Part shown: positions 1-64,000 of the stretch, one piece after another | Position numbering within the stretch: the stretch's first letter is position 1 | Layout of the letters: the number at the start of each line of letters is the position of its first letter | Assembly: GCF_019448235.1 (NCBI RefSeq) | Contig: NZ_CP080409.1 | Span: 3,224,001 to 3,288,000 of the forward strand | From: Nocardioides panacisoli | GTDB taxonomy: Bacteria; Actinomycetota; Actinomycetes; Propionibacteriales; Nocardioidaceae | Length of the DNA stretch: 64,000 nt | Direction of reading: 5' to 3' | Made by a program: the position numbers and the translations under genes | Notes under the pieces: generated by a model | Databases searched by the model: none | Seen by the model: the letters and a program-made list of their open reading frames with translations, nothing else | Told to the model about the DNA's origin: nothing

Positions 1-612
1 GGCCGAGCAGTACCAGTCGAAGTCGTGGCCGCCCGCGCCCCAGCCGCCGCGGTCGTACTCGGTGATCGTGGTCTCGGTGTACTCGCTGCCGTCGGTGCGC
101 TCGACCTCGCGGAAGGTACGCCGCAGCGGCAGCTGCCAGCACACGTCCGGCTTGGTCTCGAGCGGGTTGCGGTCCTGCTCCAGCGCCAGGCCGTGCAGGG
201 CGCAGCCGTAGCCGCCGGGGAAGCCGGGCTGGTTGGCGAAGACGCAGGAGCGCTGGCCGTCGGCGTGCTGGACCTGGAGGGTCTTGCGCTCGCCGTCCTC
301 GTCGGTCTCGATCCAGTCCTTCTTCTTCACCTTCCGCCCCGGGTGCAGCTGCCACCGCTCGGGTGTGAGCTGCTTGACGTACTCCGCGACGCGCTTCTCG
401 TCCTCGCCGTCGGCGAAGTGCGCGCCGAGCGTGCAGCAGCCCATGTCGGGCGAGTCGGTGACGATGCCGGGGCATCCCTGCCCGAAGATGCACATGTAGC
501 TCGAGGTGAGCCAGGTGAGGTCGCAGCGGAAGATCTCGGCCTCGTCGTCGGGGTTGGTGAACTCCACCCACGCACGCGGGAAGTTGGGATTGACCTCTGG
601 CACGTGGACCAC
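1..612 (-). CDS. Cysteine-rich conserved protein, Rv0495c family (partial)
   Basis: The gene runs off the left edge; 204 codons are visible from a GTG at 612. An alternative GTG lies at 603 in the same frame, 7 nt after a TACGGT hexamer (616-611). The protein opens [14 protein letters not shown] and carries cysteines at about residues 29, 40, 46, 58, 59, 122, 136, 157 and 202. Their spacing suggests a bound metal or Fe-S cluster, which is inference. It matches my memory of mycobacterial Rv0495c, which also lies divergent to the exopolyphosphatase gene. The function is unknown. The gene does not begin with ATG and its 3' end is outside the window. Confidence 0.8.
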
Positions 613-629
613 CGTAGTTGCTGCGCGGG

Positions 630-635
630 TAGGTT
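630..635 (+). promoter_or_regulatory. -10 element of ppx, leaderless type
   Basis: TAGGTT ends 6 nt before the ppx ATG at 642, so transcription probably begins at or next to the start codon. No ribosome-binding site is visible. Confidence 0.55.
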
Positions 636-641
636 GGTCCC

Positions 642-1580
642 ATGCGCCTTGGCGTCCTCGACATCGGCTCCAACACGGGACACCTGTTGTTGGTGGACGC
701 CCGTCCGGGTGCCGCGCCGCTGCCGGCCTCGAAGTACAAGCGCCCGCTGCGGCTCGCCGAGCACCTCGACGACGACGGTGCCGTCACCAAGACCGGCATC
801 GACGCCCTCACCGACTTCACCGCCGAGTCGCTCGCGGTGGCGGAGGAGAAGGGCTGCGAGGAGATGGTGCCGTTCGCGACCTCCGCGGTGCGCGACGCGG
901 TCAACTGCGACGACGTGCTCGAGCACGTCGCGAAGCGCACCGGCGTGGAGATCGGCGTACTCCACGGGGAGGACGAGGCCCGGCTGACCTTCCTCGCCGT
1001 ACGCCGCTGGTTCGGCTGGTCGGCCGGCCGGCTGACCGTCTTCGACATCGGCGGCGGGTCGCTGGAGATCGCCGCCGGCCCCGACGAGCATCCCGACGTC
1101 GCGCTCTCGGAGCCGCTGGGTGCGGCGCGCCTGGCGCGCCGGTACTTCGAGAAGAAGGTCGACGAGGACAAGCTGCGCAAGATCCGCCGCAAGCTGCGCG
1201 CCGAGATCGCCCGCGACGCCGACCGGGTGCTGCGGGGCGGGACGACGCACCGTGCGGCGGCGACCTCGAAGACGTTCCGCTCGCTGGCCCGCATCTGCGG
1301 TGCGGCGCCGTCGGCGGACGGGCCGCTGGTGCCGCGCACGCTGGCGATGGCCGACCTGCAGTCGTGGATCCCCAAGCTGCTCCAGATGAGCGACTCCGAC
1401 CTCGCCGACCTCCCCGGCGTCTCGCCCAGCCGCACGCACCAGATCGTGCCGGGTGCGCTGGTGGCGGAGGCCTGCATGGACATCTACGACCTCGACGAGC
1501 TCGAGATCTGCCCGTGGGCGCTGCGGGAGGGCGTGATCCTGGAGCGCATCGACCGGCTCGGCGCCGCCGACGGGACCTGA
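642..1580 (+). CDS. ppx: Exopolyphosphatase, Ppx/GppA family
   Basis: Predicted 312-aa cytosolic phosphatase that removes terminal phosphate from polyphosphate, or hydrolyses pppGpp. Both phosphate-binding loops of the ASKHA fold are visible: [13 protein letters not shown] at the N terminus and [12 protein letters not shown] near residue 128. It is the short form without the extra C-terminal domains of the roughly 500-aa E. coli enzyme, like mycobacterial PPX1. The stop is followed after one base by the next gene, so the two are probably co-transcribed. Whether polyphosphate or pppGpp is the true substrate cannot be read from sequence. Confidence 0.9.
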
Positions 1581-1581
1581 C

Positions 1582-2382
1582 ATGGCCCGGATGCCGCGGA
1601 TCGGCCTCTCCACCTCCTCGGTCTACCCGGAGTCGACGGCGCACGCGTTCAGCTACGCCGCCGAGACCGGGTACGACGCCGTGGAGGTGATGGTCGGCAT
1701 CGACGCGCTCTCCCAGCAGGTGGAGGCGGTGGAGAAGCTCATCGACCACCACCAGTTGCCGGTGTGCGCCGTGCACGCGCCGTGCCTGCTCTTCACCCAG
1801 CGGGTGTGGGGCATCGAGCCGTGGGGCAAGCTCGAGCGGTCCGCGGAGATGGCGACCGCCGTCGGCGCCGAGGTGGTCGTCGTCCATCCGCCGTTCCGGT
1901 GGCAGCGTGAGTACGCCGCCGGCTTCGTCGAGGGCATCGCGGCGCTGGAGGAGTCGACCGGCATCGCCTTCGCGGTGGAGAACATGTATCCGTGGCGGGC
2001 CTCGCGCGGCAAGGTCGAGATGTATCAGCCCGGCCGTGACCCGTCGGCGGAGGAGTACGCCAACGCCACCATCGACCTCTCCCACGCGGCGATCGCCAAG
2101 GACGACCCGGTCGCGATGGCCGAGCGGCTGGGGGAGCGGCTGCGGCACGTGCACCTGACCGACGGCACCGACTCGGCCAAGGACGAGCACCTCGTGCCCG
2201 GACGCGGCGACATCGGCGCGGACACCTTCCTGCACCACTTGGCCCGCAGCGGGTTCGGCGGCGAGGTGGTGCTCGAGATCAACACCCGGCGCTGCAACTC
2301 CCACGAGGAACGGCTGGCCGACCTGCGCGAGTCGCTGGAGTTCGCCCAGCGCCACCTCGCCGCGACCGCCGTCGAGTCGTGA
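1582..2382 (+). CDS. Sugar phosphate isomerase/epimerase, TIM barrel (AP endonuclease 2 fold)
   Basis: A 266-aa protein of the xylose isomerase-like superfamily. Typical metal-binding positions are visible: the VEVM strand near residue 36, HAPC near 67, HLTDGTDSAKDEHL near 190 with the following PGRGDI turn, and VLEINTRR near 230. Its substrate is unknown. The same gene follows ppx in mycobacteria (Rv0498 in my recollection). It starts one base after the ppx stop and overlaps the TetR gene by 4 nt, so the three form one transcription unit. A role as an endonuclease is less likely than isomerase because of the HLTDG pattern. Confidence 0.82.
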   Translation: MARMPRIGLSTSSVYPESTAHAFSYAAETGYDAVEVMVGIDALSQQVEAVEKLIDHHQLPVCAVHAPCLLFTQRVWGIEPWGKLERSAEMATAVGAEVVVVHPPFRWQREYAAGFVEGIAALEESTGIAFAVENMYPWRASRGKVEMYQPGRDPSAEEYANATIDLSHAAIAKDDPVAMAERLGERLRHVHLTDGTDSAKDEHLVPGRGDIGADTFLHHLARSGFGGEVVLEINTRRCNSHEERLADLRESLEFAQRHLAATAVES

Positions 2383-2984
2383 CCAGCGTGCGGCCCGGGC
2401 GCCGCGGTCGGCGCCCCGGCAGCCCCGACACCCGGGCCGCGATCCTGGCTGCCGCGCGGGAACGCTTCGCCGAGGTGGGGTACGCCGGCACCACGATCCG
2501 CGCGGTGGCCGCGGCCGCCGGGGTCGACGGCGCGCTGGTGCACCACTACTACGGGAGCAAGGACGACCTCTTCCTCGCCGCCCTGGAGTTGCCGGTCGAC
2601 CCCCGCGAGGTCCTGGCCGAGGCCGTGGTCTCCGGCGACCGGGACGACGCCGGCGAGCGGCTCGTGCGCACCTTCCTCGCCGTGTGGGACGACCCGGACA
2701 ACCAGCCCGCACTCATCGCGTTGGTGCGCCGCGTGCTCGAGCCCGGCGGCGAGCCGCTGCTGCGCGACGGCTTCCTGCCCGTGGTCCTCGTCCCCATCGG
2801 CGAGCGTCTGGGCATCGATCGTCCCGAGCTGCGCATGCCGCTGCTCGCCAGCCAGGTCCTCGGCCTGATCACCCTGCGTTACCTGGTCGTCGTCGAGCCC
2901 CTCGCCTCGATGGACGCCGACGCCCTCGTCGCGGCGTACGCCCCCGTGGTGCAGCGGTACCTCACGGGGCCCTTGCCGGGCTGA
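2379..2984 (+). CDS. TetR/AcrR family transcriptional regulator
   Basis: A 201-aa regulator. Residues about 15-60 form the TetR helix-turn-helix, with RAAILAAARERFAEVGY followed by TTIRAVAAAAGVDGALVHHYYGSKDDLF. The C-terminal part is a helical ligand and dimer domain that I cannot assign. Its GTG start shares four bases with the stop of the isomerase gene. The ABC exporter genes at 4178-5628 are a plausible target, since TetR regulators often sit beside the exporters they repress. The nuclease module at 3022-4139 now separates them. Confidence 0.88.
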   Translation: MTSVRPGRRGRRPGSPDTRAAILAAARERFAEVGYAGTTIRAVAAAAGVDGALVHHYYGSKDDLFLAALELPVDPREVLAEAVVSGDRDDAGERLVRTFLAVWDDPDNQPALIALVRRVLEPGGEPLLRDGFLPVVLVPIGERLGIDRPELRMPLLASQVLGLITLRYLVVVEPLASMDADALVAAYAPVVQRYLTGPLPG

Positions 2985-2990
2985 GCCGTC

Positions 2991-3016
2991 GGGATCCCCG
3001 GTTGACCGGGGATCCC
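2991..3016 (+). terminator. Hairpin terminator after the TetR gene
   Basis: A perfect 12-bp inverted repeat (GGGATCCCCGGT, 2-nt loop, ACCGGGGATCCC) begins 6 nt after the TetR stop. No T-tract follows. A very similar hairpin lies at 31498-31529. Confidence 0.6.
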
Positions 3017-3021
3017 CGCCG

Positions 3022-3068
3022 CTGTGCGGAGGATTGCGGTCACCAGGTGACACCGATCCTCCACACAG
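3022..3068. repeat. 47-bp near-palindromic repeat, copy 1
   Basis: It runs from CTGTGCGGAGGATTGCGG to CCGATCCTCCACACAG and is close to palindromic about the CACCAGGTG centre. It ends 4 nt from the stop of the minus-strand nuclease gene. It matches the copy at 4093-4139 at 45 of 47 positions, in the same orientation. Confidence 0.85.
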
Positions 3069-3072
3069 TCGA

Positions 3073-4032
3073 TCAGGGCGGCGGGCAGTCGGGGCAGCGG
3101 CGTACGGCGCCCGGCCAGCCACGAGCAGCGAGGCCGGCGCCGATCCGGGCGGCCGTGGCGCAGGGGCGGTCGAACACCTGGCCCCAGCCCAGCCGCGCGG
3201 TCGAGCGGTCGGTGGCGAACGCGTCGAGGTCACGCTCCAGGTCGTGGTCGCGGTCGTGGGTGGAGGTGTGGTGCAGGCGCCCGTCGAGCTCGACGATCGC
3301 GGCGTACTCGACGTAGCAGACGTCGCGGTAGAGCGTCCCCTTGATCGACTCGCGGAACTGTCGCCGCGCCACCGGCAGTCCGTGCGGTTGCTCGACGCGC
3401 ACGAGGTAGGCGTGCTCGAGCGTCGAGCAGGTCCCGTGGGAGAGGTCGGTGATCACCTGCTCGAGGAAGTGGCGCCGCCGGTGGCGCGGTCGCGACGCCA
3501 GCGCGGTTGCCAGGCGACGGGGCGTGGTCCGGCGGGCGCGGAGCACGTCGGAGAGGTGGGCGACCGCGTCCACGTCCCGCCGAGCACTCGCCGCCAGCTC
3601 CAGCGCGGCGTACTCCGGCCGTTGCCGGGGTGGCCCGGTGTTCCACAGCACGGTGTCGTGGAGGTGGCTCGAGCGTCGCAGGCGTACGCCGGCCGGTGCC
3701 GTCACGCGGCGCTCGCGCCCGACCGCGACCTCGATCGGCAGGCCGTCGTCCGCCTCGCTGCGCCCGGGGCCGTCGGCGGCCCGGCGCGCCGAGGCGCCGC
3801 GCAGCGCTGCTGGCCAGCACGCCAGCACCGCTGCCCACGCGCGCTGCAGCCAGGTGAGCGGGCCGGTGTGGTCGACGTACACGCCGGGATGCACCGTCGT
3901 GAGCAGTCGCCGCCGCTGCAGCCGACGGATGTCGTGGTCCGTGACACCGCACCCGAGGAGCTGCCGTCGCCCCACGACGCCGGCCTGGCGGCCGAGCAGG
4001 TCGACGAAGCGGGGAGCGGCGGGGTCGTCCAT
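3073..4032 (-). CDS. AbiEi-type winged-helix plus DUF559 (Vsr-like) nuclease-fold protein
   Basis: A 319-aa protein. The N terminus (about residues 8-60: RQAGVVGRRQLLGCGVT, then a GVYVDH strand) looks like the winged-helix domain of type IV antitoxins. The C terminus carries a DUF559-type endonuclease-like core with VEYAAIVELDGRLHH and a downstream RDHDLERD segment, around residues 245-280. Proteins of this architecture are common as single genes in actinobacteria, and their function is not settled. No partner toxin gene is beside it. Both sides carry a 47-bp palindrome, and it splits a TetR gene from an ABC exporter, which suggests insertion. Antitoxin, solitary nuclease or selfish element are all open. 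Confidence 0.72.
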   Translation of the reverse strand: MDDPAAPRFVDLLGRQAGVVGRRQLLGCGVTDHDIRRLQRRRLLTTVHPGVYVDHTGPLTWLQRAWAAVLACWPAALRGASARRAADGPGRSEADDGLPIEVAVGRERRVTAPAGVRLRRSSHLHDTVLWNTGPPRQRPEYAALELAASARRDVDAVAHLSDVLRARRTTPRRLATALASRPRHRRRHFLEQVITDLSHGTCSTLEHAYLVRVEQPHGLPVARRQFRESIKGTLYRDVCYVEYAAIVELDGRLHHTSTHDRDHDLERDLDAFATDRSTARLGWGQVFDRPCATAARIGAGLAARGWPGAVRRCPDCPPP

Positions 4033-4092
4033 GCCCCGAGGCTGCTCGCCCGCGGCACCGCCGGCAACCGCCGCCGACCGCCCTGTGGACGA

Positions 4093-4139
4093 CTGTGCGG
4101 AGGATCGCGGTCACCAGGTGGCACCGATCCTCCACACAG
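4093..4139. repeat. 47-bp near-palindromic repeat, copy 2
   Basis: Copy of the 3022-3068 repeat with two differences. It lies 60 nt upstream of the nuclease gene start (minus strand) and 26 nt upstream of the -10 of the ABC exporter (plus strand). Its arms pair at 19 of 23 positions around a central A, so it could be an operator for either direction. Confidence 0.85.
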
Positions 4140-4165
4140 GCTTGCCCGAGCACCGCGAAGCGGCA

Positions 4166-4171
4166 TATATT
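4166..4171 (+). promoter_or_regulatory. -10 element of the ABC exporter operon, leaderless type
   Basis: TATATT, the best -10 match in the window, ends 6 nt before the ATG at 4178. It sits in a short AT-rich patch. Confidence 0.65.
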
Positions 4172-4177
4172 CAACGT

Positions 4178-4894
4178 ATGATGAAAAACGCGGTCGAGGT
4201 CGCCGACCTCTCCGTCGAGCGGGGCGGGCGCGACGTACTGCGCGAGCTCGCCTTCGCCGTGCCCGTCGGCCAGGTGACCGGCCTCCTCGGCCCCTCCGGC
4301 TGCGGCAAGACCACCCTGATGCGCGCGCTCGTCGGCGTGCAGGCCAAGGTCCGCGGCTCCGTCAGCGTCTTGGGGCAGTCCGCCGGCACGGCGCCGCTGC
4401 GCGACCGGGTCGGCTACGTGACCCAGGCGCCGAGCGTGTACGACGACCTCAGCGTCACCGAGAACCTCGCCTTCTTCGCCCGCGTGCTCGGCGTGGACCC
4501 CGGGGAGGTCGACCGCTGTGTCGAGGCGGTGGCCCTGGCGGACCACGCCGACCGCGTCGTGGCCGACCTCAGTGGCGGGCAGCGCTCCCGCGCCAGCCTC
4601 GCCGTCGCGCTGCTCGGCAGTCCCGAGCTGCTGGTGTTCGACGAGCCCACCGTCGGCCTGGACCCGGTGCTGCGCGAGGAGCTGTGGACCACCTTCCACG
4701 ACCTCGCCGACACCGGCACGACCGTGCTGGTCTCCAGTCACGTGATGGACGAGGCCGAGCGCTGCGACCGGCTGCTGCTGATGCGCGAGGGCCGGATCAT
4801 CGCCGACGGCACCCCCGGAGAGATCCGCACCCGCGCCGGTGCCGAGGACATCGAGCAGGCCTTCCTCACGATCGTGCGGGGTGATGCCGCATGA
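4178..4894 (+). CDS. ABC transporter ATP-binding protein (DrrA-like exporter)
   Basis: A 238-aa ATPase that would power the permease encoded next to it. Walker A GPSGCGKTT is at residues 38-46, the LSGGQ signature near 131, Walker B LLVFDEP near 151 and the H-loop SSHVMDEAE near 187. The start is set at the ATG ATG pair because a TATATT -10 lies 6 nt upstream and homology begins there. The open frame extends 243 codons further upstream without support. The stop overlaps the permease ATG by 4 nt. The substrate is unknown; drugs or lipids are typical for this subfamily. Confidence 0.9.
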   Translation: MMKNAVEVADLSVERGGRDVLRELAFAVPVGQVTGLLGPSGCGKTTLMRALVGVQAKVRGSVSVLGQSAGTAPLRDRVGYVTQAPSVYDDLSVTENLAFFARVLGVDPGEVDRCVEAVALADHADRVVADLSGGQRSRASLAVALLGSPELLVFDEPTVGLDPVLREELWTTFHDLADTGTTVLVSSHVMDEAERCDRLLLMREGRIIADGTPGEIRTRAGAEDIEQAFLTIVRGDAA

Positions 4895-5628
4895 ACCCCC
4901 GCGTCACGCTCGCCGTCGCCGGCCGCGTGCTGACCCAGCTGCGGCGCGACCACCGCACGCTGGCGATCATGCTGGTCCTGCCCTGCCTGCTCATCGCACT
5001 GCTGTGGTGGATGTTCGCCGACGTCCCGGGCAACAGCTTCGACGACCTCGGTCCGGGCCTGCTGGCGCTCTTCCCGTTCATCGTGATGTTCCTCGTGACG
5101 AGTGTGACCACGCTGCGCGAGCGTGCGAGCGGCACGCTGGAGCGGTTGTTGGCGATGCCGATGGGCAAGGTCGACTTCCTGCTCGGCTACGCACTCGCGT
5201 TCGGCATCGTCGCCGCCGTCCAGTCCGCCGCCGCGGTCGGGTTGAGCGTGGGCGTGCTCGGCCTGGAGATCGACGGGGCGGTGTGGTTGCTGACCGTCGT
5301 CGCCGTCGTCGACGCCGCTCTCGGCACCGCGCTCGGGCTGCTGGTCAGCGCCTTCGCCCGCACCGAGTTCCAGGCCGTGCAGTTCATGCCGGCGCTCGTG
5401 GTGCCCCAGATCCTGCTGTGCGGCCTGTTCCTGCCCCGCACGGCGCTGCCGTCGGTGCTGGAGACGATCAGCGACGTGCTGCCGCTCTCCTACGCCGTGG
5501 ACGCGATGGCCGCCGTACGCGACGGCCAGGCGGCCGGTGAGGTCTGGTGGGACCTGCTCGTCGTCGGCGGCTTCGTCCTGGCCGGGCTGGCCGTGGGCGC
5601 AGCGACCCTGCGGCGGCGTACGCCCTGA
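4891..5628 (+). CDS. ABC-2 type permease
   Basis: A 245-aa integral membrane protein with about six hydrophobic segments, beginning near IMLVLPCLLIALLWWMF. The motif TLRERASGTLERLLAMPM between the second and third segments is characteristic of DrrB/NodJ-like ABC-2 permeases. It is translationally coupled to the ATPase gene by an ATGA overlap, so the pair forms a two-gene exporter. The substrate cannot be predicted. The 32-nt gap after it holds the promoter of the next gene. Confidence 0.9.
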   Translation: MNPRVTLAVAGRVLTQLRRDHRTLAIMLVLPCLLIALLWWMFADVPGNSFDDLGPGLLALFPFIVMFLVTSVTTLRERASGTLERLLAMPMGKVDFLLGYALAFGIVAAVQSAAAVGLSVGVLGLEIDGAVWLLTVVAVVDAALGTALGLLVSAFARTEFQAVQFMPALVVPQILLCGLFLPRTALPSVLETISDVLPLSYAVDAMAAVRDGQAAGEVWWDLLVVGGFVLAGLAVGAATLRRRTP

Positions 5629-5648
5629 CCGGCGTCCCACCCATGCCC

Positions 5649-5654
5649 TAGCCT
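5649..5654 (+). promoter_or_regulatory. -10 element of the proline dehydrogenase gene, leaderless type
   Basis: TAGCCT ends 6 nt before the ATG at 5661; no Shine-Dalgarno sequence is visible. Confidence 0.5.
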
Positions 5655-5660
5655 CGGGTC

Positions 5661-6593
5661 ATGTCTCCGTTCCGCCAGCCGCTCCTGCTGCTGTCCCGCA
5701 GCGGCACCGCCAAGACGCTGCTGACCAAGCTGCCCCTCGCCGGCGACATCGTGGCGCGCTTCGTGCCCGGCGAGACGCTCGAGGAGGCGGTCGCGGCCGC
5801 GCGCGAGTTGGCCGATGCCGGCATCCACACCACCATCGACCACCTCGGCGAGGACACCACCGACGCCGCGCAGGCCAACCGGATCGTCGCCGAGTACGTC
5901 GCCCTGCTGGAGGCGCTCGCCGCCGAGGGCCTCGCGTCGTGGGCCGAGGTGAGCGTCAAGCTGACCGCCATCGGACTGGACCTGCCCGGCGGCCGCGCGG
6001 TGGCGCTGGAGAACGCCCGTCGCATCTGCCGCGCCGCGCACAACGCCGGCACCACGGTCACGCTGGACATGGAGGACCACACCACCACCGACGACATCCT
6101 CGCGGCCCTGCGCGACCTGCAGCAGGACTTCCCCGAGACCGGTGTCGCGGTGCAGGCCTACCTCCACCGCACCGAGACCGACTGCCGCTCGCTGGCGCGT
6201 GGCTCGTCGCGCGTGCGGCTGTGCAAGGGCGCCTACGACGAGCCCGAGGAGGTCGCCCACGCCGCGCCGGTCGACGTGGACCGGGCCTTCGTGCGGTGCC
6301 TGAAGACCCTGCTCGACGGCGAGGGCTACCCGATGATCGCGACCCACGACCCGCGCCTGGTCGAGATCGCATCGGCGCTGGTCAGCCGCTACGGCCGTGC
6401 CGCCGGCACGTACGAGTTCCAGATGCTCTACGGCTGCCGCCCCGAGGAGCAGCAGCGGCTCGCGGCGACGGGGGAGCGGGTCCGCGTCTACCTGCCTTAC
6501 GGCAGTGACTGGTACGGCTACCTCGTACGTCGACTCGCCGAGCGTCCGCGCAACCTGTCATTCTTCCTGACGGCACTGGTGTCGAAGAAGTGA
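5661..6593 (+). CDS. Proline dehydrogenase
   Basis: A 310-aa monofunctional FAD enzyme that oxidises L-proline to pyrroline-5-carboxylate and feeds electrons to the quinone pool. Family signatures are visible: VSVKLTAIGLDL near residue 96, RLCKGAYDEPEEVAH near 190, YPMIATHDPRLVE near 220 and the C-terminal LPYGSDWYGYLVRRLAERP that binds substrate and flavin. It lacks the aldehyde dehydrogenase half of PutA, so another protein must finish the breakdown. The next gene encodes the reverse, biosynthetic step, which is an unusual neighbour. Confidence 0.92.
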   Translation: MSPFRQPLLLLSRSGTAKTLLTKLPLAGDIVARFVPGETLEEAVAAARELADAGIHTTIDHLGEDTTDAAQANRIVAEYVALLEALAAEGLASWAEVSVKLTAIGLDLPGGRAVALENARRICRAAHNAGTTVTLDMEDHTTTDDILAALRDLQQDFPETGVAVQAYLHRTETDCRSLARGSSRVRLCKGAYDEPEEVAHAAPVDVDRAFVRCLKTLLDGEGYPMIATHDPRLVEIASALVSRYGRAAGTYEFQMLYGCRPEEQQRLAATGERVRVYLPYGSDWYGYLVRRLAERPRNLSFFLTALVSKK

Positions 6594-6607
6594 GCCGGGA
6601 GGCAGCC

Positions 6608-7405
6608 GTGAAGCAGACCGCCGTCATCGGTGGCGGGGTGATGGGGGAGACCCTGCTCGCCGGCCTGATCCGTTCCGGCCGTCCGGTCGCCCAGCTCCTG
6701 GTCGGTGAGAAGCGCCCCGAGCGGGCCACCGAGCTCATCGAGCGGTACGGCGTCACGGTGGTGGGCAACGTCGAGGCCGCCGAGAAGGCCGACACCCTCG
6801 CTGTCGTCGTCAAGCCGCAGGACATGGCCGTCGTGCTCGCCGAGCTCGCGCCCGCGCTGCGCCCCGGCCAGCTGCTGGTCTCGCTGGCGGCCGGCACGAC
6901 CACCGCATTCATCGAGTCCCACGTGCCCGAGGGCGTCGCCGTCGTCCGGGTCATGCCCAACACCCCGGCGCTGGTCGACGAGGGCATGTCGACGCTGTCG
7001 GGCGGCACCCACTGCGACGCCGACCACCTCGCCGAGGCGGAGGAGCTGATGGCCTCGGTGGGCAAGGTGATGCAGGTGCCGGAGAAGCAGCAGGACGCCG
7101 TCACGGCGATCAGCGGTTCCGGTCCGGCGTACATCTACTTCGTGGTGGAGTCGATGATCGAGGCGGGCGTCCACCTGGGGCTGCCGCGGTCCACGGCGCG
7201 CGACCTGGTCGTCCAGACCCTCGTCGGGTCGGCGCGGATGCTGGCCGAGACCGGCGAGCACCCCACGGTGCTGCGCGAGCAGGTGACCTCTCCGGGCGGC
7301 ACGACCGCCTCGGCGTTGCGGGAGCTGGAGACGCACAAGGTGCGCGCGGCGTTCCTCGAGGCGCTCAAGGCCGCGCGCGACCGTTCGGTCGAGCTCGGCA
7401 GTTGA
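6608..7405 (+). CDS. proC: Pyrroline-5-carboxylate reductase
   Basis: A 265-aa NAD(P)H-dependent reductase for the last step of proline synthesis. The N-terminal Rossmann motif VIGGGVMGE and the signature SGSGPAYIYFVVESMIEAG near residue 160 identify it. I place the start at the GTG at 6608 because GGGAGG (6597-6602) lies 5 nt upstream and the protein then begins MKQTAVIGGG. A GTG at 6590, overlapping the proline dehydrogenase stop, would add six residues. Confidence 0.93.
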   Translation: MKQTAVIGGGVMGETLLAGLIRSGRPVAQLLVGEKRPERATELIERYGVTVVGNVEAAEKADTLAVVVKPQDMAVVLAELAPALRPGQLLVSLAAGTTTAFIESHVPEGVAVVRVMPNTPALVDEGMSTLSGGTHCDADHLAEAEELMASVGKVMQVPEKQQDAVTAISGSGPAYIYFVVESMIEAGVHLGLPRSTARDLVVQTLVGSARMLAETGEHPTVLREQVTSPGGTTASALRELETHKVRAAFLEALKAARDRSVELGS

Positions 7406-7435
7406 CCGCCCGGCGCGGTGCGCGGGGCCGTCGCG

Positions 7436-7441
7436 TAGCGT
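7436..7441 (+). promoter_or_regulatory. -10 element of the acuC-like gene, leaderless type
   Basis: TAGCGT ends 7 nt before the ATG at 7449. Confidence 0.5.
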
Positions 7442-7448
7442 CCCCGTC

Positions 7449-8642
7449 ATGAGCGAGTGCAGCGCGGAGGCCGGCGCGACGAGCGTCGTGTTCGACCCGA
7501 CGCTGACCGAGTACGACTTCGGGGGCGAGCACCCCATGGCGCCCGTGCGCGTCGACCTGACGATGCGGCTCGCCGAGGACCTCGGGGTGCTCGAGGGGCT
7601 CACGATCGTGCCCGCGCCGGTCGCCAGCGAGGACCGGATCGCCACCGTGCACGACCCGGCGCTGATCGAGGCGGTGCAGCGCATGGGCGCCCGCCCCGGG
7701 CCCGGTGAGGAGGCGCGGGGTCTCGGCACCGACGACAACCCGGTCTTCCGTGGCATGCACGACGCGGCCGCCCACGTGGTCGGGGCGACGCAGGAAGCGT
7801 TCCGCCAGGTGTGGTCGGGCGAGAGCCGCCACAGTGCCAACATCACCGGCGGCCTCCACCACGCCATGCCCGACCGCGCGAGTGGGTTCTGCATCTACAA
7901 CGACATCGCCGTGGGCATCCAGTGGCTGCTGGACCAGGGCGCCACCCGTGTCGCGTACGTCGACGTCGACGCCCACCACGGCGACGGCGTCGAGCGCATC
8001 TTCTACGACGACCCGCGGGTGCTGACCATCTCGCTGCACGAGACCGGCCAGTTCCTCTTCCCCGGCACCGGATTCGCCGACGAGACCGGGGGGCCGGGTG
8101 CGGAGGGCAGTGCGGTCAACGTCGCGCTGCCGCCCGGCACGGGTGACTCCGGGTGGTTGCGGGCCTTCCACGCGGTCGTGCCCGAGCTGCTGGAGGCCTT
8201 CGCGCCGGAGGTGCTGGTCACCCAGCACGGCTGCGACTCCCACTCCGAGGACCCGCTGACGCACCTGATGCTCAGCGTCGACGGCCAGCGGGCGGCGTAC
8301 GACGCCCTGCACCGGCTCGCGCACGAGGTGGCCGGTGGCCGGTGGGTGGCGACCGGTGGGGGCGGCTACTCGATCTACAACGTGGTCCCGCGCGCATGGA
8401 CCCACCTGCTCGCCACGGTGGCGGGGCGGCCGATCGCGCCGGAGACGCCGGTGCCGGCCGCCTGGCGGGAGCACCTCACCGCCACCACGCGCCGCCGTGC
8501 GCCGACGTCGATGAGCGACGGGCGGATCCCGTCGTTCCGTGCCTGGGAGGAGGGCTACGACCCCGGCATCTGGCTGGACCGCGCGATCCACCAGACGCGC
8601 CTGGCGGCGTTCCCCCTGCACGGCATCGACCCCGTGCTCTGA
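7449..8642 (+). CDS. acuC: AcuC-type protein deacetylase (class I/II histone deacetylase fold)
   Basis: A 397-aa zinc-dependent deacetylase. Visible active-site segments are GGLHHAMPDRASGFCIYND near residue 135, YVDVDAHHGDGVERIFYD near 172, QHGCDSHSEDPLTHL near 258 and GGGGYSIYNV near 302. The family removes acetyl groups from lysines, classically from acetyl-CoA synthetase. No acetyl-CoA synthetase or acetyltransferase gene of that system is nearby, so the target is open. It is probably transcribed alone from its own promoter and followed by a hairpin at 8689-8705. Confidence 0.88.
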   Translation: MSECSAEAGATSVVFDPTLTEYDFGGEHPMAPVRVDLTMRLAEDLGVLEGLTIVPAPVASEDRIATVHDPALIEAVQRMGARPGPGEEARGLGTDDNPVFRGMHDAAAHVVGATQEAFRQVWSGESRHSANITGGLHHAMPDRASGFCIYNDIAVGIQWLLDQGATRVAYVDVDAHHGDGVERIFYDDPRVLTISLHETGQFLFPGTGFADETGGPGAEGSAVNVALPPGTGDSGWLRAFHAVVPELLEAFAPEVLVTQHGCDSHSEDPLTHLMLSVDGQRAAYDALHRLAHEVAGGRWVATGGGGYSIYNVVPRAWTHLLATVAGRPIAPETPVPAAWREHLTATTRRRAPTSMSDGRIPSFRAWEEGYDPGIWLDRAIHQTRLAAFPLHGIDPVL

Positions 8643-8688
8643 TGACCGCAACGGGCCCGATCGGACCCTGTTGGCGGCTCCGCGTCAA

Positions 8689-8705
8689 GGCGACACGCCG
8701 TCGCC
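8689..8705 (+). terminator. Short hairpin after the acuC-like gene
   Basis: GGCGAC and GTCGCC pair across a 5-nt loop, followed by TCAAAAGTTT. A second near-palindrome, GGGCCCGATCGGACCC, lies 20 nt before it (8653-8668). Confidence 0.45.
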
Positions 8706-8752
8706 TCAAAAGTTTCACGCGTCCCCCTCTTCCCAACAGTCACACTGGGCTC

Positions 8753-8758
8753 TAGGGT
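8753..8758 (+). promoter_or_regulatory. -10 element of the BldC-like gene
   Basis: TAGGGT lies about 70 nt upstream of the preferred start. This transcript would therefore have a real leader, unlike many neighbours. Confidence 0.45.
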
Positions 8759-8827
8759 GCTGTGCATATCGCTCGTGGCTCGCCACCGGGGAAGGTGGCG
8801 ACGAGCGCGAAGAAAGCGTGGTGCGCC

Positions 8828-9040
8828 GTGGCTACCTCCCGGACGGGGTCCGAGAACGTGCCGGACCCGAAGTTCCTGACCATCGCCGAGGTGGCGACGA
8901 TGATGCGCGTGTCGAAGATGACCGTGTATCGCCTCGTCCACAACGGCGAACTGCCGGCGATCCGAGTCGGCCGCTCCTTCCGGGTGACCGAGGAGGACGT
9001 CAACGCCTACCTGGAGAAGAGCTTCTACAGCGCCGGCTGA
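8828..9040 (+). CDS. BldC-like MerR/excisionase-fold DNA-binding protein
   Basis: A 70-aa protein that is almost entirely one DNA-binding domain: FLTIAEVATMMRVSKMT, then VYRLVHNGELPAIRVGRSFRV. This pattern is typical of Streptomyces BldC, which binds direct repeats cooperatively, and of mycobacterial Rv0500A. The gene sits between proC and a GalE-like gene in mycobacteria too, as I recall. I chose the GTG at 8828 because the family starts a few residues before the domain; an upstream in-frame ATG at 8762 would add 22 unrelated residues. Targets are unknown here. Confidence 0.88.
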   Translation: MATSRTGSENVPDPKFLTIAEVATMMRVSKMTVYRLVHNGELPAIRVGRSFRVTEEDVNAYLEKSFYSAG

Positions 9041-9085
9041 GGGATCCCGGTGATCGGCGAGTCCGTCGCCGGTCGCCGGGGACCC
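9041..9085 (+). terminator. Imperfect long hairpin after the BldC-like gene
   Basis: GGGATCCCGG starts right after the stop and pairs with CCGGGGACCC, with an inner GATCGGCGA/TCGCCGGTC stem. A few mismatches are present. It is a likely intrinsic terminator without a T-tract. Confidence 0.5.
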
Positions 9086-9139
9086 TGAACTCCTCCTGAT
9101 ATTCGCCGCCCTGGGATTCTGCCCGTCGCGCGCCCCGGC

Positions 9140-9145
9140 TAGGCT
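9140..9145 (+). promoter_or_regulatory. -10 element of the epimerase/acyltransferase operon
   Basis: TAGGCT lies 32 nt upstream of the ATG. A GGGAG ribosome-binding site (9167-9171) lies 6 nt before the start, so this mRNA has a leader. Confidence 0.5.
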
Positions 9146-9177
9146 GGGCCGCGTCGACTACGGCGTGGGAGTGGTGC

Positions 9178-10233
9178 ATGGCTACGGATTCGGGACGGGT
9201 CGTCCTCGTCACCGGCGTCTCCCGCCCCCTGGCACGCAACTTCGCCAGCCTGCTCGCCGCGGACCCGGGCGTGGACCGCGTGGTCGGGGTCGACGTGATC
9301 CCGCCGCGGGGCGACATCGGCGACGTCGCCTTCATCCGCGCCGACATCCGCAGCCCGATCATCGCCAAGGTGATCGCCCGCGAGGGTGTCGACACCGTGG
9401 TCCACATGAGTGTCATCGCGACGCCCGGCAGCGCCGGCGCGCGCGGCACCATGAAGGAACTCAACGTCATCGGCACGATGCAGCTGCTGGCCGCCTGCCA
9501 GCAGTCCGAGCACGTCCGCCGGTTCGTGCTGAAGTCCACCACCACCGTGTACGGCGCGAGCCCGCGCGACCCGGCGATGTTCACCGAGGACATGGAGCCC
9601 AAGCGGCCGGCCTCCAGCGGCTACGCCAAGGACGTCGCCGAGGTCGAGGCCTACGTCCGCAGCTTCGGGCGGCGTCGTGACGACGTCGACGTGACGACGC
9701 TGCGGTGCGCCAACGTGATCGGGCCGCGCGTGCAGAGCCCGGTGACGTCGTACTTCCGCCTCGGGGTGGTGCCGACGGTCCTCGGCTACGACCCACGGCT
9801 GCAGTTCCTCCACGAGAGCGACCTGCACCGGGCGCTCACCCATGCCGTGCACTCCTCGGTGCCCGGCACGTTCAACGTCGCCGGCGAGGGCATCATCACC
9901 CTCTCCCAGGCGCTGCGTCGCCTGCAGCGGGCGCGGGTCGCGGTGCCGAGCTTCGCGCTGCCCCAGCTCGGGTCGGCGCTGAAGTCGGCCCAGTTGGCCG
10001 AGCTGCCCCACGAGCTGCGGTCCTTCCTGACCTTCGGCCGGGGCGTGGACACCACCCGCATGCGCACCGAGCTCGGGTTCGAGCCCACCTACTCCACGCC
10101 CGAGGCGTTCGCGGAGTTCGCCAGCTCGCTGCAGCCCACCGGCGGGCGTACGGCGCGCCTCGTCGACGCACTCGCGGAGCGGATCGACGCCGAGGAGCTC
10201 ACTGCCGTCGGCCCGGGGGGCTCCCGTGGGTGA
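9178..10233 (+). CDS. NAD-dependent epimerase/dehydratase (extended SDR)
   Basis: A 351-aa extended short-chain dehydrogenase. The N-terminal nucleotide-binding segment is VVLVTGVSRPLARNFASLL, and the active-site region has KSTTTVYGASPRD with the SDR lysine in SSGYAKDVAEVE near residue 145. The substrate is unknown. The protein corresponds to GalE2-like genes that precede the same acyltransferase in mycobacteria. The gene has a good Shine-Dalgarno sequence and overlaps the next gene by 8 nt, so the pair is one operon, perhaps acting on lipid or surface sugars. Confidence 0.85.
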   Translation: MATDSGRVVLVTGVSRPLARNFASLLAADPGVDRVVGVDVIPPRGDIGDVAFIRADIRSPIIAKVIAREGVDTVVHMSVIATPGSAGARGTMKELNVIGTMQLLAACQQSEHVRRFVLKSTTTVYGASPRDPAMFTEDMEPKRPASSGYAKDVAEVEAYVRSFGRRRDDVDVTTLRCANVIGPRVQSPVTSYFRLGVVPTVLGYDPRLQFLHESDLHRALTHAVHSSVPGTFNVAGEGIITLSQALRRLQRARVAVPSFALPQLGSALKSAQLAELPHELRSFLTFGRGVDTTRMRTELGFEPTYSTPEAFAEFASSLQPTGGRTARLVDALAERIDAEELTAVGPGGSRG

Positions 10234-11383
10234 CGCCGAGATCATCCCGCTGGGCACCCGCGGTCGACCCGGCCGGGGCAGCGGCAAGGACCGCCCCTCC
10301 TCGGCCGCCCGAAGCCTTGCCGGCGACGCCGGTCGCGGCAGTGCCGCGAAGCGTCCGCAACACCGTCCGGAGCCCGCCGAGGCACCCGACGGAGTCGCGC
10401 CGACGGAGGCGGGGTCCGCCACCGCATCGGCGGGCGGACGTGGCGACCGGGCGCCGGTGCAGGCCGTGGAGCGCGACGCCCACGGCATCCCCGTCGGCGA
10501 CTGGCTCCAGGCGATCCAGGTGGGGGCCCGCGAGATCTGGGGAGAGCACTGGGAGCCGGAGCTGGCGGGCTTCCTCGCCTTCCTGCGGCGGCGGCTGACC
10601 GGTGAGTACGCCATCGACGAGTACGGCTTCGACGCCGAGCTGACCGAGCGGTTCCTGATGGCCGTGCTGCGGCCGATCGCGGAGAAGTGGTTCCGCGTCG
10701 AGGTCCGCGGGGCCGAGAACATCCCGACCGACGGCGGCGCGCTCATCGTGTCCAACCACTCCGGCACGATCCCCGTCGACGGACTGATGACGATGTTCTC
10801 CGTCCACGACCAGACCGGACGCCACCTGCGCGCGCTCGGTGCGGACCTCGTCTTCCAGATGCCCTTCGTCAGCTCCCTGGCCCGCAAGGGCGGGGCCACG
10901 CTGGCCTGCAGCGCCGACGCCGAGCGGATGCTCGCCGGCGGCGAACTGGTCGGTGTCTGGCCCGAGGGCTTCAAGGGCATCGGCAAGCCGTTCTCGCAGC
11001 GCTACAAGCTCCAGCGCTTCGGCCGCGGCGGGTTCGTCTCGGCCGCGCTGCGCACCGGTGTCCCCATCGTCCCGGTCTCGGTCGTCGGCGCGGAGGAGAT
11101 CTATCCGCTGGTCGGCAACCTGCCGGCGCTGGCGCGACTGCTGGGCATCCCCTACATCCCCATCACGCCGACCTTCCCGCTGCTGGGGCCGCTCGGCCTG
11201 GTGCCGCTGCCCTCGAAGTGGCTGCTGGAGTTCGGCGAGCCGATCCGCACCGACGACTACCAGCACGGTGCCGACGACGACCCCATGCTGGTGTTCAGCG
11301 TGACCGACCAGGTGCGCGAGACGATCCAGCAGACGCTGTACGCACTGCTGCGCGAGCGGGGCTCGGTGTTCGGTCGGGGCTGA
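10226..11383 (+). CDS. Lysophospholipid acyltransferase family protein (PlsC-like)
   Basis: A 385-aa protein. About the first 75 residues are low-complexity, rich in Gly, Pro, Ala and Arg. The acyltransferase domain follows: SNHSGTIPVDGLM near residue 172 stands where PlsC has NHX4D, and PEGFKGIGK near 246 is the substrate-binding block. The His to Asp spacing is longer than in classical PlsC, a feature of this subfamily. It would acylate a lipid at the inner membrane face, but the acceptor is unknown. It is coupled to the epimerase gene and ends in a convergent gap with the DUF5667 gene. Confidence 0.85.
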   Translation: MGDAEIIPLGTRGRPGRGSGKDRPSSAARSLAGDAGRGSAAKRPQHRPEPAEAPDGVAPTEAGSATASAGGRGDRAPVQAVERDAHGIPVGDWLQAIQVGAREIWGEHWEPELAGFLAFLRRRLTGEYAIDEYGFDAELTERFLMAVLRPIAEKWFRVEVRGAENIPTDGGALIVSNHSGTIPVDGLMTMFSVHDQTGRHLRALGADLVFQMPFVSSLARKGGATLACSADAERMLAGGELVGVWPEGFKGIGKPFSQRYKLQRFGRGGFVSAALRTGVPIVPVSVVGAEEIYPLVGNLPALARLLGIPYIPITPTFPLLGPLGLVPLPSKWLLEFGEPIRTDDYQHGADDDPMLVFSVTDQVRETIQQTLYALLRERGSVFGRG

Positions 11384-11430
11384 GCCCCCTCGGTCGGCCG
11401 CTGCCGGACCGCGCTGCCCGGCGCGTCGGC

Positions 11431-12645
11431 TCAGTTGCCGCCGGTCAGCCCGAGCCCGTCGGTCAGGTCACGGACCAGTCCGTTGTTGAGCAGCGTCCAG
11501 TCCTCGCCCTCGGCGGGCTGGCTCAGCTTCTCCAGGTCGTTGCTGACCTCGTCGAGCAGCGTCGTCACCGGACCCTTGGACTTCTTCAGCGTCTCCGGGA
11601 CGATCGTGCTCAGGTCGCTCGACCCGCCCGAGGTCGCACCCGACTGGCCCTGGCCGGTCGGCGTCGAGCCGCCACCCGAGGGCGCGGACGGCGTGCTCGG
11701 GGCTGCGCCGGTGCTGGGGGCCGCCGTCGGTGCGGCGGTCGGGCCGCCCGGGAGCGTCGGGTCCACGCTCGGGGCCTCCCCGGCGATGTCCTCGGCGGTG
11801 CGGGCCAGGCTCTGCAGTTCGGTGGGGTCGCCGCTGAGCAGGGTCTGCAGGTTGGCGACCAGCATCGGGTCCGGCAGGTCGGCCGGGCCGGCGCACGTGG
11901 CGCAGGCCTGCACCGCAGCCGCCTCGATGTTGCGCAGCGCGTTGACGGCGCCGACGAGTGCGGGTCGGGCGTCGGCCGGCACGTCCTCGCTCAGGCCGGT
12001 GAGCTCGGCGAGCGCGGTGGCGGCGAAGGAGCGCACCTCGCGTACGCCCTGGTCGTCACCGCTCGCGCGGTAGTCCTCCAAGGACAGCGTCGCGGCCTCG
12101 GTGGCCTGGTTGTTGAGTCCGTCGAGCGCCTCGGCGACCTCGACGCCGTCGCTGCCGTCGGCGCTGAGCTCGCGGACCTCGACGAGGCGTCGCTGGGCGT
12201 GCTCGAGCAGGGTGTGGGACTTCTCCGCGCCGTCGGCCTGGAAGGTCGACTCGGCGTTCTCGATGGCCCGCTTGACGGGGTAGAGGGTCTCGCCGGGCAG
12301 GGCGCCCTGGGAGGCGACGGCCATGGACGTCGTCGCGCTCGCGACGGCGAGGCCGCCGAGCACGGTGGCGATCCGGCGTTCGCGCCGCACGGTGGGCTGG
12401 TGGAGGCTGAGGTGCTCGACGGTGGCCCGGTCCGGGTCGACGGCGGGCATCGTGGCCGCCTCGGCCATGAGGTGCTCACGCAGGGAGGCGACGAAGTCCG
12501 GTCGCGCCTCGACCGGCGGGAGCTCCCGCATGGCGCCGACGAGCTCGGCGAGCTCGGCCTCGACGCCGTCGACATCGGTGATCTCGCCCGAGAGCACGGC
12601 ATCGAACCTGTCGGCTCGTCGCTTCGTTGCGAAGCCGCCCTTCAT
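11431..12645 (-). CDS. Membrane DUF5667 protein, probable anti-sigma factor (RsbN-like)
   Basis: A 404-aa protein with a cytoplasmic N terminus of about 90 residues, one membrane segment (ATVLGGLAVASATTSMAVAS) and an extracellular part. Right after the membrane segment comes GALPGETLYPVKRAIENAE, the mark of DUF5667. The far C terminus (from about residue 285) is a Ser/Thr/Pro/Gly-rich linker and a short helical end. In Streptomyces the anti-sigma RsbN is encoded next to bldN; the sigma gene lies upstream here on the same strand. Anti-sigma function is inferred from neighbourhood and topology. A sigma-BldN-like promoter lies upstream. Confidence 0.75.
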   Translation of the reverse strand: MKGGFATKRRADRFDAVLSGEITDVDGVEAELAELVGAMRELPPVEARPDFVASLREHLMAEAATMPAVDPDRATVEHLSLHQPTVRRERRIATVLGGLAVASATTSMAVASQGALPGETLYPVKRAIENAESTFQADGAEKSHTLLEHAQRRLVEVRELSADGSDGVEVAEALDGLNNQATEAATLSLEDYRASGDDQGVREVRSFAATALAELTGLSEDVPADARPALVGAVNALRNIEAAAVQACATCAGPADLPDPMLVANLQTLLSGDPTELQSLARTAEDIAGEAPSVDPTLPGGPTAAPTAAPSTGAAPSTPSAPSGGGSTPTGQGQSGATSGGSSDLSTIVPETLKKSKGPVTTLLDEVSNDLEKLSQPAEGEDWTLLNNGLVRDLTDGLGLTGGN

Positions 12646-12721
12646 GCTGGCCGCCCTTCCTTGGTCCCTGCGTGTCGCTGGTCACCACGCACCCCATGTG
12701 CCGCTGTGCGGTGGTATGGGG

Positions 12722-12750
12722 ACAACGAGGCCGACGCGCGGAAAGTTACG
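12722..12750 (-). promoter_or_regulatory. Sigma-BldN-like promoter of the DUF5667 gene
   Basis: Reading the minus strand, CGTAAC (12750-12745) is followed after 17 nt by CGTTGT (12727-12722), about 77 nt before the DUF5667 start. As I remember it, the Streptomyces sigma-BldN consensus is CGTAAC-N16-CGTTGA. The fit suggests the sigma factor drives its own inhibitor. Confidence 0.55.
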
Positions 12751-12775
12751 TCGGCCGACGTGGGCTCGATCACCG

Positions 12776-13573
12776 TCATCGCAGGCCCTCCGGCATCAGC
12801 TTCGCGAGGTTGCGGACGCCGCGCAGCTGCAGCTGCTTGACCGCACCCTCGCTGCGCTCCAGGGCGGCGGCGGTCTCGGCGATGCTCCATCCCTGCAGGA
12901 ACCTCATGATGAGGCAGTCGCGCTGCTCGGTGGGCAGCTCCTTGAGCTTCTCGATGAGCACCTCGTGGGTGAGGTGTGCGAGTACGCCGTCCTCGGGGCT
13001 CTCGGTGGTGTCGTCGTGCTGCCCCATGTCGTCGGTGGACAGCTCCAGCCGGGTGCGGCCGGCCTTGAAGTGGTCGGTGGCGAGGTTGCGGGCGATCGTC
13101 ATCAGCCACGCGCCGAAGTCCTTGCCCTGCCAGCGGAAGTTGGGCATGTTGCGCAGGGCCCGGATGAAGGCCTCCGAGCAGAGGTCCTCCGCGACGGCGA
13201 CCGAGCGCGTCCGGTAGTACAGGAAGCGGTAGACCGAGGGCTGGTAGTGGTCGTAGAGCATTCCGAAGGCCTCGGCGTCGCCGCCGCGTGCCAGCTCCAC
13301 CAGGCCGATGAGGCGCTCACGCTCGTCGGCGGAGTCCTCCGAGGAGGTGGCCAGCCCGGAGTCGCCGTGCGGGCCGGTGGCCACGCCGCGCTCGGCATCG
13401 GCGGCGGCGGAGACGAGCAACCAGGACGCGGTGCGCTCCGGTCGGCGGCCGGTGGACCCGGACGACCCCGACGGGGCGGTCACGGGGGCGGGTGTCCCGG
13501 GCACGGCCATGGCGGCGACGACGGCAGCGCGGAGCGCGTCGAGGCCGCGCTGGAGCGCCGGAGACGATGCCAT
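12776..13573 (-). CDS. ECF sigma factor, BldN-like
   Basis: A 265-aa sigma factor. After an N-terminal extension of about 85 residues come region 2 (FGMLYDHYQPSVYRFLYYRT, then DLCSEAFIRALRNMPNF and WQGKDFGAWLMTIARNL) and region 4 (LPTEQRDCLIMRFLQGWSI, ETAAALERSEGAVKQLQ). The wording closely resembles Streptomyces BldN, which also has a long N-terminal extension that is removed by proteolysis. I start at the ATG at 13573, which has GGGAGG just upstream, instead of a GTG six codons earlier. The DUF5667 gene downstream is its likely anti-sigma factor. Confidence 0.85.
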   Translation of the reverse strand: MASSPALQRGLDALRAAVVAAMAVPGTPAPVTAPSGSSGSTGRRPERTASWLLVSAAADAERGVATGPHGDSGLATSSEDSADERERLIGLVELARGGDAEAFGMLYDHYQPSVYRFLYYRTRSVAVAEDLCSEAFIRALRNMPNFRWQGKDFGAWLMTIARNLATDHFKAGRTRLELSTDDMGQHDDTTESPEDGVLAHLTHEVLIEKLKELPTEQRDCLIMRFLQGWSIAETAAALERSEGAVKQLQLRGVRNLAKLMPEGLR

Positions 13574-13593
13574 GTTCCCTCCCTGTACCACCG

Positions 13594-13599
13594 ATCCTA
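13594..13599 (-). promoter_or_regulatory. -10 element of the BldN-like sigma gene
   Basis: TAGGAT on the minus strand, about 20 nt before the ATG and upstream of the AGGGAGG ribosome-binding site. It looks like a housekeeping promoter. Confidence 0.45.
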
Positions 13600-13660
13600 G
13601 GGGGCCCGGCGCTCGGGGGGAACGGATTCCAGCTATTGGCCCTCGGCTGGGTCGCGGGCC

Positions 13661-14542
13661 TCAGGGGCTGCGACGCAGCGCGTGCCGCACCAGGCTCCCG
13701 GCCACGGCGGCGCCCCCGGCGGCCCCGCCCAGGAGCAGGCCGGTGCGGGCGGCCTTGCGTCCGGTCCGGTAGTCACGGATCTCCCACCCGTGCTCGCGGG
13801 CGTGGGCGCGTAGCTTCGGATCGGGGTTCACCGCGACCGGCTTGCCGACCAGCGTGAGCATCGGCAGGTCGTTGGAGGAGTCGGAGTACGCCGCGCAGCG
13901 GTCGAGGTCCAGGCCCTCCCGCTCGGCGAGGGCGGTGACGGCGGCGGCCTTGGCCGGCCCGTGCAGCATCTCGCCGACCAGCCGGCCGGTGTAGACGCCG
14001 TCGACGCTCTCGGCGACGGTGCCCATGGCGCCGGTGAGGCCGATGCGGCGCGCGATCACGCGGGCGATCTCGACGGGGGCGGCGGTCATCAGCCAGACCC
14101 GTTGGCCCTGGTCGAGGTGGATCTGGGCGAGCGCGCGCGTGCCGGGCCAGATCCGGTGGGCCATCAGCTCGTCGAAGATCTCCTCGCCGACCTCCTCGAC
14201 CTCCTCGACGCGGTGGCCGGCGATGAAGGCGAGCGCGGAGTTGCGGGCCTCGGCGATGTGCTCGGGGTCCTCCACGCCGACGTAGCGGAAGTAGGCCTGC
14301 TTCCAGGCGGCGCCGGCGAGGTCGCGCTTGGTGAAGAACTGCCGGCGGTAGAGGCCGCGGGCGAGCTGGAAGATCGCCGCGCCCTCGAGCATGGTGTTGT
14401 CGCAGTCGAAGAAGGCCGCGGCGGTCGGGTCGGCCGGGGTGTCGAGCGCAGCCTCGACCTCGGCGGCCGCGGCCGCCGCCTCGCCGGCCAGCAGCGAGCG
14501 CTTCTTCAGGTTCAGCCGACGGTGGGCCGGTGTGCCGGGCAT
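13661..14542 (-). CDS. HAD-IB family phosphatase, SerB1-like
   Basis: A 293-aa phosphatase of the haloacid dehalogenase superfamily. The nucleophile motif is [12 protein letters not shown] near residue 47, motif II is MTAAPVEI, a lysine follows in GPAKAAAV, and motif III is [12 protein letters not shown] near 225. The C terminus has a Gly/Ala-rich hydrophobic stretch ([18 protein letters not shown]) that could be a membrane anchor. The mycobacterial counterpart is annotated SerB1, but the phosphoserine substrate is not proven by sequence. It is transcribed divergently from the glutaredoxin gene. Confidence 0.85.
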
Positions 14543-14548
14543 GTCCTC

Positions 14549-14554
14549 AGCCTA
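14549..14554 (-). promoter_or_regulatory. -10 element of the HAD phosphatase gene, leaderless type
   Basis: TAGGCT on the minus strand ends 6 nt before the ATG at 14542. Confidence 0.5.
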
Positions 14555-14566
14555 GTGATCGGTGTG

Positions 14567-14572
14567 GACAAT
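14567..14572 (+). promoter_or_regulatory. -10 element of the glutaredoxin gene, leaderless type
   Basis: GACAAT ends 6 nt before the ATG at 14579. The same hexamer and spacing precede hemL. Confidence 0.4.
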
Positions 14573-14578
14573 GGGTGC

Positions 14579-14821
14579 ATGTCCGGCGCGCGCATCACGC
14601 TCTACACCCGCCCCGGGTGCCACCTGTGCGACGACGCCCGCCGGGTGATCGAGGACGTCTGCGCCGAGGTCGGCGCGGCGTACGACGAGGTCTCCATCGC
14701 CGACGACCCCGACCTCGAGCGCCGCTTCGGACACGAGATCCCCGTCACGTTCGTCGACGGCCGCCAGCACGACTTCTTCCGGGTCGACCCCGCTCGGCTG
14801 CGGGCCGCCCTGACGGGTTGA
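14579..14821 (+). CDS. Glutaredoxin family protein
   Basis: An 80-aa thioredoxin-fold protein with the redox motif CHLC in ITLYTRPGCHLCDDARR and a cis-proline IPVTF segment near residue 58. It would reduce disulfides in the cytosol or serve as a redox partner. Mycobacteria have a similar small gene just before hemA. The start is the ATG at 14579, since upstream codons in the frame belong to the shadow of the HAD gene. Its stop codon lies inside the first unit of the 22-bp repeat array. Confidence 0.85.
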   Translation: MSGARITLYTRPGCHLCDDARRVIEDVCAEVGAAYDEVSIADDPDLERRFGHEIPVTFVDGRQHDFFRVDPARLRAALTG

Positions 14822-14903
14822 GTCGGCACTTCCTCCCGCCGAGTGCGCACTTCGTCCCCGTCGAGTGCGCAGGAGTTGTCGGTTGAGTCGACACTCCTCG
14901 AGG
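14817..14903 (+). repeat. Array of four ~22-bp GTCGAGTC-type units
   Basis: Direct units start at 14817, 14838, 14860 and 14882. They read GTTGAGTCGGCACTTCCTCC, GCCGAGTGCGCACTTCGTCC, GTCGAGTGCGCAGGAGTTG and GTTGAGTCGACACTCCTCG. Spacing is 21-22 bp. The glutaredoxin stop codon is part of unit 1. Related arrays lie at 19732-19867 and 35074-35168. Confidence 0.75.
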
Positions 14904-14950
14904 TGTGTTCGGCCCGCTGCCCCGGCCCTCGCGGGGGCCGTCACTGGATT

Positions 14951-14979
14951 TTGTTCTCGCGTTCACAAACTCCTACAGT
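14951..14979 (+). promoter_or_regulatory. rex-hemACD promoter with overlapping Rex operator
   Basis: TTGTTC (14951-14956), a 17-nt spacer and TACAGT (14974-14979) form a good promoter. The -35 and spacer contain TTGTTCTCGCGTTCACAA (14951-14968), 15 of 18 positions identical to the Streptomyces Rex operator TTGTGAACGCGTTCACAA as I remember it. Rex would thus repress its own operon when NADH is low. Confidence 0.75.
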
Positions 14980-15030
14980 GAATCTGCCGCGGCGCCGACT
15001 GTCCGGGTGCGGCGGCTGGAGAGAAGAACG

Positions 15031-15741
15031 GTGTCCCCACGGAGTTCCCACGAGACCGCCCGGGTGATCCCGGAGGCCACGGTCGCCCGGCTCCCGGTGT
15101 ACCTGCGTGCACTCACGGGCCTGGCCGAGCAGGGCATTGCCACCTGCTCCAGTGAGGAGCTCGCGACCGCCGCCGGCGTCAACAGCGCCAAGCTCCGCAA
15201 GGACCTCTCCTACCTCGGCAGCTACGGCACCCGCGGCGTCGGGTACGACGTGGAGTACCTCCGCTACCAGATCGCCCGCGAGATCGGGGTCACCCACGAG
15301 TGGCCCGTCGTCATCGTCGGCATCGGCAACCTGGGCCACGCGCTCGCCAACTACTCCGGCTTCCGCAGCCGCGGCTTCCGCGTCGTCGCGTTGCTCGACG
15401 CCGACCCCGCCCGGCACGCCGAGATCGTCGCCGGGGTCGCCGTGCGCCCCTTCGCCGACCTCGACGCGGTCGTGCACGAGCACTCGGTCGCCATCGGCGT
15501 CATCGCCACCCCGCCGACCGCCGCCCAGGACGTGGCCGACCGGCTCGTCGAGGTGGGCATCACCAGCATCCTGAACTTCGCGCCCGGCGTGATCTCGGTG
15601 CCCGAGGGAGTGGCCGTCCGCAAGGTCGACCTCTCCATCGAGCTGCAGATCCTCGCCTACCACGAGCAGCGCAAGGCGGCCGGCGACCCCGATGCGGTCG
15701 ACCCAGCCGTGACCTTCCCCGCCGCCGGAGGTGACAAGTGA
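15031..15741 (+). CDS. rex: Redox-sensing transcriptional repressor Rex
   Basis: A 236-aa NADH/NAD+ sensing repressor. An N-terminal winged helix (VARLPVYLRALTGLAEQG, then CSSEELATAAGVNSAKLRKD) is followed by a Rossmann domain with VVIVGIGNLGHALANY near residue 93. The domain-swapped C-terminal helix contains ELQILAYHEQRK. I start at the GTG at 15031, where homology begins and GGAGAG lies upstream, although the frame is open further. It overlaps hemA by 4 nt, giving the rex-hemA-hemC-hemD order known from Streptomyces. Confidence 0.93.
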   Translation: MSPRSSHETARVIPEATVARLPVYLRALTGLAEQGIATCSSEELATAAGVNSAKLRKDLSYLGSYGTRGVGYDVEYLRYQIAREIGVTHEWPVVIVGIGNLGHALANYSGFRSRGFRVVALLDADPARHAEIVAGVAVRPFADLDAVVHEHSVAIGVIATPPTAAQDVADRLVEVGITSILNFAPGVISVPEGVAVRKVDLSIELQILAYHEQRKAAGDPDAVDPAVTFPAAGGDK

Positions 15742-17051
15742 GCGTCCTGGTCGTGGGCATCTCCCACAACTCGGCTCCCGTCGCGCTGCTGGAGCGCGTC
15801 GCGCTCGAGGAGTCCGCCGTGCCGAAGCTCGTCGAGGAGGTCGCTGCGTGCGACCACGTCAGCGAGGCCACGGTGATCTCCACCTGCAACCGGGTCGAGA
15901 TCTACACCGACGTCGACCGTTTCCACGGCAGCGTCGAGGCCCTGTCGCGCATCCTGGTCGACCGGGCCGGCGAGAGCGTCGAGGCGATGCTGCCCCACCT
16001 CTACGTCCACTACGACGACGGCGCCATCTCCCACCTGTTCCAGGTCGCCGCCGGCATGGACTCGATGGCGCTGGGCGAGGCGCAGATCCTCGGCCAGGCC
16101 CGCGAGGCGCTGCGCATCGGGCAGGAGCTCGGCACCGTCGGCCCCGCCCTGAACTCGCTGTTCCAGGAAGCGCTGCGCGTCGGCAAGCGCACCCGCGCCG
16201 AGACCGACATCGACCAGGTCGCCCCGTCGCTGGTCAGCCGCGCCCTGGAGGAGTCCCGCGAGGCGGTCGGCTCCATCGAGGGCAAGTACGTCGTCATCCT
16301 CGGCGCCGGCGCCATGGCCGGCCTCGCCACGGCGACTGCCAGCCGCGGGGGAGCGGGCCACCTCGCCATCGTCAACCGCTCCCGTGAGCGCGCCGAGCGC
16401 CTTGCCGCGGCGTACGACGGCACCCCGGTGCCGCTCAGTGGTCTCGCCGACGAGATCTCCCGCGCCGACGTGCTGATCACCTGCACCGGCTCGGCCGGCA
16501 CCGTGGTCGGGGTCGAGGCGGTCGCTGCGGCCCGTGCGACGACCCCGGAGCGGCCGCTGGTGGTCATCGACGTGGCGCTGCCGCACGACGTGGCGCCCGA
16601 GGTGGCCGACCTGCCCGGCGTCACGCTGATCGGGCTCTCCCAGCTCGCCGAGTCGCTCGAGGGCGGCGACGCCGGTGCCGAGGTGCAGGCGGTGCGCCGC
16701 ATCCTCGGCGAGGAGGTCACGGCCTTCCTGGCCGCCCGGCGTGCCTCGAGCGTGACGCCCACGGTCGTGGCGCTGCGGTCGATGGCGACGTCGGTGGTCG
16801 ACGCGGAGATGACGCGGCTGGAGAGCCGGCTGCCCGAGCTCGGCGCCACCGAGCGCGACGAGATCCGCCACGCGGTGCGCCGTGTGGCCGACAAGCTGCT
16901 GCACGAGCCCACGGTGCGGGTCAAGGAGCTGGCCAATGAGCAGGGCGCGGTCTCCTACGCGGCCGCGCTCGCCGAGCTGTTCGCCCTCGACCCCGAGGCC
17001 GTCGACGCCGTGACCCGCCCCTTCGGCGTACCCGAGGAGGAGGACCGATGA
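15738..17051 (+). CDS. hemA: Glutamyl-tRNA reductase
   Basis: A 437-aa NADPH enzyme for the first committed step of heme synthesis, glutamyl-tRNA to glutamate-1-semialdehyde. The catalytic cysteine is in [10 protein letters not shown] near residue 50, and [15 protein letters not shown] near 110 is the family signature. The NADPH domain starts at [13 protein letters not shown] and the C terminus is the helical dimer domain. The GTG start shares four bases with the rex stop, and the stop overlaps hemC, so expression should follow Rex control. Confidence 0.96.
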
Positions 17052-18064
17052 CCGACACCGCGACGCGCACGCTGCGGATCGGCACCCGGCGCAGCGAGCT
17101 GGCGCGCACCCAGTCCGAGACCGTCGCCGCGCTGCTGCGCGAGACGCTGGGCGTGGCGACCGAGCTGGTCGTCGTCTCCACCGAGGGTGACCGCACCCAG
17201 CGCGCCGGCACCCCGCTGACCGAGCTGGGCGGCGCGGGCGTCTTCGTGAGCGCGCTGCGCGAGGCACTGCTGGCCGGCGAGGTCGACGTCGCCGTCCACT
17301 CCCTCAAGGACCTGCCCACCACCCCCGAGCCGGGCATCGCGCTGGCGGCCGTCCCGTCGCGGGAGGACCCGCGCGACGCGGTCGTGGCCCGCGACGGCCT
17401 CACCCTGGGCGAGCTGCCCGCGGGCAGCGTCGTCGGCACCGGCTCGCCGCGGCGAGCCACCCAGATCCGCGCACTCGGCCTCGGTTTGGACGTGGTCGGC
17501 ATCCGTGGGAACGTCGGCACCCGGATCGAGAAGGTGCGTTCGGGGGAGTGTGACGCCGTGGTGCTGGCACGAGCCGGACTGGCCCGGACCGGGCGCCTCG
17601 AGGACGTGACCGAGGTGCTCGACCCGCTGCAGATGCTGCCGGCACCCGGACAGGGTGCGCTGGCCGTCGAGTGCCGCGCCGACGAGCCCGACCTGGTCGC
17701 CGACCTCGCCGGCATCAACGACCCCCTCACCCACGCCGCCGTGGTCGCCGAGCGCGCCACGCTCGCCACCCTCGAGGGCGGCTGCTCGGCCCCGATCGGT
17801 GCCCTCGGCGAGGTCGCCGAGGGCGAGGACGGCCCCGAGCTGTGGCTGCGCGCGGTCGTGCTCTCCGCCGACGGCGCCCTGTCCGTACGCCGCTCCGCCA
17901 CGGCCCCGCTGCCCGACACCGACCCGATCACGGCCGCCACCCACCTGGGTGACCGGCTCGCCGCCGAGCTCCTCGACGAGGGCGCCGGCGAGCTCGACAC
18001 CACCCCGTCCCCCGCGACACCGCCCGCACATCCCGCACGATCAGCAGAGGTGCACAACCGATGA
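17048..18064 (+). CDS. hemC: Porphobilinogen deaminase (hydroxymethylbilane synthase)
   Basis: A 338-aa enzyme that joins four porphobilinogens. [13 protein letters not shown] at the N terminus, [18 protein letters not shown] near residue 133 and the cofactor-binding cysteine in [10 protein letters not shown] near 243 identify it. The C terminus has an extra Pro/Thr-rich tail of about 25 residues beyond the usual end. It is coupled to hemA and hemD by ATGA overlaps. Confidence 0.96.
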
Positions 18065-19728
18065 CCGCCAAGACAGCCGCTCCGGCTGCCAAGTCCACCC
18101 GCCAGCAGACCACCCCCGGCGACGTCGCCTTCGTCGGCACCGGCCCCGGTGCGCCCGAGCTCCTCACGGTGCGTGCCACCGCGGTGATCGCGGAGGCCGA
18201 CGTCCTCATCACCGAGCTCCCCGAGCACGCCGACCTGATCGCCCACGTGCTCGGCCACGCCGCGCTCGAGGGGGAGACCGAGGACGGTCCCGAGGTGGTC
18301 GACGGCGGCTTCGGCGAGGACGGCCAGCCGCTGACCCACGCCGCCCGCGCCAAGCTCGTCGTCAAGCACGCCAAGCGCGGCCAGCGCGTCGTCCGGCTGC
18401 TCGGTGGCGACCCCTTCCTCTACGCCTCCGGCCCCGAGGAGGCCCAGGCCGTGGCCAAGGCGGGCATCACCTTCGAGGTCGTCCCGGGCGTCTCCTCGGT
18501 GGGCGCGGTCCCGGCGTACGCCGGCATCCCGCTGACGACGAAGAACCACCGCGAGGTCGCGGTCGTGACCTGTGGCGACAAGGTCGACTGGAGCCGCTAC
18601 GCGAAGGTCCCGACGCTGGTGCTGCTGTCCGCGGTCGGCCAGATCGGCGACATCGCGCGTGACCTGATCGACGCGGGTCGCAAGCCCGCGACGCCGGTCG
18701 CGATGACCCAGGTCGGCACGACGACGGAGCAGCAGACCGTCACCACGACGCTGGAGGAGGTCGCCGAGGACCCCCGCGCCGCGCGGGTCGCGCCTCCGGC
18801 GGTGATCGTGGTCGGTCAGGTCGTGGACCTGCGCGACAAGCTGTCGTGGTTCGAGACCAAGCCGATCTTCGGATGGCGCGTGCTGGTGCCGCGCACCAAG
18901 GAGCAGTCGGCCTCGCTGTCGGTCAAGGTCCGCTCCTACGGCGGCGTGCCCGAGGAGGTCCCGACGATCTCCGTCGAGCCGCCGCGCAACCCGCAGCAGA
19001 TGGACAAGGCCGTGCGCGGCCTGGTCGAGGGGCGCTACGAGTGGATCGCCTTCACCTCGGTCAACGCCGTCAAGGCGGTGCGTGAGAAGTTCGAGGAGTA
19101 CGGCCTCGACGCGCGTGCCTTCTCCGGCCTGAAGATCGCCGCGGTCGGCGAGAAGACCGCCGCGTCGCTGGCCGCGTGGGGCCTGCGGGCCGACCTGACG
19201 CCCTCGGGCGAGCAGTCGGCCGCCGGCCTGCTGGAGGACTGGCCGGAGTACGACGACGTGCTCGACCCGATCAACCGCGTCTTCCTGCCGCGGGCCGACA
19301 TCGCGACCGAGAACCTGGTCGCGGGGCTCATCGACAAGGGCTGGGAGTGCGACGACGTGACGGCGTACCGCACGGTGCGTGCTGCGCCGCCGCCGGCGCC
19401 GACGCGTGAGGCGATCAAGTCGGGCAAGTTCGACGCGGTGCTGTTCACCTCGTCCTCGACGGTGCGCAACCTGGTCGGCATCGCCGGCAAGCCGCACCCC
19501 TCGACGATCATCGCCTGCATCGGTCCGGCCACGGCCAAGACGGCCGAGGAGCACGGGCTGCGCGTCGACGTCATGGCTGCCAAGCCCGACGTCGAGGTGC
19601 TGGTCGACGGACTGGCCGACTTCGGTGCCTCCCGCCGCGCCTCGCTGCTGGAGGCCGGTGAGCCGATCACCAAGCCCTCGGACCGCAAGCCCGCCACGCG
19701 CCGCCGCCGCAAGGCCAGCGCCAAGTGA
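18061..19728 (+). CDS. hemD: Fused uroporphyrinogen-III C-methyltransferase / uroporphyrinogen-III synthase
   Basis: A 555-aa two-domain protein. Residues about 20-265 are a SUMT/CobA methyltransferase ([18 protein letters not shown], then [19 protein letters not shown]). Residues about 275-535 are a HemD synthase ([19 protein letters not shown]). The fusion would close the tetrapyrrole ring and also start the siroheme/cobalamin branch, and is usual in actinobacteria. The tail is basic ([10 protein letters not shown]). A repeat array starts 4 nt after the stop. Confidence 0.93.
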
Positions 19729-19731
19729 GGC

Positions 19732-19867
19732 GTTGAGTCTGCAGTTGTTGACCCTCGAGTCGGCACTTGTTGTCGGTGGCGGGTCGACCACTGCAGACTC
19801 ACTGCGCAACAACTGCAGACTCGACCGTGGGAACTGCAGTCTCGACGGGAAGAAGTGCCGACTCGAC
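19732..19867. repeat. Inverted array of six ~22-bp GTCGAGTC-type units
   Basis: Two plus-strand units start at 19732 (GTTGAGTCTGCAGTTGTTG) and 19754 (CTCGAGTCGGCACTTGTTG). Four minus-strand units start at 19867, 19846, 19825 and about 19803, for example GTCGAGTCTGCAGTTGTTG. Spacing is 21-22 bp. The opposing arms could fold into a long hairpin between hemD and hemB. Confidence 0.8.
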
Positions 19868-19886
19868 CGGCTGGGAGGATGGGGCC

Positions 19887-20870
19887 ATGCCTGACATCGA
19901 GGTGCCCACGATCCGGCCGCGGCGACTGCGGACCACCCCGGCGATGCGGCGGATGGTCGCGGAGACCGCCGTGCGCCCCAGTCAGCTGGTGCTGCCTGCG
20001 TTCGTGCGGGAGGGCGCCGACGAGCCGACGCCGATCGGGTCGATGCCGGGCGTCGTGCAGCACAGCCGCGACTCGCTCCGCCGCGCCGCCACCGAGGCGG
20101 CCGAGCGCGGCGTCGGCGGGCTGATGCTCTTCGGCGTTCCCGAGTCCAAGGACCCCGAGGGCAGCGGCGGGATCGACCCCGACGGCATCCTCAACGTCGC
20201 GATCGCCGAGGTGAAGGCCGAGGTCGGCGACGCCCTGGTCGTGATGAGCGACCTGTGCCTGGACGAGTTCACCGACCACGGCCACTGCGGCCTGCTCGCC
20301 CCGGACGGCACGGTCGACAACGACGCCACGCTCCGCTCGTACGCCGAGATGGCGCGCGCCCAGGCGGCCGCCGGTGTCGACATGGTCGGCCCGAGCGGGA
20401 TGATGGACGGCCAGGTGGCGGTGATCCGCACCGCGCTGGACCGGGCCGGGCACACCGACACCGGCATCCTCGCCTACGGCGCGAAGTACGCCTCGGCGTT
20501 CTACGGGCCCTTCCGGGAGGCCGTGGGCTCGACGCTGCAGGGTGACCGCCGCACCTACCAGCAGGACCCGCCCAACGCCCGTGAGGGCGTGCGGGAGGCG
20601 CAGCTCGACGTCGCCCAGGGCGCCGACATGGTGATGGTCAAGCCGGCCCTGGCCTACCTCGACGTGCTGCGGCAGGTGCGCGACGCGGTGGACGTGCCGG
20701 TGGCGGCGTACAACATCTCGGGGGAGTACGCCATGGTCGAGGCCGCCGCCGAGCGTGGGTGGATCGACCGCGAGCCGGCGATCCTGGAGACCTTGACCTC
20801 GATCCACCGCTCCGGTGCGGACGTGATCCTCACCTACTGGGCCAGCGAGGCCGCAGCGCTCCTGGCCTGA
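19887..20870 (+). CDS. hemB: Delta-aminolevulinic acid dehydratase (porphobilinogen synthase)
   Basis: A 327-aa enzyme that condenses two 5-aminolevulinates. The two Schiff-base lysines are in [16 protein letters not shown] near residue 197 and [11 protein letters not shown] near 252. The metal loop reads [14 protein letters not shown] near 125: it keeps two of the three zinc cysteines and has Asp in place of the middle one, a mix of the zinc and magnesium types. I start at the ATG at 19887 because GGGAGG lies 8 nt upstream; the frame before it runs into the repeat array. Confidence 0.95.
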
Positions 20871-20882
20871 TCGCGCGACAGG

Positions 20883-21545
20883 TCAGTTGCCGAGCCGGCT
20901 CGGCAGGCCGGTGAGTGCGTCGACCAGCGGGTCGATCACCGGCGCCAGTGGGTTGTCCGGCGCCGGCTCGTCCTCGGGCTCGTCGGGCTCCTCCGGCTCC
21001 TCGGGGGGCGGCTTCTCGGTGTCGTCACCGCCGCCACCTCCGCCGCCGGATCCACCACCGTTGCCACCGCCGGTGCCGCCCGAGCCGCCGCCCGAGCCGC
21101 CACCGGTACTGCCGCCGCCACCGTTGCGGTCGCCGTTCTCCGTGCGCCCGCCCGTGGGGGTGGTGGGCGCCTGCGGCTGGCTGGAGGGGAACGTGGGGGA
21201 CTCGAAGGTCGGCTCGGGGAAGTCGGGGTCCTCGAACGTCGGCTCGGGGAGGTCCGGGTCCTCGAACGTCGGCCGGTCCAGCTCGGTGATCTCGACCGGA
21301 AGCTCACTGGTGAGGTCCGAGGTCGGGTCGTTCACGCCGCCGGGCAGGCCGTCGAGCACGTCGAAGATGGCGTCGGGGGACTCGGTGGACTCCTCGCCGG
21401 TGCCGGCCGGGTCCGCCGTCACCTTGGCGTCGGACCCGGGACGGACCGTCCCCACCGCCCAGGCGCCGACGGCGAGCGCCACGACGACGGCCGCCATGAC
21501 GTAGAGGACGCGCGCCCGGAGCCGGCGCGCCGTGATGATGGCCAT
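20883..21545 (-). CDS. Membrane-anchored Gly-rich repeat protein, unknown function
   Basis: A 220-aa protein I do not recognise. It has a basic start, one membrane segment (residues about 13-33, VLYVMAAVVVALAVGAWAVG) and an extracellular acidic part. Three tandem copies of a motif like PTFEDPDLPE lie near residues 92-118, followed by a roughly 40-residue Gly/Ser tract and a Glu/Pro-rich stretch. The C terminus (LAPVIDPLVDALTGLPSRLG) may form a helix. It converges with hemB at a gap of only 12 nt. A candidate sigma-BldN-type promoter ends 6 nt before the ATG, suggesting a surface protein. Confidence 0.7.
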   Translation of the reverse strand: MAIITARRLRARVLYVMAAVVVALAVGAWAVGTVRPGSDAKVTADPAGTGEESTESPDAIFDVLDGLPGGVNDPTSDLTSELPVEITELDRPTFEDPDLPEPTFEDPDFPEPTFESPTFPSSQPQAPTTPTGGRTENGDRNGGGGSTGGGSGGGSGGTGGGNGGGSGGGGGGGDDTEKPPPEEPEEPDEPEDEPAPDNPLAPVIDPLVDALTGLPSRLGN

Positions 21546-21551
21546 GCTCGT

Positions 21552-21579
21552 TCAACGAGGCGGGCGCATCGGGGTCACC
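21552..21579 (-). promoter_or_regulatory. Candidate sigma-BldN-like promoter of the Gly-rich protein gene
   Basis: On the minus strand GGTGAC (21579-21574), 16 nt and CGTTGA (21557-21552) precede the ATG by 6 nt. The -10 matches the remembered sigma-BldN consensus fully, the -35 at four of six positions. Confidence 0.35.
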
Positions 21580-21600
21580 GTCGTGCGCGTCACCCCGGGA

Positions 21601-21642
21601 CGACGAGGGGCCCGGACCGTGATCGGTCCGGGCCCCTCGTCG
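21601..21642 (-). terminator. Strong hairpin terminator after the transglycosylase gene
   Basis: A perfect 18-bp stem (CGACGAGGGGCCCGGACC and its complement) encloses a 6-nt loop, starting 15 nt beyond the transglycosylase stop. It has no T-tract, as is usual at this GC content. Confidence 0.85.
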
Positions 21643-21657
21643 ACGATTCGCGGTCGG

Positions 21658-22956
21658 TCAGCCCCGCAGGCCGTAGGACAGCAGGCACTCGGTCAGCTTG
21701 AGCTCACGCACCAGCAGCGGCTTGTCCGCCACGCTCTGCTTGCACTTGGTGCGGACCTCGTCCTTGGCCAGCGGGCCGAGCAGGCCGTCGATGAGCGCCG
21801 TCGTGACACCGCCGACGACCTCCTTGTCGACCTCCTCCACGGCGCCGCCGACGTCGCCCTTGGCGAGCTTCTCCGTCGTCTTCTTGACGCCGTCGGTGAC
21901 CTTCTTGGTGGTGTCCTTGGCGGCCTGGCCCGGGTCGTTGGAGATGACGTCGCCGCCACCGCCGTCGCCGCCGGTCTCGCCACCGGAGCCGCCGGTGCTG
22001 CCACCGGTCGAACCACCGCTGCTGGAGCCGCCGTTGCTGCCGCCGGAGGAACCGCCGCTGTTCTGCGTGGGCGGCGTGTAGCGGTCACCACCGGCGCGCG
22101 GCGGGTTGTAGGCCGGCGGCGGCTGGTAGGTCGGGTCCGGGACGATGAAGCCGCCCGCGGTGGTGGTGCCCTCGACGGCGGTGTAGTCGCCCTCGAGGTA
22201 GGCCTCCATGATGTCGAGCACCAGGTTCACGTACTCGGTGGAGTTGTTGTAGCGGAAGATCGCGCTCTTCTGGCCGGCGAGCGTGGACAGGTCGTCGTCG
22301 CCGGAGCAGAGGTAGACCGCCGCGGCCAGTGCGGCGTCGTCGATGTCCTGCGGGTTGCGCATGCCGTCGCCGTCGGCGTCCACGCCCACGACCGACCAGG
22401 TCGAGGGGATGAACTGCATCGGGCCGACCGCTCGGTCCCAGCGCTCGTCGGAGTCGTACTGGCCGGCGTCGGTGTCGGCGATCGCCTTCACGCCGCCGGT
22501 GCCGTTGAGCGCGGGGCCGTAGATGCCCGGGCTGGCCACACCGTCGCTGTCGAGCACGTTGCCGTTGACCCGGCCGTGGTTGGACTCGACCCGACCGATC
22601 GCGGCGATGAGCTGCCAGGTGATGTTGCAGCTCTCGTCGGCCTTGTTGATGACCGACTCGGCACGCTGGTACGCCGCCAGGGCGGCGGACGGGATCGCGT
22701 TGGTCGAGGACGCCGCGATCACCGACGCGCCGTTGCCGCCGGTGAGGTCGTCGGTGTTGGACAGGCTGGCCGGCGCGTCGATCGCCTCGGAGGGCACGCT
22801 GCTGCCGTCGGGCAGGTCCGGCGTGGGCTCCTCGGCGGCGGAGACGGCGGGCAGGCCGCCCATCCCGGCGACGCTGAACGTCCACGCGCCCGAGAACACG
22901 GCTGCGATGAGGATCGCGACGCCGCGCAACAGGTAGCCCTGACGCATTCTCGACAT
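21658..22956 (-). CDS. Secreted lytic murein transglycosylase with Gly/Ser linker
   Basis: A 432-aa exported protein. Residues about 10-30 (GVAILIAAVFSGAWTFSVAG) are a signal or anchor. The transglycosylase domain spans about 95-260: IGRVESNHGRVNG holds the likely catalytic Glu, followed by VGPMQFIPSTW, typical of MltB-like enzymes that cleave peptidoglycan glycan strands. Then come a Pro-rich stretch, a Gly/Ser linker of about 40 residues and a helical C-terminal domain of unknown role. I start at MSRMRQGY because GGGGAG lies upstream; the frame continues 34 codons further. A sigma-BldN-like promoter and paired palindromes lie upstream. Confidence 0.87.
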   Translation of the reverse strand: MSRMRQGYLLRGVAILIAAVFSGAWTFSVAGMGGLPAVSAAEEPTPDLPDGSSVPSEAIDAPASLSNTDDLTGGNGASVIAASSTNAIPSAALAAYQRAESVINKADESCNITWQLIAAIGRVESNHGRVNGNVLDSDGVASPGIYGPALNGTGGVKAIADTDAGQYDSDERWDRAVGPMQFIPSTWSVVGVDADGDGMRNPQDIDDAALAAAVYLCSGDDDLSTLAGQKSAIFRYNNSTEYVNLVLDIMEAYLEGDYTAVEGTTTAGGFIVPDPTYQPPPAYNPPRAGGDRYTPPTQNSGGSSGGSNGGSSSGGSTGGSTGGSGGETGGDGGGGDVISNDPGQAAKDTTKKVTDGVKKTTEKLAKGDVGGAVEEVDKEVVGGVTTALIDGLLGPLAKDEVRTKCKQSVADKPLLVRELKLTECLLSYGLRG

Positions 22957-23041
22957 GTGTGGTCTCTCCCCTTTGGATCTGGCGGTCCCGAAGCCACCGG
23001 TTGATGATCGCGCCTCCTCCCGAAGCGGCGCGACATCCTCC

Positions 23042-23069
23042 TCAACGAATGGTGTCACACCGCGTTACG
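23042..23069 (-). promoter_or_regulatory. Sigma-BldN-like promoter of the transglycosylase gene
   Basis: On the minus strand CGTAAC (23069-23064), exactly 16 nt, then CGTTGA (23047-23042), about 85 nt before the start codon. This equals the Streptomyces sigma-BldN consensus as I remember it. Confidence 0.6.
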
Positions 23070-23080
23070 CGTGTCACACG
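23051..23080. promoter_or_regulatory. Pair of GTGTCACAC palindromes around the -35
   Basis: GGTGTCACACC (23051-23061) lies in the promoter spacer and CGTGTCACACG (23070-23080) just upstream of the -35. Their centres are 19 bp apart, close to two helical turns, so they could be a repressor or activator pair. Confidence 0.45.
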
Positions 23081-23160
23081 ATCTCGTTGACCGGCCCACC
23101 CACGCCACGGCGTGGCGGCGTGCACCGGCGCTGCTCTCCGTGCATGCTAGCCCGCACGTC

Positions 23161-23176
23161 TGTGAGGTGTGTCACG
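23161..23176 (+). promoter_or_regulatory. CRP/GlxR-like site upstream of hemL
   Basis: TGTGAGGTGTGTCACG fits TGTGA-N6-TCACA with one mismatch. It is centred about 73 nt before the inferred hemL start point, a usual activator position. Confidence 0.3.
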
Positions 23177-23229
23177 CCGAGCGCCCGCGGCGCCGATCGG
23201 CCGGTTGGGTGTGCCATCCAGGCATCGGT

Positions 23230-23235
23230 GACAAT
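23230..23235 (+). promoter_or_regulatory. -10 element of the hemL operon, leaderless type
   Basis: GACAAT ends 6 nt before the hemL GTG at 23242; the same arrangement precedes the glutaredoxin gene. Confidence 0.4.
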
Positions 23236-23241
23236 GGCCGC

Positions 23242-24576
23242 GTGACCTCCACGCCACTCACCACGGACAAGTCCGCGGCGCTGTTCGAGCGCGCCCGCGC
23301 GGTCACGCCCGGCGGGGTCAACTCACCGGTCCGCGCGTTCAACGCGGTCGGCGGCACCCCCCGCTTCATCGCCGAGGCGCAGGGCCCCTGGCTGACCGAC
23401 GTCGACGGGCACTCCTACGTCGACCTGGTCGGCTCCTGGGGGCCGATGCTGCTCGGCCACGCCCACCCCGAGGTGGTCGCGGCGGTGCAGGCGGCGGCCG
23501 CCCGCGGCACGTCGTACGGCACCCCGACCGAGGGCGAGGTCGCCCTCGCCGAGGAGATCGTCTCCCGTACGCCGGTCGAGCGGCTCCGGCTCGTCTCCTC
23601 GGGCACCGAGGCCACCATGTCGGCCATCCGGCTGGCGCGGGGCTTCACCGGCCGTGACGTGGTCGTGAAGTTCGCCGGCTGCTACCACGGCCACGTCGAC
23701 TCGCTGCTGGCCGCGGCCGGGTCCGGCCTCACCACCTTCTCCATCCCCGGCACGCCCGGCGTCCCGGAGTCCTCCACCGAGCTCACCCTCGTGCTGCCCT
23801 ACAACGACCGTGCCGCGGTCGAGCAGGTCTTCGCCGAGTACGGAGACCGGATCGCCTGCCTCATCACCGAGGCCGCGCCGGGCAACATGGGTGTCATCGC
23901 TCCCGAGGTCGTGGACGGGCAGGGCTTCAACGCCTTCCTCGCCGAGACCTGCCGCGCCCACGGTGCGCTCTTCGTCAGCGACGAGGTGATGACCGGGTTC
24001 CGCGCCTCCGCCCACGGCCAGTGGGGCCTGGACGGCGAGGTCGAGGGCTGGGCGCCGGACCTGATGACCTTCGGCAAGGTCATGGGTGGCGGGCTGCCGG
24101 CCGCCGCGTTCGGTGGGCGCGCCGAGGTGATGGCCCACCTGGCGCCCGACGGTCCCGTCTACCAGGCCGGCACGCTGTCGGGGAACCCCATCGCCACCGC
24201 CGCCGGCCTCACCACGCTGCGCTGCGCGACCGAGAAGGTCTACGCCCACCTGGACCGGGTGGCCGACACGTTGCGCACCGAGGCCTCCCGTGCACTGGAG
24301 CAGGCCGGCGTACCGCACGTCGTGCAGTCCACCGGCTCGATGTTCTCGGTGTTCCTCACCGAGGGGCCGGTGCGGAACTTCGCCGAGGCCCAGGGCACCG
24401 ACGTGGCGGCGTACGGCGCCTTCTTCCACGCGATGCTCGAGCGCGGGGTGCACCTGCCGCCGTCGGCCTTCGAGGGCTGGTTCGTCTCGGCCGCGCACGA
24501 CGACCGCGCCGTGCAGCAGGTCCTCGACGCGCTGCCGGCCGCCGCGCAGGCCGCTGCCGCCGGGGGTGGCCAGTGA
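23242..24576 (+). CDS. hemL: Glutamate-1-semialdehyde 2,1-aminomutase
   Basis: A 444-aa pyridoxal phosphate enzyme that converts the HemA product to 5-aminolevulinate. [18 protein letters not shown] at the N terminus, SDEVMTGFR near residue 250 and the cofactor lysine in [17 protein letters not shown] near 280 are diagnostic. I start at the GTG at 23242, where homology begins; the open frame reaches 57 codons further up through the regulatory region. It heads an operon of six genes with 4-8 nt overlaps that continues through cytochrome c maturation to 29261. Confidence 0.95.
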
Positions 24577-25259
24577 GCGGCACCCCCGACACCGTCGTCC
24601 ACCTGCTGCGCCACGGCGAGGTGCACAACCCCGACGGCATCCTCTACGGCCGCCGCGACGGCTTCCACCTCTCCGAGCGCGGCCGTGCCATGGCGCGCCG
24701 GGTCGCCGAGACCTACGGCGACCGCGACATCACCGTGGTCCGCTCCTCACCGCTGGAACGGGCGCAGGAGACCGCCGCGCCGTTGGCCGAGACGCTGGGG
24801 GTCGAGGTCGGGCTCGAGTCGCGGATCCTGGAGTCGGAGAACCAGTTCGAGGGCATGCAGTTCAGCGGCCCCCGCACGCTGCGCGACCCCCGCCTGTGGC
24901 GCCACCTGTGGAACCCCTTCCGCCCCAGCTGGGGCGAGCCGTACGCCGAGATCGTCGCCCGCATGATGGCCGCGATCGAGGACGTACGCCGCGACGCGGC
25001 CGGGCACGAGGCGCTGCTGGTCTCCCACCAGCTGCCGATCTGGACCACACGGCTCCACGTGGAGGACCGGTCGTTCCTCCATGATCCCCGCAAGCGCCAG
25101 TGCACGCTGTGTTCGGTGACCTCGTTCGGCTTCGTCGGCGACCGCATCACCCAGGTGTCCTACCGCGAGCCCGCGATCGACCTGGTGCCCAAGGGCGACC
25201 GCCACGCGCCGTTCTCGGCCGGCAACGCCCCCGACGACGTGAAGCCCGACGGTGGCTGA
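24573..25259 (+). CDS. Histidine phosphatase family protein (phosphoglycerate mutase-like)
   Basis: A 228-aa protein with the catalytic LLRHGEV at residues 11-17, a second arginine in [14 protein letters not shown] near 55 and the second histidine in LLVSHQLP near 150. It is a phosphatase or mutase of the branch-1 histidine family, and the substrate is unknown. The same gene lies between hemL and the thioredoxin-like gene in mycobacteria (Rv0525 in my memory), so a role linked to heme or cytochrome c is possible but unproven. It overlaps hemL by 4 nt and the next gene by 8 nt. Confidence 0.88.
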
Positions 25260-25908
25260 GGTGCCGGGGCTGCCGAGTCGGCGTGAACTCGGCCGACACG
25301 GGCGTCGTGTCGGCGCTGGTTCGCCGAGTTCACGCCGACTCGGCGTCACAGCTGCGGTGGGCCTCGTCCTCGCCGCGCTGCTGACGGGCTGCTCGACCTT
25401 CCAGGGCACCGGCGACCTCGACTACGTCGCCGGGCAGGGCGCGGTCACCCAGGTCGCACCCGAGGAGCGCGAGGAGCCGGTGGAGATCGCGGGGGAGACC
25501 CTCGACGGCGACCGGCTCGACCTGGCCGACCTGCGCGGCACCGTCGTGGTCGTCAACGTGTGGGGCTCCTGGTGCGGCCCGTGCAAGGCCGAGATGCCGA
25601 TGCTGGTCGATGCCTACGGGGAGACCGACCGCGACGAGGTGTCCTTCGTCGGCATCGACATCCGCGAGACCGACCCGGCCAACGCGCGGGCCTTCGAGCG
25701 CGAGGTCGGCGTGGAGTACCCCTCCTTCTACGACCCCGGCAGCGAGCTGCTGCTGCGGTTCGGCAAGCGGTCGCCGTACGCGACGCCGAGCACGCTCGTG
25801 CTCGACGACCGCGGCCGTGTCGCCGCCCTGATCAGCGGGGAGATCCCCTCGAAGCGGACGCTGCTGGACCTCGTCGAGGAGGTCGCGGCCGAGGGTGGCG
25901 ATGGCTGA
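25252..25908 (+). CDS. TlpA/ResA-like thiol-disulfide lipoprotein
   Basis: A 218-aa extracytoplasmic thioredoxin-fold protein that would keep the apocytochrome c cysteines reduced. The lipobox is LLTGC at residues 42-46 and the redox motif WCGPC lies in VVVNVWGSWCGPCKAEMP near 105. ATPSTLVLD near 180 carries the cis-proline. Before the hydrophobic signal core is an unusual Arg-rich stretch of about 30 residues. It is encoded largely by a 73-bp palindrome (25272-25344). The start is the GTG at 25252; no later start would leave a complete signal peptide. Confidence 0.88.
   Translation: MAEVPGLPSRRELGRHGRRVGAGSPSSRRLGVTAAVGLVLAALLTGCSTFQGTGDLDYVAGQGAVTQVAPEEREEPVEIAGETLDGDRLDLADLRGTVVVVNVWGSWCGPCKAEMPMLVDAYGETDRDEVSFVGIDIRETDPANARAFEREVGVEYPSFYDPGSELLLRFGKRSPYATPSTLVLDDRGRVAALISGEIPSKRTLLDLVEEVAAEGGDG
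25272..25344. repeat. 73-bp nested palindrome translated in the TlpA-like signal peptide
   Basis: Perfect 22-bp outer arms (25272-25293 and 25323-25344, starting GCCGAGTCGGCGTGAACTC and GCCGAGTTCACGCCGACTC) enclose an inner hairpin with 9-bp arms (GCCGACACG at 25292, CGTGTCGGC at 25306). The GAGTCGGC core is shared with the 22-bp repeat family, so it may be a relative. Confidence 0.85.
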
Positions 25909-26656
25909 GTTCTTCCAGGAGCAGGCCGCCGTCGGCTCGCTCGGCCTCGCACTGCCGATCGCGCTGCTGGTCGGGCTGGTCTCCTTCTTCACGCCCTGCA
26001 CGCTGCCGCTGCTGCCGGGCTACCTCTCCTACGCGACCGGGCTGTCGGGCGCCGACATCGTCGACGGTCGCGGCCACCGCGGCCGGATGCTGCTGGGCTC
26101 GGTGCTGTTCGTGTCCGGCTTCGCCGCGGTCTTCGTCGCCCTCGGGGCGGCCTTCGGCAGCGTCGGCACGTGGCTGCGCACCTGGCAGGACACCATCACC
26201 GTCGTGCTCGGCGCACTGCTGGTGGTGCTGGGCCTGGTGTTCGCCGGGGCGGTCCCGTGGCTGCAGCGCGAGTGGCGCATCCACACCCTGCCCGGGGTCG
26301 GCCTGGGGTCGGCACCGTTGGTCGGGGCGCTGTTCGCCATCGGCTGGCAGCCGTGCGTCGGACCCACCTACGGCGTCATCGTCGGACTCACCTTCGACGA
26401 CGCCACCGCCGCCCGCGGCGCCCTGCTGTCCTTCGTCTACGCCCTCGGGCTGGGCCTCCCGTTCATCCTCGCCGCGGTCTTCTACCGGCGCCTCATCGGT
26501 GCCTTCGGCTGGGTACGCCGCCACCAGGCCTGGGTGATGCGCCTGGGCGGCCTGATGCTCATCGCCGTCGGCCTGCTGATGGTCACCGGCTGGTGGGGCC
26601 ACCTGACCCAGTGGGTGCAGATCCAGTTCGTCGACGACTTCGGGGTGTACGTGTGA
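25901..26656 (+). CDS. ccdA: Cytochrome c biogenesis protein CcdA
   Basis: A 251-aa membrane protein with six predicted helices that moves reducing equivalents across the membrane to the TlpA-like protein. The two transport cysteines are visible in SFFTPCTLPLLPGY near residue 28 and GWQPCVGPTY near 150. The ATG at 25901 overlaps the previous gene by 8 nt; a GTG at 25895 would add two residues. It is the second gene of the System II cytochrome c maturation set here. Confidence 0.92.
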   Translation: MAEFFQEQAAVGSLGLALPIALLVGLVSFFTPCTLPLLPGYLSYATGLSGADIVDGRGHRGRMLLGSVLFVSGFAAVFVALGAAFGSVGTWLRTWQDTITVVLGALLVVLGLVFAGAVPWLQREWRIHTLPGVGLGSAPLVGALFAIGWQPCVGPTYGVIVGLTFDDATAARGALLSFVYALGLGLPFILAAVFYRRLIGAFGWVRRHQAWVMRLGGLMLIAVGLLMVTGWWGHLTQWVQIQFVDDFGVYV

Positions 26657-28266
26657 GCGATGCCCCCGTACGCCGTCCCGGGGAGCTGACGGCGCGCGAG
26701 CTGCTGCGCTGGACGTGGCGCCAGCTCACCTCGATGCGCACCGCCCTGGTGCTCCTGCTGCTGCTCGCGCTCGCGGCGGTGCCGGGGTCGGTGATCCCGC
26801 AGGAGGGCGTCGACTCGCTCGCGGTGACGCGGTGGAAGGACCAGCACCCCGACCTGACGCCGATCTATGAGCGGCTGGACCTGTTCAACGTCTACGACTC
26901 GGTGTGGTTCTCCGCGATCTACCTGCTGCTGGTGATCTCGCTGGTGGGCTGCATCGTGCCGCGCACGGCCGTCTACTGGCGCGCGCTCCGCGCCCAGCCG
27001 CCCGCCGCGCCGCGCAACCTCTCGCGGATGCCGGACAGCACGTCGTACGAGACCGACGAGACGCCGGAGGCCGTGCTCGCCCACGCGCGGGCGGTGCTGG
27101 GGCCGAGGTCGTTCGGCAGGGGCCACCGGCTGCGGCGGGTCCCGACGAGCTCGACCGAGAAGGCGGACGACGCCGTCAGCGCCGAGCGGGGACGCCTGCG
27201 CGAGGCGGGCAACCTGCTCTTCCACCTCTCGGTGCTGGTGGTGCTCGCCGGGTTCGCCGTCGGGGGGCTGCTGGGCTACCAGGGCGGCGTGATCCTGGTG
27301 AAGGGGTCGACGTTCGGCAACAGCCTCACCCAGTACGACGACTTCAACCCCGGCGGGCTCTTCAGCCCCGACCAGCTCGACCGGTTCGCGTTCACCGTGG
27401 AGGACTTCCACGTCGACTGGCTCACCGAGGGGCCGCGTGCGGGGATGGCGCAGGGCTTCGAGGCCGACCTCAGCCACTACACCGACGACACCGAGAGTCG
27501 CGACGAGTACACGCTGCGGGTCAACCACCCGCTGACGATCGAGAACACCGACGTCTTCCTCATCGGGCACGGCTACGCCCCGGTCATCACGGTCCGCGAC
27601 GGCGACGGCGAGGTCGCCTACAAGGGGCCGACGGTCTTCCTGCCCCAGGACGCGAGCTTCCTCTCCTTCGGCGTGGTCAAGGCGCCCGCCGCCGAGCCGC
27701 AGGCGATCGGCCTGGAGGGGCTGTTCTACCCGACCTTCGCCAACGTCGAGGGCGACCCCGTCACGCTGATGGGTGACGACCTCAACCCCACGATCTCGAT
27801 GCTCGCCTACAGCGGCGACATCGGGCTCGACGACGGCTCGCCGGAGTCGGTCTACGTGCTGGACAAGAGCAACGCCGACCAGCTCCGCGACGCCGAGGGC
27901 GACCCGCTGCGGCTCGACCTCCAGCCGGGCCAGACCCAGCAGCTGCCCGACGGGCTCGGATCGGTCACCTTCGAGGGCGTCGAGCCCTGGGTGCGGGTGC
28001 AGATCAGCCAGAGCCCCGGCAAGGAGGTTGCGCTGATCGGCGTCGTGCTGGCCCTGATCGGGCTGTGCGGCTCGCTCTTCATCCGGCCGCGCCGCGTCTT
28101 CGTCCGGGCGCGGGCCGCCGATGGGGGCGGCGCGTCTACGCTGGTGGAGGTCGCCGTGCTGGACCGCTCGGGCAACGCCGAGGTCGACGAGCTGCTCTCC
28201 GACATCGTGTCCGCCCTGCGGGGCCCGCGACCGGAGACGAGTGCAGAGGAGAAGGACCCATCATGA
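26653..28266 (+). CDS. resB: Cytochrome c biogenesis protein ResB
   Basis: A 537-aa component of the System II heme ligation complex with CcsB. Membrane segments lie near residues 30-50 (TALVLLLLLALAAVPGSVIP), 78-96, 182-205 (LFHLSVLVVLAGFAVGGLLG) and 455-475, with a large extracytoplasmic domain between the last two. The GTG start overlaps the ccdA stop by 4 nt and its own stop overlaps ccsB by 4 nt. The long cytoplasmic tail is highly charged. Confidence 0.93.
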   Translation: MSDAPVRRPGELTARELLRWTWRQLTSMRTALVLLLLLALAAVPGSVIPQEGVDSLAVTRWKDQHPDLTPIYERLDLFNVYDSVWFSAIYLLLVISLVGCIVPRTAVYWRALRAQPPAAPRNLSRMPDSTSYETDETPEAVLAHARAVLGPRSFGRGHRLRRVPTSSTEKADDAVSAERGRLREAGNLLFHLSVLVVLAGFAVGGLLGYQGGVILVKGSTFGNSLTQYDDFNPGGLFSPDQLDRFAFTVEDFHVDWLTEGPRAGMAQGFEADLSHYTDDTESRDEYTLRVNHPLTIENTDVFLIGHGYAPVITVRDGDGEVAYKGPTVFLPQDASFLSFGVVKAPAAEPQAIGLEGLFYPTFANVEGDPVTLMGDDLNPTISMLAYSGDIGLDDGSPESVYVLDKSNADQLRDAEGDPLRLDLQPGQTQQLPDGLGSVTFEGVEPWVRVQISQSPGKEVALIGVVLALIGLCGSLFIRPRRVFVRARAADGGGASTLVEVAVLDRSGNAEVDELLSDIVSALRGPRPETSAEEKDPS

Positions 28267-29261
28267 CCAACGCGATGTGGGAGGGCCTGAGCAACCAGGC
28301 CGTGGCGGTCGCCGGCGTCGTCTACTTCCTGGCGCTCCTGGTGCACCTGGGCGAGTTCGCCGCGCTGCGCCAGCCCAAGGAGGCGGCGGTTGCGGTCGGC
28401 GCCGGTGGGGCACCGGACGCGCCGGTCGAGGGCGACGACAGCGGCGCGCGTACGCCGTCGGAGCGGATCGCGTTCCTCGGGCGGCTGGGCTACCTGCTCA
28501 CCGTCATCGCGGCACTGGCGCACTTCGTGGCACTCGTGGGACGCGGGATGGCCGCCGAGCCCAACCGCGTGCCGTGGGGCAACATGTACGAGTTCACCGT
28601 CTCCGGCACGTTCGTCGTGACGGTGATCTACCTGGCGCTCTTCCGCCGCTACGGGCTGGGCTGGATGGCGCCGCTGGCGGTCGGGTTCGTGCTCAGCGTG
28701 CTGATGGTCGCCGTCATCTGGCTGCACGAGCCCGTGGCGCCGCTGACCGAGGCGCTCAACTCCTACTGGCTGGTGATCCACGTCGTCTCCGCCGCGGTCG
28801 CGACCGGTGCCTTCACCGTCGGCGGCATCGCCTCGGTGATGTACCTGGTCAAGCTCCGCACCGGCGACGCCGAGGATGGCTGGCTGGCGCGCGTGCCGGG
28901 GCTCGTCTCGCTGGACAAGCTGGCCTACCGGATCCACGCGTTCGCCTTCCCGGTGTGGACCTTCGCGGTGCTCATCACCGGCCCGATCTGGGCCCACGAG
29001 GCGTGGTCGCGCTACTGGAACTGGGACCCCAAGGAGGTCTGGGCCTTCATCACCTGGGTCGTGTACGCCGGCTACCTCCACGCCCGCGCCACCGCGGGCT
29101 GGAAGGGCCGCAACGCAGCGATCCTGGCCCTGATCGGCATGGCGACGCTGTGGTTCAACTTCATCGGCGTCAACTACTTCGCCTCCAACTCCCAGCACTC
29201 CTACGCCGCGCCGGGGACGCCGGCGGAGGTCCCGGCCGTCACCATCGTTGACAGGCCGTGA
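28263..29261 (+). CDS. ccsB: Cytochrome c biogenesis protein CcsB (heme handling)
   Basis: A 332-aa membrane protein that exports heme and attaches it to apocytochrome c together with ResB. The tryptophan-rich WWD signature is present as YWNWDPKEVWAFITWVVY near residue 258. Heme-ligand histidines are plausible in the neighbouring loops (for example WAHEAW). The start ATGA overlaps resB. It ends the operon that begins with hemL, so heme supply and use are tied together. Confidence 0.94.
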   Translation: MTNAMWEGLSNQAVAVAGVVYFLALLVHLGEFAALRQPKEAAVAVGAGGAPDAPVEGDDSGARTPSERIAFLGRLGYLLTVIAALAHFVALVGRGMAAEPNRVPWGNMYEFTVSGTFVVTVIYLALFRRYGLGWMAPLAVGFVLSVLMVAVIWLHEPVAPLTEALNSYWLVIHVVSAAVATGAFTVGGIASVMYLVKLRTGDAEDGWLARVPGLVSLDKLAYRIHAFAFPVWTFAVLITGPIWAHEAWSRYWNWDPKEVWAFITWVVYAGYLHARATAGWKGRNAAILALIGMATLWFNFIGVNYFASNSQHSYAAPGTPAEVPAVTIVDRP

Positions 29262-29273
29262 TGGGGTGGGCCC

Positions 29274-29873
29274 ATGGCCCGCCTCCTCCGTGCTCTCGTC
29301 CTGGCCCCACTCGGACTCCTGCTCGCCGCCTGCGGACTCGCGGGCGGCCAGTGGCAGGCCGGTGAACCAGCCGCGGACGAGACCTGGTCGACCACGGCGA
29401 CCGAGGCGACCGAGGAACCGGTGGCGGAGTCGGGTGGCCTGACCCGCGCGCAGGTGCGGGAGGAACTCACCGGGCTCGGCTACCCCGGCAAGGCCGCCGA
29501 CTGCCTGCTCGACGACCTCGAACGCCAGGGGATCGACATCTCGCAGTACGCGTTGGAGGACTTCGCCGGCGCCGGTGCCGATCTCTACGAGGCAGCCCGC
29601 ACGGCCGGCATGGCCTGCGCCGAGCACATGGACGCCGACTCCTACGACGCCGTGCTCGGGGACGACCCGTTCGCACACCCGCAGGTCCGTGAGGAGTTCG
29701 TCCGCGGCCTCATGCTCGACCCGCAGGTCGACCGAACCCTCGCCGAATGCGTCGTGGAGCGCCTCGTCGAGATCGACGCCGACGTCTCGGCGTTCCTGGC
29801 AGCGAAGCCGGGCGACCCGGCGCTCGACCCGGTGATCGAGGCCTTCCAGCACTGCGAGGTCGCGGCAGGCTGA
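29274..29873 (+). CDS. Putative lipoprotein, unknown function
   Basis: A 199-aa protein with a lipoprotein signal ending in LLLAAC (cysteine near residue 20). A Thr/Glu-rich linker follows, then a mostly helical acidic domain from about residue 58 with four more cysteines. The part GGLTRAQVREELTGLGYPG resembles helix starts of small extracellular helical domains, but I do not recognise the family. It lies 12 nt after ccsB and could be the last gene of that operon. Confidence 0.75.
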   Translation: MARLLRALVLAPLGLLLAACGLAGGQWQAGEPAADETWSTTATEATEEPVAESGGLTRAQVREELTGLGYPGKAADCLLDDLERQGIDISQYALEDFAGAGADLYEAARTAGMACAEHMDADSYDAVLGDDPFAHPQVREEFVRGLMLDPQVDRTLAECVVERLVEIDADVSAFLAAKPGDPALDPVIEAFQHCEVAAG

Positions 29874-29894
29874 GCAGCTGACCCCGCTCGGCCC

Positions 29895-30128
29895 TCAGGA
29901 GTCCTCGGGCGGGGGGTTCTGGCGCTTCTTCTTGCGACGCTTGCGGTCCAGGTCGCGCAGGAAGTCCTCGTCGTCGTCCGGGGCGGAGGGCCGCGGCTTC
30001 GGCTTCGGCAGGACGTCGGGGAACGAGGGGCGACGGCGTACCGGGGTGTTGCCGCGCGCCTGCATGGCGCGCGTGATCAGGTAGGTCGCCACCGCGAAGA
30101 TGAGAACGACTGCCAGCACCTTGCCCAT
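29895..30128 (-). CDS. Small membrane protein with charged tail
   Basis: A 77-aa protein: one N-terminal membrane helix (residues 3-20, VLAVVLIFAVATYLITRA), a Pro-rich linker and a very charged C terminus (DEDFLRDLDRKRRKKKRQ). No known domain. Such short anchored proteins next to the DUF4229 and menA genes are common in this lineage. A TACCCT hexamer ends 6 nt before the ATG. Confidence 0.75.
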   Translation of the reverse strand: MGKVLAVVLIFAVATYLITRAMQARGNTPVRRRPSFPDVLPKPKPRPSAPDDDEDFLRDLDRKRRKKKRQNPPPEDS

Positions 30129-30134
30129 GCCCCA

Positions 30135-30140
30135 AGGGTA
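30135..30140 (-). promoter_or_regulatory. -10 element of the small membrane protein gene, leaderless type
   Basis: TACCCT on the minus strand ends 6 nt before the ATG at 30128. Confidence 0.4.
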
Positions 30141-30151
30141 GGCCGTGGGCG

Positions 30152-30185
30152 GTAACCGCGGGTGGGGTTCCCGGCAGGCGGTTAC
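30152..30185. promoter_or_regulatory. Inverted repeat between divergent promoters
   Basis: GTAACCGC (30152-30159) and GCGGTTAC (30178-30185) are perfect complements, centred 26 bp apart between the two start regions. The right arm abuts the -10 of the DUF4229 gene. It is a possible shared operator. Confidence 0.35.
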
Positions 30186-30186
30186 G

Positions 30187-30192
30187 TAGGCT
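30187..30192 (+). promoter_or_regulatory. -10 element of the DUF4229 gene, leaderless type
   Basis: TAGGCT ends 6 nt before the GTG at 30199. Confidence 0.5.
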
Positions 30193-30198
30193 GGGGCC

Positions 30199-30459
30199 GT
30201 GAAGGCTTTCTGGATCTACACCGCGATGCGGCTCGGCCTGTTTGCGGGCTCGTTCGCGATCATCTTCGGCGTCTGGTTCCTCGTCGCCGGTTCGGTGCCG
30301 ATCTTCTGGGCGGTGCTGATCGCGTTCGTCGTCAGCGGCGTGGCGTCGTTCTTCATCCTCGAGCGGCAGCGACGAGCCTTCGCGGTCCGCGTCGAGGGCC
30401 GCGCCGAGCAGGCGGCGGCGAAGTTCGACGAGCAGCGGTCCAAGGAGGACCGGGACTGA
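30199..30459 (+). CDS. DUF4229 family small membrane protein
   Basis: An 86-aa protein with two closely spaced membrane helices (LGLFAGSFAIIFGVWFLV and FWAVLIAFVVSGVASFFIL) and a basic, then mixed-charge cytoplasmic tail. The length and pattern fit DUF4229, a family often found beside menA in actinobacteria. Its function is unknown. It converges with menA with a gap of 42 nt. Confidence 0.8.
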   Translation: MKAFWIYTAMRLGLFAGSFAIIFGVWFLVAGSVPIFWAVLIAFVVSGVASFFILERQRRAFAVRVEGRAEQAAAKFDEQRSKEDRD

Positions 30460-30501
30460 TCCGGGCTCTGCCCGGCCGGTCGTCGATCGCGTCCGGTCCG
30501 C

Positions 30502-31398
30502 TCAGGCCAGGCCGAGCAGCAGCCCGGCGCTGACCAGCACGGCCCAGGCGAGCTCGGCCTGCCCGGTCTGCTGCAGCACCGGGATCAGCGACGGCCCCGA
30601 CGCGCCGCCGGTGACGATGCGCACCGCGATGACGACGAACGCGACGAAGCCCAGGCCCAGCAGGGCCCACCACGTGGTGAGCGCGGCGACGCCGATCACG
30701 GCGAGGCCGGCGAGGACCACGAGCGCGACGTAGAGGCCGCGCGTGCGCCGGTCGCCGAGGCGTACGGCGAGCGTCAGCTTGCCGGCGTCGGTGTCGGTGG
30801 GGATGTCGCGCAGGTTGTTGGCGACCAGGATCGCGCACGCCAGCGCGCCGATGCCGACGCCGGCCGCGAGCGCCGTCCACGACCACGCCTCGACCTGGAC
30901 GTAGGTGGTGCCGATGACCGCCACCAGTCCGAAGAAGACGAACACCATCACCTCGCCCAGCCCCAGGTAGCCGTACGGGCGCGAGCCGCCGGTGTAGAAC
31001 CACGCCGCCAGCACGCACACCGCGCCGACGGCCACCAGCCACCATGCGGTCGTCGCGGCCAGGACCAGGCCGGCGAGGCCGGCGACACCGAAGGCGGCGA
31101 ACGCGGCCCGCTTGACGGCGTACGGCTCGGCGAGACCGGAGCCCACCAGGCGCAGCGGTCCCACCCGGGAGTCGTCGGTGCCGCGGATGCCGTCGGAGTA
31201 GTCGTTGGCGTAGTTGACGCCGACCTGCAGCGCGAGGCTGACCAGCAGGGCCAGTAGTGCCTTCCACCAGACCGCGCCGCCGAGGTCACCGGACCGGCCG
31301 TCGTACGCCGCCACGGCGGTGCCGGCCAGCACGGGCGCGACCGCCGCGGGCAGGGTGCGGGGACGGGCGCCGGCGAGCCAATGAGCAGGGGTGGCCAT
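30502..31398 (-). CDS. menA: 1,4-dihydroxy-2-naphthoate polyprenyltransferase
   Basis: A 298-aa membrane prenyltransferase that attaches the isoprenoid tail to the menaquinone head group. The first aspartate motif is NYANDYSDGIRGTDD near residue 63 and the second is NNLRDIPTDTDAGKLTL near 190. About eight or nine hydrophobic helices are present. The start is the ATG at 31398 (MATPAHWLAGARPRTL); the frame is open far upstream but unrelated. A TTGAAT hexamer lies 6 nt before the ATG as a weak possible -10. Confidence 0.94.
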   Translation of the reverse strand: MATPAHWLAGARPRTLPAAVAPVLAGTAVAAYDGRSGDLGGAVWWKALLALLVSLALQVGVNYANDYSDGIRGTDDSRVGPLRLVGSGLAEPYAVKRAAFAAFGVAGLAGLVLAATTAWWLVAVGAVCVLAAWFYTGGSRPYGYLGLGEVMVFVFFGLVAVIGTTYVQVEAWSWTALAAGVGIGALACAILVANNLRDIPTDTDAGKLTLAVRLGDRRTRGLYVALVVLAGLAVIGVAALTTWWALLGLGFVAFVVIAVRIVTGGASGPSLIPVLQQTGQAELAWAVLVSAGLLLGLA

Positions 31399-31448
31399 GC
31401 CCGGATTCAAGCAGGCCGGCGACGGCGTCGACGCGACGGGCGGTGGGG

Positions 31449-31529
31449 TTGTCCGGTGTTCGCCTACGTTGTCGGGCAGTGCAGTGCCGGACAAGGTGGG
31501 CGATCCCCGGTCGGCCGGGGATCGCTCCC
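31449..31529. repeat. Two adjacent hairpins between menA and the AlkZ-like gene
   Basis: TTGTCCGG (31449-31456) pairs with CCGGACAA (31487-31494). Next to it, CGATCCCCGG (31501-31510) pairs with CCGGGGATCG (31515-31524) around a 4-nt loop. The second hairpin and the bases after it resemble 2991-3034. Confidence 0.6.
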
Positions 31530-31563
31530 ACCGCTGTCGGAGCCCAGTGGCAGGCTGACGGCC

Positions 31564-32604
31564 ATGCTGACCACCGACCAGGCGCTCCGGCTCCGGCTGG
31601 CCGCCCACGGACTGACCAGGCCGCTCGGGCTCGACCCGGCGGGGGTGGTCGAGCGGGCGGTGGCGCTGCAGGGGCAGGACCTGCCGGCGGTGCTGCAGGC
31701 GATCGGACTGCGGTCCGGCGAGGACGTGACCGGGGTGCGGGCGGCGTTCGACCGGGGCGAGCTGGTGCGCGGGTGGCCGATGCGCGGCACCCTGTTCGCG
31801 ACGACACCGCACTGGTTGGCGGGCCTGCTGAGCCTGACCGCGGCCCGCACCGAGCAGGCCATGGTCAAGCGCTGGGGGCACATCGGGCTCGACGAGGACA
31901 TCGTCGCGCGGTCGGCCGAGGTCGCCGCGGAGGCGATGACCGACGGTCCCCACACGCGCGCTGAGATGCTGCAGCAGTGGGAGGACGCCGGGGTCCCGAC
32001 CACGCAGGGCCGCGGCTACCACCTGATCGTGCTGCACTCGGTGCGCTCACTGTGGCACTGGGGCCCGTTCCGCGACGGCGAGCAGTGCCTGGTCGCGACG
32101 CCGCCGGTCGAGGTCGCCGCGCCGGAGGAGGTGCTCGCCGACGCCGTCGCCGGCTACGTCCGCGCCCGCGGACTCGCCACGGTCGACGACATCGCCTGGT
32201 GGACCAAGCTCCCCAAGGGGCAGGTACGCCGCGCGGTCGCGCGCTGCGTGGGTCTCGCCGAGGTCGCCGTCGCGGGCCTCGACACGGTCCACCTGGTCCA
32301 CGAGGAGGACTACGCCGCGCTGGCCGACCTCCCGCCCGCCGAGGGCGTGGTGCTGCTGCCCGGCTTCGACGAGTACTACCTCGGCCACGCCGACCGCAGC
32401 CTCGTCGCCACGCCGGCGATGCAGCAGGCCGTCGTGCCCGGCAAGAACGGTGTCTTCCGGCCGCTGGTGGTCCTGGACGGCCGGGTGGTCGCCACCTGGC
32501 GGAACACCAAGAAGGGGGCCGAGCTCGTCGACCTCGTCGAGCAGGTCCCCTCACCGCAACGCGCCGCGATCGACGCGGCGCTGGCCGAGGTGGCCACTGG
32601 GTGA
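31564..32604 (+). CDS. Winged-helix DNA-binding protein, AlkZ/YcaQ superfamily (HTH_42)
   Basis: A 346-aa protein of the HTH_42 superfamily, which includes DNA glycosylases that remove bulky alkyl adducts or unhook crosslinks (AlkZ, YcaQ). The catalytic segment of the family reads Gln-X-Gln; here VALQGQDLPAV near residue 36 has QGQ. Other landmarks are WPMRGTLFATTP near 73, LLPGFDEYYLG near 265 and the C-terminal strand RPLVVLDGRVVATWR. No secondary-metabolite cluster is nearby, so a general repair role is more likely than self-resistance. Glycosylase activity is inference. Confidence 0.8.
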   Translation: MLTTDQALRLRLAAHGLTRPLGLDPAGVVERAVALQGQDLPAVLQAIGLRSGEDVTGVRAAFDRGELVRGWPMRGTLFATTPHWLAGLLSLTAARTEQAMVKRWGHIGLDEDIVARSAEVAAEAMTDGPHTRAEMLQQWEDAGVPTTQGRGYHLIVLHSVRSLWHWGPFRDGEQCLVATPPVEVAAPEEVLADAVAGYVRARGLATVDDIAWWTKLPKGQVRRAVARCVGLAEVAVAGLDTVHLVHEEDYAALADLPPAEGVVLLPGFDEYYLGHADRSLVATPAMQQAVVPGKNGVFRPLVVLDGRVVATWRNTKKGAELVDLVEQVPSPQRAAIDAALAEVATG

Positions 32605-32612
32605 GCCTCCGA

Positions 32613-32618
32613 TAGCGT
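32613..32618 (+). promoter_or_regulatory. -10 element of the menE-menC-menD operon, leaderless type
   Basis: TAGCGT ends 7 nt before the GTG at 32626. Confidence 0.5.
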
Positions 32619-32625
32619 CGGTGCC

Positions 32626-33633
32626 GTGGAGGACGTCAGCCCGCGCGGCACCCCGGACGAGGTCGTGGCCCAGTTGCGCGACTGGCTCGCCGGCCCCGAC
32701 CGGCCCCTCGTCGTGGAGACCTCCGGCTCGACCGGTGCCCCCAAACGGGTCCGCCTGCCCCGCGCCGCCGTCCTCGCCTCCGTCGCCGCGAGCGCGCAGC
32801 GCCTCGGCGCCACCGGCCCGTGGGTGCTGGCGCTGCCGCCGACCTACGTCGCCGGCATCCAGGTCGTTGTCCGCTCACTGGTCGCCGGTCACGAGCCCGT
32901 CCTCCTCCAACGCGACGGGTGGCCGGACGGTGCGGGATGGTTCGTGTCGCTGGTGCCCACCCAGCTGCACCGCATGCTCGCCGACGGCCGTGACCGTGCG
33001 GCGTTGGCCCGCGCCCACACCGTCCTGCTCGGCGGCGGCCCCATCGATCCCGGGCTCCGCACGGCGGCGGAGGAGGCCGGCGTACGGATCGTGGCGACGT
33101 ACGGCGCCGCCGAGACCGCTGGCGGATGCGTCTACGACGGGGTGCCGCTGGACGGTGTCGCCGTCGCGTTGGGCGAGTCCGGCCGGATCCGGATCGGCGG
33201 GCCGACGCTGTTCTCCGGCTACGCCGACGACCCGTTGCTGACCGACAAGGCGCTGCTCGACGGCTGGTTCCACACCTTTGATGCCGGCCGCTTCGACGAG
33301 GACGGACGGCTGCAGGTGCTCGGCCGGGTCGACGACGTCGTCGTCTCCGGCGGGCTCAACGTGCCGGCGCCGGCCGTCGCCGCCCGGCTGCGCGCCCACC
33401 CCGACCTCGCCGCCGCCGAGGTGCTCGGCATCCCCGACGAGGAGTGGGGCCACCGGGTCGTCGCGTTCGTGGTCGGCCACGCCACCGGGCTCGACGACCT
33501 GCGCGACTGGGTCGCGGCCGCGCACCCGCGGTCGTGGGCGCCGCGGCAGGTCGTCGCCCTCGACGCGATCCCCGAACTGCCCAACGGCAAGCCCGACCGC
33601 CGGGCCCTGCGCGCCCTCGCGGAGCAGCCGTGA
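32626..33633 (+). CDS. menE: o-Succinylbenzoate--CoA ligase
   Basis: A 335-aa short acyl-CoA synthetase that activates o-succinylbenzoate in menaquinone synthesis. The ATP-binding loop is ETSGSTGAPKRV near residue 33, followed by YGAAETAGGCVYDG near 160, FDAGRFDEDGRLQVLGRVDD near 223 and the C-terminal lysine region LPNGKPDRRALR. It is shorter than typical 450-500-aa MenE at the N terminus, as usual for actinobacteria. The stop overlaps the menC start by 4 nt. Confidence 0.9.
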   Translation: MEDVSPRGTPDEVVAQLRDWLAGPDRPLVVETSGSTGAPKRVRLPRAAVLASVAASAQRLGATGPWVLALPPTYVAGIQVVVRSLVAGHEPVLLQRDGWPDGAGWFVSLVPTQLHRMLADGRDRAALARAHTVLLGGGPIDPGLRTAAEEAGVRIVATYGAAETAGGCVYDGVPLDGVAVALGESGRIRIGGPTLFSGYADDPLLTDKALLDGWFHTFDAGRFDEDGRLQVLGRVDDVVVSGGLNVPAPAVAARLRAHPDLAAAEVLGIPDEEWGHRVVAFVVGHATGLDDLRDWVAAAHPRSWAPRQVVALDAIPELPNGKPDRRALRALAEQP

Positions 33634-34580
33634 AGGTGGTCTCGATCGGCCTGCGGACCCGGTTCCGCGGCATCACCACCCGCGAGGCCGCCCTCGTCGA
33701 GGGCCCGGCCGGCTGGGGGGAGTGGAGCCCCTTCCTGGAGTACGACGCCGCCGTCGCGGCGCCGTGGCTGCGCTGCGCCGAGGAGGCCGCCGCCGGCGAC
33801 TGGCCCGCGCCGGTGCGCGACCGGGTGCCGGTCAACGTCACCGTCCCCGCCGTCGACCCCGCCACGGCCCACCGCATCGTCACCGACGGCGGCTGCCGCA
33901 CCGCCAAGGTCAAGGTCGGCGAACGCGGGCAGTCGCTCGCGGAGGACCAGGCCCGGCTCGAGGCAGTCCGCGACGCCCTCGGCACGGCCGGCCACGTCAG
34001 GATCGACGCCAACGGTGCGTGGGGCGTCGACGACGCGGCGTCCGCCATCGCCCTGCTCGACCGCGCCGCCGGCGGTCTGGAGTACGTCGAGCAGCCCTGC
34101 GCCACCGTCGAGGAGCTGGCCGCGTGCCGCCGCCGCGTCGAGGTGCCGATCGCCGCGGACGAGTCGATCCGCCGCGCCGAGGACCCCTACCGGGTGCGCG
34201 ACCTCGCCGCCGCCGACATCGCCGTGCTGAAGGTGCAGCCGCTGGGTGGTGTCCGCGCCTGCCTCGAGATCGCCGAGCAGATCCAGCTGCCGGTGGTGGT
34301 GTCCTCGGCGCTGGAGACCTCCGTCGGGCTGGCCGCCGGCGTGGCGCTCGCGGCGGCGCTCCCGGAGCTGCCGCACGCGTGCGGGCTCGCGACCGGCCAG
34401 CTGCTCACCGACGACGTCGTCGACGAGCCGCTGCTCCCGGTCGATGGTGCGCTGCCGGTCGTGCGGCCCAGCGTCGACCCGGCCGCACTCGAGCGGTGTG
34501 CCGCTGCACCGGACCGCGTGGCGCACTGGCAGGCGAGACTGCACGCAGTGCAGGCCCTGGGGCAGGATCGACTCCCGTGA
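33630..34580 (+). CDS. menC: o-Succinylbenzoate synthase
   Basis: A 316-aa enolase-superfamily dehydratase. Catalytic features are visible: TAKVKV with the Lys pair near residue 94, metal ligands in RIDANGAWG near 126, EQPC near 155 and ADES near 178, and the second lysine in AVLKVQPLGG near 200. It makes o-succinylbenzoate for MenE. The GTG at 33630 overlaps menE and its stop overlaps menD, giving menE-menC-menD coupling. Confidence 0.93.
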   Translation: MKVVSIGLRTRFRGITTREAALVEGPAGWGEWSPFLEYDAAVAAPWLRCAEEAAAGDWPAPVRDRVPVNVTVPAVDPATAHRIVTDGGCRTAKVKVGERGQSLAEDQARLEAVRDALGTAGHVRIDANGAWGVDDAASAIALLDRAAGGLEYVEQPCATVEELAACRRRVEVPIAADESIRRAEDPYRVRDLAAADIAVLKVQPLGGVRACLEIAEQIQLPVVVSSALETSVGLAAGVALAAALPELPHACGLATGQLLTDDVVDEPLLPVDGALPVVRPSVDPAALERCAAAPDRVAHWQARLHAVQALGQDRLP

Positions 34581-36184
34581 CCGACGCGACCACCCTGGCC
34601 CGGACCACGCTCGAGCGGCTCCTCGCGGCCGGCGTCACCGACGTCGTCGTGGCGCCCGGCTCCCGCAACGCCCCGCTCGCATTCGCGACCTGGCAGGCCG
34701 ACCGTGCCGGCGCGCTGCGACTCCACACCCGCATCGACGAGCGCTCCGCAGGCTTCCTCGCCGTCGGCCTCACCAAGGTCGGCGCCCGGGCGGCGGTCCT
34801 CTGCACCTCCGGTACGGCGGTCGCCAACCTCCACCCCGCCGCCCTCGAGGCCGCCCACACCGGACTCGGCGTCGTGTTCGTGACCGCGGACCGCCCCGCC
34901 CGCCTCCGGGGGACCGGCGCCAACCAGACGACCGACCAGCGTGGCGCCTTCGGGTCGCTGGTGACGGCGTACGACGTCGCGACGGAGGCAGACCTGCCCC
35001 CGGTGGCCGACCTCCGCGGCGACCGGCCGACCCACCTCAACGTCCAGCTCGACGACCCGCTCGTGCCCGAGGCGTCGAGTGGTGAGTTGTTGCCGGTCGA
35101 GTCCGCAGGAGTGGTCGCCCCGGAGCGCAAGAAGTCACGACTCGACGGTGAACAACTCACGACTCGACTCGGTGCCGGCCCGCGGACCGTGGTCGTGGCC
35201 GGTGACGAGGCCGGCCCCCCGGCCCGGGTGCTCGCCCAGGACGCGCAGTGGCCGCTGCTCGCCGAGCCCAGCAGCGGGTCGCGGACCGGGGCCAACGCCA
35301 TCCGCACCTACCGCCTCCTCCTGGCCGGCGAGCTCGGCGCGGCCATCGAGCGGGTCGTGGTCGTCGGCCGTCCCACGCTCTCGCGGCCCGTCGCGCGGCT
35401 GCTGGCGCGCGAGGACGTCGAGGTGCTCGTCGTCCCCGGCCGCGGCGTCTGGCCCGTGCGACCACCGCTGGCCACGCTGCTCGACCACGTCCCCACCGCC
35501 GAGCCCGACGACGGCATCTGGCTCGCCGCCTGGCAGGAGGCCGACCGCACCACCGGACGTCGCCTCGACGCACTGCTCGCCGAGCAGCCCGCGCTGACGG
35601 CGTACGACGTCGCGGCGGCGACCTTCGCGGCCCTGCCCGCCGGCGGCCTGCTCATGGTGGGCGCCTCCAGCCCGATACGCGACCTCGACCTGGTCGCCCG
35701 GCCGGCCCCGGTCGGCGAGCGCCGCAAGGTCATCGCCAACCGCGGTCTCGCCGGCATCGACGGCACCGTCAGCACCGCCGTCGGGGCCGCACTCGGGCGA
35801 CCCGCCTCCACGCGCAACCTCGCGCTGCTGGGCGACCTGACCTTCCTCCACGACCAGAACGGCCTCGTGCTCGGTCCGCACGAGCCGCGGCCCGACCTGA
35901 CGATCGTGGTGCCCAACGACGACGGTGGCGCCATCTTCTCCCTGCTCGAGCAGGGTGCACCGGCACACGCCGACGCCTTTGAACGGCTCTTCGGCACCCC
36001 GACCGGCGCCGACCTCGCCAGCGCCTGTGCAGCGACCCGGACGCCCCACCTCCGGGTGGCGTCACGCCCCGAACTCGAGCAGGCACTCGCCAGCCCCAAC
36101 GGCGGCATCGAGGTCGTCGAGGCCACCGTCGGCCGCGCCGACCGCCGCGCGCTGGACGCGGCGATCCGCGACCTCGTCGACTGA
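34577..36184 (+). CDS. menD: 2-Succinyl-5-enolpyruvyl-6-hydroxy-3-cyclohexene-1-carboxylate synthase
   Basis: A 535-aa thiamine diphosphate enzyme that joins isochorismate and 2-oxoglutarate. The N-terminal domain has VVVAPGSRNAPLAFA near residue 24 and the glutamate-containing RIDERSAGFLAVGL. The C-terminal domain has ANRGLAGIDGTVSTAVGAAL near 390 and LLGDLTFLHDQNGL near 417, the ThDP/Mg site. Residues about 167-198 are encoded by a 95-bp inverted repeat array (35074-35168), in the linker between domains I and II, and the frame stays open. Confidence 0.94.
   Translation: MTDATTLARTTLERLLAAGVTDVVVAPGSRNAPLAFATWQADRAGALRLHTRIDERSAGFLAVGLTKVGARAAVLCTSGTAVANLHPAALEAAHTGLGVVFVTADRPARLRGTGANQTTDQRGAFGSLVTAYDVATEADLPPVADLRGDRPTHLNVQLDDPLVPEASSGELLPVESAGVVAPERKKSRLDGEQLTTRLGAGPRTVVVAGDEAGPPARVLAQDAQWPLLAEPSSGSRTGANAIRTYRLLLAGELGAAIERVVVVGRPTLSRPVARLLAREDVEVLVVPGRGVWPVRPPLATLLDHVPTAEPDDGIWLAAWQEADRTTGRRLDALLAEQPALTAYDVAAATFAALPAGGLLMVGASSPIRDLDLVARPAPVGERRKVIANRGLAGIDGTVSTAVGAALGRPASTRNLALLGDLTFLHDQNGLVLGPHEPRPDLTIVVPNDDGGAIFSLLEQGAPAHADAFERLFGTPTGADLASACAATRTPHLRVASRPELEQALASPNGGIEVVEATVGRADRRALDAAIRDLVD
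35074..35168. repeat. Inverted array of four 22-bp GTCGAGTC-type units inside menD
   Basis: Plus-strand units start at 35074 (GTCGAGTGGTGAGTTGTTG) and 35096 (GTCGAGTCCGCAGGAGTGG). Minus-strand units start at 35168 (GTCGAGTCGTGAGTTGTTC) and 35146 (GTCGAGTCGTGACTTCTTG). Spacing is exactly 22 bp on both strands. The whole array is translated. Confidence 0.82.
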
Positions 36185-36185
36185 G

Positions 36186-37016
36186 TCAGGCGCGTCGGTC
36201 GAGCGCCTCCTCCAGCGTGCGCGCCGCACGGCCGGTGACGCGGCGTACGTCGTCACTCACGGCGGCCACCGACCCGTCGGCGATCGCGGTGTAGGTGCTG
36301 ACCCAGGCGTCGAGCTGCCAGTCGGGGGTGTCCGGCCAGCCGGCCCGACGTGAGGCGTAGGCCTCCTCGACCGTCTCCTCGAGGTAGCGCAGCGGCCGGC
36401 CGAGCACGGCCCCGGCCCGGTCCGCCACCTCGGTGAGCGTCAACGCCTCCGGTCCGGTGAGCGTGTAGGTGGCGCCGGCGTGCGCGGCCGGGTCGCGCAG
36501 CACGGCCGCCGCCACGTCGGCCACGTCGGCACGGGCGACTGCCGCCACGCGCCCCTCGCCGGCGGGTCCGCGCAGCACCCCCTCGGTGTCGGCGAAGAGC
36601 GGCAGGATGTCGGCGTAGAAGTTGTCGCGCAGCAGCGTCGCGGACATCCCGGAGGCGGGGATCGTGGCCTCGGCGTCGGCGTGGTCGCGGCCGAGGGTGA
36701 AGGTCGCGTCCGGGGAGGCGCCCTGGAAGGAGGTGTAGACGACGTGCCGTACGCCGGCGGCCGCGGCGGCCTCGATCGCGCTGCGGTGCTCGGCGCGGCG
36801 CCGGCCCGACTCGGCGGCGGAGACGAGGAAGAGCGTCTCGACGCCGTCGAGCGCGGCACGCATGGCCGCGGTGTCAGCGTACGTCGCCTCGCGCACCTCG
36901 CCGCCGAGGTCCGGTGCCCGGCCCGCGTCGCGCACCACCAGCCGCGGCCGCAGGTCGGCCAACCGGTGCGCCACCAGCCCGCCGACGGCGCCCGTCGCGC
37001 CGGTGAGCGCGATCAT
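36186..37016 (-). CDS. NAD(P)-binding NmrA/SDR-like protein
   Basis: A 276-aa protein. MIALTGATGAVGGLVAHRL is an N-terminal nucleotide-binding loop, VVYTSFQGASPDATF near residue 95 fits atypical SDRs, and TYTLTGPEALTLTEVADRAG near 195 is the NmrA-like C-terminal block. It may be an NAD(P)H:quinone oxidoreductase-like enzyme or a redox sensor; the substrate is unknown. The ATG overlaps the GNAT gene stop by 4 nt, so the two are one operon. It converges with menD almost without a gap. Confidence 0.83.
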   Translation of the reverse strand: MIALTGATGAVGGLVAHRLADLRPRLVVRDAGRAPDLGGEVREATYADTAAMRAALDGVETLFLVSAAESGRRRAEHRSAIEAAAAAGVRHVVYTSFQGASPDATFTLGRDHADAEATIPASGMSATLLRDNFYADILPLFADTEGVLRGPAGEGRVAAVARADVADVAAAVLRDPAAHAGATYTLTGPEALTLTEVADRAGAVLGRPLRYLEETVEEAYASRRAGWPDTPDWQLDAWVSTYTAIADGSVAAVSDDVRRVTGRAARTLEEALDRRA

Positions 37017-37507
37017 CGCCGCACCATCCGCAGCTCGGTGCCGAACGGCGGGTCGTCGTGGGCCGCGCCGTCGAGGACGAACCCCTGCCGCTGGTAGAAG
37101 CCGATGCCCCGCTGGTTGCCCCGCAGCACCCAGAGGTACGCCGGCCGGTCACCCAGCCCGTCGCGCAGCATCCGGTGCCCGAGCCCGTCGCCCCACCAGG
37201 ACGCGCGCACGTAGAGCGCCCACAGCTCCTCGGCGACGTCGAGGTCGTCGCTGCGACCGGGACCGACCGAGCTGAACCCGACGAGCTCACCGTCGTGCTC
37301 GGCCACCGTCGTGGTCGCGGGGGAGGAGTCGATGATGGTGCGCCACCGATCGACGCGCTGGGCCAGGTTGCGACGCCGCTCGGCGAGCACCGCGGCGGGC
37401 ATCAGGTCGGCGTACGCCTCCTCCCAGGCGTCGACGTGCAACGTCGCCATCGCCGCCGCGTCCGCGGGCACGACGGGGCGCAGGACGACCTCCGAGAGCG
37501 CAGGCAT
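37013..37507 (-). CDS. GNAT family N-acetyltransferase
   Basis: A 164-aa acetyltransferase of the RimI-like fold. LRPVVPADAAAMATLHVDAW opens the fold, and the acetyl-CoA segment is LWALYVRASWWGDGLGHRML near residue 96, followed by LWVLRGNQRGIGFYQRQGF. The acceptor is unknown. I start at the ATG at 37507, 6 nt after a TACGCT hexamer, though the frame is open for 240 codons further upstream on the strand opposite the MBL gene. Confidence 0.87.
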   Translation of the reverse strand: MPALSEVVLRPVVPADAAAMATLHVDAWEEAYADLMPAAVLAERRRNLAQRVDRWRTIIDSSPATTTVAEHDGELVGFSSVGPGRSDDLDVAEELWALYVRASWWGDGLGHRMLRDGLGDRPAYLWVLRGNQRGIGFYQRQGFVLDGAAHDDPPFGTELRMVRR

Positions 37508-37513
37508 GCGTCC

Positions 37514-37519
37514 AGCGTA
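37514..37519 (-). promoter_or_regulatory. -10 element of the GNAT/SDR operon, leaderless type
   Basis: TACGCT on the minus strand ends 6 nt before the ATG at 37507. It lies back to back with the next -10; the two genes start only 33 bp apart. Confidence 0.5.
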
Positions 37520-37528
37520 GGTCGTGGG

Positions 37529-37534
37529 TAGGTT
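37529..37534 (+). promoter_or_regulatory. -10 element of the MBL-fold gene, leaderless type
   Basis: TAGGTT ends 6 nt before the ATG at 37541. Confidence 0.5.
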
Positions 37535-37540
37535 GCCCCC

Positions 37541-38176
37541 ATGAGGCTCACCAAGTTCGGGCATGCGTGCGTCCGGGTCGAGCACGAGGGCACCACGGTG
37601 GTCATCGACCCCGGCGTGTTCACCGAGCCGGAGGCGCTCGACGGTGCGGACGCCGTCCTCATCACCCACGAGCACTTCGACCACTGCGACGTGGCGAACC
37701 TGCGCCGCACCGACGCGCCGATCCACACCATCGGCGCGGTCGCGGCCGTGCTGCGCGGGGACGCCCCCGACGTGGCCGAGCGGGTGCGGGTGGTGGCGCC
37801 CGAGGAGCGGTTCGACCTCGGCGCGATCCCGGTGCGGGTCGTCGGCGAGCAGCACGCGGTGATCCATCCCGACCTGCCCCGCTTCGACAACAGCGGCTAC
37901 GTCCTCGACCTCGGGGAGACGAAGGTCTTCCACCCCGGCGACGCGCTGACCGGGCCGGGCGAGTCGGTCGACGTGCTGCTCACCCCGGTGAGTGCCCCGT
38001 GGATGAAGGTCGCCGAGGGCATCGACTTCGCCCGCCGCGTGGGCGCGCAGCGCAACGTCGCGATCCACGACCGGGTGTACTCCGAGGCCGGGCTGGGCAT
38101 CGCCGACACCCACTTCTCCCGGCTGCTGGACGAGGGACAGGAGTACGTCCGCCTCGCCGACGGCGCCGACCTGTAG
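37541..38176 (+). CDS. MBL-fold metallohydrolase (UlaG-like)
   Basis: A 211-aa metallo-beta-lactamase-fold hydrolase. The N terminus MRLTKFGHACVRVEHEG and the metal motif THEHFDHCD near residue 45 are typical of the UlaG/YtnP group. A later metal ligand is FHPGDAL near 130, and AIHDRVYSEAGLG lies near 172. The substrate is unknown. It is single and divergent to the GNAT gene, and ends before a perfect-looking palindrome. Confidence 0.87.
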   Translation: MRLTKFGHACVRVEHEGTTVVIDPGVFTEPEALDGADAVLITHEHFDHCDVANLRRTDAPIHTIGAVAAVLRGDAPDVAERVRVVAPEERFDLGAIPVRVVGEQHAVIHPDLPRFDNSGYVLDLGETKVFHPGDALTGPGESVDVLLTPVSAPWMKVAEGIDFARRVGAQRNVAIHDRVYSEAGLGIADTHFSRLLDEGQEYVRLADGADL

Positions 38177-38192
38177 CGGACGCGGCTCACCC

Positions 38193-38236
38193 GGTCCCGA
38201 CATGCTCGACCACCGGTGGTCGAGCATGTCGAGACC
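38193..38236. repeat. 44-bp palindrome between convergent genes
   Basis: 22-bp arms (38193-38214 and 38215-38236) meet at CCACCGGTGG with a single mismatch. The right arm starts GGTGGTCGAGC and ends TGTCGAGACC, ends shared with 60957-60996. It probably acts as a two-way terminator for the MBL gene and menF. Confidence 0.75.
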
Positions 38237-38254
38237 GATGCCGGGCGACGACCC

Positions 38255-39532
38255 TCAGGGGAGGAGCGCCTCGCGGACCGGTTCGAACTTCGCGGCGGCC
38301 TCGGCCAGCTCGGCGTCGGGGTCGGAGTCGGCGACGATGCCGCACCCGGCGAAGAGGCGGACGGCGTTGCCCTCCACCTGGGCCGAGCGGAGCGCGATGC
38401 CCCACTCGCCGTCGCCGGCGGCGTCCATCCAGCCGACCGGGGCGGCGTAGCGGCCGCGGTCCATGCCCTCCAGCTCGCCGATGAGCGCGACGGCGTCCGG
38501 GGTCGGCGTGCCTCCGACGGCGGCGGAGGGGTGCAGCGCGGCCGCCAGCTGCAGCGAAGAGGTCTCGCGGGAGTCGTGGACCACGCCGTTGACGTCGGTG
38601 GCGAGGTGCATGACGTTGGGCAGGTGCAGCACGAACGGCGTCTCGGGGACGCTGGTGGAGGAGCAGTGAGGGGCGAGGGCGTCGGCCACGGACCGGACGG
38701 CGTACTCGTGCTCCTCGAGGTCCTTCGACGAGCGCGCGAGTGCGCCGGCCAGCGCCAGGTCGTGCTCGTCGTCGCCGGTACGCCGGATGGTGCCGGCCAG
38801 CACCCGGGAGGTCACCAGGCCGCGCTCGCGGCGTACGAGCATCTCCGGGGTGGCGCCGAAGAGCCCGTCGACGTGGAACGTCCAGCACGTCGGGTAGGTC
38901 GCAGCCAGTCGCCGCAGCGGCCAGCGGACGTCGACCGGCTCCTCGGCGGTCGCGCGCAGGTCGCGGGCGAGCACGACCTTCTCCAGCTCGCCGCCGTTGA
39001 TGCGGCGCACGGCTTCCGCGACCACGTCGCCCCACGCTCCGGCGTCGAGGGCTCCGTCGTCGAAGGTCAGGCCGGCCGGTGCGGGTGGCGGGTCGGCAGG
39101 ATGCAGGGCCCGGTCGATGCGGTCCAGGCTGCCGCTGGTCACGGTCGTCACCCAGGCCGTGCCCTCGCGCACCCCGACGATGACCTCCGGCACGACCAGG
39201 ACCGAGGATCCCGGGGCGTCGGTGAAGCCGAAGCTTCCGAAGCACAGCAGTCCGGTGCCGTGCTCGCGCACCTCGTCACGGACGACGGCGTGCTCGACGA
39301 CCTCCTGCCACCAGGCGTCGGCCTCGGCGAACCGTGCCGGTCCCGAGGTCTCCACCCCGGCGGCACGCCCCCAACCGACGATGCCCTCGCCGTGGCGCAG
39401 CCAGGCCAGCGGCTGGCGCTCGGGCAGCAGGTCGACGAGCGACTCGATCGCGTCCACGGGGACAGCGACGGTCCGCGCGACCAGCGGTCCGGTCGCGACC
39501 GCGGGGGCATCTGTCGTCACGCCGCTCGTCAC
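38255..39532 (-). CDS. menF: Isochorismate synthase
   Basis: A 425-aa chorismate-utilising enzyme that supplies isochorismate to MenD. The family core is visible: NGGELEKVVLARDLR near residue 183, FGATPEMLVRRERGLVTSRVLAGT near 228, SSKDLEEHEYAV near 272, ALHPSAAVGGTPTPDAV near 336 and RLFAGCGIVADSDPDAEL near the end. It resembles MenF/EntC; siderophore genes are absent, so menaquinone is the likely use. The GTG start has a TAGGCT 6 nt upstream. Confidence 0.92.
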   Translation of the reverse strand: MTSGVTTDAPAVATGPLVARTVAVPVDAIESLVDLLPERQPLAWLRHGEGIVGWGRAAGVETSGPARFAEADAWWQEVVEHAVVRDEVREHGTGLLCFGSFGFTDAPGSSVLVVPEVIVGVREGTAWVTTVTSGSLDRIDRALHPADPPPAPAGLTFDDGALDAGAWGDVVAEAVRRINGGELEKVVLARDLRATAEEPVDVRWPLRRLAATYPTCWTFHVDGLFGATPEMLVRRERGLVTSRVLAGTIRRTGDDEHDLALAGALARSSKDLEEHEYAVRSVADALAPHCSSTSVPETPFVLHLPNVMHLATDVNGVVHDSRETSSLQLAAALHPSAAVGGTPTPDAVALIGELEGMDRGRYAAPVGWMDAAGDGEWGIALRSAQVEGNAVRLFAGCGIVADSDPDAELAEAAAKFEPVREALLP

Positions 39533-39538
39533 GGCGCG

Positions 39539-39544
39539 AGCCTA
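39539..39544 (-). promoter_or_regulatory. -10 element of menF, leaderless type
   Basis: TAGGCT on the minus strand ends 6 nt before the GTG at 39532. Confidence 0.5.
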
Positions 39545-39579
39545 CCCAGTCGGGGATCGCCACCCACCGTTCGGGCACC

Positions 39580-40206
39580 ATGGCGCCCATGCGTGCTGCG
39601 TCCCCCGTCCTGGCCCTCGTCGCCGGCCTCGTCCTGCTCGCCGGCATGGTCGGATTCGCCGTCGGGCTGCCCGCCGTCGCCGACGACGAGGCGGGCGGCT
39701 CGGTGCCGGCCGACCCGTTCCCGGACCGGGTGCTGGGCGGCGACCTCGTCGTCTACGACGGGCTGGAGCAGCTGCCCGAGGGCGCCCAGGTGACGCCGGA
39801 GCAGATCACCGAGCAGCTCGACGAGCAGAACGAGTACGCCGCCGACAAGCTCGGTGAGGTCTTCGAGACCGACGTGGCCGTCACGACCTACCTCGCCACC
39901 GACCTCTCCGCACAGGCCGAGGCCTCGATCTCGGCGGGCGAGCCCGGGACGTTCCGCCTCGGGCTGCCGGTCGACCCCGACGAGCCGCACGGCGGCCCGT
40001 GGTACGACGTCGTCCGCCAGGGCGAGACCGCGTGCTACGTCGCCTGGTCCTCCGACGACCAGGCCGCCGCGGCGGACGCCGTGCCGAGTGCGGTGCACTG
40101 CCAGCGCGGCGACGACGGCGCCACCTACGAGATCCGGGCCGCCGGGCTCAGCGTGGACGACACCGTGGGGGTGCTCGACGAGATCGTCGCCCACGGCGCC
40201 GGCTGA
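39580..40206 (+). CDS. Membrane-anchored or secreted protein, unknown function
   Basis: A 208-aa protein I do not recognise. An N-terminal hydrophobic segment (VLALVAGLVLLAGMVGFAVG) is a signal or anchor, followed by an acidic extracellular domain of about 170 residues with two cysteines (ACYVAW and VHCQRG), perhaps disulfide-bonded. The end LSVDDTVGVLDEIVAHGAG looks helical. The start is ATG 39580 or ATG 39589 in the same frame; neither has a clear ribosome-binding site or -10. Confidence 0.68.
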   Translation: MAPMRAASPVLALVAGLVLLAGMVGFAVGLPAVADDEAGGSVPADPFPDRVLGGDLVVYDGLEQLPEGAQVTPEQITEQLDEQNEYAADKLGEVFETDVAVTTYLATDLSAQAEASISAGEPGTFRLGLPVDPDEPHGGPWYDVVRQGETACYVAWSSDDQAAAADAVPSAVHCQRGDDGATYEIRAAGLSVDDTVGVLDEIVAHGAG

Positions 40207-40233
40207 CGACACCGCTCGACACCGAGACGTTCG

Positions 40234-41178
40234 TCAGGACCAGTAGACGACGACCCGGTCGCCGACGCGCACTTGGTCGAAGAGCGTGGCGATGGCGTCG
40301 CGGTCGCGCACGTTGACGCAGCCGTGCGAGGCGCCGTTGTAGCCGTTGGCGGCGAAGTCGGGCGAGTAGTGCACCGCCTGGCCACCGGAGAAGAACATCG
40401 CGAAGGGCATCGAGGTGTCGTAGATCGACGACACGTGGTCACGGCTCTTGAACCGCACCGCGAACGAGCCCTCCCGGGTCGGCATGCTCTCCCGGCCGAA
40501 CCGCACGTCGACGGTGCGCTGGACGGTGCCGTCGACGACCCAGCGCAAGGTCCGGCTGGACTTGTCGATGCACAGCACGCGGCCGCTGCTGCAGCGGGCG
40601 TCGAGGGTGCCCGGCTGGTTGCCGATCGGGGCGTCGGTGAGCTCGGCCGCGGTCGGCTCGCGCGACATCTCGCGCAGCCGGTCCAGGGTGCGCCGGTCGA
40701 CCTCGCCGGTCACCGGGAAGCCCCGCTTGCCCTGGAAGCCGCGCACCGCGGTCGCGGTGACGTCGCCGTAGTAGCCGGTCACGGAGTGGTCGAACCAGCG
40801 GATCTGGCGCAGCCTGGCCTGGAGGTCGCGGACCTCGTCACCCCGGTCGCCCTGTCCGAGCAGTCGGGGGCCGGGGGTGAGCGTCGGCGTCGGGGACGGG
40901 GTCGCCGTCCGGCTCGGCGACGGTGCGCTCGTCGTGGGCGTGCGTGTGGGCTCGGGTGCCGTCGTCGTGGCCCCGGCGCTCGCGGGGGCGCTGGGGGACG
41001 CGGCGCTCGGCGACGGTGCGGGACGCGCCGACGGCGTCCCCTGCTGCGCCGCCTCGGTCCTTGCGCCCGGCCAGAGGTCGTCGCGGTCCACCAGCCCGGC
41101 GGCGTACGCCGCGCCCACGGTGACGGCTCCCGTGGTCAGCAGTGCCAGCACCAACACGATGCGTCGTAGGAGCCTCAT
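40234..41178 (-). CDS. L,D-transpeptidase with peptidoglycan-binding domain
   Basis: A 314-aa cell-wall enzyme that makes 3-3 crosslinks or attaches proteins. An N-terminal membrane segment (LVLALLTTGAVTVGAAYAAG) is followed by a Ser/Thr/Pro linker, a PG_binding_1 domain near residues 105-165 (LRQIRWFDHSVTGYYGDVT) and a YkuD domain. The catalytic motif is GYNGASHGCVNVRD near 285, with the upstream His in AVHYSPDF. All key residues are present. It is a single gene divergent to menG. Confidence 0.92.
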   Translation of the reverse strand: MRLLRRIVLVLALLTTGAVTVGAAYAAGLVDRDDLWPGARTEAAQQGTPSARPAPSPSAASPSAPASAGATTTAPEPTRTPTTSAPSPSRTATPSPTPTLTPGPRLLGQGDRGDEVRDLQARLRQIRWFDHSVTGYYGDVTATAVRGFQGKRGFPVTGEVDRRTLDRLREMSREPTAAELTDAPIGNQPGTLDARCSSGRVLCIDKSSRTLRWVVDGTVQRTVDVRFGRESMPTREGSFAVRFKSRDHVSSIYDTSMPFAMFFSGGQAVHYSPDFAANGYNGASHGCVNVRDRDAIATLFDQVRVGDRVVVYWS

Positions 41179-41300
41179 CGTCGTCCGCCTTTCGCCACGC
41201 TTCCCATGGATGGTCGTGCAGGGAGGAGACGCTCCCGGGCGGTGTTCGGTTGCATCGCCGGGCCGTCGAGCCCGACATCGAGACCGTTTCGTGATGCGCG

Positions 41301-41306
41301 TAGATT
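41301..41306 (+). promoter_or_regulatory. -10 element of menG, leaderless type
   Basis: TAGATT ends 6 nt before the GTG at 41313. Confidence 0.55.
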
Positions 41307-41312
41307 CTGCGC

Positions 41313-42002
41313 GTGGCCCGTGCAGAGTTGGACAAGCAACCCGCCGACGTACGTCGCATGTTCGACGCCGTCGCCCGGCGCTACGACGTCACCAACGACG
41401 TGCTGTCCTTCGGGCAGGACCGTCGCTGGCGCACCCACGTCCTGGACGCCGTCGATCCCGGCTTCGGTGACCGGGTGCTCGACCTGGCGGCGGGCACCGG
41501 CACGTCGGCGGAGCCGTTCGAGGAGGCGGGCGCGAGCGTCGTGCCGTGCGACTTCTCCATCGGCATGCTGCAGGTCGGCAAGGAGGCCCGGCCCCAGTTG
41601 CCCTTCACCGCCGGCGACGCCACCAGGCTGCCGTTCGCCGACGACGTCTTCGACGCGGTGACCATCTCCTTCGGCCTGCGCAACGTGGTGGACCCGCTCG
41701 CGGGCCTGCGGGAGATGCGGCGCGTCACGCGTCCGGGCGGGCGACTCGTGGTGTGCGAGTTCAGCCACCCGACGTGGTCGCCGTTCCGCACGGTCTACCT
41801 GGAGTACCTGATGAAGACGCTGCCCACGATCGCGCGCGGCGTCTCCTCCTCACCCGACGCCTACGTCTACCTCGCCGAGTCGATCCGCGAGTGGCCCGAC
41901 CAGCAGGGCCTGGCCGACCTGATCGCCGAGGCCGGCTGGTCGCACCCGCAGTGGCGCAACCTCAGTGGCGGCATCGTCGCGCTCCACCGCGCGACCGCGT
42001 GA
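41313..42002 (+). CDS. menG: Demethylmenaquinone methyltransferase (UbiE/MenG)
   Basis: A 229-aa SAM-dependent methyltransferase for the last step of menaquinone synthesis. Motifs are [20 protein letters not shown] at the N terminus, the SAM loop [15 protein letters not shown] near residue 50 and [20 protein letters not shown] near 112, characteristic of UbiE. A geranylgeranyl/menaquinone reductase gene, which I expected between menG and nuoA in this lineage, is not present here. Confidence 0.94.
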
Positions 42003-42134
42003 GGCCGGGCGGCCCACGCCGCATTTTCGACACGTCGGCATGACTTAAATCCGCAGGTCAGCGCCGGAATTGCGACCCGGCGACCCCCCTTGTGTCGACC
42101 CCCGTGACCAGTGGCACTATGTGTTGCGGGTCAC

Positions 42135-42152
42135 TAGTGATTCGGTTCACAA
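42135..42152. promoter_or_regulatory. Candidate Rex operator upstream of nuoA
   Basis: TAGTGATTCGGTTCACAA fits the Rex half-site pattern TTGTGA-N6-TCACAA at 11 of 12 positions and matches the full Streptomyces consensus, as remembered, at 13 of 18. It lies 46 nt before the nuoA ATG. A possible promoter (TCGACC 42095-42100, N17, TATGTG 42118-42123) is just upstream, so Rex would sit near +5 to +25. Confidence 0.5.
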
Positions 42153-42197
42153 GGTCACGAAGTGGCTCTCGGGAGTGACACCCAGGGAAGGACGCTC

Positions 42198-42557
42198 ATG
42201 GAGCTGTACGTGCCGGTGCTCGCGCTGACCGCGCTGGCCGCCGCCTTCGCGGTCGGGTCGGTCGTGATGAGTGCCTTCGTCGGCGGCCCGAAGCGCTACA
42301 ACCGCAACAAGCTCGAGTCCTACGAGTGCGGCATCGACCCCACGCCGCAGGCACTCTCGGGCCGGTTCCCGGTGAAGTACTACACGGTCGCGATGACCTT
42401 CATCATCTTCGACATCGAGATCGTCTTCCTCTACCCCTGGGCGGTCTACTTCGACGAGCTGGGCTGGTTCGGCTTCCTGGCCGTCCTCCTCTTCCTCGTG
42501 AACATCACCATCGCCTACGTCTACGAGTGGCGCCGCGGCGGATTGGACTGGGACTGA
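42198..42557 (+). CDS. nuoA: NADH-quinone oxidoreductase subunit A
   Basis: A 119-aa membrane subunit of complex I with three helices. The conserved loop RYNRNKLESYECGIDP near residue 36 contains the cysteine of the quinone-channel loop. FIIFDIEIVFLYPWAV near 72 is diagnostic. I start at the ATG at 42198, 5 nt after GGGAAGGA; a GTG at 42162 would add 12 residues lying over the regulatory region. It heads the 14-gene nuo operon. Confidence 0.95.
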   Translation: MELYVPVLALTALAAAFAVGSVVMSAFVGGPKRYNRNKLESYECGIDPTPQALSGRFPVKYYTVAMTFIIFDIEIVFLYPWAVYFDELGWFGFLAVLLFLVNITIAYVYEWRRGGLDWD

Positions 42558-42560
42558 CCA

Positions 42561-43111
<551 letters not shown>

Positions 43112-43115
<4 letters not shown>

Positions 43116-43815
43116 GTGACGAGACCTCGCGTCGCGACGACCCCACCAGCGCCGAGGAGCACCAGACCCACGTCCCCGCCCAGGCCGGTGAGGTACGCCG
43201 CGTGGGCGAGCGCCGCGGCATGTTCGGCGCGTCCGGGTCCGGTGACACCAGCGGCTACGGCGGCCTGGTCAAGCCGGTGGTCCTGCCGCCGGCCGCGCAG
43301 CGCCCCTTCGGTGGCTGGTTCGACAACGTCGCCGACGTGCTCGACCCGCTGATCGAACGGGTCGTCATCCACCGTGGCGAGATCACCTTCCACGTGGCGC
43401 GCGAGAACCTCGTCGAGGTCGCCCGGCTGCTGCGCAACGACCCCAAGCTGCGCTTCGAGATGTGCTCCAGCGTCAGCGGCGTGCACTACCCCGGCGACGA
43501 GGGCCGCGAGATGCACGTGGCCTACCACCTGACGTCGATGACCTACAACCGGCGCATCCGGGTCGAGGTCAGCGTGCCCGACGCCGACGCCCACCTGCCG
43601 TCGTTGACCCGGATCTACCCCTCGGTCGACTGGCACGAGCGCGAGACCTACGACATGTTCGGCATCGTCTTCGACGACCACCCGGCGCTGACGCGGATCC
43701 TGATGCCCGACGACTGGCCGGGCCACCCGCAGCGCAAGGACTACCCCCTCGGTGGCATCCCCGTGGAGTACAAGGGAGCGACCGTCCCACCCCCCGACGA
43801 GCGGAGGGAGTACTC

Positions 43816-43819
<4 letters not shown>
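43112..43819 (+). CDS. nuoC: NADH-quinone oxidoreductase subunit C
   Basis: A 235-aa peripheral subunit (30-kDa type). The signature [20 protein letters not shown] near residue 170 and [19 protein letters not shown] near 195 identify it. The first 50 residues are a charged, Gly-rich extension not needed for the fold. The ATGA overlap with nuoB and the same kind of overlap with nuoD indicate coupled translation. NuoC and NuoD are separate genes here. Confidence 0.95.
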
Positions 43820-45155
<1,336 letters not shown>

Positions 45156-45159
<4 letters not shown>

Positions 45160-45977
45160 CTGAGGCGAGTACGCCGGAGCTGGACGAGACCACGATCGGC
45201 GAGCTGCGCGAGATCGCGGCCCGCTACCCCGAGAAGCGCTCGGGCCTGCTGCCGATGCTGCACCTGGTGCAGTCGGTGCAGGGCAAGGTCACTCCCGAGG
45301 GCATCGAGACCTGCGCGGAGATCCTCGACATCAGCGCCGCGGACGTCAACGGCGTCGCGACGTTCTACACCATGTACAAGCGGCACGCGGTCGGCGACTA
45401 CCACGTCGGGGTGTGCACCAACACGCTGTGCGCGGTGATGGGCGGCGACCAGATCCTGGCGCGGCTGCAGGACCACCTCGGCGTCGGCAACGACGAGACG
45501 ACCGAGGAGGGGCCCGGCGGCAGGTCGATCACCCTCGAGCACGTCGAGTGCAACGCGGCCTGCGACTACGCCCCGGTGATGATGGTCAACTGGGAGTTCA
45601 TGGACAACATGACCCCCGAGTCGGCGGTCGAGCTGGTCGACCGGCTCCGTGCCGGCGAGGAGGTCACCGCGAGCCGCGGCCCCCGCCTGTGCACCTGGCG
45701 CGAGACCGAACGGGTGCTGGCCGGCTTCCCCGACGGCCGCGTGGACGAGGGACCCGCCGCCGGACCCGCGAGCACCGTCGGCCTGGCGATCGCCCGCGAG
45801 CGCGGCTGGACCGCCCCGGACCCGCAGGCCTCCGGTGCCACCGAGCTGCCCGGGTCCAAGGAGGGCGCGGTCGCCGACGCGGACACCCAGCGTGCCGAGT
45901 CCGACACCGTCGCCGAGCAGAAGCCCGGCGCCGGGAGCCCGGCCGAGCGCACCGATGCCGAGGAAGGTGACGCCTGA
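45156..45977 (+). CDS. nuoE: NADH-quinone oxidoreductase subunit E
   Basis: A 273-aa peripheral subunit with a [2Fe-2S] thioredoxin-like fold. Ligands are in [12 protein letters not shown] near residue 87 and [12 protein letters not shown] near 130. The C terminus runs about 100 residues past the usual end with an acidic, Ala/Glu-rich tail, as in other actinobacteria. It touches nuoF by one base (TGATG). Confidence 0.95.
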
Positions 45978-47278
45978 TGTTGACCCCGGTCCTCACCGAC
46001 ATGTGGGACGTGGAGCAGTCCTGGAAGCTCGCGTCGTATGAAGCCAAGGGCGGCTACGGGTCGCTCGACGCGGCGTTCGGCACGGAGCAGGACGCCATCA
46101 TCGAGATGGTCAAGGAGGCCGGCCTCCGCGGACGCGGCGGCGCGGGCTTCCCCACCGGCATGAAGTGGTCCTTCATCCCCCAGGACAACCCCAAGCCGAA
46201 GTACCTCGTCGTCAACGCCGACGAGTCCGAGCCGGGGACCTGCAAGGACATCCCGCTGATGATGGCCAACCCCCACGTGCTCGTCGAGGGCGTCATCGTC
46301 AGCTCCTATGCCATCCGTGCCAACAAGGCCTTCATCTACATCCGTGGCGAGGTCGCCCACGTGATCCGGCGCGTGCAGGCCGCCGTGGCCGAGGCGTACG
46401 CCGCCGGCCACCTCGGCAAGGACATACACGGGTCGGGGTTCGACCTCGACGTGGTCGTCCACGCCGGTGCGGGCGCCTACATCTGCGGTGAGGAGACCGC
46501 GCTGCTGGAGGGACTGGAGGGTCGCCGCGGGCAGCCGCGGCTCCGGCCGCCGTTCCCCGCGGTCGCCGGCCTCTACGCCAGCCCGACGGTGATCAACAAC
46601 GTCGAGTCGATCGCGTCGGTGCCCAGCATCGTGGCCAACGGTGCGGACTGGTTCAGCTCCATGGGCACCGAGAAGTCCAAGGGCTACGGGATCTTCTCGC
46701 TCTCGGGCCACGTGCGGAAGCCGGGACAGTACGAAGCGCCGTTGGGCATCACGCTGCGCCAGCTGCTCGACCTCGCCGGCGGGGTCCGCGAGGGCCACGA
46801 GCTGAAGTTCTGGACACCCGGCGGCTCCAGTACGCCGATCCTCACCGACGAGCACCTCGACGTGCCGCTGGATTTCGAGGCGATCGGGGAGGCGGGCTCC
46901 ATGCTCGGCACCCGGGCGCTGCAGGTCTTCGACGACACCGTCTGCGTGGTGCGGGCCGTGCTGCGGTGGACGGAGTTCTACAAGCACGAGTCCTGCGGCA
47001 AGTGCACCCCGTGCCGTGAGGGCACCTGGTGGCTGGTGCAGACCCTGGCGCGGCTCGAGCGCGGCGAGGGCGACGAGGCCGACCTCGACCTGCTGCTGGA
47101 CCAGTGCGACAACATCCTGGGCCGCTCCTTCTGTGCCCTGGGTGACGGTGCGACGAGCCCGATCTCGAGCTCGATCAAGTACTTCCGCGAGGAGTACCTC
47201 GCCCACCTCACCGAGGGTGGGTGCCCCTTCGATCCCGCGCGGTCGACCGCGTGGGCCGGGACGGAGGTGCCGGCATGA
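45977..47278 (+). CDS. nuoF: NADH-quinone oxidoreductase subunit F
   Basis: A 433-aa subunit that binds NADH and FMN and holds one [4Fe-4S] cluster. [18 protein letters not shown] near residue 50 is the FMN/NADH site, [20 protein letters not shown] near 168 is the second block, and [12 protein letters not shown] near 338 with SFCALGDG supplies the cluster cysteines. All are intact. Confidence 0.96.
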
Positions 47279-49722
47279 GCGCCGGTGAGGTCGAGCGGAC
47301 CGACCTGGTCAACGTCACCATCGACGGCGTCCAGGTCTCGGTGCCCAAGGACACCTTGGTGATCCGCGCCGCCGAGCAGGTCGGCGTGGAGATCCCGCGG
47401 TTCTGCGACCACCCGCTGCTGGAGCCGGTGGGCGCCTGCCGTCAGTGCCTGGTCGACATCCCCGACGCGGGCAACGGACGCGGCTTCCCCAAGCCGATCG
47501 CCTCGTGCACCCAGCCGGTCGCCGATGGGATGGTCATCAACACGCAGGCCACCAGCGAGGTCGCCGACAAGGCCCAGCAGGGCGTGATGGAGTTCCTGCT
47601 GATCAACCACCCGTTGGACTGCCCGGTGTGCGACAAGGGCGGCGAGTGCCCGCTGCAGAACCAGGCGATGAGCAACGGTCGCGGCGAGTCCCGCTTCAAC
47701 AGCGGCCAGCACCAGAACGTCAAGCGCACCTTCCCCAAGCCGATCAACCTCGCGCCCAACGTGCTGCTGGACCGCGAGCGCTGCATCGTGTGCCAGCGCT
47801 GCACCCGGTTCGCCGACGAGATCGCCGGTGACCCGTTCATCGCGCTGCTCGAGCGGGGTGCGGAGCAGCAGATCGGCATCGCCGAGGACGCGCCGTTCCT
47901 CTCCTACTTCTCCGGCAACGTGATCCAGATCTGCCCGGTGGGCGCGCTCACCTCGGCCCAGTACCGCTTCCGGTCCCGTCCCTTCGACCTGGTCTCCACG
48001 CCCGCGATCGCCGAGCACGACGCCTGCGGGTCGGCGATCCGTGTCGACCACCGCCGCGGCACGGTGATGCGCCGCCTGGCCGGCAACGACCCCGAGGTCA
48101 ACGAGGAGTGGATCACCGACAAGGACCGCTTCGCCTTCACCTACGCGGCCGCTGCGGACCGCCTGACGCATCCGCAGGTCCGTGACGAGGACGGCCAGCT
48201 GCGTCCGGCGTCGTGGCCGGAGGCCTTCGTGGTGGCGGCCCGCGGCCTGGCGGCTGCCCGCGACGCCGGCGGTGTCGGCGTACTCCCGGGCGGTCGGCTC
48301 ATCGCCGAGGACGCCTACGCCTACGGCAAGTTCGCGCGGCTGGCGGTCGGCACCAACGACGTCGACTTCCGCGCCCGGCCCCACTCGGCCGAGGAGGCGG
48401 AGTTCCTCGCCGCCCGCGTCGCGCTCACCACGCCCGACGGCGGTGGCGTGACCTACGCCGACCTCGAGCGCGCCGGCACCGTGGTGCTGGCCGGTCTGGA
48501 GCCCGAGGACGAGGCCGGCGCGATCTTCCTGCGGCTGCGCAAGTCCGTCCGCGCCGGCGGCACCGAGGTCGTCGCCGTCGCTCCCCACACCACCCGCGGC
48601 CTCGGCAAGCTGGGGGCACGGTTGGTGCGCACCGCCCCCGGTGAGGAGGCCGCCGCGCTGGCCGACCTGGCCGACGAGCTCGACGGCTCCGCCGTGGTCC
48701 TGGTCGGCGAACGACTCGCGACCGTGCCCGGGGCACTGGCCGCGGCCGCCGACCTCGCCGACCGCAGCGGTGCCCGGCTGGCCTGGGTGCCGCGTCGTGC
48801 GGGTGACCGTGGCGCGGTCGAGGCCGGCTGCCTGCCGTGGCTGCTCCCGGGAGGACGCCCGCTCGCCGACGCCAGTGCCCGTGTCGACGTCGCCACCGCC
48901 TGGGGCGTCGAGGGCCTGCCCGACACCGCCGGCCGCGACGCCGACGCGATGCTGGCCGCCGCCGCGGCCGGACAGCTCGGTGGCCTGGTCGTGGGCGGCG
49001 TCGACCCCGCCGACACCGCCGACCCCGAGCTGATGCGCGCGGCCGTCGAGGCCGCTGGTTTCGTCGTCGCGCTGGACCTGCGCGAGACCGAGGTGACCCG
49101 GGCCGCCGACGTGGTCTTCCCCGTCGCCGCGGTCAGCCAGAAGGCCGGCACCTTCGTCAACTGGGAGGGGCGCGCACGCTCCTTCGAGGCCGCGATGGAG
49201 CAGCCGGGTGCGTTGCCCGACCTCCGGGTGCTGGCCGGCATCTCCGAGGAGATGGGCCACCCGATCGGGTTCCGTACCGTCGCCGAGGCGCGCCGCGAGA
49301 TGGCCCAGCTCGGGCCGTGGGACGGGGAGCGGCCGGGGCTCGAGACCTCGGAGGCTCGCTCCTCGCACTCGACGCCTCGCACAGCCGGTGATGCCGGTGA
49401 CGGTCTTCGCCTGGCGACCTGGAAGCTCTCGCTGGACAACGGGTCGATGCAGGCCGGTGACAAGTACCTCGAGGCGAGTGCCCGTCCGGTCGTGGCGCTG
49501 CTGCCGCAGCGGGTGTACGACGCCTGCGGGCCGACCGTGACGCTGACCGGTGACCGCGGCTCGGTCACCCTCCCCGCCGAGGTCGCCGACCTGCCGGCGG
49601 ACACCGTGTGGGTGCCGGCCAACTCCTTCGGTGCGGGCGTCCTCAGCGACCTGGCGTCGCCGGGCAGCCGCGTCCGGGTGACCGGCGAGGATGGTCAGAC
49701 CGACGAGGGGAGTGGGTCCTGA
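47275..49722 (+). CDS. nuoG: NADH-quinone oxidoreductase subunit G
   Basis: An 815-aa Fe-S subunit. The N terminus has the [2Fe-2S] ligands in [15 protein letters not shown] near residue 44, then [14 protein letters not shown] near 117 and [10 protein letters not shown] near 170 for further clusters. A molybdopterin-oxidoreductase-like part follows from about 240. Between about residues 685 and 715 a Ser/Thr/Gly-rich insert ([20 protein letters not shown]) is encoded by CTCGAGACC-type repeat-like DNA at about 49338-49395. The frame is open through it. Confidence 0.94.
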
Positions 49723-50996
49723 TGGAGGACTACGGCCTCGGACTCTTCGGCGGCGACCCGTGGTGGGTCGTGCTGATCAAGACCCTGCTGGTCTTCGTGG
49801 TCCTGGTGCTGCTCACGCTGTTCAACATCTGGTGGGAGCGCCGGGTCGTGGCCCGGATGCAGCACCGGATCGGGCCCAACGTGCACGGCCCCTTCGGCCT
49901 GCTGCAGTCGTTGGCCGACGGCGTGAAGCTGGCGCTGAAGGAGGACATCATCCCCAAGGCGGCCGACAAGGCCGTCTACCTGATCGCCCCGGTCGTCGCC
50001 ACGGTGCCGGCGTTCGTCACCTTCAGCGTGATCCCGTTCGGTCCGGAGGTGAACTTCTTCGGCGTGCAGACGCCGCTGCAGCTCACCGACATGCCGGTGG
50101 CGGTGCTCTTCGTGATGGCGATCGCCTCGATCGGCATCTACGGCATCGTGCTCGGCGGCTGGTCGAGCGGGTCGACGTACTCCCTGCTGGGCGGTCTGCG
50201 CTCCAGCGCCCAGATGATCTCGTACGAGGTCTCGATGGGGCTCGCGCTGGTCAGCGTGTTCATGTACGCCGGCTCGATGTCGACCAGCGAGATCGTCGCC
50301 GCGCAGGACGACCTCTGGTTCGGCCTGGTGCTGCTGCCCTCCTTCGTGATCTACGTGATCTCGATGGTGGGCGAGACCAACCGCGCGCCGTTCGACCTCC
50401 CCGAGGCCGAGGGTGAGCTGGTCGGTGGCTTCCACACCGAGTACTCCTCGCTGAAGTTCGCGCTGTTCTTCCTCGCCGAGTACATCAACATGGCCACGGT
50501 CTCCGCGCTGGCGACGACGCTGTTCCTCGGCGGCTGGGCCGCGCCGTTCTGGATCGACGAGGTCTGGGCGGGCGCCAACGAGGGCTACTGGCCGGTGCTG
50601 TGGTTCTTCGGCAAGGTCCTGTTCTTCATCTACATCTTCATCTGGCTCCGGGGCACCCTGCCGCGGCTGCGCTACGACCAGTTCATGGCCTTCGGCTGGA
50701 AGGTGCTGATCCCGGTCGCCCTGGCGTGGACCGTGGCCGTGGCCGCGATGCGGCTCATCCGTCCCGAGCTGGAGCTGGACCGGCAGGGGCTGCTGTTCAT
50801 CGCGGCCGGACTGGCGCTGGTGTTCGTGCTGCTGATGCTGATCCCCGAGTCCAAGGCGGATCGCGACGAGGAGTCGACCGTGGCCGGCCCGCGGGAGGGC
50901 GGCTACCCGGTGCCGCCGATGCCGGCCGGTGGCCCCGTCCGCGGCTCGGCGCAGCCGCTGGTCTTCGAAACCGACGCGGAGGAGAGTCATGAGTGA
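49722..50996 (+). CDS. nuoH: NADH-quinone oxidoreductase subunit H
   Basis: A 424-aa membrane subunit that joins the quinone site to the proton channels. About eight helices; [21 protein letters not shown] near residue 40 and [22 protein letters not shown] near 223 are its two conserved loops. The C terminus has a cytoplasmic Pro/Gly-rich tail of about 45 residues. The stop overlaps nuoI by 8 nt. Confidence 0.96.
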
Positions 50997-51627
50997 CGAG
51001 AAGGGCCAGAGCCTGAGGGAGCAGCTCTGGGACCCGGTCGCCGGGTTCGGGGTGACGTTCCGGACGATGTTCCGCAAGACCGTCACCGAGCAGTACCCCA
51101 AGGAGCCCAAGCAGACCGCGCCACGCTTCCACGGCCGCCACCAGCTCAACCGGTGGCCCGACGGCCTGGAGAAGTGCGTCGGCTGCGAGCTGTGCGCCTG
51201 GGCGTGCCCCGCGGACGCCATCTACGTCGAGGGCGCCTCCAACAGCGACGAGCCCGACGCCGCGGGCAACTCCCAGCGGTTCTCGCCGGGGGAGCGCTAC
51301 GGCGCCGTCTACCAGATCAACTACCTGCGCTGCATCCTGTGCGGCCTGTGCATCGAGGCCTGCCCGACGCGCGCGCTGACGATGACCAACGAGTTCGAGC
51401 TGGCCGACGACAACCGGGCGGACCTGATCTATGAGAAGTCCGACCTGCTCGCGCCGCTGCTGCCCGGCATGGAGCAGCCGCCGCACGAGATGAAGCTCGG
51501 CGAGGACGAGGTCGACTACTACCGCGGTGAGTTCACCCCCGTCGCGGAGCCGCCCGAGGCCGACGCCCCCGGCGGCGCCCCGGCCGCGATGACCGAGCAG
51601 CTGACCGAGCAGGGGGAGGCCCGGTGA
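50989..51627 (+). CDS. nuoI: NADH-quinone oxidoreductase subunit I
   Basis: A 212-aa ferredoxin-like subunit with two [4Fe-4S] clusters: [12 protein letters not shown] near residue 64 and [12 protein letters not shown] near 114. It passes electrons to NuoB. Its ATG overlaps the nuoH stop region, and GGAGAG lies just upstream. The C-terminal 40 residues are an acidic extension. Confidence 0.96.
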
Positions 51628-52427
51628 CCGCGTTCTGGGTCCTCGCCCCGCTGATGGTGGCGGCGGCGCTGGGCATCCTCTTCGTCCGCAAGGCCGTGCA
51701 CGCCGCGCTGCTGCTGGCGACGGTGATGATCAGCCTCGCCGTGCTGTACGCCGTCCTCGAGGCGCCGTTCCTGTTCGCCGTGCAGATCATCGTCTACACC
51801 GGCGCGATCCTGATGCTGTTCCTGTTCGTCGTGATGCTCGTCGGCGTGGACGCCTCCGACTCCCTGGTGGAGACGATCCGCGGCCAGCGGGCGTCTGCCT
51901 GGGCGGTCGGCCTCGGCTTCGTGGTGCTGCTGGTCGTCGGCTTCGCCCAGCTGTCCTTCGGTGCCGCGGTCGGCCTCGAGGAGGCCAACGACCCCGGCAA
52001 CGTCGAGGGGCTGGCCGGCCTGATGCTCTCCCGCTACGTCATCGCCTTCGAGGCGACCGCCGCGCTGCTGATCACCGCCGCGGTCGGGGCGATGGTCCTC
52101 GCGCACCGCGAACGACTCGACCCCAAGCGCAGCCAGGCCGAGGTGGCCGCGGACCGCGTCCGCGCGCTGACCGAGGAGGACAAGCCGCTCGGCTCCCTGC
52201 CGGCGCCCGGTGTCTACGCCCGGCACAACGCCGTCGACACCCCGGCGCTGCTGCCCGACGGCAGCCCGGCCCCCTCGTCGGTGTCCCGCGTGCTCGCCGC
52301 CCGCGGCAACGTCGGCTCGGCCGCGGACGCCGCCGACGACGTCAGCGACCTGCTGGGGCGCGAGGACCGCGGTGACCGGACGCCACCCGACGGCCCCGTC
52401 GACCACGAGGACGGTGAGGACGCATGA
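51624..52427 (+). CDS. nuoJ: NADH-quinone oxidoreductase subunit J
   Basis: A 267-aa membrane subunit with about five helices in the first 170 residues, including [21 protein letters not shown] near residue 52, the conserved pi-bulge helix. The remaining 100 residues are a soluble charged tail, longer than in E. coli. The GTG start shares four bases with nuoI, and the stop overlaps nuoK. Confidence 0.94.
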
Positions 52428-52717
52428 CCGAATACGTCGTCCTGTCGGCCATCCTGTTCACCATCGGTGGCATCGGCGTACTGACGCGGCGCAACGCGAT
52501 CGTGGTGTTCATGTGCGTGGAGCTGATGCTCAACGCCTGCAACCTCGCCTTCGTGGCCTTCGCCCGCCAGCACGGCAACCTCGACGGTCAGGTGGCCGCC
52601 TTCTTCGTGATGGTGGTCGCCGCGGCCGAGGTCGTCGTCGGACTGGCGATCATCATGACCATCTTCCGGACCCGTCGCTCGGCCTCGGTCGACGACGCGA
52701 GCCTGCTGAAGTTCTGA
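52424..52717 (+). CDS. nuoK: NADH-quinone oxidoreductase subunit K
   Basis: A 97-aa membrane subunit with three helices. [21 protein letters not shown] near residue 26 holds the conserved glutamate, and [18 protein letters not shown] near 66 the second. It is a MrpC homologue and part of the proton path. The length is standard. Only 7 nt separate it from nuoL. Confidence 0.96.
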
Positions 52718-52724
52718 GGCGCTG

Positions 52725-54674
52725 ATGACACCCTCCCTCGTTGCCCTGTCCGCTGCCGCCGAGGAGCCGCACGTCCCGGTCGTGGACCCCTCGGTCGCCG
52801 ACGGCGCCTTCTCGCTGCTGTGGCTGATCATCGCGCTGCCGCTGCTGGGAGCGGTCGTGCTGCTGGTCGGCGGTCGGCTCACCGACCGGTGGGGCCACCT
52901 GCTCGGCACGGCCACCGCGCTCGGCTCCTTCGCGATCAGCCTGGTGCTGTTCCTGCGCCTCCTCGGCCGTGCCGATGACGACCGGCAGATCAGCCAACAC
53001 CTCTACGACTGGATCGACGTGGGCGGGCTCCACGTCGGGATGGACCTGCTCTACGACCCGTTGAGCGCGCTGTTCCTGCTGCTCATCACCGGTGTCGGGT
53101 CGCTGATCCACATCTACTCCATCGGCTACATGTCCCACGACGTGCGTCGGCGCCGGTTCTTCGCCTACCTGAACCTCTTCGTCGCCGCGATGCTGATGCT
53201 GGTGCTCGCCGAGAACTACGTCGGCGTCTTCCTCGGCTGGGAGGGCGTGGGCCTCGCCTCGTACCTGCTGATCGGCTTCTGGCAGCACAAGCCCTCGGCG
53301 GCCGCCGCGGCCAAGAAGGCCTTCGTCATCAACCGCGTCGGTGACATGGGGATGTCGCTGGCGATCTTCCTCGCGTTCGTCACCTTCGGGTCCACCAGCT
53401 TCACCGTGATCAGCGCGGCCGCCCCCGGCGCCGCGGAGGGCACCCTGACCGCCCTCGGTGTCCTGCTGCTCATCGGCGCCTGCGGCAAGTCCGCCCAGGT
53501 GCCGCTGCAGGCCTGGCTGCTGGACGCGATGGAGGGTCCGACCCCGGTCTCGGCCCTCATCCACGCCGCCACGATGGTCACCGCCGGCGTCTACCTGATC
53601 GTGCGCTCCAACTTCATCTTCGAGCTCGCGCCGCACGCGCAGACCGCCGTGGTCGTCGTGGCCGTGGTGACGCTGCTGTGGGGTGCGGTCATCGGGTGCG
53701 CCAAGGACGACATCAAGAAGGCGCTGGCCGGGTCCACGATGAGCCAGATCGGCTACATGATGCTCGGAGCGGGCCTCGGCGTCGCGGGCTACGCCTTCGC
53801 GATCTTCCACCTGATCACCCACGGCTTCTTCAAGGCCAACATGTTCCTCGGCGCCGGGTCGGTCATGCACGCGATGGACGACGAGGTCGACATGCGGCGC
53901 TACGGCGGGCTGTCGAAGATGCTGCCGGTCACCTTCCTGACCTTCGCCATGGGCTACCTGGCCATCATCGGCTTCCCCGGCTTCTCCGGGTTCTGGTCCA
54001 AGGACAAGATCATCGAGACCGCCCTGGTGGAGAACTGGGTCGTCGGTGTCTGCGCGCTGCTCGGTGCCGGCATCACCGGTTTCTACATGACCCGCCTGAT
54101 GCTGATGACCTTCTTCGGCGAGAAGCGGTGGGCCGAGGACGCCCACCCGCACGAGTCGCCTGCCGTGATGACCGGCCCGCTGGTCGTGCTCGCGGCCCTC
54201 TCGGTGCTGGGCGGTGTCCTGGTGCTCGGCGACTGGATCGTCACCTTCCTCGAGCCGGTGGTCGGCCATGCCGAGCACCACGAGCCGCCGCTGCCGATCA
54301 TCGTGATCACGATGATCACCGTGGCGACGGTGGCGGTCGGCGTCGCGCTCGCGTTCTGGCTCTTCGGTCGCCAGGCCGTGCCGCGGGAGGCGCCGAGCGA
54401 GGTCTCCTTCCTCACCCGCGCCGCCCGTCGTGACGTCTACGGCGACGACATCAACGAGGCGCTCGTGGTCGGGCCCGGTCGGCACCTGGTGCGGACCGCC
54501 GTGGCCACCGACAAGGCCCTCATCGACGGCGCCGTCACCGGCGGCGGCACGATGATCGGTGCCCTCGGAGCGGTGCTGCGGCGTACCCAGACCGGCTACG
54601 TCCGCTCCTATGCCCTGTCCGTGCTCGGCGGCGCGCTGCTGCTCGTGCTGATCATCGTGGCGGTGAACCTCTGA
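52725..54674 (+). CDS. nuoL: NADH-quinone oxidoreductase subunit L
   Basis: A 649-aa antiporter-like subunit with about 16 helices. [17 protein letters not shown] near residue 168 and the lysine-bearing helices (for example [20 protein letters not shown] near 265) are typical. The C-terminal lateral helix and final transmembrane helix are present. It starts at an ATG at 52725 and ends sharing one base with nuoM. Confidence 0.96.
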
Positions 54675-56191
54675 TGCTCTCCCTGCTCATCGCTCTGCCC
54701 CTGGTGGGTGCCCTCGCGGTGGCGCTGCTGCCGCAGCGGCTCAGCAAGCCCGCCGGCCTGGGCGTCGCGCTCGTGACGCTGGCGATCAGCCTGGTCGCCG
54801 CGGCGCAGTACCAGCTCGACGGCGGCATGCAGTTCACCTACACCGCCGACTGGATCGAGGCGCTCGGCGTGCACTACGCCGTGGGCCTGGACGGCCTCGG
54901 CCTGCTGATGGTGCTGCTCACCACCGTGCTGGTGCCGATCGTGCTGGTCGCGGAGTGGCTCACCGTCGAGGACGAGTCGGGCCGCGGTCCGCGCAGCTTC
55001 ATCGCCTGGACGTTGGCGCTGGAGGCCCTCTCGCTGGCGGTCTTCACCGCCACTGACGTGTTCCTCTTCTACGTCGTCTTCGAGGCCACGCTGATCCCGG
55101 CGTACTTCCTCGTCGGTGGCTTCGGCCGCGACGGACGCGGTGCCGCGGCGCTGAAGTTCCTGATGTTCCAGCTCGCCGGCGGCCTGGTGCTGCTCGCGGC
55201 GGTGATCGGGCTCTACGTCGTCTCCGCCGAGGCCGGTGAGCCGTCCTACCTGCTCACCGACCTGGCCGCACTCGACATCGGCACCGAGGCGGGCCGCTGG
55301 CTCTTCGCCGGGTTCTTCTTCGCCTTCGCGGTGAAGGCGCCGCTGTTCCCGGTCCACACCTGGCTGGCCGACACCACCGAGAAGGCCACCCCGGGCACCT
55401 CCACGCTGCTGGTGTGCGTGCTGGACAAGATCGGCACCTTCGGCATGCTGCGCTTCTGCCTCGGGCTCTTCCCCGAGGCCTCGCAGTGGGCGACGCCGCT
55501 GGTGATCACCCTGGCGCTGGTCTCCATCGTCTACGGCGCGCTGCTGGCCATCGGCCAGGACGACGTGCTGCGGCTGATCGGGCTCACCTCGCTGAGCCAC
55601 TTCGGCTTCATCACCCTCGGCATCTTCGCCTTCACCACCCAGGGCGGCTCCGGCGCGATCCTCTACATGGTCAACCACGGGCTCGCGACCGCCGGGCTGT
55701 TCCTGCTGGCCGGCTACGTCTACCACCGCAGCGGCACCATGAGCATCCGCGAGATGGGCGGCATGGAGAAGGTCACGCCGGTGCTCGCCGGCCTCTTCCT
55801 GATCGCCGGCCTGGCCACGCTCGGCCTGCCCGGGCTCAGCCCCTTCATCAGCGAGTTCCTCGTGCTGCTCTCGGCGTTCGACTACGCCTGGTGGGCCGGT
55901 GCGGTCGCGGTCACGGGCATCGTGCTCGCCGCGATCTACGTGCTGTGGCTCTACCAGCGCACGATGACCGGTCCGACCACACCGGCCGTGGCGGACGCGA
56001 AGGACCTCGGCGTCCGTGAGCTGGCGGCCGTCGTCCCGCTCGTGGCGGCCCTGGTGTTCTTCGGGTTCTTCCCGGGTCCGCTGCTCGACGTCAGCAACCC
56101 GATGATCGGCGACCTGCTCACGGAGGTGGGGGTCAGCGACGACCCACCCGTCGTGAGCGGTGAGCACGCGAGCGGCGAGGAGGCGCACTGA
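54674..56191 (+). CDS. nuoM: NADH-quinone oxidoreductase subunit M
   Basis: A 505-aa antiporter-like proton pump subunit with about 14 helices. The lysine region APLFPVHTWLADTTEKATPG near residue 222 and the conserved glutamate region FYVVFEATLIPAYFLVGG near 132 identify it as NuoM. The ATG shares its first base with the nuoL stop, and its stop shares one base with nuoN. Confidence 0.96.
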   Translation: MLSLLIALPLVGALAVALLPQRLSKPAGLGVALVTLAISLVAAAQYQLDGGMQFTYTADWIEALGVHYAVGLDGLGLLMVLLTTVLVPIVLVAEWLTVEDESGRGPRSFIAWTLALEALSLAVFTATDVFLFYVVFEATLIPAYFLVGGFGRDGRGAAALKFLMFQLAGGLVLLAAVIGLYVVSAEAGEPSYLLTDLAALDIGTEAGRWLFAGFFFAFAVKAPLFPVHTWLADTTEKATPGTSTLLVCVLDKIGTFGMLRFCLGLFPEASQWATPLVITLALVSIVYGALLAIGQDDVLRLIGLTSLSHFGFITLGIFAFTTQGGSGAILYMVNHGLATAGLFLLAGYVYHRSGTMSIREMGGMEKVTPVLAGLFLIAGLATLGLPGLSPFISEFLVLLSAFDYAWWAGAVAVTGIVLAAIYVLWLYQRTMTGPTTPAVADAKDLGVRELAAVVPLVAALVFFGFFPGPLLDVSNPMIGDLLTEVGVSDDPPVVSGEHASGEEAH

Positions 56192-57783
56192 TGGACTTCG
56201 TGAACCCGACCATCGAGTACTTCGAGCTGCTGCCGCTGATCATCGTCTTCGGCGGCGGGGTCCTCGGCGTCCTGCTCGAGGCGTTCCTGCCCCGGCAGCG
56301 TCGGCTGCTGCCCCAGGCCCTGCTGGCCGCGGTGACGCTCGTCGCCGCGTTCGTCGCCACGATCATGGTGGCCTTCGACCTGCCCGAGCACGCCGACGGC
56401 GCCGCCCGCGGCATCGTCGGGGCCGAGGGCAGCATCGTCGTCGACGGTCCGACGGTCTACCTGTGGGCGCTGCTGCTGGTCTTCGGCATCGGCGGCGTCG
56501 CCCTGTTCGCCGAGCGCCAGCTCGAGGGCGGCGTGACCGCCTTCTCAGGCCAGGCGTCGGCACTGCCCGGCACCGACGCCGAGCGTGAGGTGTCCGCACG
56601 GGGCTGGGAGCACACCGAGGTCTACCCGCTGCTGCTGTTCGCGGTCCTGGGCATGCTGCTCTTCCCGGCCTCGGGCGACCTGCTGATCATGTTCGTCGCG
56701 CTGGAGGTCCTCTCCCTCCCGCTCTACCTGCTCTGTGGCCTCGCGCGCCGTCGCCGGCTGCTGAGCCAGGAGGCGGCGATGAAGTACTTCCTGCTCGGCG
56801 CCTTCTCCTCCGGGTTCTTCCTCTACGGCGCGGCGCTCGTCTACGGCTATGCGGGCTCGATGTCCTTCGCCGGCATCCACGACGCGGTCCGGGCCGGTGG
56901 CGACAACCACGGCCTGCTGCTCGCCGGCATCGCGCTGCTGACCGTCGGCCTGTTCTTCAAGGTCGGTGCGGCGCCGTTCCAGGCGTGGACCCCGGACGTC
57001 TACCAGGGGGCGCCGACCGCGGTCACGGCGTTCATGTCCGCCGGCACCAAGGTCGCTGCCTTCGGTGCGCTGCTGCGGCTGCTCTACGTCGCCTTCGGTC
57101 CCGAGCGCTGGAGCTGGGAGCCGGTGCTGTGGGTGGTGGCGATCGCCAGCATGGTCGTGGGCGCCGCCCTCGCCGTGGCGCAGAGCGACGTGAAGCGGAT
57201 GCTGGCCTACTCCTCGATCGCCCACACCGGGTTCATCCTCACCGGTGTGCTGGGCGTGCAGGGCGCCGACCAGCTCGGGCCCGGCCAGTTCTCCTCCCTC
57301 GAGGCGGTGCTGTTCTACCTGACGACCTACGGGTTCGCCATGCTCGGCGCCTTCGCGCTCGTCTCCATGGTGCGTGACCCCTCCGGTGAGGCGACGTCGC
57401 TGCACCACTGGAACGGGCTGGGCCGCCGGGCCCCGCTGGTGGGCGGTGCGTTCGCGCTCTTCCTGCTCTCCATGGCCGGCATCCCGCTCACCTCGGGCTT
57501 CGTCGGCAAGTGGGCGGTCTTCACCAGCGCGGGTGCCGCCGGCGCCTGGCCGGTGGTCGCGGTCGCGATCGGTGCCAGCGTGGTGGCGATCTTCTTCTAC
57601 GTGCGCACCATCCGGACCATGTTCTTCGCCGACCCCAGCCCCGACAGCGACGTCGCCGTCGTGCAGCCGTCGGTGCTGACGGTCGGCACCATCGGGCTCT
57701 GCCTGGCCGCGACCGTCGTGCTCGGCATCTACCCGGGCCCGGTGTTCGACTGGGTCGGCCATGCGGGAGACTTCATCAGGTGA
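56191..57783 (+). CDS. nuoN: NADH-quinone oxidoreductase subunit N
   Basis: A 530-aa antiporter-like subunit with about 14 helices. KVGAAPFQAWTPDVYQGAPT near residue 256 is the NuoN form of the lysine helix, and LLAYSSIAHTGFILTG follows. A soluble loop of about 40 residues lies near residues 115-150. The stop overlaps the start of the polyprenyl synthase gene by 4 nt. Confidence 0.95.
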   Translation: MDFVNPTIEYFELLPLIIVFGGGVLGVLLEAFLPRQRRLLPQALLAAVTLVAAFVATIMVAFDLPEHADGAARGIVGAEGSIVVDGPTVYLWALLLVFGIGGVALFAERQLEGGVTAFSGQASALPGTDAEREVSARGWEHTEVYPLLLFAVLGMLLFPASGDLLIMFVALEVLSLPLYLLCGLARRRRLLSQEAAMKYFLLGAFSSGFFLYGAALVYGYAGSMSFAGIHDAVRAGGDNHGLLLAGIALLTVGLFFKVGAAPFQAWTPDVYQGAPTAVTAFMSAGTKVAAFGALLRLLYVAFGPERWSWEPVLWVVAIASMVVGAALAVAQSDVKRMLAYSSIAHTGFILTGVLGVQGADQLGPGQFSSLEAVLFYLTTYGFAMLGAFALVSMVRDPSGEATSLHHWNGLGRRAPLVGGAFALFLLSMAGIPLTSGFVGKWAVFTSAGAAGAWPVVAVAIGASVVAIFFYVRTIRTMFFADPSPDSDVAVVQPSVLTVGTIGLCLAATVVLGIYPGPVFDWVGHAGDFIR

Positions 57784-58811
57784 GTCACTCCTCGACCGGG
57801 TCCGCAGTGGGGCCGAGCCCCGCCGAGTTGGCCCTGCCGATCGACGACACGGCGCTGGCCGACCGCCTCCGCACCCGCATGGAGGCTGTCGAGGAGGCGC
57901 TGTACCACCACGCGCAGGGCCGGACGGCGTACGTCACCGACGCGGCGCGCCACCTGCTCGCCGCCGGCGGCAAGCGGTTCCGGCCGCTGCTGGTGCTGCT
58001 GGCCGCCGAGTCCGGCCCGCACCCGGAGGCACCGGAGGTGCAGACCGCGGCGTGCGTCGTGGAGATCACCCACGTCGGGTCGCTCTACCACGACGACGTG
58101 ATGGACGAGGCCGAGCTGCGGCGCGGCGAGGCCTCGGCCAACGCGCGCTACGACAACCTGGTCGCGATCCTCACCGGCGACTTCCTCTTCGCCAAGTCCT
58201 CCGAGCTCACCTCGCAGCTGGGCCCGGACGCGGTGCGGATCCAGGCCGAGACCTTCGCGCGGCTCGTCGAGGGCCAGATCCTCGAGACCGTCGAGCCTGG
58301 CCCCGACGAGGACCCGCTGGAGCACTACCTCGAGGTCGTCGCGGGCAAGACCGGGTCGCTCATCGCCACCTCCGCGCGCTACGGCGCGATGTTCGGCGGC
58401 GCCGACCCCACGGTCGTCGCCGCGCTCACGGCGTACGGCGAGCTGGTCGGCACGGCCTTCCAACTCTCCGACGACATCCTCGACATCGCCTCCGAGACCG
58501 AGGAGTCGGGCAAGACCCCGGGCACCGACCTCCGCGAGGGCGTGCCGACGCTGCCGGTGCTGCTGGCGCAGGCCTCGACCGACCCCGCGGACGCCCGGCT
58601 CAAGGAGCTCCTCGCCGGTGACCTGACCGACGACGACCGTCACGCCGAGGCACTGCGCCTGCTGCGGGTCCACCCCGCGATGGAGGAGGCCCGCTCCTAC
58701 GTCGTGGGCCGTGCCCAGGAGGCCAAGGAGCTGCTGACGGCACTGCCGGAGGGCTCGGTGCGGGCGGCGCTGGAGGACTTCGCCGACGTCGTGGCGGTCC
58801 GCTCGGCCTGA
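57780..58811 (+). CDS. Polyprenyl synthetase (trans-isoprenyl diphosphate synthase)
   Basis: A 343-aa enzyme that builds isoprenoid chains, here probably the menaquinone tail used by MenA. GGKRFRPLLVLLA near residue 63 binds isopentenyl diphosphate. The first aspartate motif is HDDVMDEAELRRG near 103 and the second is QLSDDILDIASE near 227. It shares four bases with nuoN, so the tail synthase rides at the end of the complex I operon. Mycobacterial GrcC1 near the men genes is a likely counterpart. Chain length cannot be read with confidence. Confidence 0.9.
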   Translation: MSHSSTGSAVGPSPAELALPIDDTALADRLRTRMEAVEEALYHHAQGRTAYVTDAARHLLAAGGKRFRPLLVLLAAESGPHPEAPEVQTAACVVEITHVGSLYHDDVMDEAELRRGEASANARYDNLVAILTGDFLFAKSSELTSQLGPDAVRIQAETFARLVEGQILETVEPGPDEDPLEHYLEVVAGKTGSLIATSARYGAMFGGADPTVVAALTAYGELVGTAFQLSDDILDIASETEESGKTPGTDLREGVPTLPVLLAQASTDPADARLKELLAGDLTDDDRHAEALRLLRVHPAMEEARSYVVGRAQEAKELLTALPEGSVRAALEDFADVVAVRSA

Positions 58812-58815
58812 GGTC

Positions 58816-59724
58816 CTACGGTGCGGCCGCCTGCCGCACCAGCACACTCCGCCGGTGCCGTGCCCGGAGCGCGTCGGTGGTGAAGACCGCCAGTGCCAGC
58901 CAGACCAGGCAGAAGCCGGCCCAGCGGCCGGCCGGCATCACCTCGTCGAAGACGGTGATGCCGAGCAGGAAGTGGGAGATCGGCGCGATGTACTGCAGCA
59001 GGCCGATCGCGCTGAGCGGGATGCGGGTCGCGGCGGCACCGAAGCACAGCAGCGGCACGGCCGTCACCAGGCCCGCGGTCATCAGCAGCACCGCGTGCCC
59101 GGGGCCCTCGGTGGTGAAGTGGCCGTTGCCGGTGAGCCACAGCCACGCGACCCACGCCACGGCGACGGGTGCGACCAGCACGGTCTCGAAGGTCAGCGAC
59201 TCGATCGCGCCGGCATTGGCCTTCTTCTTGCACAACCCGTAGGTGCCGAAGCTGAAGGCCAGCAGCAGCGCCACCCACGGCAGGCGCCCGTAGTCCCAGG
59301 TCAGCACCCCGCACGCCAGGGCGCCGATGCCGATCGCCACCCACTGCGCCGGCCGCATCCGCTCGCCCAGCACGAGCACGCCCAGCAGCATCGAGACCAG
59401 CGGGTTGATGAAGTACCCCAGTGACACCTCGACCACCCGGCCCGAGGTCACGCCGAAGATGAAGCCACCCCAGTTGAGGCTGATCACCACCGCGGCCGCC
59501 AGCAGGAACAGCGCCGTACGGCGGTCCCGTGCGAGATCGGCCAGGCGACGTCCCCGCCGAAGCGCGACGACCAGCAGGACCAGCGTGACCGCCGACCACA
59601 GGATGCGGTGGGCGAGGATCTCGCCGGCGCCGCCGGGCTGGAGCAGCGGGAAGTAGAGCGGGAACGCGCCCCACAAGCCGTACGCCGCGACCCCGTAGAG
59701 GTAGCCGGAGCGGGTGGACGTCAC
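58816..59724 (-). CDS. rarD: EamA family transporter RarD
   Basis: A 302-aa membrane protein with ten predicted helices in two EamA repeats. The start YGVAAYGLWGAFPLYFPLL and the later AYGLCKKKANAG-like loop (GTYGLCKKKANAGAIES near residue 145) are characteristic of RarD. The substrate is unknown. The GTG start has a TACGAT hexamer 6 nt upstream. It converges with the polyprenyl synthase with a gap of only 4 nt. Confidence 0.9.
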   Translation of the reverse strand: MTSTRSGYLYGVAAYGLWGAFPLYFPLLQPGGAGEILAHRILWSAVTLVLLVVALRRGRRLADLARDRRTALFLLAAAVVISLNWGGFIFGVTSGRVVEVSLGYFINPLVSMLLGVLVLGERMRPAQWVAIGIGALACGVLTWDYGRLPWVALLLAFSFGTYGLCKKKANAGAIESLTFETVLVAPVAVAWVAWLWLTGNGHFTTEGPGHAVLLMTAGLVTAVPLLCFGAAATRIPLSAIGLLQYIAPISHFLLGITVFDEVMPAGRWAGFCLVWLALAVFTTDALRARHRRSVLVRQAAAP

Positions 59725-59730
59725 TGCCGG

Positions 59731-59736
59731 ATCGTA
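59731..59736 (-). promoter_or_regulatory. -10 element of rarD, leaderless type
   Basis: TACGAT on the minus strand ends 6 nt before the GTG at 59724. Confidence 0.5.
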
Positions 59737-59779
59737 GGCCAGCCCGCCGCCTGGCGACGTATCCGCGGGACCGCCGGAG

Positions 59780-60829
59780 TCACCGGCGTCCGTGCCGGCT
59801 CTTGTACCGCGCGGCGGCCTGCGCCTCGCGGTACATCCGCCCCAGTCGCTTGGACTCGCGCCGGTGCGCGGCGGGGTCGGCCCGCAGCACCGCGTTCTCG
59901 TTCGCTGCGCGGATGCGCCGCCACCCCTCGAAGCGGTCGGCGGCGAGCCCGCCGTCGGCCACCGCCTGCTGCACTGCGCAGCCGGGCTCGGTGTCGTGGC
60001 GGCAGTCGTGGAAGTGGCACTGCTCGGCGAGCTCGGCCACGTCGGGGAAGGCCAGGTCGCGCCCGGTGTCGTCGCCGCCGAGCGTGAGGCTGCGCAGCCC
60101 CGGGGTGTCGATCACCGCCCCGCCACCCGGGACGACCAGCAACTCGCGGTGCGTGGTCGTGTGGCGCCCCTTGTGGTCACCGCGCACCTCCCGGGTCGCC
60201 ATGACGTCCGCCTGGAGCAGCGCATTGACCAAGGTCGACTTCCCGACGCCGGAGGCGCCCAGGAGCACCGCCGTCCGGCCCGTCGCGAGGTGGGCGGCCA
60301 GCGTGTCGATGCCGGCGCCGGTCACCGCCGAGGTGGCGAGCACCTCGACCCCCACGCACGCCTCCTCGAGCGTCGCCATGGTCCCCGCGAGGTCCGCGGC
60401 CAGGTCGGTCTTGGTCGCCAACACCAGCGGCGTGGCGCCGGACTCGTAGGCCATCACGACACCGCGCTCGACACGGCGCAGGTTCGGCGCGGTGTCGACC
60501 GGGGTGACGAGGGCGACCAGGTCGACGTTGGCTGCCAGCACCTGCTCCGGTGACGCCTCGGCACGATCTCCGTGGGGCCGCGGCCTGGTCAGGGCGCCAC
60601 GACGCTCGGCGCTGCCGACCACCACGGGCGGGTCGCCCGCCACCGCGACCCAGTCACCGGTGACCGGGGTGGGCGCCCCGGCGGGGACGCCGGCCCGCAC
60701 CGTGCCGTCGGAGACGAGTGCGGTGACGCGCCCGCGGTCGGTGCGGACCACGCGGGCCGGCCGGCCGTCGTACGCCGCCAGCTCGGCACGGATCCCCGCG
60801 TCGAGACCGATCGCCTCCAGTGCGTCCAT
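59780..60829 (-). CDS. rsgA: Ribosome small subunit-dependent GTPase A
   Basis: A 349-aa circularly permuted GTPase for 30S ribosome maturation. An OB-fold comes first (GRVTALVSDGTVRAGVPAG), then the permuted motifs: TKTDL near residue 140, the P-loop GASGVGKSTLVNAL near 200 and DTPGLRSL near 245. A zinc-binding end has the C/H pattern CHFHDCRHDTEPGC near 280. The ATG has a TAACTT hexamer 6 nt upstream. Confidence 0.94.
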   Translation of the reverse strand: MDALEAIGLDAGIRAELAAYDGRPARVVRTDRGRVTALVSDGTVRAGVPAGAPTPVTGDWVAVAGDPPVVVGSAERRGALTRPRPHGDRAEASPEQVLAANVDLVALVTPVDTAPNLRRVERGVVMAYESGATPLVLATKTDLAADLAGTMATLEEACVGVEVLATSAVTGAGIDTLAAHLATGRTAVLLGASGVGKSTLVNALLQADVMATREVRGDHKGRHTTTHRELLVVPGGGAVIDTPGLRSLTLGGDDTGRDLAFPDVAELAEQCHFHDCRHDTEPGCAVQQAVADGGLAADRFEGWRRIRAANENAVLRADPAAHRRESKRLGRMYREAQAAARYKSRHGRR

Positions 60830-60835
60830 GCCGCG

Positions 60836-60841
60836 AAGTTA
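60836..60841 (-). promoter_or_regulatory. -10 element of rsgA, leaderless type
   Basis: TAACTT on the minus strand ends 6 nt before the ATG at 60829. Confidence 0.5.
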
Positions 60842-60887
60842 TCCGTCGTACGGCGCGCCGGGCCACCGGTTTTCGTGCGTGCTCGGT

Positions 60888-60996
60888 GGTCTCGACACGT
60901 CGCCGCTCGTCCCTCGCGGCGCCGGCTCGACCAGCAAGGCCCAGTTGGGTCCCCTTGGTGGTCGAGCCCGCGAGTGCAGCGAGCGGTGTCGAGACC
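60888..60996. repeat. Long imperfect palindrome between rsgA and korB
   Basis: The left arm (60888-60933) starts GGTCTCGACAC and ends GGCTCGACCA; the right arm (60957-60996) starts GGTGGTCGAGC and ends TGTCGAGACC. The outer ends equal those of the 38193-38236 palindrome, with extra sequence inside. It ends 5 nt before the korB stop. Confidence 0.7.
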
Positions 60997-61000
60997 TCGG

Positions 61001-62101
61001 TCAGTCGACCTGCCAGGTGTCGCCGGCGCTGATCAGCGCGGCGAGTCGGTCCTCGGGGGTGCCATCGCCCTCGGTGTCGGCGGCCATCGCGACCTGCTGG
61101 CGGGCGAGGTCGTCGTAGGTGGGGCGTTCGACCTGGCGGAAGATGCCGATGGGGGAGCGGTTGAGGTAGCCGGCGTCGGTGAGGCGGGAGATGGCGAAGG
61201 CGGTGGAGGGGTCGTCGTGGTGGGCGTCGTGGACGATGACCTGGTCGATGCCGACCTCGGCGACCTGGGCGACGTCGACGCCGCCGGCGGTGTTGCGGAC
61301 CAGTCCCTTGTCGCCGTGGCCGGTGTCCTCATCAAGGGTGCCGAAGGTGATGGGTTCGCCGTGGACGAGGGGGATGATGGCGTGTTCCTTGGTGTCGCGG
61401 TCCTTGATGGCGTCGAAGGCGCCGTCGTTGAAGATGGGGCAGTTCTGGTAGATCTCGACCAGGGAGGTGCCGCGGTGTGCGGCGGCGGCCTGGAGGACGG
61501 CGGTGAGGTGCTTGCGGTCGCTGTCGATGGTGCGGGCCACGAAGGTGCCCTCGGCGCCCAGGGCCAGCGACACCGGGTTGAAGGGGTGGTCCAGGGAGCC
61601 GACGGGGGTGGACTTGGTGACCTTGCCGACTTCGCTGGTGGGGGAGTACTGGCCCTTGGTGAGGCCGTAGATGCGGTTGTTGAACAGCAGGATGGTCATG
61701 TTCACGTTGCGGCGCAGGGTGTGGATGAGGTGGTTGCCGCCGATGGAGAGGGCGTCGCCGTCGCCGGTGACGACCCAGACCGAGAGGTCTTCGCGTGCGG
61801 TGGCCAGGCCGGTGGCGATGGTGGGGGCGCGGCCGTGGATGGAGTGCATCCCGTAGGTGTCGAGGTAGTAGGGGAACCGGGAGCTGCAGCCGATGCCGGA
61901 GATGAACACGATGTTCTCCCGGCGCAGGCCGAGGTCGGGCAGGAAGGACTGCACGGCCTTGAGGACGGCGTAGTCGCCGCAGCCGGGGCACCAGCGGACC
62001 TCTTGGTCGGAGGTGAAGTCCTTGCCGGTCTGCTTCTCGTCAGTGCCGGGCACCAGCTCGTTGCCGGTGCGCTGGCCGGGCACGCCCAGATCGATGCTCA
62101 T
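61001..62101 (-). CDS. korB: 2-Oxoacid:ferredoxin oxidoreductase subunit beta
   Basis: A 366-aa thiamine diphosphate subunit of 2-oxoglutarate (or related) ferredoxin oxidoreductase. RWCPGCGDYAVLKAVQSF near residue 36 has the Fe-S/ThDP cysteines, ISGIGCSSRFPYYLDTYG near 68 a further one, and VVTGDGDALSIGGNHLIH near 110 binds the cofactor. AAGGAGG lies 7 nt before the ATG. It follows korA, as is usual, but the spacer is an 88-nt repeat-like segment instead of the usual close coupling. Confidence 0.93.
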   Translation of the reverse strand: MSIDLGVPGQRTGNELVPGTDEKQTGKDFTSDQEVRWCPGCGDYAVLKAVQSFLPDLGLRRENIVFISGIGCSSRFPYYLDTYGMHSIHGRAPTIATGLATAREDLSVWVVTGDGDALSIGGNHLIHTLRRNVNMTILLFNNRIYGLTKGQYSPTSEVGKVTKSTPVGSLDHPFNPVSLALGAEGTFVARTIDSDRKHLTAVLQAAAAHRGTSLVEIYQNCPIFNDGAFDAIKDRDTKEHAIIPLVHGEPITFGTLDEDTGHGDKGLVRNTAGGVDVAQVAEVGIDQVIVHDAHHDDPSTAFAISRLTDAGYLNRSPIGIFRQVERPTYDDLARQQVAMAADTEGDGTPEDRLAALISAGDTWQVD

Positions 62102-62189
62102 CAGTGTTCCTCCTTCGATGGATGCTGCGGTGCCTCGCTCCGGCAGCCCTCGTTCCTCGCGCTACCTCCGCGGGGGCTCCTCGCATCCA
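62102..62189. repeat. Repeat-like spacer between korA and korB
   Basis: GATGGATGC overlapping the korA stop and GCATCCATC about 20 nt before the korB start are perfect 9-bp complements (62184-62192 and about 62116-62124 on the plus strand). Between them is DNA rich in CTCG/GCGAGG motifs, similar to the other palindromes. It looks like an inserted short element. Confidence 0.45.
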
Positions 62190-64000
62190 TCAGACGGATG
62201 CCTCCTCGTGGTCGGAGGGAAGGTTGAGTCCGTGTTCGCCCAGGTCGACGTCGATGCCCTCGGCCTCGCCGACCAGCCGGCCGACGGCCTCGGCGAGCTC
62301 GGCGGCCTTCAGCGGCAGGCCACGGACCTGGTTGTAGCCGACCGCGTCGACGAGGTATTCCGCCCGCAGCAGCTTCGAGAGCTGGCCGAGGTTCATCTCG
62401 GGCACCAGCACCTTGTCGTAGCGGGCGAGGACCTCGCCGAGGTCCTGGGGGAAGGGGTTGAGGTGGCGCAGGTGGGTCTGGGCGACCTGGTAGCCGGCGC
62501 GGCGTACGCGGCGGCAGGCGGCGCCGATGGGGCCGTAGGTGGAGCCCCACCCGATGACCAGCACCTTGGCGTCGCCGGTGGGGTCGTCCACGGCCAGCGG
62601 CGGGAAGCTGTCGGCGATCCGGGCGATCTTCTCCGCCCGGGTGCGGACCATGAGGTCGTGGTTGGCCGGGTCGTAGGAGATGTTGCCGTGCCCGTCGCCC
62701 TTCTCCAGGCCACCGATGCGGTGCTCCAGCCCCGCGGTGCCCGGGATCGCCCACGGTCGCGCGAGCGTCTCGGGGTCACGCAGGTAGGGCCAGAAGTCGG
62801 GGTCGGTGTCGTCCCCGGTGCTGTGGTTGGGCTCGGTGGCGAAGTCCGGGTCGATCGCCGGCAGGTCCTCCACGTCGGGGATGGCCCACGGCTCGGAACC
62901 GTTGGCGAGATAGCCGTCGGACAGCAGCATCACCGGCGTGCGGTAGGTGATCGCGATCCGCGCGGCCTCCACCGCGGCGGCGAAGCAGTCGCCGGGCGAC
63001 TGGGGCGCCACGATCGGGACCGGCGCCTCGCCGTTGCGGCCGTACATCGCCTGCATCAGGTCGGCCTGCTCGGTCTTGGTCGGCAGCCCCGTCGAGGGGC
63101 CACCGCGCTGCACGTCGATGACCAGCAGTGGCAGTTCGGTCATCACCGCCAGCCCGATCGTCTCCGACTTCAACGCGATGCCCGGACCCGACGTGGTGGT
63201 CACGCCGAGTGCGCCGCCGAACGCTGCGCCCACGGCCGCGCCGATGCCGGCGATCTCGTCCTCGGCCTGGAAGGTGGTGACGTTGAAGCCCTTGTGCTTG
63301 GACAGCTCGTGCAGCACGTCCGAGGCCGGCGTGATCGGGTAGGAGCCCAGTACGACCGGCAGCTTCGAACGGACCCCGGCAGCCACCAGGCCGTAGGACA
63401 GCGCCAGGTTGCCGGTGATGTTGCGGTAGGTGCCCTGGGGCAGCTTGGCCGGCTTGACCTCGTACTGCACGACGAAGGTCTCGGTGGTCTCGCCGTAGTT
63501 CCAGCCCGCCTTGAACGCCGCGATGTTGGCGTCGCGGATGTCGGGGGCCTTGGCGAACTTCTTGCCCAGGAAGTCCAGCGTGGACTCGACCGGGCGGCCG
63601 TACATCCACGACAGCAGCCCGAGCGCGAACATGTTCTTCGCCCGCGAGGACTCCTTGCGGGTCAGCCCGAACTCCTTGACCGCCTCCACGGTGATGCCGG
63701 TCAGGTCGACCGGGTGGACCTGGAACTCACCCAGCGGGTCGTTGGTGTCGCCCAGCAGGTCCAAGGGGTTGGTCTCGTAGCCGGCCTTGGTCAGGTTGCG
63801 CTTGGTGAAGTCGTGGGTGTCCACGATGATCGCCGCGCCCTTGGGCAGGTCGTCGATGTTGGCCTTCAGCGCAGCCGGGTTCATCGCCACCAGCACGTCG
63901 GGCCGGTCGCCGGCGGTCAGGATGTCGTGGTCGGCGAAGTGCACCTGGAACGACGAGACACCCGGCAGCGTCCCTTGGGGGGCGCGGATCTCGGCCGGGA
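62190..64000 (-). CDS. korA: 2-Oxoacid:ferredoxin oxidoreductase subunit alpha (partial)
   Basis: The gene continues beyond the right edge; about 603 codons are visible and the start is outside. The open frame reads PEIRAPQGTLPG-like sequence (AEIRAPQGTLPGVSSFQVHF) at the edge and then FADHDILTAGDRPDVLVAMNP, the gamma domain. The alpha domain has LVAAGVRSKLPVVLGSYPITPASDVLHE-like sequence near the middle and GPGIALKSETIGLAVMTELP. With KorB it would oxidise 2-oxoglutarate and reduce ferredoxin, as in mycobacteria. An internal GTG at 63944 is not the true start. Confidence 0.92.
   Translation of the reverse strand, partial: PAEIRAPQGTLPGVSSFQVHFADHDILTAGDRPDVLVAMNPAALKANIDDLPKGAAIIVDTHDFTKRNLTKAGYETNPLDLLGDTNDPLGEFQVHPVDLTGITVEAVKEFGLTRKESSRAKNMFALGLLSWMYGRPVESTLDFLGKKFAKAPDIRDANIAAFKAGWNYGETTETFVVQYEVKPAKLPQGTYRNITGNLALSYGLVAAGVRSKLPVVLGSYPITPASDVLHELSKHKGFNVTTFQAEDEIAGIGAAVGAAFGGALGVTTTSGPGIALKSETIGLAVMTELPLLVIDVQRGGPSTGLPTKTEQADLMQAMYGRNGEAPVPIVAPQSPGDCFAAAVEAARIAITYRTPVMLLSDGYLANGSEPWAIPDVEDLPAIDPDFATEPNHSTGDDTDPDFWPYLRDPETLARPWAIPGTAGLEHRIGGLEKGDGHGNISYDPANHDLMVRTRAEKIARIADSFPPLAVDDPTGDAKVLVIGWGSTYGPIGAACRRVRRAGYQVAQTHLRHLNPFPQDLGEVLARYDKVLVPEMNLGQLSKLLRAEYLVDAVGYNQVRGLPLKAAELAEAVGRLVGEAEGIDVDLGEHGLNLPSDHEEASV

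What the first reader, a model, noticed from the sequence alone, without database searches (positions are those of the whole stretch)
14817..35168. Family of ~22-bp units (GTCGAGTC core) in tandem or inverted arrays at three loci
Arrays at 14817-14903, 19732-19867 and 35074-35168 share a unit close to GTYGAGTCNGCASTTSTTS repeated every 21-22 bp. Array 1 has four direct units, array 2 two forward and four reverse, array 3 two forward and two reverse. Two lie beside redox/heme genes and one inside a menaquinone gene. They are too regular to be chance and are not CRISPR, since units abut without unique spacers. I know of no described element with this layout.
Basis: partly seen in the sequence, partly recalled or inferred. 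Interest (0 to 1): 0.78.

Follow-up and report, generated by a model that had tools for sequence, protein, structure and literature searches.

The report
Nuclease-linked dispersed 22-bp DNA repeat arrays
These short repeat blocks are scattered through a soil bacterium's genome, mostly right behind genes, and appear to belong to a DNA-cutting protein whose own gene is framed by the same repeats; related bacteria have the same arrangement, usually with a different repeat 'spelling' for each copy of the protein.

Summary
The three arrays are real and belong to at least 21 arrays (95 units) in this 3.57-Mb Nocardioides genome, forward, reverse, or forward-then-reverse. Of 17 arrays outside genes, 16 lie within about 13 bp of a stop codon, some supplying it; four lie in frame inside genes. 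The redox/heme setting is incidental.

The key lies outside the window. One array pair brackets a gene for an AbiEi-like DNA-binding domain fused to a Vsr-like nuclease. Across the genus, 77 of 90 homologous genes examined have a 20-23-bp periodic array in at least one flank (menD control 1 of 29), mostly with their own unit 'dialect'. Dialects read off gene flanks recur as dispersed arrays in the carrying genomes: two in none of the 29 or 28 other genomes searched, a third with only scattered hits elsewhere. Two sister species share 11 array sites and differ at 7. In Gordonia, a genus of another family, 19 of the 20 best homologs have 20-22-bp arrays too.

Best reading: a REP/RAYT-like system run by a non-homologous enzyme. 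The gene-array association is shown; unit binding is likely; how arrays spread is inferred. I found no description in the literature searched.

The parts
14817..14903 (+). Array 1: four forward units (14817-14835, 14838-14856, 14860-14878, 14882-14900). The glutaredoxin-like gene 14555-14821 ends in the TGA inside the first unit (GT-TGA-GTC). The next gene (15064-15741; Pfam pair read by me as Rex) starts 163 bp on.
19732..19775 (+). Array 2, forward block: units at 19732 and 19754, starting 3 bp after the stop of the TP_methylase/HemD-domain gene 18061-19728.
19790..19867 (-). Array 2, reverse block: reverse units 19807-19825 and 19849-19867 (pattern), about 19828-19846 and a truncated 19790-19801 (by eye). 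The ALAD-family (hemB) gene 19887-20870 starts 19 bp on.
35074..35117 (+). Array 3, forward block: units at 35074 and 35096, in frame inside menD (34577-36184).
35128..35168 (-). Array 3, reverse block: units at 35128 and 35150. With the forward block it encodes part of the variable linker of MenD; the frame stays open.
34577..36184 (+). menD, host gene of array 3 (535 aa; Pfam TPP_enzyme_N, MenD by my reading and by one match per genome in most of the genus).

Best explanation
The arrays are non-autonomous members of a dispersed repeat family whose cognate enzyme is the AbiEi-Vsr fusion protein encoded at 987,179-988,096 of this genome (305 aa, called P0002 here), itself bracketed by a four-unit forward and a three-unit reverse array. 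SHOWN by comparison: genes of this protein family are bracketed by inverted 21-22-bp arrays in two genera; different gene copies mostly have different unit dialects; in the genomes tested, a gene's dialect is the one dispersed in that genome; in this genome arrays sit at 3' ends of genes; two sister species differ in which sites are occupied. LIKELY: the AbiEi-like winged-helix part binds one unit (relatives of it bind 23-bp inverted repeats), so an array is a row of binding sites spaced about two helical turns apart, and head-to-head blocks can form a long hairpin or cruciform. INFERRED: the Vsr-like nuclease nicks or cuts at such bound or folded arrays, and repair by gene conversion or template switching copies units, changes their number, seeds new arrays and keeps the dialect uniform, while the enzyme gene stays at a few inherited positions, as RAYT genes do. 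Arrays survive where they do little harm: just behind stop codons and in protein linkers.
Against: No biochemistry: neither binding nor cutting of a unit by this protein is shown. No target-site duplication was evident at seven occupied/empty pairs, and gain could not be told from loss; one 'empty' site (L358) keeps a unit-like remnant. The correlation of protein and unit divergence (Mantel r 0.39, 0 of 2000 permutations) is not corrected for shared ancestry. 13 of 90 genus loci fail the periodicity threshold, among them the second homolog of this genome (L317). Outside the genus only 2 of 29 distant homologs of the phylum sample had clear bracketing arrays. The reversed control also hits in 15 genomes, in some more often than the pattern (G166 22 against 7); in 3 of 12 loci checked such hits lie on the arrays themselves, the rest is unexplained. 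Whether every genome with a bracketed gene also has dispersed arrays was not tested.
Confidence: 0.7

Rival explanations
1. Autoregulation plus regulon: the fusion protein is a transcription regulator that, like AbiEi, binds operator repeats at its own gene; the dispersed arrays are its other regulatory sites, acting as terminators, roadblocks or 3'-UTR/5'-UTR elements of the genes beside them.
For: AbiEi-type proteins bind 23-bp inverted repeats at their own promoters (PMC7319586 passages). Arrays flank the gene itself. The three window arrays fold better than shuffles (z -2.49, -3.52, -3.82). Six of the 17 non-coding arrays lie between co-directional genes and so also upstream of a gene, for example 19 bp before hemB.
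Against: Ten of the 17 lie between convergent genes, only one between divergent genes (my count on my own gene calls); neighbours have no common function; four arrays lie inside coding sequence; an invariant nuclease site is unnecessary for a regulator; sites differ between sister species.
Confidence: 0.15
2. Passive repeats: the arrays are hairpin-prone repeats that spread by ordinary recombination, and the nuclease gene is merely one of the places where they landed.
For: No target-site duplication evident; unit numbers differ between orthologous arrays.
Against: 77 of 90 homologs against 1 of 29 control loci carry flanking arrays; paralogs in one genome have different dialects; the same bracketing in Gordonia.
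Confidence: 0.05
3. Defence or conflict system: the nuclease attacks DNA entering the cell, and the chromosomal arrays are decoys or self-marks that occupy or restrain it (an addiction-like arrangement).
For: Domains come from a toxin-antitoxin antitoxin and from the Vsr/DUF559 group, for which conflict roles are proposed (PMC3710099 passages). A DUF559 Vsr-like protein of Caulobacter can damage its own chromosome when methylation is lost (PMC12907096 passages). Dialects change between species at the same locus.
Against: No AbiEii partner among the neighbours scanned in this genome. No phage or plasmid record matched array 2 by blastn, though only this one dialect was tried. Sister species differ in occupied sites.
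Confidence: 0.1

Closest known systems
REP/REPIN elements and RAYT (TnpA-REP) transposases
   Same: Short repeats, mostly extragenic and between convergent or co-directional genes; some inside genes; enzyme gene flanked by its own repeat class; cognate classes with species-specific characters (PMC3733652 passages; PMC3686654 abstract).
   Different: RAYTs are HUH/Y1 enzymes; none (PF01797) was found in this genome. Here the enzyme is an AbiEi-Vsr fusion, the units are 21-22-bp tandem repeats, and they lack the GTAG or CGTC tag of REPs.
AbiE type IV toxin-antitoxin antitoxin AbiEi / Rv2827c
   Same: The N-terminal 190 residues match AbiEi by Pfam, PADLOC and fold; AbiEi proteins bind 23-bp inverted repeats next to their own gene, and here 22-bp repeats flank the gene.
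   Different: C-terminal nuclease domain, no AbiEii partner gene next to it in this genome; repeats dispersed over the genome.
Vsr / DUF559 nucleases and homing endonuclease I-Bth0305I
   Same: Fold of the C-terminal domain and invariant acidic/His residues.
   Different: Fused to an AbiEi-like domain and linked to repeat arrays.
Tn7/Mu-type transposon ends with several about 22-bp binding sites (recalled, no call)
   Same: Several ordered binding sites at element ends, inverted at the two ends.
   Different: No transposase among the neighbours scanned (the genome was not searched for DDE enzymes); no target-site duplication evident; the arrays themselves are the dispersed unit.

Membership tests
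REP/RAYT (REPtron) | Y1/HUH transposase in the genome, flanked by the repeats | tested here: not met
   PF01797: 0 matches in G000; the same search rings in 5 of 14 control genomes. Other genomes not searched.
REP/RAYT (REPtron) | Repeat is a short palindrome tagged GTAG or CGTC at one end | tested here: not met
   Units start GTYGAG and end ASTTSTTS; no GTAG/CGTC tag; tags from PMC3733652 (passages)
REP/RAYT (REPtron) | Dispersed repeats whose class matches the repeats flanking the enzyme gene | tested here: met
   for three dialects (four genomes) and for this genome; but with another enzyme
CRISPR array | Repeats separated by unique spacers of similar length | tested here: not met
   Units abut with 2-3 nt between them
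AbiE type IV toxin-antitoxin system | AbiEi-like DNA-binding protein | tested here: met
AbiE type IV toxin-antitoxin system | Adjacent AbiEii nucleotidyltransferase toxin gene | tested here: not met
   In G000 the neighbours are a SpoU methylase and an alpha/beta hydrolase; other genomes not checked
DUF559 / MTES_1575 Vsr-like nucleases | Vsr-like fold with the conserved acidic/His residues | tested here: met
   (DUF559 above, MTES_1575 below its cut-off)
MITE / insertion-sequence derivative | Target-site duplication at insertion | tested here: inconclusive
   None evident by eye at seven occupied/empty pairs
Homing endonuclease | Cuts an empty site and is copied into it | not testable with these tools
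   Only fold similarity to I-Bth0305I

The most novel reading that the evidence does not exclude
A second, independent class of bacterial repeat-plus-cognate-enzyme systems: AbiEi-Vsr nucleases that recognise, copy and homogenise arrays of 21-22-bp units, with recognition specificity that has switched many times at fixed gene positions, so that one genome can carry several mutually orthogonal gene-dialect pairs.
Probability: 0.6. Interest if true: 0.95.

Novelty: categorically new. Interest (0 to 1): 0.88.

Why it matters
To my knowledge RAYT/REP is the standard example of a domesticated bacterial enzyme paired with dispersed short repeats. A non-homologous enzyme with the same genomic logic would show that this arrangement arose more than once. 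It would also suggest a function for a large group of proteins that databases list as 'DUF559' or 'AbiEi antitoxin' (at least 1742 relatives of one query at E <= 0.001; how many are bracketed by arrays is unknown beyond the loci examined), and it offers dozens of natural protein-DNA specificity pairs, many at the same locus. How REP-like repeats spread becomes testable in a system with clear differences between sister species.

Full report
OBSERVATION. The three arrays are present as described. In the whole genome (G000, one contig, 3,565,529 bp) it has 57 forward and 48 reverse matches, against 20 and 21 for the reversed control. With the centre left free (GTCGAGTNNNNACTTSTTS, 1 mismatch) the genome has 26 + 21 against 0 + 0, while the 57 other genomes of that call have 0-8 hits each and controls of 0-9. 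Twenty stretches around places listed (17 gave arrays, 3 did not) plus the window give 21 arrays with 95 units at <=4 mismatches. The number is a minimum.

ANATOMY. A unit is GTYGAGT-NNNN-ASTTSTTS plus 2-3 nt, period 21-22 bp. Arrays are forward only, reverse only, or forward then reverse. The three window arrays fold as single-stranded DNA better than shuffles (z -2.49, -3.52, -3.82). By my own gene caller, 17 arrays lie outside genes (10 between convergent, 6 between co-directional, 1 between divergent genes, my count) and four lie inside open frames, which they do not interrupt. Of the 17, 16 have an edge within about 13 bp of a stop codon, again my count. In the same stretches 1,604 of 17,307 intergenic bases (9.3%) lie that near, so about 18% of arrays would by chance on two edges (the 18% is my arithmetic). 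At seven gene ends the stop codon lies inside the outermost unit (GT-TGA-G); array 1 is one of them. Outermost units have T at position 3 in 20 of 34 cases, inner units in 11 of 61 (Fisher p 8e-5). The genes scanned around 11 of the 21 arrays have no common function.

THE ASSOCIATION IS GENERAL. Homologs (E <= 0.001) occur in 212 of 215 genomes of the genus. The genus is Nocardioides: the G206 protein L163 is identical to P0069 of Nocardioides sp. BP30. I examined 90 homolog loci: the 30 best, the next 40 in rank, and 20 of 37-49% identity picked from the lists before their flanks were seen. A motif-free test (self-identity at lag 20-23, >=30 of 44, 400-bp flanks) is passed in at least one flank by 25 of 30, 34 of 40 and 18 of 20, against 1 of 29 menD loci (L153, from the values). 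At the stricter >=32 it is 23 of 30 against 0 of 29. In gene orientation the 5' flank carries forward units and the 3' flank reverse units, the innermost often ending in the gene's own stop codon. The other homolog of this genome that I examined (936,181; 37% identity, L317) has no such array by this test.

ONE GENE, ONE DIALECT. Units keep roughly [GC]NYGA at the start, partly because my finder was anchored there, and differ in the rest. Consensus units could be made for 81 of 90 loci, for both flanks of 58. Over positions 7-20, 5' and 3' consensus of one gene agree at 0.77, those of different genes at 0.38; the own 3' consensus is the best match, ties included, for 46 of 58. Paralogs in one genome have different dialects (for example G206, G118, G002). 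Genes with the same downstream neighbour in different species (clusters of 12, 11, 8, 5, 5 and 5 loci) mostly have different dialects, though some members share one, such as L169 and L188 of the sister genomes. Protein and unit distances correlate (Mantel r 0.39, n 81, 0 of 2000 permutations as high; residues 70-190 r 0.41), without correction for phylogeny.

PREDICTION TEST. I read units off gene flanks and searched 30 genomes, each carrying a top homolog. G141's unit: 35 copies in G141, 0 in the other 29. G154/G173's unit: 42 and 51 copies, 0 in the other 28. G119's unit: 43 copies in G119; the others have 0-9 scattered hits each, mostly at 3 mismatches, somewhat above the reversed control of 0-3. 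G119 also carries a second bracketed gene whose different dialect is dispersed too. In the genus-wide search with a two-unit form of this genome's pattern, 31 of 215 genomes match. That count is not clean: the reversed control hits in 15 genomes, in four of them (G034, G165, G166, G208) about twice to three times as often as the pattern. In 3 of 12 loci checked the control hits lie on the arrays in another register.

TURNOVER. G154 and G173 are sisters (83-92% identity in the aligned stretches). Ten dispersed-array stretches and the gene locus align between them, and an eleventh site (L269/L365) proved occupied in both. Seven sites are occupied in one and lack an array in the other: two only in G154 (L260, L268), five only in G173 (L272, L337, L339, L346, L347). 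For L341 and L342 no orthologous flank was found. At L268 the empty site reads as the two outer ends of the array joined, which fits insertion or excision equally; at L337 the empty site keeps a unit-like remnant. No target-site duplication was evident by eye. Units within 2 mismatches of the core make up 55 of 66 (G154) and 79 of 93 (G173) at <=5 mismatches. In the units chosen at <=2 mismatches, position 18 is C in 52 of 55 units of G154 but split 36 G / 35 C among 77 of G173, a shift shared by many arrays.

BEYOND THE GENUS. In 396 genomes drawn from the phylum, 121 including this one have a match; the others listed are at 42% identity or less. Of 29 such loci, 6 passed a looser periodicity test and 2 are clearly bracketed by inverted arrays: L242 (21-bp units) and L228 (37-38-bp period). 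The genus of L242 is Gordonia, by a 99%-identical and other named proteins. There, 59 of 59 genomes have a match, and 19 of the 20 best loci have 20-22-bp arrays with their own dialects (lags 18-25 tested; the miss, L383, and L385 and L388 have cut-off flanks; no menD-type control was run there). Of the next 10 loci, 3 are fragments of close homologs and pass; of the 7 distant paralogs 1 passes, with an 18-bp repeat.

MECHANISM. Characterised AbiEi proteins bind 23-bp inverted repeats near their own genes and two of them did not bind each other's repeats (PMC7319586, passages). So the unit is most likely the binding site of the AbiEi-like part. The Vsr-like part would nick or cut there, and repair would copy or delete units; this step is inference. 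The genomic logic is that of RAYT/REP (PMC3733652 passages; PMC3686654 abstract), but the enzyme is unrelated and the RAYT family was not found here.

MENAQUINONE GENE. Array 3 encodes part of a MenD linker. The 19 correctly read orthologs have unrelated linkers there, of 32-45 aa against 39 in the 14 measured plainly; in the other five the measuring pattern caught an earlier motif. This looks like a tolerated place rather than a regulatory one.

LITERATURE. Ten searches of the open-access library, judged from their listings, showed no paper that links DUF559, MTES_1575 or AbiEi proteins to repeat arrays or describes such repeats in Nocardioides or Gordonia. Of five papers I saw passages or the abstract only. 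Most subscription papers and bioRxiv preprints are not held, so this is no proof of novelty.

Noticed in passing
L317 (G000:C1:935281-937920): The homolog of this genome without 22-bp arrays is flanked on both sides by a different palindromic repeat, about GCCGAGTCGGCGCCAACTCGGC.
   Followed up: no
L271:2520-3074: A MarR-like gene of G173 (by eye) runs into a reverse array, which adds a repetitive C-terminal tail (QTPTRGSQTPTRG) to the protein.
   Followed up: no
L272:2000-3242 versus L356: A 1.2-kb block with a 372-aa ORF between forward and reverse arrays is present in G173 and absent at the same place in G154.
   Followed up: partly
L150, L157 (menD of G154, G173); L125: The MenD linker of some relatives carries peptides (VELVETA, RGAPATSLE) that look translated from another dispersed repeat; L125 shows GGTCTCGATACGCTCGCTGGCGCTCGCTACTCGACC repeats.
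   Followed up: no
window 21186-21273 and 21985-22060: Two tandem repeats of 30 and 39 bp, different from this unit.
   Followed up: no
L228 (G297): A homolog of another family bracketed by inverted arrays with a 37-38-bp period, core GATCATGCARTCCCGCCACC.
   Followed up: partly
L111 (G111) and L112 (G118): Other Nocardioides species have arrays close to this genome's dialect (GCCGAGTCAGCAGTTGTTG; GTCGAGTCGGCACTTCGTG).
   Followed up: no
G034, G165, G166, G208: The reversed two-unit pattern hits these genomes more often than the pattern itself; the cause was not found.
   Followed up: partly
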